This document shows positions 1 through 64,000 of a stretch of 64,000 nt of DNA, piece by piece. Below the pieces are notes generated by a model. That model did not search any database and had not been told where the DNA came from. It saw only the letters and a list, made by a program, of their open reading frames with translations. Source of the stretch: Antedon mediterranea (Eukaryota; Echinodermata; Crinoidea; Comatulida; Antedonidae). Position 1 is the first letter of the stretch. Each line of letters starts with the position of its first letter. The position numbers and the translations under genes were made by a program. The stretch is from assembly GCF_964355755.1 (NCBI RefSeq), contig NC_092673.1, forward strand, positions 34,605,648-34,669,647. Direction: 5' to 3'.

Positions 1-54
1 AAATAATAACTTAAAAAGTTTTTGTATATTAAAATGGTATACGATAAAAATTAA

Positions 55-126
55 GGCACTGGCTGGATTTGAACCAGGGATCTCTTGTTTACTAGACAGG
101 CACTTTAACCGCTACGCCACAGCACC
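55..126 (-). tRNA. tRNA-Thr(AGT), unit 1
   Basis: Full length. 5' end GGTGCTG gives wobble pairs in the acceptor; the T stem has one mismatch. Near-identical copies lie at 3355 and 7018. Confidence 0.8.
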
Positions 127-209
127 TTGCTGTAATGCTGAATTACGTTTAAAAAGAAAATAACTTAAAGAAGTTTTGGTAAATTGAACTTGTATACGAT
201 CAAAATTAA

Positions 210-281
210 GGCACTGCCCAGATTTGAACCAGGGATCTCCTGTTTACTAGACAGGAGCTGTAACCGCTAAGCCACAGCGCC
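210..281 (-). tRNA. tRNA-Thr(AGT), unit 2
   Basis: Full length. The D loop carries TTACAGC instead of TTAAAGC, and the D-arm/anticodon junction base is changed. Confidence 0.75.
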
Positions 282-363
282 TTGCTGTAATTTTGAATTA
301 CGTTAAAAAAAATAATAATGAAAAAACATTTTGTATATTAAAATGGTATACAATAAAAATAAA

Positions 364-422
364 GGCACTGCCCGGATTTGAACCGAGGATCTCCTGTTTA
401 CTAGACGCTAAGCCACAGCGCC
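364..422 (-). pseudogene. tRNA-Thr(AGT) pseudogene, unit 3
   Basis: Only 59 nt: 13 nt are deleted between the anticodon loop and the D arm, so the 5' half of the anticodon stem is gone. Confidence 0.85.
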
Positions 423-504
423 TTACTGTAATGCTGAATTACGTTAAGAAAAATAATAACTTAAAAAGTTTTTGTATATTAAAATGGTATACAATAAAAA
501 TCAA

Positions 505-576
505 GGCAGTGCCCGGATTTGAACCCGGGATCTCCTGTTTACAAGACAGGCGCTTTAACCGCTAAGCAACAGCGAC
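505..576 (-). tRNA. tRNA-Thr(TGT), unit 4
   Basis: Full length, but the acceptor (GTCGCTG against CACTGCC) has two mismatches; function is doubtful. Confidence 0.65.
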
Positions 577-658
577 TTGCTGTAATTTTGATTTACGTTA
601 AAAAAAATAATAATGAAAAAACATTTTGTATATTATAATGGTATATGATAAAAATTAA

Positions 659-730
659 GACAGCGCCCGGATTTGAACCGGGGATCTCCTGTTTACAAGA
701 CAGGCGCTTTAACCGCTAAGCAACAGCGCC
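659..730 (-). tRNA. tRNA-Thr(TGT), unit 5
   Basis: Full length. The 3' strand CGCTGTC pairs imperfectly with GGCGCTG. Copies in the same order lie at 2179 and 14969. Confidence 0.7.
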
Positions 731-812
731 TTCCTGTATTGCTTAATTACGTTAAGAAAAATAATAACTAAAAAACTTTTTGTATATTAAAATGGTATAC
801 GATGGATATTAA

Positions 813-866
813 GGCACTGATTGGATTTGAACCGGGGATCTCCTGTTTACTAGACAGGCGCTTTAA
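813..866 (-). pseudogene. tRNA-Thr(AGT) pseudogene, unit 6
   Basis: Keeps the 3' acceptor strand, T arm and anticodon arm but lacks the 5' acceptor strand and most of the D arm, so the A box is lost. The same truncation recurs at 2333, 7788 and 15122. Confidence 0.85.
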
Positions 867-950
867 GCTTGCTGTAATGATGAATTCGGTTAAAAAGATA
901 GTAACTGAAAAAACGTTTTGTATGTTAAAATGGTATACGATAAAAATGAA

Positions 951-1022
951 GGCACTGCCCGGATTTGAACCAAGAATCTCCTGTTTACAAGACAGGCGCT
1001 TTAACCGCTAAGCCACAGCGCC
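951..1022 (-). tRNA. tRNA-Thr(TGT), unit 7
   Basis: Full length; T stem CTTGG/CCGGG held by G-U pairs. Confidence 0.8.
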
Positions 1023-1101
1023 TTGCTGTAATGCTGACTACCTTAAAAAAAAATAACTGAAAAACATTTTGTATATTAAAATGGTATACAATAAAAATAA
1101 A

Positions 1102-1173
1102 GGCACTGCCCGGATTTGAACCGGGGATCTCCTGTTTACTAGACAGGCGCTTTAACCGCTAAGCCACAGCGCC
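1102..1173 (-). tRNA. tRNA-Thr(AGT), unit 8 (reference copy)
   Basis: All four stems pair, with one G-U at acceptor position 4-69. I used this copy as the AGT reference; unit 46 at 6864 is identical. Confidence 0.92.
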
Positions 1174-1254
1174 TTACTGTAGTTTTGAATTACGTTAACA
1201 AAATAATAATGAAAAAACATTTTGTATATTAAAATGGTATACGATAAAAATGAA

Positions 1255-1326
1255 GGCCCTGCCCGTATTTGAATCAGGGATCTCCTGTTTACAAGACAGG
1301 CGCTTTAACCGCTAAGCCACAGCGCC
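1255..1326 (-). tRNA. tRNA-Thr(TGT), unit 9
   Basis: Full length; 3' strand CAGGGCC and one T-stem mismatch. Confidence 0.75.
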
Positions 1327-1408
1327 TTGCTGTAATGCTGAATTACGTTAAAAAAATAATAACTTAAAAAAGTTTTTGTAAATTAAACTGGTATACGATC
1401 AGAATTAA

Positions 1409-1480
1409 GGCACTACCCGGATTTGAACCAGGGATCTCCTGTTTACTAGACAGGCACTTTAACCGCTAAACCACAACGCC
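1409..1480 (-). tRNA. tRNA-Thr(AGT), unit 10
   Basis: Full length; 5' end GGCGTTG, D arm GGTTTAGC. Confidence 0.82.
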
Positions 1481-1563
1481 TTCCTGTATTGCTTAATTAC
1501 GTTAAGAAAAATAATAACTTAAAAAAGTTTTGGTAAATTGAACTGGTATACGATCAAAATTAA

Positions 1564-1635
1564 GGCACTGCCCGGATTTGAACCGGGGATCTCCTGTTTA
1601 CAAGACAGGCGCTTTAACCGCTAAGCAACAGCACC
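1564..1635 (-). tRNA. tRNA-Thr(TGT), unit 11
   Basis: Full length; 5' end GGTGCTGTTGC, an unusual T at position 9 that is shared by many TGT copies. Confidence 0.82.
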
Positions 1636-1717
1636 CTCCTGTATTGCTTGATTACGTTAAGAAAAATAATAACTGAAAAACATTTTGTTTAATAAAATGG
1701 TATACGATAAAAATTAA

Positions 1718-1789
1718 GGCACTGGCTGGAGTTGAAGCGGGGATCTCTTGTTTACTAGACAGGGGCTTTAACCAATAAGCCACAGCGCC
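1718..1789 (-). tRNA. tRNA-Thr(AGT), unit 12
   Basis: Full length; the T-loop side reads TTCAACTCC and the D loop CTTATTGG. One T-stem base is altered relative to the copy at 4125. Confidence 0.72.
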
Positions 1790-1870
1790 TTGCTGTAATT
1801 TTGAATTACGTTAAAAAAATAATAATTAAAAAACATTTTGTATATTAAAATGGTATACGATAAAAATGAA

Positions 1871-1942
1871 GGCACTGCCCGGATTTGAACCAGGGATCTT
1901 CTGTTTACTAGACAGGCGCTTTAACCGCTAACCCACAGCGCC
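1871..1942 (-). tRNA. tRNA-Thr(AGT), unit 13
   Basis: Full length; D arm GGGTTAGC. Confidence 0.8.
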
Positions 1943-2024
1943 TTACTGTAGTTCTGAATTACGTTAAGAAAAATAATAACTTAAAAAGTTTTTGTATATT
2001 AAAATGGTATACAATAAAAATCAA

Positions 2025-2096
2025 GGCACTGCCCGGATTTGAACCGGGGATCTCCTGTTTACAATACAGGCGCTTTAACCGCTAAGCAACAGCGAC
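2025..2096 (-). tRNA. tRNA-Thr(TGT), unit 14
   Basis: Full length; anticodon loop ATTGTAA (position 32 changed) and 5' end GTCGCTG. Confidence 0.7.
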
Positions 2097-2178
2097 TTGC
2101 TGTAATTTTGATTTACGTTAAAAAAAATAATAATGAAAAAACATTTTGTATATTATAATGGTATATGATAAAAATTAA

Positions 2179-2250
2179 GACAGCGCCCGGATTTGAACCG
2201 GGGATCTCCTGTTTACAAGACAGGCGCTTTAACCGCTAAGCAACAGCGCC
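2179..2250 (-). tRNA. tRNA-Thr(TGT), unit 15
   Basis: Same sequence class as unit 5, 1520 bp away. Confidence 0.7.
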
Positions 2251-2332
2251 TTCCTGTATTGCTTAATTACGTTAAGAAAAAAAATAACTAAAAAACGTTT
2301 TGTATATTAAAATGGTATACGATGGATATTAA

Positions 2333-2388
2333 GGCACTGATTGGATTTGAACCGGGGATCTCCTGTTTACTAGACAGGCGCTTTAACC
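2333..2388 (-). pseudogene. tRNA-Thr(AGT) pseudogene, unit 16
   Basis: Truncated before the D arm, like unit 6. Confidence 0.85.
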
Positions 2389-2470
2389 TTGCTGTAATGA
2401 TGAATTCGGTTAAAAAGATAGTAACTGAAAAAACATTTTGTATATTAAAATGGTATACGATAAAAATAAA

Positions 2471-2542
2471 GGCCCTGCACAGATTTGAACCGGGGATCTC
2501 CTGTTTACAAGACAGGCGCTTTAACCGCTAAGCCACAGCGCC
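2471..2542 (-). tRNA. tRNA-Thr(TGT), unit 17
   Basis: Full length; 3' strand CAGGGCC and a weakened T stem. Confidence 0.75.
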
Positions 2543-2621
2543 TTGCTGTACTGCTGACTACCTTAAAAAAAAATAACTGAAAAACGTTTTGTATATTAAA
2601 ATGGTATACGATAAAAATTAA

Positions 2622-2693
2622 GGCACTGGCTAGAGTTGAACCGGGGATCTCTTGTTTACTAGACAGGCACTTTAACCGCTAATCCACAGCGCC
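2622..2693 (-). tRNA. tRNA-Thr(AGT), unit 18
   Basis: Full length; T-arm side TTCAACTCT, D arm GGATTAGC. Recurs at 6285. Confidence 0.72.
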
Positions 2694-2775
2694 TTGCTGT
2701 AATTTTGATTTACGTTAAAAAAAATAATAATTAAAAAACATTTTGTATATTATAATGGTATATGATAAAAATTAA

Positions 2776-2846
2776 GGCACCACCAGGATTTGAACTGGGA
2801 TCTCCTGTTTACTAGACAGGCGCTTTAACCGCTAAACCACACCGTC
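2776..2846 (-). tRNA. tRNA-Thr(AGT)-like, 71 nt, unit 19
   Basis: One nucleotide short at the variable/T-arm junction, and the acceptor (GACGGTG against GGTGCC) pairs poorly. Probably decayed. Sister copies at 5821 and 6439. Confidence 0.5.
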
Positions 2847-2930
2847 TTGCTGTAATTCTGAATTACGTTTAAAAAAATAATAACCTAAAAAAGTTTTTGG
2901 TAAATTAAACTGGTATACGATCTAAATTAA

Positions 2931-3002
2931 GGCACTGCCCGGATTTGAACCGGGGATCTCCTGTTTACAAGACAGGCGCTTTAACCGCTAAGCCACAGCA
3001 CC
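2931..3002 (-). tRNA. tRNA-Thr(TGT), unit 20
   Basis: Full length; 5' end GGTGCTGTGG, other stems as in the reference copy. Confidence 0.87.
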
Positions 3003-3085
3003 TTCATGTATTGCTTAATTACGTTAAATAAAATAATAAATTCAAAACGTTTTTGTATATTAAAATGGTGTACGATAAAAATTGA

Positions 3086-3146
3086 GGCACTGCCCTGATT
3101 TGAACCAGGGATCTCCTGTTTACAAGACAGGCACTTTAACGGCTAA
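3086..3146 (-). pseudogene. tRNA-Thr(TGT) pseudogene, unit 21
   Basis: The 5' acceptor strand is replaced by spacer; same break as unit 45 at 6749. Confidence 0.85.
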
Positions 3147-3200
3147 AAATTATAATTAAAAAACATTTTGTATATTAAAATGGTATACGATAAAAATAAA

Positions 3201-3272
3201 GGCACTGCCCGGATTTGAACCCGGGATCTCCTGTTTACTAGACAGGCGCTTTAACCGCTAAGACACAGCGCC
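3201..3272 (-). tRNA. tRNA-Thr(AGT), unit 22
   Basis: Full length; one D-stem change (GTCTTAGC). Confidence 0.8.
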
Positions 3273-3354
3273 TTACTGTAATGCTGAATAACGTTAAGAA
3301 AAATAATAACTTAAAAAGTTTTTGTATATTAAAATGGTATACGATAAAAATTAA

Positions 3355-3426
3355 GGCACTGGCTGGATTTGAACCAGGGATCTCTTGTTTACTAGACAGG
3401 CACTTTAACCGCTACGCCACAGCACC
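3355..3426 (-). tRNA. tRNA-Thr(AGT), unit 23
   Basis: Same sequence class as unit 1. Confidence 0.8.
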
Positions 3427-3509
3427 TTGCTGTAATGCTGAATTACGTTTAAAAAGAAAATAACTTAAAAAAGTTTTGGTAAATTGAACTTGTATACGAT
3501 CAAAATTAA

Positions 3510-3581
3510 GGCACTGCCCAGATTTGAACCAGGGATCTCCTGTTTACTAGACAGGCGCTGTAACCGCTAAGCCACAGCGCC
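3510..3581 (-). tRNA. tRNA-Thr(AGT), unit 24
   Basis: Like unit 2 but with the normal base at the D/anticodon junction. Confidence 0.78.
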
Positions 3582-3663
3582 TTGCTGTAATTTTGATTTA
3601 CGTTAAAAAAAATAATAATGAGAAAACATTTTGTATATTATAATGGTATACGATAAAAATGAA

Positions 3664-3735
3664 GGCACTGCCCGGATTTGAACCGGGGATCTCCTATTTA
3701 CAAGACAGGTGCTTTAACCGCTAAGCCACAGCGCC
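3664..3735 (-). tRNA. tRNA-Thr(TGT), unit 25
   Basis: Full length; anticodon stem CCTGT/ATAGG with one G-U pair. Confidence 0.82.
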
Positions 3736-3815
3736 TTGCAGTAATGCTGACTACCTTAAAAAAAAAATAACTGAAAAACGTTTTGTATATTAAAATGGTA
3801 TACAATAAAAATCAA

Positions 3816-3887
3816 GGCACTGCCCGGATTTGAACCAGGGATCTCCTGTTTACTAGACAGGCACTTTAACCGCTAAACCACAACGCC
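3816..3887 (-). tRNA. tRNA-Thr(AGT), unit 26
   Basis: Full length; 5' end GGCGTTG. Confidence 0.82.
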
Positions 3888-3970
3888 TTCCTGTATTGCT
3901 TAATTACGTTAAGAAAAATAATAACTTAAAAAAGTTTTGGTAAATTGAACTGGTATACGATCAAAATTAA

Positions 3971-4042
3971 GGCACTGCCCGGATTTGAACCGGGGATCTC
4001 CTGTTTACAAGACAGGCGCTTTAACCGCTATGCAACAGCACC
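3971..4042 (-). tRNA. tRNA-Thr(TGT), unit 27
   Basis: Full length; D arm GCATAGCGG. Confidence 0.8.
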
Positions 4043-4124
4043 CTCCTGTATTGCTTAATTACGTTAAGAAAAATAATAACTGAAAAACATTTTGTTTAAT
4101 AAAATGGTATACGATAAAAATTAA

Positions 4125-4196
4125 GGCACTGGCTGGAGTTGAACCGGGGATCTCTTGTTTACTAGACAGGCGCTTTAACCAATAAGCCACAGCGCC
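4125..4196 (-). tRNA. tRNA-Thr(AGT), unit 28
   Basis: Full length; D loop CTTATTGG, T-arm side TTCAACTCC. Confidence 0.77.
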
Positions 4197-4277
4197 TTGC
4201 TGTAATTTTGAATTACGTTAAAAAAATAATAATGAAAAAACATTTTGTATATTAAAATGGTATACGATAAAAATGAA

Positions 4278-4352
4278 GGCACTGCCCGGATTTGAACCGA
4301 GAATCTCCTGTTTACTACTAGACAGGCGCTTTAACCGCTAAGCCACAGCGCC
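4278..4352 (-). tRNA. tRNA-Thr-like with duplicated AGT anticodon, 75 nt, unit 29
   Basis: Three extra nucleotides lie in the anticodon loop, which reads CTAGTAGTAA: AGT occurs twice in tandem in a 10-nt loop. The other arms are intact. A slippage product, probably non-functional. Confidence 0.7.
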
Positions 4353-4433
4353 TTACTGTAGTTTTGAATTACGTTAACAAAATAATAATGTAAAAACATT
4401 TTGTATATTAAAATGGTATACGATAAAAATGAA

Positions 4434-4505
4434 GGCCCTGCCCGGATTTGAACCGGGGATCTCCTGTTTACAAGACAGGCGCTTTAACCGCTAAGCCACA
4501 GCGCC
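4434..4505 (-). tRNA. tRNA-Thr(TGT), unit 30
   Basis: Full length; all stems as in the reference except CAGGGCC at the 3' acceptor strand. Confidence 0.85.
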
Positions 4506-4587
4506 TTGCTGTAATGCTGAATTACGTTAAAAAAATAATAACTTAAAAAAGTTTTTGTAAATTAAACTGGTATACGATCAGAATTAA

Positions 4588-4659
4588 GGCACTGCCCGGA
4601 TTTGAACCAGGGATCTCCTGTTTACTAGACAGGCACTTTAACCGCTAAACCACAACGCC
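4588..4659 (-). tRNA. tRNA-Thr(AGT), unit 31
   Basis: Full length; 5' end GGCGTTG, T stem CCTGG/CCGGG. Confidence 0.82.
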
Positions 4660-4742
4660 TTCCTGTATTGCTTAATTACGTTAAGAAAAATAATAACTTA
4701 AAAAAGTTTTGGTAAATTGAACTGATATACGATCAAAATTAA

Positions 4743-4814
4743 GGCACTGCCCGGATTTGAACCGGAGATCTCCTGTTTACAAGACAGGCGCTTTAACCGC
4801 TAAGCAACAGCAAC
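4743..4814 (-). tRNA. tRNA-Thr(TGT), unit 32
   Basis: Full length; 5' end GTTGCTG leaves a mismatch at acceptor position 2. Confidence 0.72.
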
Positions 4815-4896
4815 CTCCTGTATTGCTTAATTACGTTAAGAAAAATAATAACTGAAAAACATTTTGTTTAATAAAATGGTATACGATAAAAATTAA

Positions 4897-4968
4897 GGCA
4901 CTGGCTGGAGTTGAACCGGGGATCTCTTGTTTACTAGACAGGCGCTTTAACCGCTAAACCACAACGCC
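4897..4968 (-). tRNA. tRNA-Thr(AGT), unit 33
   Basis: Full length; GGCGTTG 5' end combined with the TTCAACTCC T-arm type, a mosaic of units 31 and 28. Confidence 0.77.
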
Positions 4969-5051
4969 TTCCTGTATTGCTTAATTACGTTAAGAAAAAT
5001 AATAACTTAAAAAAGTTTTGGTAAATTGAACTGGTATACGATCAAAATTAA

Positions 5052-5123
5052 GGCACTGCCCGGATTTGAACCGGGGATCTCCTGTTTACAAGACAGGCGC
5101 TTTAACCGCTAAGCAACAGCACC
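5052..5123 (-). tRNA. tRNA-Thr(TGT), unit 34
   Basis: Full length; 5' end GGTGCTGTTGC. Confidence 0.82.
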
Positions 5124-5205
5124 CTCCTGTATTGCTTAATTACGTTAAGAAAAATAATAATTAAAAAACATTTTGTATATTAAAATGGTATACGATAAGA
5201 ATGAA

Positions 5206-5277
5206 GGCACTGCCCGGATTTGAACTGGGGATCTCCTGTTTACAAGACAGGCGCTTTAACCTCTAAGCCACAGCGCC
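5206..5277 (-). tRNA. tRNA-Thr(TGT), unit 35
   Basis: Full length; D loop TTAGAGG, one T-stem change. Confidence 0.8.
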
Positions 5278-5359
5278 TTGCTGTAATGCTGAATTACGTT
5301 AAAAAAATAATAACTTAAAAAAGTTTTTGTAAATTAAACTGGTATACGATCAGAATTAA

Positions 5360-5431
5360 GGCACTGCCCGGATTTGAACCAGGGATCTCCTGTTTACTAG
5401 ACAGGCACTTTAACCGCTAAACCACAACGCC
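5360..5431 (-). tRNA. tRNA-Thr(AGT), unit 36
   Basis: Full length; 5' end GGCGTTG. Confidence 0.82.
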
Positions 5432-5511
5432 TTGCTGTAATGCTGACTACCTTAAAAAAAAAATAACTGAAAAACGTTTTGTATATTAAAATGGTATACA
5501 ATAAAAATCAA

Positions 5512-5583
5512 GGCACTGCCCGGATTTGAACCGGGGATGTCCTGTTTACAAGACAGGCGCTTTAACCGCTAAGCAACAGCGCC
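5512..5583 (-). tRNA. tRNA-Thr(TGT), unit 37
   Basis: Full length; variable region ACATC instead of AGATC. Confidence 0.8.
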
Positions 5584-5666
5584 CTTCCTGTATTGCTTAA
5601 TTACGTTAAGAAAAATAATAATTGAAAAACATTTTGTATAATAAAATGGTATACGATAAAAATTAA

Positions 5667-5738
5667 GGCACTGGCTAGAGTTGAACCGGGGATCTCTTGT
5701 TTACTAGACAGACACTTTAACCGCTAATCCACAGCGCC
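5667..5738 (-). tRNA. tRNA-Thr(AGT), unit 38
   Basis: Full length; T-arm side TTCAACTCT, anticodon stem 5' strand weakened. Confidence 0.7.
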
Positions 5739-5820
5739 TTGCTGTAATTTTGATTTACGTTAAAAAGAATAATAATTAAAAAACATTTTGTATATTATAA
5801 TGGTATATGATAAAAATTAA

Positions 5821-5891
5821 GGAACCACCAGGATTTGAACTGGGATCTCCTGTTTACTAGACAGGCGCTTTAACCGCTAAACCACACCGTC
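5821..5891 (-). tRNA. tRNA-Thr(AGT)-like, 71 nt, unit 39
   Basis: Same decayed 71-nt class as unit 19, with a further acceptor change (3' end TTCC). Confidence 0.48.
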
Positions 5892-5975
5892 TTGCTGTAA
5901 TTCTGAATTACGTTTAAAAAAATAATAACCTAAAAAAGTTGTTGGTAAATTAAACTAGTATACGATCTAAATTAA

Positions 5976-6047
5976 GGCACTGCCCGGATTTGAACCGGGG
6001 ATCTCCTGTTTACAAGACAGGCGCTTTAACCGCTAAGCCACAGCGCC
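5976..6047 (-). tRNA. tRNA-Thr(TGT), unit 40
   Basis: Differs from the AGT reference (1102) only in the anticodon: the cleanest TGT counterpart. Confidence 0.9.
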
Positions 6048-6130
6048 TTCATGTATTGCTTAATTACGTTAAATAAAATAATAAATTCAAAACGTTTTTG
6101 TATATTAAAATGGTGTACGATAAAAATTGA

Positions 6131-6202
6131 GGCACTGCCCTGATTTGAACCAGGGATCTCCTGTTTACAAGACAGGCACTTTAACGGCTAAGCCACAGCG
6201 CC
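6131..6202 (-). tRNA. tRNA-Thr(TGT), unit 41
   Basis: Full-length version of the sequence that is truncated in units 21 and 45; D loop AGCCGTT. Confidence 0.8.
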
Positions 6203-6284
6203 TTACTGTATTGCTTAATTACGTTAAGAAAAATAATAATTGAAAAACATTTTGTATAATAAAATGGTATACGATAAAAATTAA

Positions 6285-6356
6285 GGCACTGGCTAGAGTT
6301 GAACCGGGGATCTCTTGTTTACTAGACAGGCACTTTAACCGCTAATCCACAGCGCC
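6285..6356 (-). tRNA. tRNA-Thr(AGT), unit 42
   Basis: Same class as unit 18, 3663 bp away. Confidence 0.72.
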
Positions 6357-6438
6357 TTGCTGTAATTTTGATTTACGTTAAAAAAAATAATAATTAAAAA
6401 ACATTTTGTATATTATAATGGTATATGATAAAAATTAA

Positions 6439-6509
6439 GGAACCACCAGGATTTGAACTGGGATCTCCTGTTTACTAGACAGGCGGTTTAACCGCTAAAC
6501 CACACCGTC
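6439..6509 (-). tRNA. tRNA-Thr(AGT)-like, 71 nt, unit 43
   Basis: Decayed 71-nt class; additional D-loop change (AACCGCC). Confidence 0.48.
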
Positions 6510-6593
6510 TTGCTGTAATTCTGAATTACGTTTAAAAAAATAATAACCTAAAAAAGTTTTTGGTAAATTAAACTGGTATACGATCTAAATTAA

Positions 6594-6665
6594 GGTACTG
6601 CCCGGATTTGAACCGGGGATCTCCTGTTTACAAGACAGGCGCTTTAACCGCTAAGCCACAGCGCC
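6594..6665 (-). tRNA. tRNA-Thr(TGT), unit 44
   Basis: Full length; 3' end CAGTACC. Confidence 0.83.
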
Positions 6666-6748
6666 TTCATGTATTGCTTAATTACCTTAAATAAAATAAT
6701 AAATTCAAAACGTTTTTGTATATTAAAATGGTGTACGATAAAAATTGA

Positions 6749-6809
6749 GGCACTGCCCTGATTTGAACCAGGGATCTCCTGTTTACAAGACAGGCACTTT
6801 AACGGCTAA
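6749..6809 (-). pseudogene. tRNA-Thr(TGT) pseudogene, unit 45
   Basis: Same break as unit 21, inherited by segmental duplication. Confidence 0.85.
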
Positions 6810-6863
6810 AAATTATAATTAAAAAACATTTTGTATATTAAAATGGTATACGATAAAAATAAA

Positions 6864-6935
6864 GGCACTGCCCGGATTTGAACCGGGGATCTCCTGTTTA
6901 CTAGACAGGCGCTTTAACCGCTAAGCCACAGCGCC
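6864..6935 (-). tRNA. tRNA-Thr(AGT), unit 46
   Basis: Identical to the reference copy at 1102. Confidence 0.92.
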
Positions 6936-7017
6936 TTACTGTAATGCTGAATAACGTTAAGAAAAATAATAACTTAAAAAGTTTTTGTATATTAAAATGG
7001 TATACGATAAAAATTAA

Positions 7018-7089
7018 GGCACTGGCTGGATTTGAACCAGGGATCTCTTGTTTACTAGACAGGCACTTTAACCGCTACGCCACAGCACC
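7018..7089 (-). tRNA. tRNA-Thr(AGT), unit 47
   Basis: Same class as units 1 and 23. Confidence 0.8.
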
Positions 7090-7172
7090 TTGCTGTAATG
7101 CTGAATTACGTTTAAAAAGAAAATAACTTAAAAAAGTTTTGGTAAATTGAACTTGTATACGATCAAAATTAA

Positions 7173-7244
7173 GGCACTGCCCAGGTTTGAACCAGGGATC
7201 TACTGTTTACTAGACAGGCGCTGTAACCGCTAATCCACAGCGCC
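7173..7244 (-). tRNA. tRNA-Thr(AGT), unit 48
   Basis: Full length; B box changed to GGTTCAAACC, variable region AGTAG. Confidence 0.75.
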
Positions 7245-7326
7245 TTGCTGTAATTTTGATTTACGTTAAAAAAAATAATAATGAAAAAACATTTTGTATA
7301 TTATAATGGTATACGATAAAAATGAA

Positions 7327-7398
7327 GGCACTGCCCGGATTTGAATCGGGGATCTCCTGTTTACAAGACAGGTGCTTTAACTGCTAATCCACAGCGCC
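7327..7398 (-). tRNA. tRNA-Thr(TGT), unit 49
   Basis: Full length; T loop GATTCAAAT and D arm GGATTAGC. Confidence 0.78.
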
Positions 7399-7478
7399 TT
7401 GCTGTAATGCTGACTACCTTAAAAAACAAATAACTGAAAAACGTTTTGTATATTAAAATGGTATACAATAAAAATAAA

Positions 7479-7550
7479 GGCACTGCCCGGATTTGAACCA
7501 GGGAACTCCTGTTTACTAGACCGGCACTTTAACCGCTAAACCACAACGCC
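7479..7550 (-). tRNA. tRNA-Thr(AGT), unit 50
   Basis: Full length; anticodon stem CCGGT has one mismatch. Confidence 0.75.
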
Positions 7551-7633
7551 TTCCTGTATTGCTTAATTACGTTAAGAAAAATAATAACTTAAAAAAGTTT
7601 TGGTAAATTGAACTGGTATACGATCAAAATTAA

Positions 7634-7705
7634 GGCACTGCCCGGATTTGAACCGGGGATCTCCTGTTTACAAGACAGGCGCTTTAACCGCTAAGCAACA
7701 GCACC
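7634..7705 (-). tRNA. tRNA-Thr(TGT), unit 51
   Basis: Full length; 5' end GGTGCTGTTGC. Confidence 0.82.
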
Positions 7706-7787
7706 CTCCTGTATTGCTTAATTACGTTAAGAAAAATAATAACTAAAAAACGTTTTGTATATTAAAATGGTATACAATGGATATTAA

Positions 7788-7843
7788 GGCACTGATTGGA
7801 TTTGAACCGGGGATCTCCTGTTTACTAGACAGGCGCTTTAACC
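7788..7843 (-). pseudogene. tRNA-Thr(AGT) pseudogene, unit 52
   Basis: Truncated like units 6 and 16. Confidence 0.85.
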
Positions 7844-7927
7844 TTGCTGTAATGATGAATTCAGTTAAAAACGTAACGTAACTGAAAAAACGTTTTGTAT
7901 ATTAAAATGGTATACGATAAAAATGAA

Positions 7928-7999
7928 GGCACTGCCCGGATTTGAACCGAGAATCTCCTGTTTACAAGACAGGCGCTTTAACCGCTAAGCCACATCGTC
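7928..7999 (-). tRNA. tRNA-Thr(TGT), unit 53
   Basis: Full length; 5' end GACGATG breaks two acceptor pairs. Confidence 0.68.
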
Positions 8000-8080
8000 T
8001 TACTGTAGTTTTGAATTACGTTAACAAAATAATAATGTAAAAACATTTTGTATATTAAAATGGTATACGATAAAAATGAA

Positions 8081-8152
8081 GGCCCTGCCCGGATTTGAAC
8101 CGGGGATCTCCTGTTTACAAGACAGGCGCTTTAACCGCTAAGCCACAGCGCC
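8081..8152 (-). tRNA. tRNA-Thr(TGT), unit 54
   Basis: Same as unit 30, 3647 bp away. Confidence 0.85.
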
Positions 8153-8234
8153 TTGCTGTAATGCTGAATTACGTTAAAAAAATAATAACTTAAAAAAGTT
8201 TTTGTAAATTTAACTGGTATACGACCAGAATTAA

Positions 8235-8306
8235 GGCACTGCCCGGATTTGAACCAGGGATCTCCTGTTTACTAGACAGGCACTTTAACCGCTAAACCAC
8301 AACGCC
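8235..8306 (-). tRNA. tRNA-Thr(AGT), unit 55
   Basis: Same as unit 31. Confidence 0.82.
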
Positions 8307-8389
8307 TTCCTGTATTGCTTAATTACGTTAAGAAAAATAATAACTTAAAAAAGTTTTGGTAAATTGAACTGGTATACGATCAAAATTAA

Positions 8390-8461
8390 GGCACTGCCCG
8401 GATTTGAACCGGAGATCTCCTGTTTACAAGACAGGCGCTTTAACCGCTAAGCAACAGCACC
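8390..8461 (-). tRNA. tRNA-Thr(TGT), unit 56
   Basis: Full length; variable region AGATCTC, 5' end GGTGCTG (the duplicate of unit 32 without its acceptor mismatch). Confidence 0.8.
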
Positions 8462-8543
8462 CTCCTGTATTGCTTAATTACGTTAAGAAAAATAATAACT
8501 GAAAAACATTTTGTTTAATAAAATGGTATACGATAAAAATTAA

Positions 8544-8615
8544 GGCACTGGCTGGAGTTGAACCGGGGATCTCTTGTTTACTAGACAGGCGCTTTAACCG
8601 CTAAACCACAACGCC
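8544..8615 (-). tRNA. tRNA-Thr(AGT), unit 57
   Basis: Same mosaic type as unit 33. Confidence 0.77.
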
Positions 8616-8698
8616 TTCTTGTATTGCTTAATTACGTTAAGAAAAATAATAACTTAAAAAAGTTTTGGTAAATTGAACTGGTATACGATCAAAATTAA

Positions 8699-8770
8699 GG
8701 CACTGCCCGGATTTGAACCGGGGATCTCCTGTTTACAAGACAGGCGCTTTAACCGCTAAGCAACAGCACC
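8699..8770 (-). tRNA. tRNA-Thr(TGT), unit 58
   Basis: Same as unit 34. Confidence 0.82.
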
Positions 8771-8852
8771 CTCCTGTATTGCTTAATTACGTTAAGAAAA
8801 ATAATAATTAAAAAACATTTTGTATATTAAAATGGTATACGATAAAAATGAA

Positions 8853-8924
8853 GGCACTGCCCGGATTTGAACCAGGGATCTCCTGTTTACTAGACAGGCG
8901 CTTTAACCGCTAAGCCACAGCGCC
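8853..8924 (-). tRNA. tRNA-Thr(AGT), unit 59
   Basis: Full length; T stem CCTGG/CCGGG, otherwise reference. Confidence 0.88.
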
Positions 8925-9005
8925 TTACTGTAGTTTTGAATTACGTTAACAAAATAATAATGAAAAAACATTTTGTATATTAAAATGGTATACGATAAAA
9001 ATAAA

Positions 9006-9054
9006 GGCCCTGCACGGATTTGAACCGGCGCTTTAACCGCTAAGCAACAGCACC
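9006..9054 (-). pseudogene. tRNA-Thr pseudogene lacking the anticodon arm, unit 60
   Basis: 49 nt. The T arm joins directly to the D arm, removing the whole anticodon arm. The 3' half matches unit 64 and the 5' half matches the TGT class, so this looks like an unequal recombination junction. Confidence 0.85.
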
Positions 9055-9494
9055 CTCCTGTATTGCTTAATTACGTTAAGAAAAACAAGCACGAATGTGC
9101 AATACTCGGGGTACAGCGAAAGAAGCTGTAATGACGTCATAAGACCGGATGTAACGTCACATACACATCAGAAACCGCGCTACCAAATACGGCTATACGA
9201 TACCATCTTCGAGACGTCATATGGCTGCATCCGGTATGAAATTAAAAAATCCGGCTCTCTATAGCTTTGAGGACATGTCCCTATATTCATGCTAAATCCG
9301 AGCTCAATACTACAACGAATAAGGGAGGAGTAGTACTTTATAAATTGCACTTTTTGCTCAATAGTGTCCGGATGGAAGAAGAAGAGGAAAAGATGAGAGA
9401 GTCCTAGACTCAGGTACCCCGACTAATAAAACGATATATACTCTATATCATTTTACGTATACAGTATATTTCACCATAAAGTTAAAGAAAAATA

Positions 9495-9565
9495 GGTTTC
9501 GCCAGAGCTCGAACCGGGACCTTCTGCGAGTTAAGCAGACTTGACAACCACTACACTACGAAACC
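9495..9565 (-). tRNA. tRNA-Val(AAC), copy 1
   Basis: 71 nt. Acceptor GGTTTCG/CGAAACC pairs fully, anticodon stem TCTGC/GCAGA with loop TTAACTC (anticodon AAC), B box GGTTCGAGCTC. The T stem is partly mismatched. Confidence 0.75.
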
Positions 9566-9777
9566 TCTTACACCAAAAATGTGGGTTACACAAAGTTTTT
9601 TAATCCATTTAAATTACAAATAAATTATTATGTAATAAGCACAAAGCAAGATAAACATGTGTAAAAGTGATAATTACCGATTACATAAAATAAATATTTT
9701 TAAAAATAATAAAAATAAGATATACTGTATATCATATTCCCTTATCAGTACTTTTTACCATAAAGTTGAAAAACAAA

Positions 9778-9849
9778 GGTTTCGCCCGGGCTCGAACCGG
9801 GGACCTTTTGCGTGTTAAGCAGACGTGATAACCACTACGCCAAGAAGCC
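9778..9849 (-). tRNA. tRNA-Val(AAC), copy 2
   Basis: 72 nt. Anticodon loop TTAACAC; T stem and B box are canonical. The acceptor (GGCTTCT against CGAAACC) has two mismatches. Confidence 0.65.
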
Positions 9850-10001
9850 GCATATAACTACATAACGCTGTGGTGTGTGTCACACATTGTGGCTTCTTAA
9901 TTAAACAAATTAATTAACAAAAAAGCACGAATGTGCAATACTCGGGGTACAGCGAAAGAAGCTGTATACAGACGTATACAGTTAGAAAGTAAAGAAAAAT
10001 A

Positions 10002-10072
10002 GATTTCGCCCGGGCTCGAACCGGGACCTTCTGCGTGTTAAGCAGACTTGACAACCACTACACTACGAGACC
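10002..10072 (-). tRNA. tRNA-Val(AAC), copy 3
   Basis: 71 nt; duplicate of copy 1 with a better T stem; acceptor GGTCTCG against CGAAATC. Confidence 0.7.
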
Positions 10073-10283
10073 TCTTACATTAAAAATGTGGGTTACAGAA
10101 AGTTTTTTAACCCATTTAAATTACAAATAAATGGTAATAAGCACAAAGCAAAATAAACATGTGTAAAAGCGATAAATACCGATTACACAAAATAAGTATT
10201 TTAAAAAATAATAAAAATAAAATATACTCTGTATAATTATCATATTGCGTATACAGTACTTTTCACCATAAAGTTAAAAAAAA

Positions 10284-10355
10284 GGTTTCGTCCGGGCTCG
10301 AACCAGGTACCTTCTGCGTGTTAAGCAAACGTGATAACCACTACGCCAAGAATCC
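10284..10355 (-). tRNA. tRNA-Val(AAC)-like, copy 4
   Basis: 72 nt; duplicate of copy 2 with more acceptor, T-stem and anticodon-stem damage. Probably a pseudogene. Confidence 0.5.
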
Positions 10356-10676
10356 GCATATAACCATATAACTACATAACGCTGTGGTGTGTGTCACACA
10401 TTGTGGCTTCTTAATTAAACAAATTAATTAACAAAAAATTAAAAATCCGGCTCTATAGCTTTGAGGACATGTCCCTGTAGTATGTTCATGCCAAATCCCA
10501 GCTCAATACTATAACGAATAAGGGAGGAGTAGTACTTTAAAAATCGCACTTTTTACTCAATAGTGTCCAGATGGAGGAAGAGAAGGAGAAAATGAGTAAG
10601 TACTAGACTCGGGTACCCCGAGTAATAATAACTGAAAAACATTTTGTTTAATAAAATGGTATACGATAAAAATTAG

Positions 10677-10748
10677 GGCACTGGCTGGAGTTGAACCGGG
10701 GATCTCTTGTTTACAAGACAGGCGCTTTAACCGCTAAACCACAACGCC
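10677..10748 (-). tRNA. tRNA-Thr(TGT), unit 61
   Basis: TGT anticodon in the backbone of the AGT mosaic type of units 33 and 57 (TTCAACTCC, GGCGTTG): an apparent anticodon switch within one sequence class. Confidence 0.77.
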
Positions 10749-10831
10749 TTCCTGTATTGCTTAATTACGTTAAGAAAAATAATAACTTAAAAAAGTTTTG
10801 GTAAATTGAACTGGTATACGATCAAAATTAA

Positions 10832-10903
10832 GGCACTGCCCGGATTTGAACCGGGGATCTCCTGTTTACAAGACAGGCGCTTTAACCGCTAAGCAACAGC
10901 ACC
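10832..10903 (-). tRNA. tRNA-Thr(TGT), unit 62
   Basis: Same class as units 34 and 58. Confidence 0.82.
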
Positions 10904-10985
10904 CTCCTGTATTGCTTAATTACGTTAAGAAAAATAATAATTAAAAAACATTTTGTATATTAAAATGGTATACGATAAAAATGAA

Positions 10986-11057
10986 GGCACTGCCCGGATT
11001 TGAACCAGGGATCTCCTGTTTACTAGACAGGCGCTTTAACCGCTAAGCCACAGCGCC
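10986..11057 (-). tRNA. tRNA-Thr(AGT), unit 63
   Basis: Same class as unit 59. Confidence 0.88.
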
Positions 11058-11138
11058 TTACTGTAGTTTTGAATTACGTTAACAAAATAATAATGAAAAA
11101 ACATTTTGTATATTAAAATGGTATACGATAAAAATAAA

Positions 11139-11210
11139 GGCCCTGCACGGATTTGAACCGGGGATCTCCTGATTACAAGACAGGCGCTTTAACCGCTAAG
11201 CCACAGCACC
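11139..11210 (-). tRNA. tRNA-Thr(TGT), unit 64
   Basis: Full length; one mismatch at the anticodon-stem base (CCTGT/TCAGG). Confidence 0.75.
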
Positions 11211-11295
11211 TTGCTGTAATGCTGAATTACGTTAAAAAAATAATAACTTAAAAAAGTTTTTGTAAATTAAAATGGTATACGATGGATATTAAGAA

Positions 11296-11350
11296 GGCAC
11301 TGATTGGATTTGAACCAGGGATCTCCTGTTTAGTAGAAAGGCACTTTAAG
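11296..11350 (-). pseudogene. tRNA-Thr-derived pseudogene, unit 65
   Basis: Truncated before the D arm. The loop reads CTACTAA, which would be anticodon ACT (serine), in a mispaired stem. Confidence 0.8.
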
Positions 11351-11353
11351 CAA

Positions 11354-11425
11354 GGCGCTGTGGCTTAGCGGTTAAAGTGCCTGTCTAGTAAACAGGAGAT
11401 CCCCGGTTCAAATCCGGGCGGTGCC
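11354..11425 (+). tRNA. tRNA-Thr(AGT), unit 66, inverted
   Basis: The only full-length plus-strand copy. Stems pair well (GGCGCTG/CGGTGCC). It is followed on the plus strand by TTAATTTTTATC, the normal terminator context. Confidence 0.87.
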
Positions 11426-11507
11426 TTAATTTTTATCTTATACCATTATAATATACAAAATTTTTTTTAATTATTATTTTTTTTAACGTAAATCAAAATT
11501 ACAGCAA

Positions 11508-11530
11508 GGCGCTGTGGTTAAGCGGTTACA
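11508..11530 (+). pseudogene. tRNA-Thr 5' fragment, inverted
   Basis: Only the 5' acceptor strand and D arm of a plus-strand copy remain before the sequence switches back to minus-strand units. Confidence 0.75.
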
Positions 11531-11603
11531 ATGGTGAACTACGTTAAAAAAATAATAACTAAAAAACGTTTTGTATATTCAAATGGTATACAACAAAAAT
11601 TAA

Positions 11604-11675
11604 GGCACTGCAGAGATTTGAACCGGGGATCTCCTGTTTACAAGACAGGCACTTTAAGCGCCAAGCCACAGCGCC
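11604..11675 (-). tRNA. tRNA-Thr(TGT), unit 67
   Basis: Full length; D loop GGCGCTTAAAG and weakened T stem. Confidence 0.72.
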
Positions 11676-11756
11676 TTATTACAATGCTGAACTACGTTTT
11701 AAAAAAAATAACTAAAAAACGTTTTGTATATTCAAATGGTATACAATAAAAATTAA

Positions 11757-11828
11757 GGCACTGCCCGGATTTGAACCAGGGATCTCCTGTTTACAAGACA
11801 GGCGCTTTAACCGCTAAGCCACAGCGCC
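11757..11828 (-). tRNA. tRNA-Thr(TGT), unit 68
   Basis: Full length; T stem CCTGG/CCGGG, otherwise reference. Confidence 0.88.
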
Positions 11829-11910
11829 TTCATGTATTGCTGAATTACGTTAAGAAAAAAAATAACTTAAAAAGTTTTTGTATATTAAAACGGTATACAA
11901 TAAAAACCAA

Positions 11911-11982
11911 GGCATTGCCCGGATTTGAACCGGGGATCTCCTGTTTACAAGACATGCACTTTAACCGCTAAACCACAGCATC
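11911..11982 (-). tRNA. tRNA-Thr(TGT), unit 69
   Basis: Full length; 5' end GATGCTG pairs with CAATGCC with one mismatch. Recurs at 16490. Confidence 0.75.
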
Positions 11983-12063
11983 TTGCTGTAATTTTGATTT
12001 ACGTTAAAAAAATATTAATGAAAAAACATTTTGTATATTATAATGGTATATGATAAAAATTAA

Positions 12064-12135
12064 GGCACCGCCCGGATTTGAACCAGGGATCTCCTATTTA
12101 CTTGACAAGCGCTGTAACCGCTAAGCCACAGCGCC
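12064..12135 (-). tRNA. tRNA-Thr(AGT), unit 70
   Basis: Full length; loop CAAGTAA and anticodon stem CTTGT/ATAGG with two wobble pairs. Confidence 0.7.
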
Positions 12136-12193
12136 TCGCTGTAATTTTAATTTACGTTAAAAAAAATAATAATGAAAAAACATTTTGTATATT

Positions 12194-14939
12194 TTTTTAT
12201 TTATTTATTTATTTAGGTTTAAAAACACATACAAAACAGCAGCCATTGGCTGATAACGTTTGTTTACAATCAATATACATAAATAATTAAAAGTAAAAGA
12301 GGAACAATTACAAACAGCATAGAAAAATAACTATATATTATAAAACACAAAATACAATATTATTCGTTCATAAAATTGAGCACGTCATTATTATTATTAT
12401 TATTTAAGATTATTATTAATATATACATTATTAAAATTATTATAATAAAAGGTCGAAACGGCATCTAGAAAGTGAGAAATAATCATGGAAATCAAACCTA
12501 TATCAGTTAGCATTAATGAACTTAACAATCGTAGGTATGGCAGACCTTTGGTATCGTTCAGTTTTACACCTGGGGGGAAGGAGACTTCCGGTACTAGTTG
12601 TATTAGACCTAAGGGTTCTCTTCTGCCCGCGGCAAGGAGGTAGCATGTCTCGAAAACAGTTGGACTTGAGTAACCCCCTGCCAAAGGACAACACAAGAGT
12701 GTCTCTCCTTGCCCCGAGAGAAGGTAACCCTGTAACCTCTAGGGCATTGTCATAGGAAATGTAGGTAGCACCTAACATTATTCGACATGCTCTTTTCTGG
12801 ATGGTCTCAATGCTGTTGGCCATTTTCTTGGTAATAGCACCATGCCATACCTGGCAAGCGTATTCCAAGATGGGCCTAATGTAGGAAGTGTACACAGTGA
12901 TTAGGTCATCAAGAACAACATTGACTTTTTTTAAAATACATAGAGCAAAGAGTCTTCTTGATGCCCGTGAGACAATATCTTGGGTGTTGAGGTCCCACTT
13001 CAAATTACTTTGAATTATGACGCCAAGCAATCTCATATGTTCTACTACATCAAGGTTGGAGCCATTTAGATTAAAAATGGGAGACGCAGCGTCAACGCTG
13101 ATGTCTTTCAAAAAGTTAACGGTCATTATATGGCACTTAGAGGGCTTTGGGATCATATTATTCTTTCTACACCAATCATTAACATCATTAAGCATCTCTT
13201 GCATCGTAGGCCTAGCTCCTTTACTAACTACCTCTCCCAGGGTGAGGTCGTCTACGTATTTCCACCTTCTGCAGCTTCCGACACAGGCATCATTAATGAG
13301 CACCAAGAATAACACGGGACCAAGCTTAGTCCCTTGCTGGACGCCACAGGTTATCTTACTAGAAGTAGATGTACATCCAGTATATTTGGTATTCATGGTG
13401 CGATCGGTGAGGAAGCTGCAGATGGTGGGAATTATAGACGACCTCACCCCGATGTCGATTAACTTCTTTATAAGAATAGAGTGGTCAACAAGGTCAAAAG
13501 CTTTGGTGAAATCAATTGCGCACAGATTAACGTAAGTTCCACCACACTCAAGATCTTTGAGCACCGAGTCAATTAAGCTTATAAGATAATGGGAGGTCGA
13601 TGATTTCTTCCTGCTTCCAAATTGTCTAGAATCTAAGCTAATATTTATATCCTCCACGATCCACTTAACTAAAAACGATTCAAAGACTCTGGCTAATATG
13701 GGGGTAAGGGAAATCGGCCTTAAGTCGTTAAGTGATTTAACACTATTAACCTTAGGAATTGGAATGGCGGTTGCTTTTTTCCAGGCGCTAGGGAATGTTC
13801 CTTCTTTAAGGGCACAATTAAAAATATCAGCAATTGGTGGAGCTAATTCAGGGGCAAAGTCTCTAATTAACCGTGCAGGTAGGTCCTCGGGGTGACCTGC
13901 CTTTATTGGAACTAATTTGCTAAGTAATGCTTTTACTTGCCCGACAAAAATATATGGGGGTTTATCATTTGCTGGCAAATAGGCAGGCAACTTTTTAATA
14001 TCTAATGGTGTTAACTTATTGCAAATACTGGAGAAATGGCTGTTAATGTTCTCCGCAATATCTTCATCGGAATGGCCAGGCATACTAAATGTAGTATGTT
14101 TTTTCATGTTACAGAGTTGTTTAATCCCCTTATGCCATTTGGCTGCATTGTTAGACTTTAGATTCTTTAGGGAATTGCGATAATACGATTGTTTGGCTTC
14201 TCTAATTCCAGCTTCCACCATGTTACGGAGATTCCTCCATTCCTGCGTTTTACCATGCTTTTCATACGATTTCTGTCGAGCATCTAGTAGATTCCGAACT
14301 TTAGATGTCATCCATGGTCGATCTGCTTCTCTCACACGCTTAGTAATAACTGGAAACTTATCAGAGTATGCTCCATTTAGCAGAGAGATAAACTCGTCGG
14401 TTTTTGACTCAGCATCAACTATATTGTACACGTTATCCCATTCATATGCTGTGACCCACTGTCCGAAACATCTTACAGAGCTGTCACGGTACGGTTGAGT
14501 TTTAATTTTATGACACATATTTCGCGGAACTTCTGTTTTAGGATGTATCAGGATGGCGTTGTGATCACTGCGTCCTAGTGGGGCTAGTCGTTTGGGTGCA
14601 GTATATATATCTGGATAGTTCATGAAAACTTTATCAAGAATTGCACCCTTCCTGGTTGGAAAGTTTACTACTTGGGAAAATCCTACACGCGTTTCAATGT
14701 CGTCGGTGTTTAGCTGATTAAAATCACCTAGCACAAAAATGGGTGCATAACTATCTACCGAACGAATGGTGTCGATAGTTTCAATGATATGTTCAATCAG
14801 ACTATCCCCAGCTGGAGCCGACGGCGGGAAGTAAATGCCTCCAAAGTAGAAATGATGACCTTGTTTACATCTGCGTGGCAGGGTGGCTTTTACCCAGAGA
14901 CATTCGAAGCAACAATCCGCATGTCCAATTACAGGATCG
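12194..14939 (-). mobile_element. 5'-truncated CR1/L2-like non-LTR retrotransposon
   Basis: A minus-strand LINE copy inserted in a Thr spacer. Its 3' end is a (TAAA)n tail at about 12194-12215. ATATT occurs at both edges (12189-12193 and 14940-14944), a short target-site duplication; removing the element restores a normal spacer. The left part (12216-12502) is 3' UTR. The 5' part of the element, including the start of the endonuclease, is missing. The open reading frame suggests a recent insertion. Confidence 0.88.
12503..14938 (-). CDS. Endonuclease/reverse transcriptase ORF2 of non-LTR element (5' truncated)
   Basis: An open frame of about 811 residues from the truncated 5' edge to the stop. 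The C-terminal half of an APE endonuclease comes first, with GDFN at about residues 71-74 and SDHN near 123. The reverse transcriptase spans about 385-640, with RPISL, the AIDFTKAFD block and catalytic YVDD at about 561-564, where many CR1/L2 relatives have FADD. The tail ends with IQKRACRIM and RSAIPTIVKFIN, as in CR1-like ORF2. It would nick DNA and prime reverse transcription of element RNA. No frameshift is visible, but the missing N-terminus makes this copy unable to move by itself. Its clade is not resolved. Confidence 0.9.
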   Translation of the reverse strand, partial: DPVIGHADCCFECLWVKATLPRRCKQGHHFYFGGIYFPPSAPAGDSLIEHIIETIDTIRSVDSYAPIFVLGDFNQLNTDDIETRVGFSQVVNFPTRKGAILDKVFMNYPDIYTAPKRLAPLGRSDHNAILIHPKTEVPRNMCHKIKTQPYRDSSVRCFGQWVTAYEWDNVYNIVDAESKTDEFISLLNGAYSDKFPVITKRVREADRPWMTSKVRNLLDARQKSYEKHGKTQEWRNLRNMVEAGIREAKQSYYRNSLKNLKSNNAAKWHKGIKQLCNMKKHTTFSMPGHSDEDIAENINSHFSSICNKLTPLDIKKLPAYLPANDKPPYIFVGQVKALLSKLVPIKAGHPEDLPARLIRDFAPELAPPIADIFNCALKEGTFPSAWKKATAIPIPKVNSVKSLNDLRPISLTPILARVFESFLVKWIVEDINISLDSRQFGSRKKSSTSHYLISLIDSVLKDLECGGTYVNLCAIDFTKAFDLVDHSILIKKLIDIGVRSSIIPTICSFLTDRTMNTKYTGCTSTSSKITCGVQQGTKLGPVLFLVLINDACVGSCRRWKYVDDLTLGEVVSKGARPTMQEMLNDVNDWCRKNNMIPKPSKCHIMTVNFLKDISVDAASPIFNLNGSNLDVVEHMRLLGVIIQSNLKWDLNTQDIVSRASRRLFALCILKKVNVVLDDLITVYTSYIRPILEYACQVWHGAITKKMANSIETIQKRACRIMLGATYISYDNALEVTGLPSLGARRDTLVLSFGRGLLKSNCFRDMLPPCRGQKRTLRSNTTSTGSLLPPRCKTERYQRSAIPTIVKFINAN

Positions 14940-14968
14940 ATATTATAATGGTATATGATAAAAATTAA

Positions 14969-15040
14969 GGCAGCGCCAGGATTTGAACCGGGGATCTCCT
15001 GTTTACAAGACAGGCGCTTTAACCGCTAAGCAACAGCGCC
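14969..15040 (-). tRNA. tRNA-Thr(TGT), unit 71
   Basis: Full length; corresponds to unit 5, but with GGCAGCG rather than GACAGCG on the plus strand. Confidence 0.72.
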
Positions 15041-15121
15041 TTCCTGTATTGCTTAATTACGTTAAGAAAAATAATAACTAAAAAACGTTTTGTATATTAA
15101 ATGGTATACGATGGATATTAA

Positions 15122-15177
15122 GGCACTGATTGGATTTGAACCGGGGATCTCCTGTTTACTAGACAGGCGCTTTAACC
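15122..15177 (-). pseudogene. tRNA-Thr(AGT) pseudogene, unit 72
   Basis: Same truncation as units 6, 16 and 52. Confidence 0.85.
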
Positions 15178-15259
15178 TTGCTGTAATGATGAATTCGGTT
15201 AAAAAGATAGTAACTGAAAAAACGTTTTGTATATTAAAATCGTATACGATAAAAATGAA

Positions 15260-15331
15260 GGCACTGCCCGGATTTGAACCGAGAATCTCCTGTTTACAAG
15301 ACAGGCGCTTTAACCGCTAAGCCACAGCGCC
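15260..15331 (-). tRNA. tRNA-Thr(TGT), unit 73
   Basis: Corresponds to unit 7; the T stem uses G-U pairs (TCGG side). Confidence 0.8.
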
Positions 15332-15411
15332 TTGCTGTAATGCTGACTACCTTAAAAAAAAAATAACTGAAAAACGTTTTGTATATTAAAATGGTATACA
15401 ATAAAAATAAA

Positions 15412-15483
15412 GGCACTGCCCGGATTTGAACCGGGGATTTCCTATTTACTAGACAGGCGCTTTAACCGCTAAGCCACAGCGCC
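15412..15483 (-). tRNA. tRNA-Thr(AGT), unit 74
   Basis: Corresponds to unit 8 with small changes at the variable region and anticodon stem. Confidence 0.8.
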
Positions 15484-15564
15484 TTACTGTAGTTTTGAAT
15501 TCCGTTAACAAAATAATAATGAAAAAACATTTTGTATATTAAAATGGTATACGATAAAAATGAA

Positions 15565-15636
15565 GGCCCTGCCCGGATTTGAACCGGGGATCTCCTGTTT
15601 ACAAGACAGGCGCTTTAGCCGCTAAGCCACAGCCCC
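15565..15636 (-). tRNA. tRNA-Thr(TGT), unit 75
   Basis: Corresponds to unit 9; 5' end GGGGCTG restores an acceptor pair, D loop GGCTAAAGC. Confidence 0.8.
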
Positions 15637-15718
15637 TTGCTGTAATGCTGAATTACGTTAAAAAAATAATAACTTAAAAAAGTTTTTGTAAATTTAACTG
15701 GTATACGATCAGAATTAA

Positions 15719-15790
15719 GGCACTGCCCGGATTTGAACCAGGGATCTCCTGTTTACTAGACAGGCACTTTAACCGCTAAACCACAACGCC
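15719..15790 (-). tRNA. tRNA-Thr(AGT), unit 76
   Basis: Corresponds to unit 10. Confidence 0.82.
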
Positions 15791-15873
15791 TTTCTGTATT
15801 GCTTAATTACGTTAAGAAAAATAATAACTTAAAAAGGTTTTGGTAAATTGAACTGGTATACGATCAAAATTAA

Positions 15874-15945
15874 GGCACTGCCCGGATTTGAACCGGGGAT
15901 CTCCTGTTTACAAGACAGGCGCTTTAACCGCTAAGCAACAGCACC
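15874..15945 (-). tRNA. tRNA-Thr(TGT), unit 77
   Basis: Corresponds to unit 11. Confidence 0.82.
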
Positions 15946-16028
15946 CTCCTGTATTGCTTAATTACGTTAAGAAAAATAATAACTTAAAAAAGTTTTGGTA
16001 AATTGAACTGGTATACGATAAAAATTGA

Positions 16029-16100
16029 GGCACTGGCTGGAGTTGAACCGGGGATCTCTTGTTTACTAGACAGGCGCTTTAACCGCTAAGCCACAGCGCC
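16029..16100 (-). tRNA. tRNA-Thr(AGT), unit 78
   Basis: Corresponds to unit 12 but with the normal D loop, and 3' flank starting CTCAATTTTT. Confidence 0.78.
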
Positions 16101-16181
16101 TTGCTGTAATTTTGAATTACGTTAAAAAAATAATAATTAAAAAACATTTTGTATATTAAAATGGTATACGATAAAAATAAA

Positions 16182-16253
16182 GGCCCTGCACGGATTTGAA
16201 CCGGGGATCTCCTGTTTACAAGACAGGCGCTTTAACCGCTAAGCCACAGCGCC
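16182..16253 (-). tRNA. tRNA-Thr(TGT), unit 79
   Basis: Full length; same class as unit 64 without its stem mismatch. Confidence 0.82.
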
Positions 16254-16335
16254 TTGCTGTAATGCTGAATTACGTTAAAAAAATAATAACTTAAAAAAGT
16301 TTTTGTAACTTAAAAAGGTATACAATAAAAATTAA

Positions 16336-16407
16336 GGCACTGCCCGGATTTGAACCAGGGATCTCCTGTTTACAAGACAGGCGCTTTAACCGCTAAGCCA
16401 CAGCGCC
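16336..16407 (-). tRNA. tRNA-Thr(TGT), unit 80
   Basis: Same tRNA sequence as unit 68. Confidence 0.88.
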
Positions 16408-16489
16408 TTCATGTTTTGCTGAATTACGTTAAGAAAAAAAATAACTTAAAAAGTTTTGGTATATTAAAACGGTATACAATAAAAATCAA

Positions 16490-16561
16490 GGCATTGCCCG
16501 GATTTGAACCGGGGATCTCCTGTTTACAAGACATGCACTTTAACCGCTAAACCACAGCATC
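16490..16561 (-). tRNA. tRNA-Thr(TGT), unit 81
   Basis: Same class as unit 69. Confidence 0.75.
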
Positions 16562-16642
16562 TTGCTGTAATTTTGATTTACGTTAAAAAAATATTAATGA
16601 AAAAACATTTTGTATATTATAATGGTATATGATAAAAATTAA

Positions 16643-16714
16643 GGCACCGCCCGGATTTGAACCAGGGATCTCCTGTTTACTAGACAGGCGCTTTAACCGC
16701 TAAGCCACAGCGCC
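16643..16714 (-). tRNA. tRNA-Thr(AGT), unit 82
   Basis: 3' strand CGGTGCC gives a fully paired acceptor; corresponds in order to unit 70. Confidence 0.87.
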
Positions 16715-16795
16715 TTGCTACAATGCTGAACTACGTTAAAAAAATAATAACTAAAAAACGTTTTGTATATTTAAATGGTATACAATAAAAATTAA

Positions 16796-16867
16796 GGCAC
16801 TGTCCGGATTTGAACCGGGGTTCTCCTGTTTACAAGACAGGCACTTTAACCACTAAGCCACAGGGCC
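16796..16867 (-). tRNA. tRNA-Thr(TGT), unit 83
   Basis: Full length; 5' end GGCCCTG, T stem partly weakened. Confidence 0.75.
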
Positions 16868-16949
16868 TTCATGTATTGTTTAATTACGTTAAATAAATAA
16901 TAAATTTAAAACGTTTTTGTATATTAAAATGGTCTACAATAAAAATTGA

Positions 16950-17021
16950 GGCACTGCCCTGATTTGAACCAGGGATCTCCTGTTTACAAGACAGGCGCTT
17001 TAACCGCTAAGCCACAGCGCC
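16950..17021 (-). tRNA. tRNA-Thr(TGT), unit 84
   Basis: T stem CCTGG/TCAGG; related to unit 41 with a normal D loop. Confidence 0.83.
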
Positions 17022-17102
17022 TTGCTGTAATTTTGAATTACGTTAAAAAAATAATAATTAAAAAACATTTTGTATATTAAAATGGTATACGATAAAAATG
17101 AA

Positions 17103-17174
17103 GGCACTGCCCGGATTTGAACCAGGGATCTCCTGTTTACAAGACAGGCGCTTTAACCGCTAAGCCACAGCGCC
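17103..17174 (-). tRNA. tRNA-Thr(TGT), unit 85
   Basis: Same tRNA sequence as unit 68. Confidence 0.88.
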
Positions 17175-17254
17175 TTGCTGTAATGCTGACTACCTTAAAA
17201 AAAAAATAACTGAAAAACGTTTTGTATATTAAAATGGTATACAATAAAAGTAAA

Positions 17255-17326
17255 GGCACTGCCCGGATTTGAACCGGGGATCTCCTGTTTACTAGACAGG
17301 CGCTTTAACCGCTAAGCCACAGCGCC
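17255..17326 (-). tRNA. tRNA-Thr(AGT), unit 86
   Basis: Identical to the reference tRNA; the 5' flank has one change (CAT for AAG). Confidence 0.92.
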
Positions 17327-17408
17327 ATGCTGTAATGCTGAATTACGTTAAAAAAATAATAACTTAAAAAAGTTTTTGTAAATTAAACTGGTATACGATC
17401 AGAATTAA

Positions 17409-17480
17409 GGCACTGCCCGGATTTGAACCAGGGATCTCCTGTTTACTAGACAGGCACTTTAACCGCTAAGCCACAGCGCC
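17409..17480 (-). tRNA. tRNA-Thr(AGT), unit 87
   Basis: Full length; T stem CCTGG/CCGGG. Confidence 0.87.
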
Positions 17481-17559
17481 TTGCTGAAATGCTGACTACC
17501 TTAAAAAAAAATAACTGAAAAACGTTTTGTATATTAAAATGGTATACAATAAAAATAAA

Positions 17560-17623
17560 GGCACTGCCCGGATTTGAACCGGGGATCTCCTGTTTACTAG
17601 ACAGGCACTTTAACCGCTAAGCC
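17560..17623 (-). pseudogene. tRNA-Thr(AGT) pseudogene, unit 88 (array edge)
   Basis: The 5' acceptor strand is missing; unique sequence begins at once. This is the right boundary of the array. Confidence 0.85.
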
Positions 17624-18118
17624 TTAGAATATTTTTTTTTTCATTTGTTGTGCTTCAACATTACGGTTCAACACTATGAATTTGATAAGGCAAATGAATT
17701 CATGTTGCCAATAACTAGCCTACAGCAGGCAGATCTGTGTCTTAAACACAGAAAACAAGATTTTCATCTTTTTAAATGACACAATTGATAATTAATAGAA
17801 AATACAATATAAAAAAAATAATACATTTTAAAAGAAAATGGCAATCGGAATCCGGTACTGAAATGGTACGTTCACCGACCCATTTTCTGAAAATCTTCTG
17901 GTTATTAAACTTGTTCACACCTTTTTTTGGATTAGTTATTAGATACTTAAACATACATGAATTAGTTTTAATTCCACAATGCATTAAGTCACTTCCGAAA
18001 TCTATTTCAGCAAATTATATAATTATAAACAATTAACAAATTACAATCAACAAATTATATATATAATAAAAAACCATTATAAAAAACGCGCCTCATAATA
18101 AAATTAAACTGTTTCCAA
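17624..18118. other. Unique AT-rich spacer
   Basis: No gene or repeat recognised between the array edge and the 3' end of the next retrotransposon fragment. Confidence 0.6.
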
Positions 18119-19105
18119 AGTATTCAATTCAATTCAATTCAAAATTCTTTAATCATCCCACACGGGCAATTCAAATAAAAAGGTCTGGATTAAAATTATC
18201 TTACAAAATATACAAAATATCACAATACACAGTACAAAAAAAATAAGAGTCAAGTTAAGGTTCAAGAATTTAAGAGTCGAATAGCCACTGGCAAAAACGA
18301 ATTCCTTTTCCGGTTTGTTCTACATGCCGGGCATCGAAAGCGACGCCCATGAGGCATGAGCTCAAAATCACTGAACAAGGCATGGTTAATATTTGTTAGA
18401 AAAGCTCTACTTTTTTCTAGAGTTTGCATGTCACAGAAAGAAGATAAGCTACGAAGTTGACAACCTATTAATTTAGAACTTAAGTTAACAATTCTTTGTA
18501 GTGAGTTTTTCTCTTTGACCATAAGACTAAAAAACCAGCATATAAAGGAAAAAGTTAAAACGTTCTCAATAAAGGAATTATAAAAAACCGTAAGAATTAC
18601 TTTATCGACATTAAAATGGTTCAGCTTCCTTAACAGATAAAGTCTCTGGTGTCCTTTCTTTACTATTGCCTCTGTATTTAATTCCCAGCCGAGATTATCC
18701 TCAAATATAGTACCTAGGTATTTAAAGGAATGGACAATATCGACTGGTTCGTCATTTATAATGGATACCCAAGGGTTGCGTCCTTTCTCCTTCCTAAAAT
18801 CTACAATCATCTCCTTGGTTTTGGTCACATTGAGTTCCAAGTAGGAGTTTCCACAAAATTGGATAAAATCATCTAAAGCGGAACCATGACCGTCCTGTGA
18901 ATTTTGAAGGAGAGACAGCAAGACAGTGTCGTCAGCAAATTTAACAAGATGACTATTGTCCTGTTTGCTGCGACAGTCATCCGTGTATATAATATACAGG
19001 AGAGGAATGAGGACGCAACCCTGGGGGGATCCAATACTTGTCATACGTACATTCGAGTGTCTTTGGTATAGTCCCATTCTGAAATATTCGATTATAATCA
19101 TTCAA
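18119..19105 (-). mobile_element. 5'-truncated Rex1-like non-LTR retrotransposon
   Basis: A minus-strand LINE fragment containing the second half of a reverse transcriptase. The 3' side ends in a short direct repeat of GAATT-type words (18119-18142), a plausible microsatellite tail. The 5' edge near 19105 is approximate. Confidence 0.8.
18262..19101 (-). pseudogene. Reverse transcriptase fragment, Rex1-like
   Basis: About 279 residues of open frame. It contains the SPQGCV block at about 25-30, the catalytic FADD at about 55-58, and a thumb region with FKYLGT, followed by the C-terminal tail GRRFRCPACRTNRKRNSF found at the end of Rex1-type ORF2. Everything upstream of the palm motif, including the endonuclease, is missing. 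The first methionine is not a real start: the frame simply opens at the truncation. It lies immediately upstream of the lectin gene on the opposite strand. Confidence 0.8.
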
Positions 19106-19171
19106 AAATCGAATGTAAAAGTAAGAAAACAATACTTGTTTTCACATTACTTGGCTGCACCCCTTTCCAAT

Positions 19172-19276
19172 AAATTCAAGGTCCGGATGTTTCAGAATAC
19201 AGGATTAACATCAAACGCACCTTTTTCTACAAATTCAAGGTCCGGATGTTTCAGAATACAGGATTAACATCAAACG
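19172..19276 (+). repeat. 54-bp tandem duplication upstream of the lectin gene
   Basis: Two copies of a unit containing AAATTCAAGGTCCGGATGTT followed by CAGAATACAGGATTAACATC. The second half of the unit resembles the lectin 5' UTR (TTTCAGAATACAG…AACATCAAAC at 19345-19366). Confidence 0.85.
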
Positions 19277-19299
19277 CCCTCACTATCCTGGACAAAAAG

Positions 19300-19307
19300 T
19301 ATAAATA
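19300..19307 (+). promoter_or_regulatory. TATA box of the lectin gene
   Basis: TATAAATA, 60 bp upstream of the start codon, leaving room for a short 5' UTR starting near 19330. Confidence 0.6.
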
Positions 19308-19366
19308 TCATGTACATAATCATTGACGATTAATTAATTCAGTTTCAGAATACAGAAACATCAAAC

Positions 19367-20522
19367 ATGAAGATCTTTGTGGCTGTCTGCTTATTGGCTG
19401 TTTTCTTCGGAGCAAGTAGTGAGTACCATATTACACAAGTTAGTTTAACTAGGCCAAATATATATTTAAAAATATTTGTTTAGCCTCTGGTTTAAAAATG
19501 TTTCTGAAACTTTTCTATGACAAAATCAGCTGATAAATTACTGAAAAAGATTTTTTTTTATTTGTAAGTCGTTACATTATTCACCACTGGCAAAGATTTC
19601 TAGCTGGAGCTAAAGAAAATTAGATTAAATAAAGGTGATATTTAATGTCAGAATTAAATATATCATAAAGTCAATATATAAACCCCTGAGCATGGACTCA
19701 TTTTTCGGAACAACTAGTTTAAAACATCATGACTAGAGTCTAGTTTGCCAGGAGGCGAGTTTGCAAGCCTTGAAATAGTCTTTCGAATTTGCAACTTAAA
19801 TATTTCTGTTAGTTCTTTTAAAACCAAATTATTAAATTATCTCAATATTTATTTTTTAAATAATTTTGAAGTTGAAATGTGTGTAGTTGGTCGCTTTCTT
19901 GTAGATGCTTTAATTGTAGAAAGTAATTTTTTATTTTTGTTTGTTTCTTTCTGTGCTCTGTTCTGGGTTGACCAACAAGATAGGTGTTTTCTTTCCTTGT
20001 CCTTTATATTTGTTTTGTCTTCTTTGTTTTGTATATGGCAGAAATTGAATAAATAAAAAATGAAATAATAAAGAAAAAGCAAGTATATTTGTTGTGACCT
20101 ATTGATCGCTACATAGTAATGTAAATTATTTAGACAGACCTAGACCTAAACAAGTGGATATATGGATATTCAATTATATCTAACATTACTTAGTTTAATT
20201 ATTATCACTGATGATCAAACTTACAGATGCTGCCGTCACTAGATTTGTGTGTGAACACGACACAGTGAAGATAAACTGTGGAAATCACAAGATTAATGTA
20301 CTGTGTGCTGCATACGGACGGTCCGTGCCGTACAGTACACGCTGCGCATACTCCACTACAACACCACCCGATCTGTCGTGCATTGCGCAAACATCCATCT
20401 CAAAGGTAAACCAGCTTTGTGACGGCAAGAGTTCGTGCAGTGTTTATGCCAGTAACAGTGTGTTTGGTGATCCGTGCGTCTACACCTACAAATATCTGCA
20501 GGTCACATATGAATGTAAGTAG
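19367..20522 (+). CDS. Secreted SUEL-type (rhamnose/galactose-binding) lectin, single domain
   Basis: Two exons, 19367-19418 and 20227-20522, 115 residues. Exon 1 encodes the signal peptide MKIFVAVCLLAVFFGAS and ends in phase 1. Exon 2 encodes one SUEL domain, with the family motifs YGR (AAYGRS), DGKSSC and FGDPC, ending VTYEC. The mature part has nine cysteines, as in sea urchin egg lectin, where an odd cysteine allows dimerisation; that use here is inference. It should bind L-rhamnose or D-galactose glycans outside the cell, often in immunity or egg-coat functions. The stop TAG follows YECK directly. A donor-like GTAAGT overlaps the last codons (20515), so splicing to a further domain is possible, but I saw no second SUEL exon. 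Confidence 0.85.
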
Positions 20523-22635
20523 GCCTATGTTCATTTTCAAGTTTACTCCTCCTTCCACGTAACATGTATTCCTCGTCCACCTTCACAAATAATGTATCCA
20601 ACAATACCGTGGAATTCACAATCAGGGACTACGAACATATTCTGAGATAAGTTGTTGAAATTAATGATACTTTTACATCATTAGGCCTAAAAAAGGAAAG
20701 ATTTACATTTTATTACAGTTTTACCTTTTCAAATATCAAATTTCTGATATATTTCCAATTCTAATTTTTAGAAACATAACTAACTAAAGTGATCAATAGA
20801 CGCATTTATATTTATATATTTCGTTGATTTCATTACAGGCGTACTTAACTAAGCGGTATGACAGATTTTTCAAGCAGAAGAATTTACACGATTTTGAAAT
20901 ATCAATTTAATATAAAGTTTACAGTTTATGGTTTACTAATAGATATTTCATATAGCTAATAAGCGTTGCAAGGCCAGTTTTTTTCCCAAAAATAATAAAC
21001 TAACATCAGTATAATCAAATGTGTGTTTCTTAATAACTACAAGTACTGTATTAATATTATTAATGAAAACTGAGACTCAAATAATAAGGCCTACCGTACA
21101 GATAAATGTGTGAATAGAATCCTACATAACACAGTCGGCACCTGCCCTCTTATCTTGAAACGATTATTTCTGGTTTGAAACTGTATTTCGAAGATTCCAA
21201 TTTTCTGGATGTCTGCTTTCGGCATGTGTTCATACCGATGCCTCATCTTATTACTATCATTCACTCGTATTAAAATATTTAGAACAAAAGACTAAATATA
21301 CTATAAGCCAATCATCATCATCAGTCTCAGGTTTTATATATATTATTGTTTTTGTTATATTTACGTGTTTAATGCAATACTTTGTAATGCTTAGATTTTT
21401 TATTTTGAATTATAAAGGATCCCAATGGAAATAAGCTAATAAGCCTTTTGGCCTACCCTGAAAATCTTTTATAGCCTAAATGTATTATTTGTAATGTCAG
21501 TAATTTATGTTATCACTTTGTATGTATTTTTTATGATGATTTTCCTAATAAATTATTAGGATATTTATACTAAATAGTTATATTATTCTGATTTCTGAAT
21601 TCTTATATTTATTGATTGGTATGATAATCTTTACTCGGTCTTGACGACGACCCGGCGAAGCATAAAAGCATAATAAAACTAAGAAAAGTAAACAAATATC
21701 TGATACATAAAACCGTAACAAACTCTTGTCGTTTTTAATTTGAGGATGCGTTACATGGAAAACATCAATCAACAACGATGTCTAGGAACATTTATGAAGG
21801 CTTTGATGGTAATGACGATTATGACGTCATCATCAACACAACAAATATTATTAATCATTATAATCAAACGTGTGTTTCTTAATGACTCCATGTGTTGATA
21901 TTATCCATAAAAGCTGAGACTCAAATAATATACCGAACAGATAAATATTTGAATAGAATCTTGCATAACACAGTCGGCACCTGCCCTCTTATTTTGAAAC
22001 ATGCATACGATCACTGTATTTTCAAGATTCCAATTTTCTAGGTGTTTGGTTTTGGTAATGGATGACGATGTGTAGGTGAAGAAAAGGTATGGGTTGATTT
22101 TTGCTTTTGATAAAATCATTGAAGACGGCGGAACGGAAGACGGGCCATGTTGCATAATAGAAAATCACCTACTTAAAAGACGGCACCGTGTTGCTAAATA
22201 ATAGAAAATCACATACAGACTTGACCGTTCCAAGAAAAGGAACAACTGAATGTAGCAGGCCCATTTATAGGACGATAACGGTCGACGATAACTATATAAA
22301 TATGCATTAATTTCACCTACATAAAACAAAAGAAATCGAAAAAGTTTTCATCTTAAAAATGATAGAATAATCAACAATCATATGATTCGTGACGGTCAAT
22401 CAAATGACGTCATGATAGAGCACTATTAATATCGTGATTTACAACGATATCCTCCTTCTGTCCATCTATAGAGGGCGCCCAACATGTTTATTTCTCGATC
22501 GTATGAAACGTACACGGGGCCGGCCAAGAGGAGAGCAGAGAACCTGGCTGGCCGGCTGTAAAGGACCGACTGTTGCGCTGCTAGCTTAGCTAGCCTAGGG
22601 TAGGCCTACTATTTTTAATATAAAAACGTTGAAAT
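20523..22635. other. Intergenic region with a 200-bp direct repeat
   Basis: No gene seen. Segments at 21010-21230 and 21850-22060 are diverged direct copies sharing CACAGTCGGCACCTGCCCTC. TGACGTCA palindromes occur at 21822 and 22405; the second is 231 bp upstream of the BOD1L1-like start and may be a CREB-type site. Confidence 0.6.
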
Positions 22636-25600
22636 ATGGACGTTGCACCAGATGTAGCCGATCCTATTTTGGTAAATGATGTTCTTCAACAATTGAAGTC
22701 AGAAGGAACATTTGATCAATTTAGAAGAGATTGTTTGGGAGACGTTGACACGAAAGTAAGTTCTAGAATCCAGGGCAGGCAGGCAGGCAGGCCTCATGCA
22801 TCGGCTTCCTACCCTAGCCTAACAACAATAGCGTAGGCCTAGCTAGTAGGGGCCTGGACAGGCACTAGCTAGGGGGCCTAGTCAGGCACTACCTAAGAGT
22901 CTAGGCTAGTCTACTACTAATTATGCCTATGTATGCATGGTAGGCCTACCCTAGACATGCTAGGATAGTAAAATACCAATTATACAACTGTGATTTATAT
23001 GCCGTGTACAAATTAAATAGAGACCTACCTAGCTAGTGCATGCTATTAAAGAACGTTATTCGCAAAAAAAGGGAATCGTCTCCAGGCCAGGTGTGCTGAT
23101 CTGGTAAGCGCTGCACTGCTGGCTTACGTTGGTCTCCGTGGAGGGCGTAATCCGAATTTTCTCAGTTTCCAGTTAAGCTTGAGGACAAAAATATATAAAT
23201 ACCTTTATTTACCTTACCAGATTACAATTAAAATATGTATGATTGATTATTTTAATTGAAAAATGTGTTAATATAATTGCACATAGCAATATGTGTATCT
23301 AAGTGTAATTAATACAATTAATTTAATTTTTGTTAATCTATAGCCTGCTTACCAGAATTTAAGACAACGTGTGGAAAGTTATGTATCAAACTTTTTGAGT
23401 GGAGTAACATGGAGTCCAACCATGAACAAGAACCATCTGAGGGACAGTCTGAGAAGACAGATTAACCAGTAGGTTTATCCTTAATACAGTATATGGATGT
23501 AGATATGTTGAACTCAGGTAGATGGGTTCAGCCATTGCCTTGATTTCTTCCATCATTCTATCTTGAGAATAGCATGTAACGAAAAACAGAAACCTCTTTA
23601 TTTAAAGTATTGTTTACTTGTTTCTTACAGCTCTGGTTCTTGTCTACACCATCACTTTGTGAAACCCATGCTAAGCCACTGAAAATGACTACTTATTGGT
23701 GGTATTATGAAATATCGATGAAAATGAGAACGTTTTTTAACTTAACTTACACGATAATATATAATATGTTTTTATTTTCTAGATCAGAGATTCTTGCAAT
23801 AGGAGTGGAGCGAGTAATAGAACAAGTTGTTGACCCTCAGATTCAGCATGTCTTCCGTCCAAAATTAGAAGAAGTGTTGCAAGGCATTCTCAAGGTTGAC
23901 CTGGATCCATCTTCAGAAGTAGCCCCTCCCAGATCAATTGCAGCCAGTACTTCCAATCTGTTACCACCATTCACCAATCAAGGGCCAACAGATTCTCACC
24001 AATCAACATTTGTCAGTCAAGCACCTCCATTTACTGGACACGTTTCTGTCAGTACGCCACCACCACCAATCATGGTATCAGCATCGTCTCTTGCAACACC
24101 ACCACCGTTACCATATGAGGCACCGCCACTTCCGAGCAATTCTCCACCACCGTTACCTGATGAGGCTCCACCACCACCTCTGCCAGATAGTATTGCTCCG
24201 CCACTTCCACCAGATGAACCACCAGCTCCAGGAACTCAAGGTCTGTGTAAAGCTTGTTTGACAAAAAAATGAGATGTCCCCAAATACGGTAGTAATGATA
24301 TGACATCAGTATGTCCATATATGGGCACACCACATTTTTGGTCAAATAAAGTTTGATAGTGTAAACAGAGCTTACAAAATAATAAGCATTTATTACTTCA
24401 AACAATGGATATATCAGTAGTGACACTAACCACTAAGTGGTTTGACAAAAACATATTTTTAGTGCAACTAACACATGTTATCAGAGAGATTTACAAAACA
24501 CGCAATTTTAGATTTGAAATTTTTATGTAAAATTTGTTTTTATGCACTTTTTTATTCGTTTAAAAAAAATAGATATGGATATAGATATTGAGATTCCAGA
24601 AACTTTAAAAGTTGAACAATCCGAATCTGAAGAACCTCGGAAGGCGGAATCGTTTAAATTTATGAAGAACCTTCTTCATAAAGCAACAGAAAAATTAAAA
24701 TCTTTAGTTGGTGAAAAGAAAGAAGAAAATCAAACCGAAACAACAAAAGAAAAACAATTACACAATTTAGTTGTAGAAGAAGTAAAAGATATCAAACAAT
24801 TACACAATTTAGTTGTAGAAGAAGTCAAAGATATCGAAGGAAAAATAGAGGATAGAACAGATGGAGATTTGGAATTGAAGGAGGAATTTGAGGATAAAGA
24901 TGATGTTTGTGAAGATCAATTAACAGACATTACTGTCAGCTCGGTACATACCAGTGATTTATCATCATTTACAGAAGGCATTAGCTCATCTTCCAGCAGT
25001 AGTGATTTATCAGATTCAGAAGCCGACTTAGATGATGGTCTTAAGAAAGTTGGTATGTCAATGATATTTATAGCAGTACAAATTCTAATTAAAACATTTT
25101 GACAACTATTATAAGCCATATTTTTGCAGATTTATTGTGTGTAAAAGTAGAAAGTGTAAACAGTACTTTAGATCACAAGTTTCTCAAAAGGTGCATAAAC
25201 GGAAAAATCAGCACTTACACAGCAGTAGGAATTTGTAATACAAATATGATATAACACAAATATTTGTATTTAATGAATGAGATACAGGTATTATCACCTG
25301 ATAGTGGTGAAAATCTTTATTTCTGTTTATTATTCTGAACCCAAACAATAGTCTATTATAGTAAATTATTTATTTTAAGGTGGTGATGTGGAAATAGAAG
25401 AGGATCGGTCATCATCTAGGTCGTCCTCCACGGCAACAGACTTGGATAAGGGTTCGTCCAAGGGATCTGCCAAAAAATCTTCTAACCTGGCTCTGGCAAT
25501 TAGTCGGTATCATAGTGATAGTGATGAAGATGTAGAAAAACGACAAGAAAGGAGAAGAAAAGCTGTAAGTAATTGGAGTAATCTATTCTCCTAATATTGT

Positions 25601-28272
25601 GCAAACAACTACTTATACATTGAATGATATTATTTCACCATTTCAAACTATTGTATAAAAATGAATCACATTTGCGGACTGCAATCCAGATCCGAAACCA
25701 TAACCATTATTATCCTATCCAAGTCTGCATGAGAACGGTATCAGTATAAGGTATTAAGATCAGGATAACTATTTGTTCTTTTTGAACAGAATCTTGTCTA
25801 TACATTTTAGGATGATTTATAATTTGATAAAATATTGTTTTAACATTTCCTGATTACCTAGGCTGTAGCAAGAGAAGAAAGAGCTGCTTTGAGACAGCAA
25901 GCAAGAGAAGAACATCAAAAGAAAATAGAACAAATGAAAGCTGAAAGATTGGTTAAGAAACGCAGAAAAGCATTACAGGACAAAAGTAGCACTTCTGATG
26001 AAGGTAAAATAAACTGGATCCATTTCTTTTAGATTGCACAATCCATTACCATATTTTCAATTATTTTCTAATACATTTTTTGTTTTTCTAATTAGAAGAA
26101 TCTGAGGACAAACCCGAAAGACGAGATAAAAGGACACGTTCTATCCAACTAAAAGAACAAATGAAAGAGAAATTGTTAGAGAAAAAGAAAGAAAAAAAGA
26201 GGATGGCATACGCATCACTTTCTGATGAAACACTTTCTCCAAGAAAGAATGTAAAATCAAAGGAAACTCAAGTACACAGACTTGATTTAGTTGCTAGAAA
26301 ATTGAGGAAACCACTTGTGAAGTTTCACCAACTACTCTGTGAAGAACTAACTGGAGAAGAACAAACAATTGCAAGTAATAAAAATTTTAGGGCACCAGAA
26401 TTTAAGAAAATGCTAGCAAAAAAGGAGAAAGCTAAAAGAAAATTGGAAAAACAGCTTATAAGAATGTCAGAAGATGACAATGATGATCAGGTTGTAGAAG
26501 AACAAATGGATGTGATTGTTGACAGTAAAAATGAGCAAGTAAATGTTTCTAATGTCCAAGCAACTATTTATACTGTTTGTGAACCTGAAAAAGAGAATGT
26601 AAAAGGAGAACTGAAAATCCCTGATGTTGCATCCACTTCTAGTTATAGTTTGAAGGATAGTAGTTTCGGTGAAATTGATTCTCAAACAACAGCAGATACT
26701 ACAGTAGTTAGTAATATTAAAGACACCATCCAGAAAAGTGCTGACAACATTTCAACAGAGATCCATAAAGATAGAATACAGGAAGGTCTGAATGTGGAAA
26801 TTGCATCAAAGGAAACTGATTGTATTGAAGTTCCAGAAACTGAAATTAACAAACAGCAAAGTGATATTGCAATAACTGAAAAAACTTCAATGGATGATAA
26901 CCAGACAAATGTTGGAATTTCTACAGACAACTTGAAAGAAAAATCGAAAAATATTGATGACTTTGTAGTAGATGAAAGCATTGTCAAAGAGATGCCACAA
27001 ACTAGTGAGGTTTCAGTTACTGATATAAAAGCACTAGAAGTACCTATGAATATTTGTGGTGTTGTGGAAAGCACACCAATCGATGTAAAAGAAGGTGAAT
27101 ATGTTGCGACGGAAGGTAATAGTATGGAAAAGGAATCACCAAAGGTTGATGTAATTACTGATCATGATTCAAATGTTGATTCTCTGAACACTGATGAGGA
27201 ATCCCATACGTCATGTTTAGATAAAATAGAGGATGGTAATCAATCTGATGTACAGAAAGAGCAGACCATCACACCAGAGGATTCTACACATTTACATGTA
27301 GATGAAGACATGCCATCAAATATAGAATTGCAGGAATTTGAAAAGGATGATGCATCAGTAGAAAATCCTCCAACACCAACTCAAGATGAACCTTTAGCTT
27401 TAGAAGAGATTGCAGAAGTTGAACCAGCGGCAATCCCAATCTACAGTCTATCCCCTGTTGCCTATCAGGGACCAAAGATTGGTAGTCTGTTTAAAGTTAT
27501 TAAAGACACTGAAGTATCTGCAGGACCAGAAGAAAGTAGTGCAAGTTCTCCTCTTTCTGCTATATCATCTGGAGACCTTAGTGCAGATGAGGGAGAGAAA
27601 GTACTAGAAGAAGAGGAACCAGATGACGAACCAGATGACGAACCAGATGAAGAGGGTGAGATAAAAGAGGGAGCAGAAAGCGTTACTGAGGAGAAACCAA
27701 GTGAGGAATTAAAGACCGGTGGACGGTATGGAATGAGGTGCAGAAGAAAGATACATTCACCAAGATACTCTAATGATGAGTATCTCTTATATGGTTTCAA
27801 GAAAACAAGGTCATCTGGAAGCACAGAAGATAAAACGGGCAAGGAAGCAAAGTCAAGCACCAAAACAAAAGATCGTACAACAAGGAAATCCACACGCACA
27901 GAAAGCTCAGCTGCTAAAGAAGAAGGTGAAGTAGATGAACAACCTGAACCTAAGAAAAGGCGTAAAGCAGCCACAGAAGATAATTCTTCAATCATGTCTG
28001 GTCGAAGACAGCGGCAAGTTCCAAGACGATACTCGCCAAGTGAATCGGTAACTGGCCGCAGAGCCCAGTCCCCAACTAGTACGGGGCATACCTCTAGCAG
28101 ATATATAGAACAAGCTTATAGTGAACGAAAGACAAAAAAACTATCATCGCCGCCCCCTCCACAGCGAGAAACGGGCAGAAATAGAAAGGGTTCTACACCA
28201 CCTAGAAGAGGCTTGAGAAGGCCTTCTGGAGATCGTTCAGAGAGCCAACAACAGGGTAAACGAAGAAGGTAA
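22636..28272 (+). CDS. BOD1L1: BOD1L1-like Shg1-domain protein
   Basis: Seven exons: 22636-22755, 23344-23468, 23783-24240, 24573-25052, 25380-25564, 25862-26003, 26096-28272, about 1228 residues. Residues 10-115 form the BOD1/Shg1 domain (DPILVNDVLQQLKSEGTFDQ onward), shared with human BOD1 and BOD1L1 and yeast Shg1 of the Set1 histone methylase complex. A proline-rich segment (about 174-234), acidic and serine-rich stretches, a basic coiled-coil-like region (exon 6) and a basic tail with SPR/SPS motifs follow. Vertebrate BOD1L1 protects stalled replication forks and works with SETD1A; the role here is inferred. The protein is much shorter than human BOD1L1. The last exon runs to a TAA; a donor-like site overlaps the stop but I saw no further exon. 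Confidence 0.85.
23085..23185 (+). mobile_element. Possible tRNA-derived SINE head
   Basis: GTGCTGATCTGGTAAGCGC resembles a tRNA A box and D arm; about 35 bp later GGTCTCCGTGG could be a worn B box. Intron 1 of the BOD1L1-like gene. Weak. Confidence 0.3.
24248..24374. mobile_element. MITE family M1, copy 1
   Basis: About 127 bp, with inverted ends TAAAGCT… and …AGTTTGATAGTGTAAACAGAGCTTA. It lies 7 bp past the exon 3 donor of the BOD1L1-like gene. The interior shares TGACATCA and CCATATATGGGCAC with the other copies. Confidence 0.75.
24752..24835 (+). repeat. 42-bp coding tandem duplication
   Basis: Two adjacent copies encode KQLHNLVVEEVKDI twice in exon 4 of the BOD1L1-like gene; the DNA copies are almost identical, so the duplication is young. 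Confidence 0.9.
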
Positions 28273-30325
28273 TTGAAATGCTATACAAATATTCTTCTTT
28301 ACGTGGCATGGCCAAATAGATGGTATTATAGTATCTTATTTAATATCATCATTATTTATTGAACAATAAATTCAGACTAACATACAGCAGTGAATGTGGA
28401 TCTTGGACCATTTTTTGATAGACTATAAATCTTCTAGTGTTGTGAATGACCACAGATTTTCTATGGTCACTAGAAATCGAGACTCTTCACTACATCCCTA
28501 TATTTATTTTATAACTCAGTGCTTATGATATATCAAGTAGTTTTAATGCCACTTATAAAAAGACTCAATGGAGAACATACAGACAACATTGGCAGGCAAA
28601 AAAAAGCTTTCTTTAAAATGTTAATGGTTCTCAAAGGATTTGGTTAACTGTACCACACTAAAAATGATGGTTCCAAATTTATCAAAAGTTTTCAAGTAAA
28701 GTATGACCTTGATACATACCTTGATTTACATTTCTGTTGAAGGCCATATAGTATTCCTATTTTATTATCAGGATAACTGTCATTGTGTGAAAACACATTT
28801 AGTATTAAGAATTGTTTTTATCTGCAGAAAAACAAAATTATGTCAATGCATACAATGAATTCTTTTACATTTTGGTTTTTTACTTTTAAATTATTTTTTA
28901 ACTAAAAAATAAAACACTTTTTTTAATGCATTTTATATTATTTTTATTACATATTTTTAATAGCTGTACAAATTCACTGGCATTGATTGCTAAGCATGCA
29001 TTTTACTGTGTTTCTTTTGGACGGATTTAATAAAGCTCTATAAATCTAAATATAAAAATATGTCAAACATGTGAATAACTTAACTGTGAAAAAAAATATT
29101 TGGATGGAATATCAAGCTATTACTGTTTATCTTCACAAACATTCCAATAGGAACCAATGTACTGAGGATGCATATACACACACTATGTGCATTGACACAA
29201 TTATGTATTCACTGATATTTTTCTATTCAAGCTGAGTTGTATGTCTATTACAAAATACTATTATTTATATACATGAGTTAAATTAAGTAATAAAAATAAA
29301 TATTTAAATTTATTAGGCGAGGTATGTACTGAAAACCAATACTAATCACTTTTGTGAAGCCTAGTTTACAACCTTTTGTTTGCATACAAGAAGTTGCCCC
29401 AAGTATATAGCAAAACAGTTTTCTGTTAGGAATAGATCAATTGCACCTTATATCAAGATATACAAGATGTTTTTTAAGAAAAATCTAAAAATGGTACTGT
29501 AGTCAATGAGAGGAATAACTTTCAAATATGACTTTCATTTAGTCCAGATTCAATTCAATATTGATGTGAAAAGATTAATATTGTGGCACACATGGTTTGT
29601 CATATTCAGGGTCGAATCCAGGGTTTTGTAAATGGAGAGCGCCGACATAAAATATCCAACCGCTACCCACTATATCCACCCCTGATTCTTAAGAAATGAT
29701 AACAACTAGAGACTTGGGGTAAGTCTACAGGTATGTGTGAAAACCAGACATTTTCATCGAGTTGTTACACTGAACTGCTATGCTACGATTTATATACAGT
29801 ACACAGTAATATATATATTTACAGTTTTTTTACACACATTTGTTTAAAAACACTTGCTAAATATTAAATTTTAACTTTGTTTTATCTCCATTACAATCAA
29901 AATATAACTTAAATGCATTTTGTTGTACTGTACTGTATTCCATTAAAAAAAAAATAATTCTTTTGAATTACAATCTCTAATTTCTCAAATATTATGTTAC
30001 TGGCTGTAACTTATTAGCTTAAATTCTATTTTATACAGATTTACAAAATTAAAGACCTAAAGTTATAATCACACTGGGATTTTTTTTTTTTTGTAAAATT
30101 TATCAACTAAATACTGTAATAAGTTTCTCCATAATAACTAACATACGAATAATCCAGTAAAGTTCCACGGACTGGAAGACTTACCGAGTCACACAGTAAG
30201 TTCATTCATTAAGATTTTCACAAAAAATCTAGTGCGAACACTTTCACTCAATGCTCACTGGAATGCTTTTTTCTTCTCATAGGTAAGTCTAACCACGACT
30301 CAAAGAGTTAATTTTATGAGGTCTC

Positions 30326-30454
30326 TAAAGCTCTATCTACACTATCAAACTGTATGTGATATGCTCATATATGAACCTGATGATGTCATATTCAAATAAA
30401 TCTTACTACCATATTTGGGCACATCAAACATTTTGATAGTGTTGACAGAGCTTA
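30326..30454. mobile_element. MITE family M1, copy 2
   Basis: 129 bp with terminal inverted repeats of about 23 bp (TAAAGCTCTATCTACACTAT and the complement of TAAGCTCTGTCAACACTATC). In opposite orientation to copy 1. Confidence 0.8.
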
Positions 30455-30800
30455 AGATTTGTAAGTCCAGTGTGATTTTTAGTGTACAAAATTATATAAA
30501 ATACAGTATATAAAAAAGCACACACCAAATAGTGTTAACATGAACACACTCCTACTGTATATGTTGCCATCTGTTAAATTAAATGGTGTATTTGGTAAAT
30601 TTGGTCTATTGCAGATAATTTATGTAAAGGTGGTTTTTATTAGACGGAAAAGGGAGTGTATCTACCAATGTGTTACTGTTTAGAATGTGTATAAATGTTA
30701 CCGTTATTTGGGAGTTTGTATGTATATATATATATATATGTATGTGTTACTGGTATTAGTAGAGAATGTAGTAGAGATGTTTATTAATGTCTTGCTGTTA

Positions 30801-30972
30801 GTAGAGGATGTTTATCAATGTCATTGGTAGAGGATGTTTATCAATGTCATTGGTAGAGGATGTTTATCAATGTCATTGGTAGAGGATGTCTATCAATGTC
30901 ATTGGTAGAGGATGTTTATCAATGTCATTGGTAGAGGATGTTTATCAATGTCATTGGTAGAGGATTTATATC
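30801..30972. repeat. 26-bp minisatellite, 6.6 copies
   Basis: Unit GTAGAGGATGTTTATCAATG followed by TCATTG, nearly perfect. Non-coding. Confidence 0.95.
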
Positions 30973-31243
30973 GATGTGTTACTATTTGAAGTGTGTGTTT
31001 TAATTATTAGAGTACACATATAAATTACATTTAATATTAGAATGTGTGTATCCATCATTGAGGATTGGTGTATGAATATGATATCATTGTTGAAGAGTGT
31101 GTTTCGTTGAGTTATTGTTGTTGGAGAATGTGTATTGTTACTGTCCAATACACCCCTACAGACTTTTGAGATGGGATATATGTTGTTGCCATATATGTAA
31201 GAAATCTATACAATGTAGACTAAATAGGAGACATTTTTTTGTT

Positions 31244-34200
31244 TCAGCTTAGAGCTTCTTCTGAAAGAATTGAAATGTGTAGACCTCTTTCTGGCCAGTG
31301 ATATTCCTTTGGTAATTCAACCTGCAATTAATAATACATTTTATAAAATAGCATTACAACAGGGCTTAAAAGATGCTTGATTTAACATATTTATTTGAGA
31401 TCTATTTGTTATACAATATTTTCATATAAATATATAAATACAGTTACTATATAACTACTACTCTTCTGAATGCATAACATTATTGCCATTTTTGGTAAAA
31501 CAACATCTTTTTTATACATCTTCATATACTTACTGGAGGATCTTTCCCAAGCTCTGCCAAATCTTTAATGAGTTGTTCAACAAATATATCATCAAAAAGA
31601 ACCTAAAAGTGAAGGAAATACTACATTGAAATTTTAATAATGTACAACTCTTACTTAAACATAAAATTAAATATATTAGTAAATAAAAAAAAAATATTTT
31701 AACAAATTAGTTCAATTAAGTTAGTTGGGTTGGCCTATATATGAGGGTTGTGGTTTTGCTTACAACCACATGTCCCATCAATCATATTCAGCCTCTACCC
31801 TAAATCAAAATGTCTTTTCTAGATTTTTCATCATCTTATTCACCTACTGGAATAATGGAAATAACTTATAATCTTCTTACCAAATCTGTTTACATTTGCA
31901 AAATAATTTAAAATAATTGTTTTACCTGTAGCCACGGCCCTTTCGCAGCGTACACAGTTGTCTCATCAACAAACGCGCCCTCCACCCGCGACGAAACCAA
32001 TGTAATGGCAATGTCCCCTCCAACGCCTTTAAATGTAAAATGACGTCCATGTTTTATACGTCCTCTGAAACAAAAACCGTGCCTTAAAACGATAAATTCA
32101 ATGGAATTATACCTATAACGCACTGTTTTAAAAAACATGTTCCCACTGGATAAAAAAATGACAGCAAGCACAATGTCAATTATGAACAATGTCTATTCAT
32201 TAACAAAAAAACGAATAATTACGTTTTCTTCTATCATTTTTGTTCTCTCTCTGAACAATTTGTAATAACATTGTTTTTTTTAGTGGAAAATACACCTAAA
32301 GTATGTCCTATTTGTTTTCTACTATAATATAATATAAATAATACGATAAGTAAATGAGTAGTTGAAATAATGGTATATCATTACCAATCACAGTAAACCT
32401 ACATATCATCTGGTAAAAAACAAGATAGAATTGATTTGAATTCTGATCAATTCAATTCAAAATACATATAATAACTCTAAAGAAAATACAATAAAGCAAC
32501 AACTTAAATCCTGAGATACAGTAGGAGTAGTTACCTGATAGCAAGTGGTAGCAATGAGCCCGCTTCATAGTTAAACTTGAGGTGAATTTGCTCAAATGTT
32601 CTGCGCGTGTCCATATCTGATATGGCAGGTACAGTGTGAGCTGGAAGATTAATGCTATGATAGAAAAAAAAACACATTAAATTAAAAACAATATGGAATT
32701 AACAAAAAATCATATAATATAATATCGAATACTTTTGAGTTTGAGTTAAACATGAATTAGTAACTTAATATTTTGTGTTAGTGCTCTCACTAATAGATTA
32801 CAAAAATAAAAAACTACATTTCAATACTGGAGATTCAACCTATCTAAGATGAGAGACATTGTCTGTCCTAGATAATAATAATAATAATAATTTATTTTTA
32901 TTATTTTAGTCACTAGAATACGCAGGTTTTGTGGACACCATGAAACACTATGAGAATTACGCTGATTACTCTGCATTGTGGGACTATGTTTCCATACGTG
33001 TTTGATAAAAAAAAAATGACTGTGGTAATAATGTTCAGTGCTTAGAGGTTTCACAACATTAGGCGCTATATAAAATCCAGGATATTATTATTAACAGAAT
33101 GTTGATTAGATTCAACAGCTCTATATCATGAAATAATGACGTGTGCCACAAAGTGAGAGAGAAGGATAAAACACTGTCTCACTAGAAGACATCACAAAAC
33201 ATAAACATTTTGATTTAGGTTTGCACGACTGCATTAAAGCTAGAAAATTGAGCGCTTAGAGGTTTCACAACATTAAGCGTTATTTAAATCAAGGATATTA
33301 TTATTAACAGAATGTTGATTAGATTCAACAGCTCTAGTCTAATCATGAAATAAAGATCGTGTGCCACAAAGTGAGAGAGAAGGATAAAACCGTTTCTCAC
33401 TAAAATACATGGAGAGCATCAAACATTTTCATTTAGATTTGTAATATTTGCACTGTATTAAAGCTAGGAAATTTAGGTATAGATTAATAATCATCTCCTT
33501 ACCCTTCTCGTTCATGTTTGAATCCTGAGTTGTGTTCAATTTCTTGTTTTGCTTGAATGGGTGGAAGAGGACATTTCTCAGATGCTAAGCCTATCTTCAA
33601 TGCTGTCTTGATCTGCTCAGATTCTGCATATAAATAAATTCCTTAACACGATTATATTAAATAAATGATATTTATCAATTAATTCAAAATAATTAAGAGA
33701 TAGCGGAATTTCCTTTGAAGGAGATCACAACAGGGTACCTAACTGAATAATAAAACAAAAGAATGCAAGGAAAGGCTTCTTCTTTTATTGTTCTTTGATA
33801 ACTGTGAATATCTTAAACAAAGTATTTACATCATGTTTTGTTTTGAATACAATATAAATTACATATACTGTTATGTGTTGAAATTCTTTTTTAAACATTT
33901 GTCTGTTTTTCCAGTTATTTTTTTCCCTAAAATAAGGGTTCCTTATTTTTTTTAGGTGAAATTCCAAAATCAAATATCCCACAGAAACTGCACTGCAGAC
34001 TACTAATGATTGAGAATGAATATACAAATTATAACTTTAAAAAACAATACAACACTTACGTAATTTAGTGATCCTTGGGGATGAAGGTTCCAAGTCAGAT
34101 GATTCACCTCTTGGGCAATCCCATAAGCACTTAGCACTGACCCCACTAAGATTTGACCCCTCATTGTTAATGCCTCTTTCAACCTGCTCCTGCAGTTGAG

Positions 34201-37200
34201 GATCTAACTCAAATATAGTTTCACCTCTTCTCATATCTGTCACAAGCCATATACCACCAGCTCTGAGTGACAAAATGTTTGGTCGATTCAAATTTTAAAA
34301 ACATTATTTTACTTATTTTTCTAGACAACCATTGACAAAAATTGAAATAAACTGTACATTAGAAATACTTACAATGGTATTGTTCTTAAAAGTTCAATGA
34401 CAGCCGGACCATTCCATCTCTGTGCTGCTTGCAATTCTTCATTACATACTCCAGTAATCTGAAACACATTGTTTTTATCATTTAAAATGTGACAGAAGAC
34501 ATTTCAAAAGAATTATTTTATGATATTTGGAAGGGGCGATGACTATTGTAATGTAAAATTAAAGTTGTGAAAATACTTTTCACCATCTATTTTTACCTGT
34601 ACACTTTTATTTAAATTGCTTAAACATGACAGCAGACATTTCAAAATAAAATAATTTTTTTAAATGGTATTTGGAAATACATATTTTCCCTATCTCTTTT
34701 TACCTGTACAAAGTTGACGAAGCCCAAGGGTGTAGAGATGGATGGAAGCTGAGGGTCCTCTGTCATCAGCATGTGCTGTATTCTAGACTCACTGTTGTCT
34801 AGTGGATTATGCCATGATACATGGTCTCCACTGCATAATGTATTTTCTAGGAATGAGAAAAGAACATTATTGAGGAATGACTATCATATGGCCTAATGGT
34901 AGATACAGTGTCGATAAACACAACATCCATAAAATAAACATTCAGTAAACTTATTTGTCTATGTTCATTTTTTATTTTCTTCATAGACTTTTCTCTTTAA
35001 CTGACCTGATTGGAAAACATAACGTGCTAAACTTTGCATGAGTTCTGCCGGCCAGGTTGGTGGCGCTGTTTCTGTTGGTTCTTTCTTTAATCGGAATGTT
35101 AGCTCAAATCCAAATCCGCTTGGTCCTTCTGGTCCTGTGTATCTTAATTTAAGAATGAATGTTTAAACATTAATTATACACCTCCTATTAATAAATGATC
35201 AAATCTATGATAACCAACAACTCAAAACTAATATAACATACTCCAAGTAGACATCACTCATTGCATTGGGTCAGGATTCAATACCTATGTCGGTTTATCC
35301 AGGTAAGTAGGCACGGAATAGATTCAATATTTTTACAATAATTTTATCACAAATTAACAACACCATAGAATTCTTCACTCTATTATATAGACTTACTCAT
35401 GTACTCTACCATCTCCATGAAGGTCTGACATACCAAAGCTGACGTAGTGCCAATGAGGCGGTATTCCTTTATCTTCATCTCCATCATTCCTATACATACT
35501 GATATAGTCAAGAGGGTCTGGTCCATTTAACCTGAATAGAAAAAGTAAATTATGAATATCTATTAAATCTAAGTTTAGGTTACAGGCAGCAGTACCATAT
35601 AGGATCTGTTACAAAAGGCTACATGGAAACAAGATTGCACTTAGGTTTAGTTGGTTGTGAAAATTCTGTGTCAGTATAGCTATGAAAACCGGTCAGTCTA
35701 ATTACCGAAAACAACCGAAAATAACCGAAAACAACCATAAACAACCGAAAACAACCACAAACAACCGAAAACAACCATAAACAACCAAAAACAACCATAA
35801 ACAACCGAAAACGAACCGAAAACAAACCGAAAACAACATAAAATAATCTAAATACCGAAAACAAATTTGTATAATATTTTTTAAATGTCGCCCTCTATTG
35901 ATGGGTGTTTCTAAATCTAAGACCATAACAGAGACAAAAAACCGCGCGCGCAAAAGCCAAGGAAGACCCTACGATGACAGTGTGCACAAAATACAACTAA
36001 AAATCGTACAATCAATCAATTGATAACATCGCATTTACTTACAGAATCTATAAAAATATTTTAATTTTAGTCTTTCGATTTTTGATCCAGAAACCAGCGC
36101 ATTACTCCTTACAATAATTATGAATATTATAATCCATAGTATAGAAAGTAAATTGACTATGGTTAATCATGATCAATTTAATTATAGATTTTCAAAGATA
36201 AATTATACAAAGATACTAGGGACTATAAAGTATACTTAAAAGAAGCTCACTATAAAGGATTCACAATAAAATCTATTCAGTAAAATTACTGTAGTCGAGT
36301 AAATAACGTTTTTATCCTTAATCGCTTCAGTATTCACTTAAGTGACGAAACCGGGGACGAAAACGCAAAGTTAGGTAAAATCATGCTTTGTTTTTGAAAA
36401 GACTAAAAACGAAATGTGTTTATAGATTTTGTAAGTAAATGTAGTCTACGGTGTATTTCATTGAATTTGTACGATTTTTAGTTGTATTTTGTGCACACTA
36501 CCATTTCGTAGGGTCTTCCATGATTTTTGCGCCTCTGTGTATGGTCTTAGCTTTAGAAACACCCATCAATAGAGGGCGACATTAAAAAAAATATTATACA
36601 AAATTTGTTTTCGGTATTTAGATTTTTTAAATTTTGTTTTCGGTTTGTTTTCGGTTTGTTTTCGGTTGTTTACGGTTGTTTTCGGTTGTTTATGGTTGTT
36701 TTCGGTTGTTTTCGGTTATTTTCGGTTGTTTTCGGTAATTAGACTGACCCATGAAAACCGTGATTTGGCCTATGGGAAGCCCGAATCCTTCAGATATTTT
36801 TACCGGATATAACATAAAATATTGAATTGAACAAATAATAATTGTTAATTTAACCGACTTGTTGAAGTTGTTGGCTTACAAATTATGATAGGATTCTCAT
36901 TTAATATTATTATTTATTTTGGAAAGCAGATACATTTTACAAAATATGGTAAATAGGCTATTTACTAGAATAGAGTAGAGGCCTACCTATACTTTTTAGT
37001 ACTGTAATACTAAGAACACATTAAAACCACAATTGTTTTTTGTAAATATCAACTTTCAAAAAACGACTGGATAAATATTGGCATGATGAAAGGGTTTAAA
37101 AGGCTTAGCCTAGAAACCACCCTTTAAATCGTTAAGTGGAGCTAGGCCCTCTTTCTACAATGTTTATCGGTCAATTCGCCAATCGCTTCATGCTTTCTTG

Positions 37201-37392
37201 ACACTCTCTTAGTCTTATGGCCTACAATATTTACCAATATTTCACCACAGCTGTGACTTGAAGAGGGTTTATTTGATCAGGATATACTTTTCGACATGCT
37301 GAGTACACAACTTCAAGACCAATAGGTATGACAGACGGATTATTCTGATCATTCCTTCTAGAATTCGGATGTTGAACAACTTGGTCGCCCAT
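31244..37392 (-). CDS. SUFU: Suppressor of fused (SUFU)
   Basis: Eleven exons in transcript order: 37392-37235, 35531-35397, 35142-35006, 34846-34704, 34458-34373, 34262-34060, 33623-33503, 32654-32535, 32064-31926, 31602-31534, 31321-31244; 462 residues against 484 in human. All phases join. Family hallmarks: YPDQINPLQVTAVVKYW (about 38-54), GPDPLDYISMYRN, GPSGFGFELTFRLK, SGDHVSWHNPLDNSESRIQH, LVTDMRRGETIFELDPQLQE, GSNLSGVSAKC and the C-terminal KHGRHFTFKGVGGDIAITLV. SUFU binds Gli/Ci transcription factors and restrains Hedgehog signalling in the cytoplasm and nucleus. The central loop before exon 8 is the least conserved part, as in other SUFU proteins. It diverges from the ACTR1 start. Confidence 0.95.
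33041..33465. repeat. Tandem duplication of about 205 bp in SUFU intron 7
   Basis: Segments 33041-33235 and 33250-33465 share GATTAGATTCAACAGCTCTA and GTGCCACAAAGTGAGAGAGA with moderate divergence. Confidence 0.85.
34482..34709. repeat. Intronic duplication including an exon 4 splice-donor copy
   Basis: 34482-34604 resembles 34615-34709. The duplicated part includes the end of SUFU exon 4 and its donor: TGTACAG|GTAAAAA occurs at the true donor (34703) and again near 34595. Confidence 0.65.
35691..36750. mobile_element. Foldback element FB1
   Basis: About 1060 bp. Arms of about 310 bp are inverted copies: GGTCAGTCTAATTACCGAAA at the left and its complement at the right, then CCGAAAACAAC-type short repeats, then GTCGCCCTCTATTGATGGGT and GGGTCTTCC-type unique arm. 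ATGAAAACC flanks both sides (35682-35690 and 36751-36759), an 8-9 bp target-site duplication as in hAT or Mutator-like transposons. Non-coding; SUFU intron 1. Confidence 0.85.
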
Positions 37393-38021
37393 TATTGCTG
37401 CTGTTGAGTACTCGAACTAAAAACAATGCTGTTCTACGCAACAAACTTAACCCCCCTGAGTGTACCCAAATTATTTACCTTGAATTTACCTTGAATGATG
37501 CAGTTCATGACTTTTTAAACAAAGAAATATTATGCATGATAATGCTCTTATTAATGTTACCATGTAATGTAAAGCATTACATTTCAAATAAAACAGGCTG
37601 TTTAATAATAAATGTATTATTCATACCTACTGCCTGTAATGACAGTAAATACAATAGCTGTAATGTCAGACGTGTTCTTGTGGCGGACCACACACATTTT
37701 TTAAAGATATTCTCTCTTTTTATATTACCAATCTAAAATAATTCTTTTAATTATTCGTTATTTTATAGGCCTATATATTACTATCATATGTAACAAAATT
37801 ACAATTATTGTTTTTTAAAATCGTACTAAGTACTATACTACTGTATGTGGCTTTTTTAAAAGTTAACAAATCATATATACGTAAAAGTCCAGCCGTCGAA
37901 ATATTGTTACCAATTATACAGTACTCGACGATTGTACAAAGGAGACTACAAGAAAATAAGGTGTGGAAAGTTCGAAAGATAGTAATTTTTTCGTGCACAA
38001 TATTCCGTTAAAATCGACGGG
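37393..38021. promoter_or_regulatory. Divergent SUFU-ACTR1 intergenic promoter region
   Basis: 629 bp separate the two start codons, so both 5' UTRs and promoters must lie here. No TATA box at an obvious position. Confidence 0.7.
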
Positions 38022-45353
<7,332 letters not shown>

Positions 45354-48300
45354 TCAAATTGATTGTACATTATGTGTGTATGTGTTGCAATTCTTAGCAT
45401 ACAAAGTGCTCAAAAACATGTGTTTTAAACAACATAGTTTCTTTTCATTATCAGAATATGAATCTGGCCGTTTAATTCATGTGTATGATTGTATTCTGTA
45501 TTCCTCTAAGGTTTGCCAAACTCTAGGTCAAATCATGGGGAGTCTCTACGGTCCAATAGACAGTAAAATTATAGTACAGTCTGTCTTTATATATCAACCA
45601 CCTCGATTATAAAATAACATTGTTTCTTCTCTTTATCAGAAAATGTAAAATCCATTAAAGATGATTTTTTAAGTTGGCAAAAAACCATATTTAATAATTC
45701 TATACAAGAGAACAATAGAGTTTATTTGGTCTAAGTCTGATACGATAAACAATCTGCCTGCCTGGTAGTGGTTGTTGTAACAATTCAAATTTAACAATCT
45801 TGTATCCCATTGGGCAAGTAGAATGAAGGAACTACTGTATATGCATTCAAGGAAAAAAAAAACTTTATATATAAATTTTCTTTTAAATCTAGTACAGTAA
45901 CAAAATAGATAAACAAAACCAGTTGTGTTTAAAATATAACTATGAAAATTACCTTTATAAAATAGAATTATGCAGTTTAGAAATATTTTCTGTTCTTGTT
46001 CTAATGGTAAAATTAAATTAACCTCCTTTATTATAAATCATCATGATTAATGTGCCAGGTATTATGATGCTGGCAGATTGTTATAATTATTTTAAATCAT
46101 TCTCTTTGTGTTCATATCCATTATTTTGATAACGGTCTGTGTTTCATTTTAAATTACATATATTTATTGTTTTGATTTCCTTTAATTAATGTTTTTAGAG
46201 GGTAATTAGATTTTATGATCTTTTAATTTATGCACGCATTATTATCCAAAAGATATAAATAAAACATATAAACCAACATTTTCATATAATGAAGACCAAA
46301 TTTGAATTATCATCTATGTATCTTAAAATAATGTATATTATTAGCCATGATAATAAACATAATTTTGTGCTTAAAATGTAATAAAAAATCTAATATTTAC
46401 TTAATGATCAATATATAAATTAAATACAAACACAGCTTTATTTATTTGGTTAAGGTAGTTTGTTTTACAACCCCTGCCACTATTTGAATTAATATCTAAA
46501 GCGTATCACCGGCAGCTGAATATGCCGTGAAGCATTACAAATATTATAAAAGTTCAATTTAGGACTAAGCTCTGTGCTCAAATTATGGTAGTAATTTTAC
46601 ATCATCGTGTCCATATATGGGCATTTTGTTTGTTAATGTAAACAGAGCTTTATGCCTTAAACCTTCGCCAAGGAAGTGTCTCGCGTTAATATTTCTATAA
46701 AATAAATGAAGAATTTTAATTGTAAATTGTAATGTCTAAAAAAATACAATAAACTATCACTCTGTGATAGTTGATTCTTTAAAATATGTAGTTAAATATT
46801 ATTGAAATATTAAATCAGAAAACATGCTTTCTACATTTATAACCAGTAAATCTGTGTAAATGTATTATCAATCCATAGATTTATCAAAGACGCATACCGT
46901 ATGTTCCCAAAACTGGTTACTTTATTTGTTAACATACATGCCGACTTTGGAATAAGAAAAGATGGTAGGGACATGAACTTAGAGAATTGTTTCACCAAAA
47001 CGTTTATGTTTCTGGAGATGGTTTACATCTATTATAAACTATATGTATTTACAGTACTGTATTGTTCTTTAATTTAGAATGAAATTGTTGCAACAAATAC
47101 AATACAGTTTCCACATAAAAACAAATTAGTATAGCAAGTTAATTAAAAGGTAACCTATCAGCACAATTGAATTGGCAAGGTTGACTGGTATGTTTATTAT
47201 GTTGTGTAGAGACTAGCAACTCTCTGTAGATGCTGTTTAATATTAGTATCCACCGGCAACTTAAATTCTGAAATTGACCGGTATATTTGTTTTGTGTTTT
47301 TATTTAAGTCACTATCTATCTGAGTGAACAGTTGGTTGTACTTTATTCATTATGTGCTTTTAATGATATATTGTTTAAACTCTGTGCACAATTAAAGAAT
47401 GTATATAAATACAGTATTCTGTGTTAATGTTGTTTCCTTAAAACACTGTACAGGCCAATTTACACAGACGAGCGGAAACAGTAAGCGCAAAACCACTGCT
47501 GTTTGTCCTACGAACTATAGAATGTGTATATCCTGAGAAATTTTCCATTTAGTGGTCAAGAAATAAACATAGCTTCTATTTAACCATTTGCAGTTACCGC
47601 TCTTTGGAGTAAAATTGACCTTGCAGTGGATGAATCAATGCTTGCAGGGTCGCTCCCAGGCCCCATGAATAATAATATACATTTTGAAATACAGTACAAA
47701 AGCTGGAACATTGGGTTAGTTCAGTGAATAGCTGCATGGTTCAGCACATTCAATTTATTTTTTAGGTTCTGCGTAGTCTGCCTTCCATTTCAAAATCCTG
47801 GATACACCACTGCATATAATAGGTAAACAATAATATCTAAACAACCACTTTTAAGAATAGATCACTAAACAATAATACCCAAATAACCAATTTTAGGAAT
47901 AGAAAGAATTTAATTTCAAAACATGAAAAGCAGAAATAAATAATAGAGTATCATTATTTTCTCATTGATGCAGTACTGAAAAAGCATCACGAAACTGTAC
48001 TTTATAACTTAAATTAACAAATTCATTTGATACAAATTATATAAACATCCAGGTATTTCATAACTTAAATAACAAATTTAAAAAACCAATCAAATTTACC
48101 TAAACCAACATATTATATTTCCAATTATATTGGATATTCAAAATAATATATATTCTTAAGTTCATAACACAGTAGGTAAAATTTATATGGCCCAATCACG
48201 TCATGACAGACGATAACCTTAGGCCCAAAATATTATTTAACTAAGCTAAGTACTTCTCTGCTACGTATGAGTTCTGTTGGGTTCATTTATTTGTTAAAAT

Positions 48301-49524
48301 TAGTTTTTTGCGCTATAGTGAATTAATATGGGTGTGTTACATTTTAGGAGGCTCAGCGTTTTCTGTAAAAAGATAGGACAAAGTTTCAACATCTATTATG
48401 AAATACTTTACTATAATAATATAATAAACACAATCAGTTTTTTGCTAGGATGTACCATTTACAATAATTTAAACAGCTCCTATTGTCATTTGTTATTAAT
48501 TGTTGTAAGTGCAGGTATCATTACTGTATTTAACTAACATTCTGTGGGACTAAATCAATACATAAAATGTATATCAATAATTTACCTTTTATTGGTGCAT
48601 ATAATAGTAACCAGTATTAATTATTTTAATGTTTCTTGTTCGGCTAAATTCAACTACATAGCTTGGCAGTGTGTTTCAAGGCTTTTGATATTTTTATTAT
48701 TTTATACATTTATAATTTTTGAAATATGGCAATATCACAGCTTTAAAAACAGGCTTTTTATAAATACTGTAAAAGAAACACCAAATTTAAATAAAGTGAC
48801 ATTTCAGTTCAAATTTGAATTTATCTATTTATTTATTTATTTATCTCACATGATAAACTTTCAATTTCAGTTTTTGATTAACCTAAAATGGTTTTTGGAA
48901 AGAAGATTCAATTATTAGATTAGAGGTTTACATAATACAGTACTTGTACTTACTGTACATTTAGATGCCAAATCAATCAAAAACATCTCTACAGTTCTCG
49001 ACATAGTCTTTTAAAATGTACAACTAAACCTCCTTTAAATTAATAACATTTTGACATGTTCCTTGGATCTATATACAAATAAATATGTGACCTGATGAAT
49101 TTTAGTTAATAAAAAAAAAAGAAAATTTAAAGTTACAGCTATATACAAACAAATGAGAGTATAGTATTGTTGTCACATTAGTGATATACGGACAATAGTG
49201 ATATTATACGGTTATTATTGGAGTTAAAAGTTGTGATCTATTTTAAATATTAATGGCCTGGTTGTCAGCTGCTTTTTATATTAAATTCCCAAAATAGCCT
49301 GTTAAAATATCAGTTTTTTTTATATAGTTTCACACAATTTAGTGAGATTTTTCTTGTTGCAACATCTTTGATTTTGGTTAAGTTACAGTAGTTACAGTTT
49401 TAAATGTTCAAGTCCAAATATGATTTTCATGTTGAGTATAAATTTATAAAGGAATTTTTTCTGATTCTGAAAATTAACTGAAACAGACTGAAAAATTGGG
49501 AAGAATATTAAGTAAAAAACATCT
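45354..49524. other. Convergent intergenic region between ACTR1 and MOGS
   Basis: Holds the ACTR1 3' UTR, a MITE at 46566 and AT-rich sequence. Two adjacent small open frames at 48328-48537 and 48544-48918 encode hydrophobic, AT-biased peptides with no recognised domain; I do not call them genes. Confidence 0.5.
46566..46652. mobile_element. MITE family M1, copy 3
   Basis: 87 bp; TAAGCTCTGTG… to …GTAAACAGAGCTTTA, with the internal GTCCATATATGGGCA of copy 1. Internally shortened. Confidence 0.72.
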
Positions 49525-52500
49525 TTAATATCGCTCTGCCATCATTAGGACAACTAAGGAAGTCCAGCCGGTAAAGGGATGAGTTCCTTGACCTTTACCA
49601 TTGACATCACTATAGTGTTCCCAAACATATCCAGACAGATCATACTGCTTCAGGATGTTAGTGATCAAGTTCTTTCGAAGTTCCTGGTATAGCTGCCATG
49701 CTGTGTCACTGTGTGGACCATCAATGTTACTGTAGTGATTGAGGGCACGAACTGCTAGAAAGTTCATATTGATCCATATTGTTCCTCGCCAATACGGTGG
49801 ATCATGCTCTGTATTGTACTTCATGTACATTGGATCAGATTTTGAAAGAGATCTCAGTCCATATTTTGTCCAAAGAAGATTAGGGTCTTTGAGATCTTTT
49901 AAGACATTTCCTAACTTATCAGAGTTTGGTTCAAGTACTTGTAGCAAGAAAGGGAATAAGCTAACATAACCAAAAGAATCTACAAACGTTTCCTTTGGTG
50001 GTGATCCTTTTAACTTTCGAACCATTGGCATTTTTGGAGGAGGAGGGATTCTTTTACCAGGTTGAGGCTTGGGTGGAGGAGGTGGCTGTAGTCTTTGAAG
50101 AAATACTGTTTTGCTATGGTTTCCAAAATCACTGTAAATCATTTTAGAAGGTGACCAATGAAGTTTATCTAATAGAGCATTATCTGTCAACAAGTTATGA
50201 GTAGCTTTATAAACTTCAGTAGGTTCATCAACTTGTTTTGCTAAATCTGCCATTATGCCAGATGCTAAAGCCATCCAGCATCGCAAGTCAATATGTCTTT
50301 CACTATCAGATGGGTGAGATGCCCGTGGAAAATCATCAAGGCCGGATGTCAATGTTTTTGGATTTAATTCTCTGTCTGTTTTAGAATCTCTACCTCTCCA
50401 GCGATATGAGGATGGAACAGGCCCAGACTGAGTCGTGTTGTACCAATTGTACCATACTTTGAGACGAGGAAATATTCTTGAAATAAACTGTTTACTGGTT
50501 TCAGCTTTAGAGTCAATAGTTCTCAGGATTGATTGAATCGAAAGAAACAACGTTGGAGGATTTGCATTCTCATTATTTTGCACTACAAATTCATCTGGTA
50601 CTCTACTTCTCGCTTCCTGACCTAAAATCTGTTCCCGCGGAATCCATCCTTCAATATTCATCAGGTCAAGCCAGTGACCAATAATGTCCATACTGATATC
50701 TGGATTCCACTGACTGATTAATAGATTATGGAATCCTTCATCCCAAAGAAATCCTCTAGGAAAGAAAGAACGAGATGGCACTGCAGTGTATAGAGCACTT
50801 TCCCAGTAATCTACAGGCTTGTTGGTGTACTTTGATTTTACAATTGAGCTTCCGTAAAAGTATCCTATCCCTCCAATCAAATTGCTAAGGATAGCTTTAG
50901 CAATTTTAATCTGTTTTGCACTATATCCCTTTTTAACGAGTCCAAACTTTTGCTCAAAATCACCATCAAACTTAGTCTTATATTTTGCTAGTTCTTGGTT
51001 TAAGACTAATCCAGAAAGATGGTTAGGCCTCTGAGCAAAACTACCAGACTCAAAAACAACTTCCACTTCAAATGGTAAAGTGAGAGTTACTTGATGAACC
51101 ATAAAATTTGGTTCAATATCTGTTATCTGATTGATTTTAAGTATATCACCAACAAGTCCGACAATTTTTTTCCCGCCTTTAAATGGGTAGGACCGAAGAC
51201 CAGTCTTCATGACCACGTCTTTCAGCACATGTATGCTTGGAGAGTAGGTGCTTAAATAATGCGTTTTTATAGTATTTTTCGACTGTAGAAACTTCATAGT
51301 GAATTGTCCAAGTTCATTGGTAACACCTTGGATCTCTTGCAGATATGTGCCATCGGCTGATGTCTTGTACTGCATTTTGCCATTTCCGTCTAATGCGGCA
51401 TAGAAGAGAATTGATACAACTGACGTACTATTCTGTTTGGTCTGAAATTAAGAATACAATATTTGCAAATAAAAAGTTTATCGTACAGGCCTATCACATT
51501 GGGATGAAATTCAAAATTTATCTACTGTATTGTATTAATCAAAATTGTAAAATAAAATTTATCATTTAAAAAAGGGAAATGAAAATATGAATTTACAATG
51601 AACAGTAAGAAATATAAAGTGCAATACAGTTTAATAAAGTAATTAATAGTTCAGATCATTCAATAATTGTTGTAGGACAAAGGAAAATGTAGCAGTATAT
51701 TGTCAAGGAACTTACAGTATTTTTTCCAGATATTCTGACTGACCAATCTCCTCCGTGATCACCACCAGGACGTTTTACAAATTCTGTCATCAAGGTAAAA
51801 CCTTTTTCCACAATTTCTTGCACACCAAAGTTAACCCCATCATGCATCAACCATCCAAACTTTGGCAAAGCATCCGAATGTTCACAATTGTGCCGAACAG
51901 AAAACTTTTTTGCAGGTAAAAACTGAGTAAACCACATTAAACCAGTAACTAAAGAGTTAGAACTTCTTGTACGCATGCCAAAATATGATCCCGGACGATA
52001 TGTTCCCCAAAACCTATCATTTTGTGTTTGTTGAGATTGTTTTAGCGACACATGTTTGTTGTTATTAATATTACTAGTAATGACCTTTGGTACATCCAAA
52101 GGAGTATATACCTTTGATGCTAAGCTGTATGTATACCACATGTAGAAACCTATTGACACTGAACTCAAGATAACAACCGCAACAAAACGTAATCCGATAT
52201 TTGTCTTGGCTGCTGATAAGATGCCCTTCTGTTTGGACGACCTACGTTGCGAAATACCACCCTGGTTTGTAGTAGAGCCATTATTTACGGAAGTAACTTC
52301 CATTTTGTTTGGACCAGGGGGGCTTTGAATATTCCTTTTTCTCGCCATTGTACCGTCCTCTTGTCCAGAAACTGAAGTATGGAAGTCACCAATATCAGTA
52401 TTTAGTTCTAATAATTCATTTTCGTTGGGTAATTCTACAAATTTTTTATCATTTTTACTCTCAATACAATCACTTCCTGATTCCTTAAAATTCTTACGGG

Positions 52501-52651
52501 AAAACCCTTCTAATTCACTATTATCTTCGTTTATATTACCGAAATCACTTCCGTCCAAGCCGTCGATGTTTCCTGTTGACGTGGACTGGCAAACGAGCCC
52601 ATACGGGCTTTTTACCTTTTCTTCCCCAGCAATTATTGCCATGCTGTCCAT
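49525..52651 (-). CDS. MOGS: Mannosyl-oligosaccharide glucosidase (glucosidase I, GH63)
   Basis: Two exons, 52651-51716 and 51441-49525, up to 950 residues. A cytosolic N-terminus, one membrane segment at about 152-174 (FVAVVILSSVSIGFYMWYTY) and a large luminal GH63 domain make a type II ER membrane protein. It removes the terminal glucose from the N-glycan precursor. Family motifs: RPGGDHGGDWSVRISG, FLWDEGFH (DEGFH at 546-550), GWIPREQILGQEARSRVP, EHDPPYWRGTIWINMNFLA and the C-terminal HPFTGWTSLVVLMMAERY. A proline-rich loop at about 761-785 interrupts the catalytic domain. Met102 (52348, ACAATGGCG) gives 849 residues and an MARKR start like the human protein, so the first 101 residues are uncertain. 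It shares a 373-bp divergent promoter region with KPTN. Confidence 0.93.
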
Positions 52652-53024
52652 TTTCTCAAGCCTAGAAAACGCTGGATTAAAATGAAAGACCTAAGCTGCT
52701 AATATTTAATTTATTGGAGGAAAGCAAAATATATTAATTATTATAGCCTTACTAAAAAATTAATTTATTTATAAACATTTATTATAATAGTTTATTTACT
52801 ATTTGTTGAATTTATTTATAGAAAAAGTTCTTTAATATTAAGATTAAAGAAGTACTTTTTCATATTTTTAGTAAGTTAGTGTGTCTCAGTTCGCTCGTTT
52901 TTAAAAACACAATGAGGGCGCTATAGTTGTTATGATTTTTATTTTTAACACAGGAAAATTAACTTGCTTAGCCCTTTTCTCTGTGTGTGCGGCAAAAGCA
53001 ATTTAATAAAAAAAAATAACGAAA
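52652..53024. promoter_or_regulatory. Divergent MOGS-KPTN promoter region
   Basis: 373 bp between opposed start codons. No TATA box placed confidently. The KPTN start lies in AAAATGGCG, which resembles a YY1 site. Confidence 0.6.
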
Positions 53025-56000
53025 ATGGCGCAAGATAAATACTTTCACGAAGCTCATTTCTGTTCTTTGTCTTCACAGGGCAATGTATACGGCATGACTA
53101 AAGTTAAATCTCAGGTTGATCGGTCTTTCAAGATACTTGTGTCATCTGGGAAAGCTGGGCAGATCACATGCATTGGGTTTCAACGTGATGAAACAACATC
53201 TTCCCTGAAACCTATTTCAATTGAGCTTGAGGCTGGAGACCTTTCCATTCCAGGTGTGAATGACGTCATTCATTTTATGAGTTGTTCTTCTGGTTTTCAT
53301 TAGAATCAATACGGAGTTTTTAAATGATAACATATAGGCCTAGGCCTACAAACATTAATTAGGGAACTTTTAGACCATGTGAACATGGAGGTTTACGATG
53401 AAAGCGGTCGCGTCTGAAATCGGTCGCGATAAAATCAACTTCCGATATTTTGTATGGCGCGCCACTAGAGCTATACGTTTGATGATATCGTTCGCGTTTA
53501 AAATCGGCCGCGCTATTTTGTATCTCGCTCCATACATGCTAGCAGGATATACATTTTCTTCGTTTATATGGTCTAGATTTAATTTATATTTTTTAGAAAC
53601 TAGATAATTTATGTGGCGATTTTTTATTTTGGTTAATAAATATTTATAATTATTATTTTTTTATTTCACAGGTCACAGAGAAGGACTGTGTCTTGTCAAA
53701 ATGGCCATTTCTAAACACGTTTAAATATTTTATTAGGCATATAATAATTTACCTCTATTTTATTATGTACTCTAATTAATATATTATATAGGGAATATAC
53801 GTCTGTGTCTTTTATTATGCAAAAAATTACGTAAAAGAGAACAATTTATTAAAAAACAATAATTGTTACAATGTATAGCCCGTAATACTTAATGCATACT
53901 GTGGCAGATATATCATATCCATGTCGTTAACAACTTACTATTGGATCACCTTATATCATATCCATGTCGTACTATTGGATCACCTTTTTATATCATATCC
54001 ATGTCGTACTATTGGATCACCTTATATCATATCCATGTCGTTAACAACTTACTATTGGATCACCTTATATCATATCCATGTCGTTAACAACTTACTATTG
54101 GATCACCTTATATCATATCCATGTCGTACTATTGGATCACCTTATTTTACTTTCTATTTTATTTATGTCCGTATGTAGGATAATATTAAGTATATAATGA
54201 TTATTGTTGAGGCAAATCACGTGTATATTTTTATTTCTAATGTTTAGGCCTAAAATAGTTTCTAGTAAAAATGATTATTATATGCGGATCATTTTCATTA
54301 AAAATGTATCTAGTGCATCCCATGCAAAATAGCACGACCGATTTCAAACGCGACCGATATCATCAAACGTATAGCTCTAGCGGAAGTTGATTTCAGACGC
54401 GACCGATTTTAAACGTGACCGATTTCAGACGCGACCGATTTCATCTGACACCAACATGGACGCCGTTCACGTCAATGTTTTTAGGTGCACAGGCTACAGC
54501 AAATCCATTCATATACATAGGCTAGTAGCGCGCCTAGCCCCCAAAATTATGTGAAAATCCAAAAGTTTATATTCAACATAGAATATTGTGAAAAAGAAAA
54601 AAGTATCTGCATGCACATGAAGAATAAGCAAACCACAGTAGAGAATGAGTACAATTACATCGTTTATGACCCCCAAAGAAATCAGCTGCATAGTCTACCA
54701 CCTAATCCCTAGATAAACCTAATCCCTAGATAAACCTAACCTACACTATAACTGAACCTGTTAGCATCTTTAATCTCTTCCACCCAACAAAAATCATCCA
54801 GCCGATATCGATGGCAGTCGTAGTATCTTGTACAGTTGTACAGTATACCAAACTTAGACTTTCAAAATGTTTTTAGATTGTTTCAGAGGAAGCTTCAGAA
54901 ATTTAAATATCTGATAAACATTGGTGTATTCTTACTTTTTATTTAGATGGAGCTGAACTGTTGAGTCTTGACACTTTTCAGTTAGATGATATTTTGCTAC
55001 TTGGATTCTGTTTCACAAAAGAGGACACGATTGACAACAATACAATCCAGTGGCTAAATGCCTCCAACATCATCTCCACCCAACTAGAGCCTGGCGCAGA
55101 CTTCACCGTGGCAGGTTTAATGCAAGGTTTGAGTTCTGTTGAACTAGATTTTAACTGTCTCTTTCTGAAACATAGACTCATCAAGCAAAATGGCATGACT
55201 GTCCATCTTTGTTTGATGAGTGGTGATGACTCTAAAGTTCACTTGTTCACTTTAGAAAGAGAGGATTTTGGAAACACAATTAAATGTTGTGAAGTATCAT
55301 GCGAGATTTTTTTCCCAGAATTTAAAGAACTTGAAAGCTGTGTGATTTGTCTTGATTTCTTAGAAATCGGGGACAAACGAATTTCAGCGATTGGTTGCGA
55401 CAATGGCTCTGTATTAGTATTTGTCGTTGACTTGAAGTCGTTGCACATATTAGAATCTTGGAAAACGAGGCATGACCATCCTATCATTGTCGTTAAATTG
55501 TTCTCCAACATGATCAGTCCAGATTCTAAAGCTGCATTAGAAATTTGCCATTTGTTGGCATCTTCTGTTACAACTACCTCTGTTGTTTATCGTAACATTT
55601 TACAAAATGGATTTACAAATGTGAAATCTCTTTACAATTCAAATAGTCATGATTTAGTGATGTGTGCATGTGTGGCCGATATTGATTGGGATGGCGAACC
55701 GGCGATCATACTTGGCACAAACGGTCATTGTTTATTGGCGTACAAGTGGTATTGCGAGGATAAAACTACATTGACAATTCAAACTTCAGACTCACCAGGA
55801 CAAGATGCAGAAGAGGAAGAGGATGATCTCTGGCTGCCAATGGAAGAGTATAGATTAACATATATACGTAAATTTTCTCATCCATTAATGGGGCTTGAGT
55901 ATGTTGACATGACTGGGGATGGTGTGTGTGAATTGGTTATCTTATGCTCAGATGGAGTAAGGATTCTTCAACATAATTTGGAAAAAGCAAAAAATGAAGT

Positions 56001-56052
56001 TATGGAAAGACTAAAAAAGTTTAAAACGGTAAAAGATGATGACAACAAATAA
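53025..56052 (+). CDS. KPTN: Kaptin (KPTN), KICSTOR subunit
   Basis: Two exons, 53025-53253 and 54947-56052, joined in phase 1; 444 residues against 436 in human. The N-terminus FCSLSSQGNVYGM matches the kaptin SQSNVYG start. Repeated beta-propeller-like segments follow, with LSALGC-type ISAIGCDNGSV, VADIDWDGEPAIILGT and MTGDGVCELVILCSDGVRIL, typical of kaptin and its partner ITFG2. Kaptin is part of KICSTOR, which brings GATOR1 to lysosomes to switch mTORC1 off on amino-acid starvation; it was first found as an actin-associated protein. An acidic loop (AEEEEDDLW) lies before the last repeat. The intron contains foldback element FB3. Confidence 0.9.
53390..54452. mobile_element. Foldback element FB3
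   Basis: 1063 bp in the KPTN intron, flanked by an 8-bp duplication AACATGGA (53382-53389 and 54453-54460). Arms of about 140 bp begin GGTTTACGATGAAAGCGGTC at the left and GGTGTCAGATGAAATCGGTC on the complement of the right. Both contain repeats of an AAATCGGTCGCGTCTG-type unit and share AGCTATACGTTTGATGATAT. The interior includes tandem copies of TATCATATCCATGTCG and ACTATTGGATCACCTT (53915-54143). Eight-base duplications suggest a hAT-type mobiliser. Confidence 0.87.
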
Positions 56053-58518
56053 GATGATGACAACAAATAAAATGATTGTGATAAATAATAAAACATATAC
56101 ACTATGACCATTAGAGTTATTAAAATGAGACAATATTTTTTGTACAATTGTATTGTCTTGTTTCTGCTTTTTTTATGTTTTTATATATTTTATTTATTTA
56201 TTTCAACAATATTTTATGGGGGTGGTCCATCCAGCATCAGTTGATCATTAGGGACCCTCAAACAATACAAACAGAAAATACAAAATAAACTATAAAAATA
56301 CAAAATTAACAAAGATAAAAATAGTTCGCTTCGCATATCTTGTTCAGTTCACAATGTACTGTACCTTTGTACAGAATTGTAGAAGTAAACTTTACGTTAA
56401 ATTTCCCTCTGTTGTAAATCTATTTTATGGATCAAATAATCACAGTAGAGGTGAGTTCATATACTGAGCTTTCGATTTGCTCGAGTGCTCATAAATGTAT
56501 GAGACAACTCAATGAGAACTAGAATTTGACACAGAAAAATGGATATAATATGCGTATAAATAAGATCAAGCTTTTATATTTGCCTATAGTACTAGTGGAA
56601 ATATGCAGATGAATGGATATAAGAAAAGTTGTTATTCAAAATAATAATGAATGTTTATGACTGCTCTATTTTTAACGAGGCGCAAGCATGAATATTCTCT
56701 CTATCCGACCATTACAAAACATTCATCACTTATTAATCAATTTATCCATGATAAATCAGTGCTCCAACTTTAAACGCAGAGTAGAAAAGTTATAAACAAG
56801 TTGATTTCCGAACGTGATCAGTCAACATTGTGTGCCAAAAATTCTCACAATTTTAACTTGCATTAAAGCATGTTCATTATATATTTTTTTGTTAAATGGG
56901 GCTAATTTCAAGTGATGTGTAATTGACCAATCAAATTGCAAGAATACAATCAGGTGTCTTATAATATCAGTATTGAATAAATAAAGTAAAATCCATTTCG
57001 TAAGTAATCAAGCTTTATTGACTCAATTTATTAATCTTGATATCACAATTAAATTGCATTTAATATTAATTCTTTCATTTTGTACACACTAGTTTACATG
57101 GTAAAAATCTTAGTCTTTCACAATTAATGTCACAATTTTTAAAATGCTGAAGCTATAATAATATTTATGTACACCATATTTAATTCTACCAAAATAATGT
57201 AGTGACTTATATTTATTAGTTGTGGCATTTATTATGTCACAGTCGTCTTCCCCACCTGCTATAGGTCTACAAATACAGCATACCCAATCTGTCTTGGACC
57301 TGATAGCCTAGCCTAAAGTGATGCCTTTTAGGCTAGCTAGGCCTAGGTCCTAGAATAAATAAGCAGATTGAATATATAATATAATATATATAATATAATT
57401 TATGCCAACAACGTTTTTAGTTATACGCAGATAAATCGGATGCTATGGCCTCTTATTAACTATAGAAGTAAAAAATGGACACCCCCATAGTCAATGTTAC
57501 ACAATTATTTGTAATTCAAATGTTTAAACTTACAATTTTCGTCACTTCTTTTAAGTTTAATTAATTCATTCGCGCCGCCGCCGACAAGTCATAGGCCTCG
57601 TCGTCGTACGTATGTGGTCTGGTTGTTTGGCTATTTTATTTTGCACATAGAGGATGTTCCATGTGTGGCCGCCGGTCTTCACATGTGATTTACGTGTCGC
57701 CGATTGGTCAGTAGTTCAGTTGTCTGACTTAATTACGCATGTGCATCCGGGTTATGTAGCGGTTTGTTATTGATGACGTAAAAACCAGAATTTAATTGTC
57801 TCGGATTTAAACATTGATCATCAAAAACAAAATGCAGATCTACTATTTTTCTTGTCTCCAACATCCTAAAAAAATGACGTTAACCAAATTTGTGTAAATT
57901 TATCTTTACAGTTTTAAACTGCTGTTTTAGGTGCTCCAAATGCAAGATATACACATATACACACGTATGTATGTATATATACACAAAAAGATGTACTTAG
58001 TCCAATGCTATTTTGTAATAGTTTATTGCAACTAAATTAACTGCTGATCTTTATTTTCAAATTATATCAGAAGTTTTTGTAATATTACATTATACTATAA
58101 TATATATAATATATAATTTTTTAATTAATTTTTAATGTAACTAATGTCTACCATTAATTTTTATTTATTCTTTTTCCACTTTCCAAGTACAAATAACTTT
58201 ACTTTTTAAAAAAACAGTCTGATTTATGCCTATTGCATTGATTTAATCTTTTACTCTATATACACAGTAATAAAGTATTGCATAAACTTTATAGACTTTC
58301 ATTTATTTTTAAAACATATTCAAATGTTTATTAAAATCAATAAATATAATAGTTCATTTACAATTTAATAACAATAGAATTGCTCTATTTTTATAACAAA
58401 TAATTAAAAATCTGTAATATATATATATATATACTGTATACACAAACCATTGTGAATATATAGAATCCACCATACACTGTATTGCATTTGTAGCTGTGTC
58501 TACAAGCTCTTCGAAAGT
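56053..58518. other. Convergent intergenic region after KPTN
   Basis: KPTN 3' UTR with a duplicated stop-region segment (AAGATGATGACAACAAATAA twice at 56029-56070). Region 56165-56340 looks like a worn minus-strand LINE 3' end (TTTATTTATTTA tail). No further gene seen. Confidence 0.5.
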
Positions 58519-61500
58519 CTAACTCCCACCACATAAGTTAAATATTCTGTTTGAAACCGAAGAATTCTCTCCATCTTCTTCTAAGGTTTTAGATTGATGA
58601 GATTCGTTCTTACTACTACTCCTTTTAAGGGATGATGACTTGACTCTTTTTAATGAGAACCTTGACCCTTCTCCTTTACTTTTGACCTTTAAGCTTCCAG
58701 AATTCATTGGTCGCAGGCTCTGTGTTTTCTTTATGTTTTCAAAACCTAACTGATTGCTATTGTTGGTATTTGTTGAATTAGGTGATGTTTGGATCCTAGG
58801 TGTTGATTTAGTTCTTTGATTCTGTGATATTTGGTGCATGGCATGCTTCTTTCGCATAGGAGATGAAAGTCCTTCTGAGACAATACTTTCATCATCTCCA
58901 AACTTAGCAAGAGGAACAAAATATGTTGGAAGAGTTTCTACACTCTTTGCTTTTGGAGTCGAAGTCTTTGGTGTCGATAGTGCTTTCAGAAGATTTTTAT
59001 CAATTGTCTTCGTACCTTCTGGTACAGTGTACTGTATGGATGAATTGCTGTCTGTAAGAGAATCATTAGTAGTCGAACTCTCCATCGTAAGTGTCATGAC
59101 AACTTGTTTAGAAGGCGACTTTTCTGGAGAAGGTTTCTTTGCGGGTGATTTGGTTTGTGATAATTTTATATCACCATTTGGATTTTTTTTCTCCATTGTA
59201 ATAGTGATTATAACTTGCTTCCTTGGGGATGAAGTGAATAGAGTTTTGTTTACTGTTTGGTTTGGCGTTTTGTTTTCCTCATTAGGTTTTTCCTTTATGC
59301 TTATGCTATTGTTCTCTTGAGAACTAATGTTATCAACATGAGAACCATCTCCTCTATCATTCTTGGGCGTCTCTAAAAGTTTTTCAACATCTGATATAAT
59401 ACTCTGCAATACATCGTCAGCAGTTTTGTCATTTTCATAATTGTTTTTGTCCTTATCTTGATTGGCAAAAGGCTCTGAAGTTTCTTCAACCTCAGTAGTG
59501 ATGTTGATATCCATTTCATCTGGTACTTTGTTAGATTCCCTATACTCTGCAATTGCATTTTGTATAATTTGGTTAATGTATCCTGCTACCATCTGCAAAT
59601 CAATATCTGTATCTCTGTTTTGTTCAACAGTTTTGTTTGTTTCTTCCAAAATGTCTAAATCATCCTCGCTCTCTTGAGAGCTAGCTTTTTCAACATTGTT
59701 CTCTTCTTCATCATTTTCCAGTTCCAAATCTGAATCTGATGAATCGTTATCATCATCACTATCTTCATCACTCTCTTCCTCAATCATGTCTTTTGCTAAA
59801 TATTTTGTCTCTTTTTCTCTCTCATATTCCTGTTCTTCATCTTCGCTGTCAGATGTTGTGCTAGAGTCATCACTACTCACATCCTCTTTTTCGTCTTCTC
59901 TTCCTTCTCTCTTGACATTTGTTTTCACCTTCAATGCTTTCATTAGTCTCTTCTTCTTTTTACTTCCCTCATCTTCCACTGTTTGTTTCTCCTTTTTATC
60001 TTTTTTCTTCTTTTCTTTTTTATCATCCTTGACTTTCTTTTCTTTTTTACTATCCTTGTCTTTCTTTTGTTTTTTATCATCCTTGTCTTTCTTTTTCTTA
60101 CTCTTCTTCAATTTTTGTTCAGCATCTTTCATCTTGGCTTCTAATAAAGCTTGTTTTTCTTTTTCTTCTTTCTTCTCCAATTTTCGCTTTTTCTTGTCTT
60201 CCTTTTTTGCTCGTTTTATTTCAGCTTTTTCCTTTTTCAATTCTAATTTCATATCATCAGGTCTAAAATCCTTTGGTAGTGTTTGTGCCTTTTTAGCATC
60301 AGAGCCTAGAGTAGAAGAAAATTTGAATTTAATATGATTAACATAAAAAAGATCACAAATCTACAATTGATATGCATTAGTGATTTGTTACATTTACCTG
60401 AACGCCGTCTTGTCATTATTGGTGTACTCTTTGGTGTTTTCTTTTTTGTACTTCCTGCTGAACGTTTCTTGCGGAATGGGTTGCTACCATACTTCTCAAA
60501 TACCTGCAGATCAAAGAAATTTCAGTTTTAGCAGACCTCTTAAGCTGAATACTCCATGTTCGTACTTTATAGGGCTATATGATTAAGGCGTGTAGTTTTA
60601 TGACAGTGGTTAGTAACACAATTATAGCATGTAATAAATGGACTAGTGCTGTTCTGCCATACAAATTTGAACTTTACTATGAAAGCCACAGTGGTCTAAT
60701 GGTTATGACATCAGCATATCAAGCAGAAGGTTCCGGGTTCGAAACTCGGTTGAGGGCAACTTTTTATACATTCTCACAGATTTCCTCATCGTTTATATCA
60801 CCGGATGGTTTAGAATTAATGTTCTGTGCCTAATGTGTTTATATATATATATATATATTTTTTTAATTTTATCTATGGACTAATTGCTTTGTCATAAAGT
60901 TGTCTATAATAATAATAATATTACCTCCTCTCTTTCTTTAATCAACCACCTTCCTTGTGTAGCCCATTTATTCTGAGTGCGGTATACATTTTCGTCATCA
61001 TTTAGGATTGTAACCATTGCTTTTTCTTCCATTTTTTTCCGTGTAGTAATATTAAATACCTCTTCAACAAGAACATATGACATCAAATTTCTGTCTATTC
61101 GATGAGCTTTAGCAAGGGCCTAAATGTTTACAATAAATGAAAGTAAAGGTTTTTAATTAAATTATAATATTTTTATGATATTTTAACCTGACAAAGACAA
61201 ATAGTAATTTAAAATTTGATAACAAAACACAGGTAAAATACAGATTAAATTTATTGTTATATGGTCTATGATTAAATAGCATATCTAGGTTTAACTCTTT
61301 ATTACAGAGGTGTACATTCAAAAGTGAAAGTTTCAATGTCAATAACTATTCATGAATAGTTCATTACCTGTGCTATGATATGAATTGCGGGACTTCCCAT
61401 ATCTGCTTTGAATACTGTGTAAGGTTTCTTTTTGGAGATATTGTGAACCCAGATTAGGAATGTTTCATCACCTGTTGGGAATACACTTGGCTCACCTGAA

Positions 61501-63994
61501 TCATGTACCTATAAATCAATGTCGAACAAATAAGTAATTAGTTATTTATTTTATTTGAAAAATGCAATTGTTCTTACTTAATCTAATAATCAAACAGTGG
61601 TACTACTCCATTTAATTGCATTTTGTTTAGAAAGTGGTATTTAGAAAGATGAAATGACTCACCTTTCCTTGGTACTTTAAAAGTAGCCTTTCACCACCTT
61701 GCCACTTCTTGACAATGTCAAGAATCTTCTCGTCTGGATTTAGTTCCCTTTCAGAGATAATCTGTTCATTTCCCGTTACTTTTTGTCTAAGATTTACAGT
61801 AGAATGTTCAGCATCATCAATGTCGAGAATGTTGTCTGTTGGTTTGGTTTCCGATGACTGCATTTTAGCATCAGATGAACCTTCTACATTTAAAATGTCA
61901 TCTCCCTTTACAACATTTTCTATTTCAGAAGGTTTTGGCACAATAGTGTTTTCTAAACCAAGCGGCTGATATGTATCAATAGTACTTTGTTTGTTGTCTT
62001 TTTGATAATCATCATTCTCATTCATGATAATGACTTTGGTTACAATATAATCAAGAATGCACTTGACTGTAGCCTGAACTGTAATATCACTTTCCTTTTC
62101 TTCCTTGAATACTTTAATAGTTTCATTACAAGTTGCTTTCTGAGTGTTGTCAACTTCAACATCATCTACTTTCTCTCTTCTGATATCCACAGCATTTTGT
62201 TCTCTTTTGAAACTAGCTTCATCTGTTTTTTGTTGTTTATTAATCCCTTCCAAGCTATCACCACCTTCAGAAGCTGTTTCAAATCCATCAGAGTCTGATT
62301 TAGACGAATTGTGGTGTTCAATGTTGCTAATATTAGTCTCATTGCCTTCAAGCACCCTCCCATTTGTATCATCAACATCTGTGTCTATGGTTGTTTCTAA
62401 GTTTTGATGATCAAATGTATTGTCAACTGCACTCTTTAGTGATACATCTGTATCATTGGATAAGATGCTTATTGATCTCTTATCTCTGACATTCAATTCT
62501 AACTCTTTTTCAAAAGATGTTATTTCATTTTCTATTGGGGTTTTTGCTGTTTTTTGGTCTTCAAACTCTTGCAACTTAGTACATGAATTATTAATGGGTT
62601 TCTCAATTATATAGTTTACTTCTTCAGCGACTGTTCCTTCTTCTTCTTCTTTCTCTGATGTTCCAACAATAAATGAAGAATGAACTTTATCTATCATATC
62701 ATTGATAATGTTAGAAACAATTGTCTCACTATTATCAGTTGTATCTTGAATGAGTTTATCCAGTATTGACGCCACCAACTTCTCATTTGAATGTATTTCT
62801 TGTGAATCTGGACACAACATAAAAACATCGTCTAAAACCTTATCAAGTATTCCTTTGATGTAGACTTGATCGCTAGAATCATCTGTAACCACATTGGTAA
62901 TCTCTGTCTCTTGCGTGATTGTTGATATCATGCTGTCTATAACATCTCTAACAATGTTTTCAACTTCTTCTGCAGGTTCAAGAATATTGTTGATGCCATC
63001 TAACTCAATAGAATCTGTTCCCTGAATGCAAGACAATGATGCTGCCTTCTGATTTAAGATTTGTTCTACAAGGATGTATTTGTCCATGTCATCAATGGTT
63101 AGTTTCATTTTTCCCATTGCCTGATAAATAATAATAACAAGATGCAATGCAATGTAAAATCTACAACAAAATCAGAGAGCAAGTCCATCTAGTGGTAGTG
63201 TATTAAATTAATATATACCTCTCCCTAGTCAGCCTTGATACTCCAACTCCCAGGTGTAATAAATAATAAAGTGGTTTCAGATATGTTAAAAACATTTAAA
63301 AACTGTAATTCATAATTTACCTGTGCTATGACTTCACTGACATTGGTTTCATGATTGACCTTTAGCATGGAACTTATCTCGGAGGGAAGAACACTATGTA
63401 CCATAATCTGCACCATCTCTTGCTCCTCTTCAGCATCATTTATAATCTGTAACAAAATTAATTAATTCATTTACTGGGATATTTTATTTTGATTTGGTTA
63501 AATGTGAGACTCAGACCTATAAATGAACCATTAATCTTTATGAATAAAAAGAACTCATTTAAAAAGTTTGGGAAACATTTCCAATAATCAATGTGAGGCT
63601 TTATTACATGGTGCAATTATTTATACACACTTTCACCGGTATTCAAATACAGTTATGTGTTTCTATGATTATCCTAACAGCTGACTAACTACACTGTTTG
63701 AGTATTAAAACACTTAGCAAAAAAAAAAACTTTGAACAATAACACAAATCTTTATGGAACAAAAAACTTTAAAAGTTACAAATTAAATTGTTAATTGATA
63801 TGTATGCCTTAAAAAGGTAGATTATAACCAAATCTCTCAATCAATTCTCATTTATTTATAAATTATTGTACTGTATAATAATATAATTATACCTTATGAT
63901 AAACCATGTTTTCATCACAGTCAAGTCCTATGTAGAAATATAAGAGCTTGAGAAGCTTATCACCCCTAGCTGTGCTGCCTTCCTCTTCTTGCAT
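58519..63994 (-). CDS. Tandem Ras-association (RA) domain protein, phospholipase C epsilon-like C-terminus (5' end outside window)
   Basis: Seven exons seen in transcript order: >63994-63893, 63446-63321, 63120-61663, 61508-61368, 61119-60925, 60503-60398, 60305-58519; at least 1304 residues. RA1 starts at MVQIMVHSVLPSEISSMLKV and resumes with NPDEKILDIVKKWQGGERLL after an acidic insertion of about 430 residues. RA2 follows within 20 residues: FLIWVHNISKKKPYTVFKAD through LMSYVLVEEVF to QNKWATQGRWLIKEREEV. Close tandem RA domains of this type end phospholipase C epsilon, an effector of Ras and Rap; no catalytic domain is in view, so the assignment is tentative. The tail is a lysine-rich charged helix, acidic serine-rich stretches, and two S-x-KQV-x-x-T-x-TME motifs. 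Alternatives: another RA-domain scaffold. Confidence 0.65.
60672..60760 (+). mobile_element. tRNA-like SINE head or degenerate tRNA
   Basis: CAGTGGTCTAATGGTTATGA fits an A box and D arm, loop ATATCAA would be anticodon ATC, and GGTTCCGGGTTCGAAACTCGG contains a good B box and T arm. A T5 run follows. The acceptor strands do not pair, so this is more likely a SINE or tRNA relic, in the third-last intron region of the RA gene. Confidence 0.5.
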
Positions 63995-64000
63995 GGTAAG

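Follow-up and report, generated by a model that had tools for sequence, protein, structure and literature searches.

Discussion of tRNA gene families usually treats their members as dispersed genes subject to birth and death. The oocyte-type tandem unit of Xenopus is about 3 kb long with mixed gene content, whereas the locus described here carries one gene per ~150 bp. The Xenopus genes do resemble it in forming tandem arrays in an animal, and they are switched on at embryonic genome activation (PMC11500080, accessible text). The tRNA arrays of Entamoeba are likewise head-to-tail, tandem and several per genome, but there, in the portion of the source available, almost all tRNA genes are arrayed, in units of at most five tRNA genes, with short tandem repeats separating the genes in two species (PMC2652664). 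Our units contain a single tRNA each, some tRNA genes lie outside arrays, and the lineage is animal-like. That designation comes from protein matches in the window (the whole stretch of 64,000 nucleotides analysed), which are strong for GH63 and SUEL-lectin and below the Pfam cut-off for Itfg2 (24 vs 27 bits). Plants, as far as the available parts of two papers go, resemble our genome in having tandem tRNA genes alongside dispersed ones and synonymous anticodons in tandem pairs, Thr and Ala included, and in most tissues of Arabidopsis the Ser-Tyr-Tyr cluster is methylated and silent; however, Arabidopsis has 27 Pro genes and 27 Ser-Tyr-Tyr units and clusters in a 50-species survey reach at most 110 genes, against 304 Thr units in one array here, in a genome whose arrays cover eight tRNA types (PMC12308677, PMC12652284).

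Among animals, Nematostella and teleost fishes share with our genome tDNA clusters of at least 50 members, but adjacent pairs in Nematostella and zebrafish mostly specify different amino acids, whereas here each array is confined to one; mostly homogeneous tDNA pairs occur in drosophilids, Tetrahymena and Monosiga (PMC2888827, in the text accessible). The human 1q23.3 repeat is tandem and tRNA-bearing like ours, but each of its 7.3-kb units contains a CTCF site and five tRNA genes (PMC4041453, accessible portion). The rarity of homogeneous tandem tRNA repeats, which the initial annotation had asserted, agrees with what is available of these last two papers. The word 'tandem' does not occur in the accessible part of a planarian tRNA paper (PMC7962491), and our literature search, which covered subscription journals sparsely, found no published description of this array set.

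Querying the window with a 73-nt consensus taken from the window itself, we obtained 90 nhmmer matches: two tRNA-Val and 88 Thr-type units, the number originally claimed, with 87/88 of the latter on the minus strand. Five first-order Markov copies of the window gave no match at E 0.1. Full length is reached by 78 of the 88 units, most of them as claimed although the earlier count was 77, and the other 10 are truncated or chimeric. The near-constant 154-bp period was borne out, with spacings of 150-157 bp in 76/87 intervals and a 154-bp period (307 bp in parts) in Tandem Repeats Finder, as were the terminator-like T runs, at least four T within 30 nt downstream of 78/88 units, 69 of those full length. 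Rfam RF00005 reached its gathering score at 79 sites, all in 1-17623, comprising 78 Thr-type units and one Val, with at least 50 bits for 57 Rfam tRNA matches (counted by eye); 78 of the 88 units thus satisfy the cloverleaf covariance model, and the proposed ground for refutation, that nearly all units would score as pseudogenes, was not borne out. ARAGORN called 81 tRNA genes in the window, of which 79 fall inside the array span (74 Thr, four Val and one with an inserted anticodon loop and no assigned type). Two of its calls, a Thr at 30174 and an Asp at 60685, are absent from the Rfam matches.

Units 1-60 (54..9054) run on leftward past the window edge, and are followed by units 61-70 (10676..12135) and by units 71-88 (14968..17631), which form the right end of the array; all three blocks, supported by nhmmer, ARAGORN and Rfam, are on the minus strand, except that unit 66, a Thr(AGT) unit with zero stem mismatches (11354..11426, ARAGORN and nhmmer), is inverted onto the plus strand. 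The last Thr-type nhmmer match ends at 17626, with nothing further as far as 64000. On the chromosome (contig C4) the array extends over 55.2 kb and 304 units, 303 of them on the minus strand, from a left end at C4:34568075 to C4:34623273. The array originally placed at 1..17623 is therefore real, but it is truncated on the left by the window edge and interrupted by Val genes and a LINE. It is homotypic and head-to-tail, with one amino acid and one strand, the Val genes being part of an inserted element. A Thr anticodon is present in 247/251 full-length units (138 TGT, 108 AGT, 1 GGT), the remainder having TCT (three) or ATT (one). TTTT follows within 20 nt in 225/250 full-length units, and T occupies each position from +4 to +8 past the tRNA in 77-100% of 226 monomers. 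Because the order of the anticodons is irregular and units at lag 2 are no more alike than at lag 1 (0.857 each, whole array), we do not claim a strict AGT/TGT dimer.

The Thr anticodon arm has 192 exact matches genome-wide, 188 of which belong to the array, namely the inverted unit and 187 others obtained by subtraction. The other four are two isolated genes beside the array, one match on C1 and one on C6. The isolated genes, both Thr-AGT, lie 5.7 and 6.9 kb to its left and share its short D loop, and one of them matches array units over 118 bp, comprising the tRNA plus 45 bp of 3' flank. With a three-unit query, the matches on C6 and C1 span 82 bp, barely longer than the tRNA, in a non-exhaustive search that skipped very common words. 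A tRNA-derived SINE was rejected, as only 2/192 exact anticodon-arm matches lie beyond this part of C4. The canonical Thr-TGT body, in a pattern search of the genome, gave seven matches, all outside the array, and no array of its own.

Three insertions interrupt the array. A mobile element at 9082..10629 (minus strand), with copies elsewhere in the genome, carries four minus-strand tRNA-Val (AAC) genes called by ARAGORN, at 9493..9566, 9777..9849, 10000..10073 and 10283..10355, of which only the third exceeds the Rfam gathering score (46.6 bits). Helentron-related non-autonomous elements have asymmetric inverted ends, a hairpin near one end and dispersed copies. We examined four copies besides that in the window, namely a 1549-bp copy on contig C10, 99.5% identical, and three partial ones, and saw a hairpin and inverted ends; among the matches listed for a 171-bp probe, 40/41 cover nearly all of it, the window site included. 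We favour reading the insert as a putative Helentron-like non-autonomous element, and set aside Helenus, a group of tRNA-bearing LTR elements according to the accessible text of PMC10886601. The second insertion is a LINE-type retrotransposon fragment at 12193..14940 (minus strand, edges approximate and set by eye; Pfam PF00078 RVT_1, E 2e-22), and another insert, at C4:34589769-34594863, appears retrotransposon-like, judged by eye from its open frames.

The Thr array is one of several single-amino-acid arrays in the same genome: homotypic arrays were also found for Met, Lys-TTT, Lys-CTT, Cys, Asp, Ala and Gly. Eight of the nine tRNA types probed have an array, five of these eight having been met before probing; blind probing of four types yielded an array for each of Asp, Ala and Gly and none for the canonical Thr-TGT body. 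Most probed types also have, among the matches listed, a few outside arrays. Each search pattern spanned an anticodon arm (18-22 letters) and not a complete gene, and for the Gly array and the majority of matches elsewhere it is the sole evidence; the patterns for Asp and Gly gave zero exact matches, so that their arrays rest on one-mismatch matches, and that for Ala gave one match in the reversed control.

From these observations, we consider it probable, judging from sequence, that the arrays are satellite-like tRNA gene banks in which constraint on each copy is relaxed and a minority of genes is intact and probably transcribable. Somewhat unlikely, in our view, is that they are instead a silent selfish satellite derived from tRNA, spread by unequal exchange only and irrelevant to translation, its tRNA kept because the copies are young. 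Units of the Thr array turn over by block duplication, as seen in two abutting duplicated stretches of 3,566 and 1,935 bp that are 99.94-99.95% identical and in further duplications of 0.8-2.2 kb that are 98.4-99.9% identical, and together with the near-nucleosomal 154-bp period this is the behaviour of a satellite. Young copies mutate in the tRNA as freely as in the spacer (the ratio of tRNA to spacer divergence between nearest neighbours being 1.46 in Thr, 1.54 in Met and 1.06 in Lys-TTT), which is what a silent satellite would show, as is the failure of at least one test by 195/250 full-length units, only 55/250 being intact by every test applied. The earlier suggestion of a satellite built from a tRNA thus holds for the evolutionary mode, with its block duplication, neutral recent divergence and few intact units. 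Nor does stem pairing exceed that of shuffled sequences (0.9271 vs 0.9267 among 111 distinct units, the observed value being reached by 202/500 shuffles), so folding is not visibly kept copy by copy, and compensatory pairing as proof of function was tested and found absent.

Against a silent satellite, long-lived variants are depleted in the tRNA: comparing rare with common variants in tRNA and spacer, stratified by array and base, we obtained a Mantel-Haenszel odds ratio of 2.28 (p 9e-4), a contrast that sequencing errors may inflate by adding rare variants and that is significant in Thr (p 0.017) and not in Lys-TTT (0.18) or Met (0.08). The anticodons also speak against it. Only synonymous anticodon changes have reached high frequency, making up 43% of Thr units and 62% of Ala units, whereas amino-acid-changing anticodons account for at most 11% of units in each of seven arrays. 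Synonymous single-step types were seen in 6/10 possible cases vs 6/53 for non-synonymous ones (p 0.002), a test with few types that treats shared descent as independent; the six non-synonymous types include ATT in Thr, which is a single step away from AGT but two away from TGT. Some units do carry an amino-acid-changing or nonsense anticodon: 7/100 in Met, 2/19 in Lys-CTT and 2/25 in Cys. CpG positions bear on both sides: in the Thr tRNA, transitions occur at all 10, at a mean frequency of 0.109 vs 0.025 at 32 other C/G positions (p 7e-4), as expected of methylated DNA. The Thr spacer, with 4 CpG positions, has no such excess (p 0.77) and neither does the Lys-TTT tRNA (p 0.51); in the Met tRNA it fails to reach significance (p 0.12), and the Lys-TTT spacer does show it (p 0.04). 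The presence of Thr genes outside the array, which suits a silent satellite, also bears on the proposal of a Thr-tRNA supply. Intact units, the avoidance of the tRNA by old variants and the infrequency of amino-acid-changing anticodons are in keeping with that proposal, but a need for extra supply is unsupported because seven Thr-TGT body matches and four Thr-AGT copies lie outside the array.

That the array matters for its binding sites and not for its tRNA, as a polymerase III/TFIIIC insulator or chromatin boundary, seems to us very unlikely. A and B boxes are present in hundreds in a single orientation, and a role as boundary element has been put forward for a tandem tRNA repeat in human (PMC4041453, accessible portion); however, the boxes vary about as much as the rest of the tRNA (common variants per site: B box 0.36, A box 0.25, rest of tRNA 0.28), and least variable is the anticodon loop (0.10), which is no promoter element. 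Pure conservation of the promoter as TFIIIC sites is thus unsupported, and in the rare/common test neither the B box (odds ratio 0.83, p 0.82) nor the A box (1.98, p 0.15) differed significantly from spacer. Least probable of all is an assembly artefact or a copy number inflated by unmerged haplotypes, for although one 5.5-kb block is nearly identical to its neighbour, the 250 full-length units comprise 126 distinct tRNA sequences, two retrotransposon-type inserts, a mobile element and an inverted unit interrupt the array, and the same arrangement recurs in eight tRNA types at separate sites.

Returning to the satellite-like gene bank, we propose that one Thr gene, together with ~80 bp of flank, was duplicated in tandem to give the array, and that duplication of blocks some 10 to 36 units long, of the kind expected from unequal exchange, reshaped it. 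RNA polymerase III could presumably transcribe the intact units, and selection would act weakly on the bank as a whole, not on each copy. In most cells a large part of the array may be methylated and quiet, serving, if at all, as a reserve under high tRNA demand. A wider reading, unlikely enough that we offer it only tentatively, is that most isotypes in this animal lineage each have a satellite-like array of their own, with tens to hundreds of genes, forming a second, developmentally silenced set that breeds synonymous isoacceptors within the arrays (Thr AGT/TGT, Ala AGC/TGC/CGC), while the genes outside would serve ordinary cells. With several independent arrays in one genome, gene and spacer can be compared unit by unit, which makes concerted evolution, anticodon switching and the selection on tRNA copies directly measurable; array-specific variants would let the expression of the arrays be separated from that of genes elsewhere.

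Searching the window with a profile of the 73-nt tRNA, we identified 88 Thr-type units between positions 54 and 17631, of which 78 are full-length and 10 are truncated or chimeric; 78 of the 88 attain the Rfam gathering score. Five Markov copies of the window, used as a control for chance, gave no tRNA profile match. The units lie on the minus strand in 87 of 88 cases, the one at 11354-11426 being inverted with respect to the others, and their spacing is 150-157 bp in 76 of 87 intervals. The full-length units carry the anticodons TGT (41) and AGT (37), and 32 of these 78 have no mismatch across 21 stem pairs.

The window corresponds to G000:C4:34605648-34669647 (G000, the genome searched; C4, one of its contigs). 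With upstream sequence included, the array occupies C4 34568075-34623273, or 55.2 kb, and holds 304 Thr-type units (144+132+10+18). The stretch searched yielded 309 profile matches, of which one is a Val gene and four are isolated Thr-like copies (two full genes and two partial) to the left of the array. The exact Thr anticodon-arm pattern occurs 192 times genome-wide, a complete count in which positions are known for the roughly 100 matches listed; 190 lie in C4:34515648-34625647. Two of these 190 are isolated genes, which leaves 188 in the array, the inverted unit included. The remaining two, one each on C1 and C6, are mutually identical tRNAs whose D loop is one base longer than that of the array. 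The two isolated neighbours share the array's D loop, and one of them matches the array over 118 bp at 87% overall, a stretch that covers the tRNA plus 45 bp of its 3' flank. A local gene is the probable origin of the array.

The 1.5-kb segment at 9082-10629, which bears four tRNA-Val genes, is a mobile element with dispersed copies elsewhere in the genome. A 171-bp probe from it gave 653 candidates, of which 40 were scored, with matches spread over nine contigs; 40 of the 41 matches listed, the window site included, span nearly all of the probe at 93-100% identity. C10 carries a full copy that shares 99.5% identity with the window segment. The copies in the window and on C10, C5, C3 and C6 (L035-L038) have two to four tRNA-Val genes, internal repeats, inverted ends and a hairpin near one end, and the element is perhaps Helentron-related. 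The array is also interrupted by a LINE fragment with reverse transcriptase (about 12193-14940) and, left of the window, by a second insert (5.1 kb), whose open frames, 1045 and 615 residues long, resemble those of a retrotransposon when judged by eye. Another reverse-transcriptase fragment (18262-19101) lies immediately right of the array. Further right are two blocks of a 10-bp repeat (35704-35837 and 36634-36736), about 800 bp apart, which seem to be mutual reverse complements and resemble DNA transposon ends; a minisatellite of about 70 copies of 26 bp with strong strand skew (40050-41859); and exons assigned to glycosyl hydrolase 63 and, tentatively, to ITFG2, whose match is under the Pfam cut-off (49525-52690 and 54907-56052).

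Arrays were found for eight of nine tRNA types probed, five of them known prior to probing; blind probes were positive in three of four cases. The Met pattern, with one mismatch allowed, gave 2 forward matches (C1 and C4:3.2 Mb) and 100 reverse matches, 102 in all. The 98 reverse matches listed all fall in an elongator-Met array at C4:34513484-34527652 (L034, L009-L010), 78-92 kb left of the window, where the C4 stretch has 101 profile matches; anticodon AAT occurs in 7 of 100 units. The Lys-TTT array on C8 has 243 profile matches, and ARAGORN predicts 193 genes in 110 kb there, 182 of them inside about 42 kb. Lys-CTT matches number 24 on C3, where the period is 146 bp over the stretch analysed, 25 on C7 and ten on C2, the last grouped 1, 3, 1 and 5. 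On C2, 93 of 98 Cys matches lie inside 17 kb. Among the blind probes, Asp placed 54 of 67 matches within 10 kb of C11, where ARAGORN finds 57 Asp genes, and two of the other 13 belong to the Gly array; Gly, assessed by pattern alone, had 74 of its 84 matches in a 29-kb stretch of C7; and Ala gave 284, all but 11 of those listed lying, with gaps between, at C4:14.63-15.02 Mb, where two 8-kb samples contain 42 genes with AGC, TGC and CGC intermixed. A canonical Thr-TGT body probe gave seven matches, three within 0.6 kb, and no array.

In the Thr array 149 of 226 clean monomers are distinct, two abutting stretches (jointly 5.5 kb) match at 99.94-99.95%, and further duplicated blocks measure 0.8-2.2 kb. 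Between nearest relatives, with reciprocal pairs entering twice in all arrays, tRNA divergence mostly equals or exceeds that of the spacer: the tRNA/spacer divergence ratio is 1.46 for Thr, 1.54 for Met, 1.06 for Lys-TTT and 0.99 for Lys-CTT (19 monomers), whereas that for Cys (14 monomers), 0.54, runs opposite to Thr, Met and Lys-TTT. Long-term diversity is lower in tRNA than in spacer (Thr 0.094 vs 0.163, Lys-TTT 0.083 vs 0.096, Met 0.047 vs 0.078). Rare relative to common variants are enriched in tRNA over spacer when these three arrays are pooled, stratified by array and base class (OR 2.28, p 9e-4; singly, Thr p 0.017, Lys-TTT 0.18, Met 0.08). The spacer carries 0.40 common variants per site; within the tRNA the corresponding figures are 0.10 (anticodon loop), 0.25 (A box), 0.36 (B box) and 0.28 (remaining positions). 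Against spacer, the rare/common contrast is significant solely for other tRNA positions (OR 2.09, p 0.003), borderline for the anticodon loop (OR 4.46, p 0.06) and not significant for the promoter boxes (A box p 0.15; B box OR 0.83, p 0.82). Stem pairing is no better than in a shuffled control. In Thr, the spacer has a diversity of 0.16; among the stems the values are 0.13 (acceptor and D), 0.17 (T) and 0.05 (anticodon), and positions 35-36 of the anticodon show 0.013. Pairing, conserved bases, anticodon and terminator are all intact in 55 of 250 full-length minus-strand units, a set that takes in the isolated neighbours.

Right of the array CpG stands at 0.58 of expectation and GpC at 0.96. 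Within the Thr tRNA, transitions occur at 10 of 10 CpG positions, at a mean frequency of 0.109 vs 0.025 for the remaining C/G positions, 32 in number (p 7e-4), and these CpG positions have no transversion excess. Neither the Lys-TTT tRNA nor the Thr spacer, with its 4 CpG positions, shows a transition excess; the excess recurs in the Lys-TTT spacer (p 0.04) and is not significant in the Met tRNA. The Thr array may thus be methylated in the germline.

Homogeneous tandem tRNA repeats are termed uncommon outside Entamoeba in PMC4041453. PMC2888827 describes clusters of fifty and more in Nematostella and teleosts, with chiefly mixed tRNA pairs in Nematostella and zebrafish clusters; plant tandem clusters reach up to 110 genes according to PMC12652284, and one in Arabidopsis is, according to PMC12308677, methylation-silenced and reactivated in root tips. 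Tandem tRNA genes of Xenopus are described in PMC11500080 as oocyte-specific and as switched on at embryonic genome activation. The Antedon array differs from all of these in its single-gene unit of satellite size and in copy number, and the genome in repeating the same pattern across tRNA types.

The anticodon survey covered seven arrays, all but that of Gly, and 691 units in total (Thr 251, Lys-TTT 187, Met 100, Lys-CTT 19, Cys 25, Ala 52, Asp 57). Amino-acid-changing or nonsense anticodons occur in 17 units, at most 11% of any array (Lys-CTT 2/19, Cys 2/25, Met 7/100), and synonymous anticodons other than the array's commonest in 145, with shares of up to 43% of Thr units and 62% of Ala units. 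Counting types by hand, with the double-step TTA of Lys-CTT omitted and ATT in Thr scored as one step from AGT, we observed 6 of 10 possible synonymous single-step types vs 6 of 53 non-synonymous (p 0.002). With few types and shared descent among units, this pattern is suggestive of weak selection against mis-sense tRNAs, which would require transcription at some stage. Two Lys-CTT units have the anticodon TTA (L033 1225-1298 and 2752-2825) and one Cys-array unit has TCA (L031 1700-1776); if transcribed, these would be nonsense suppressors.
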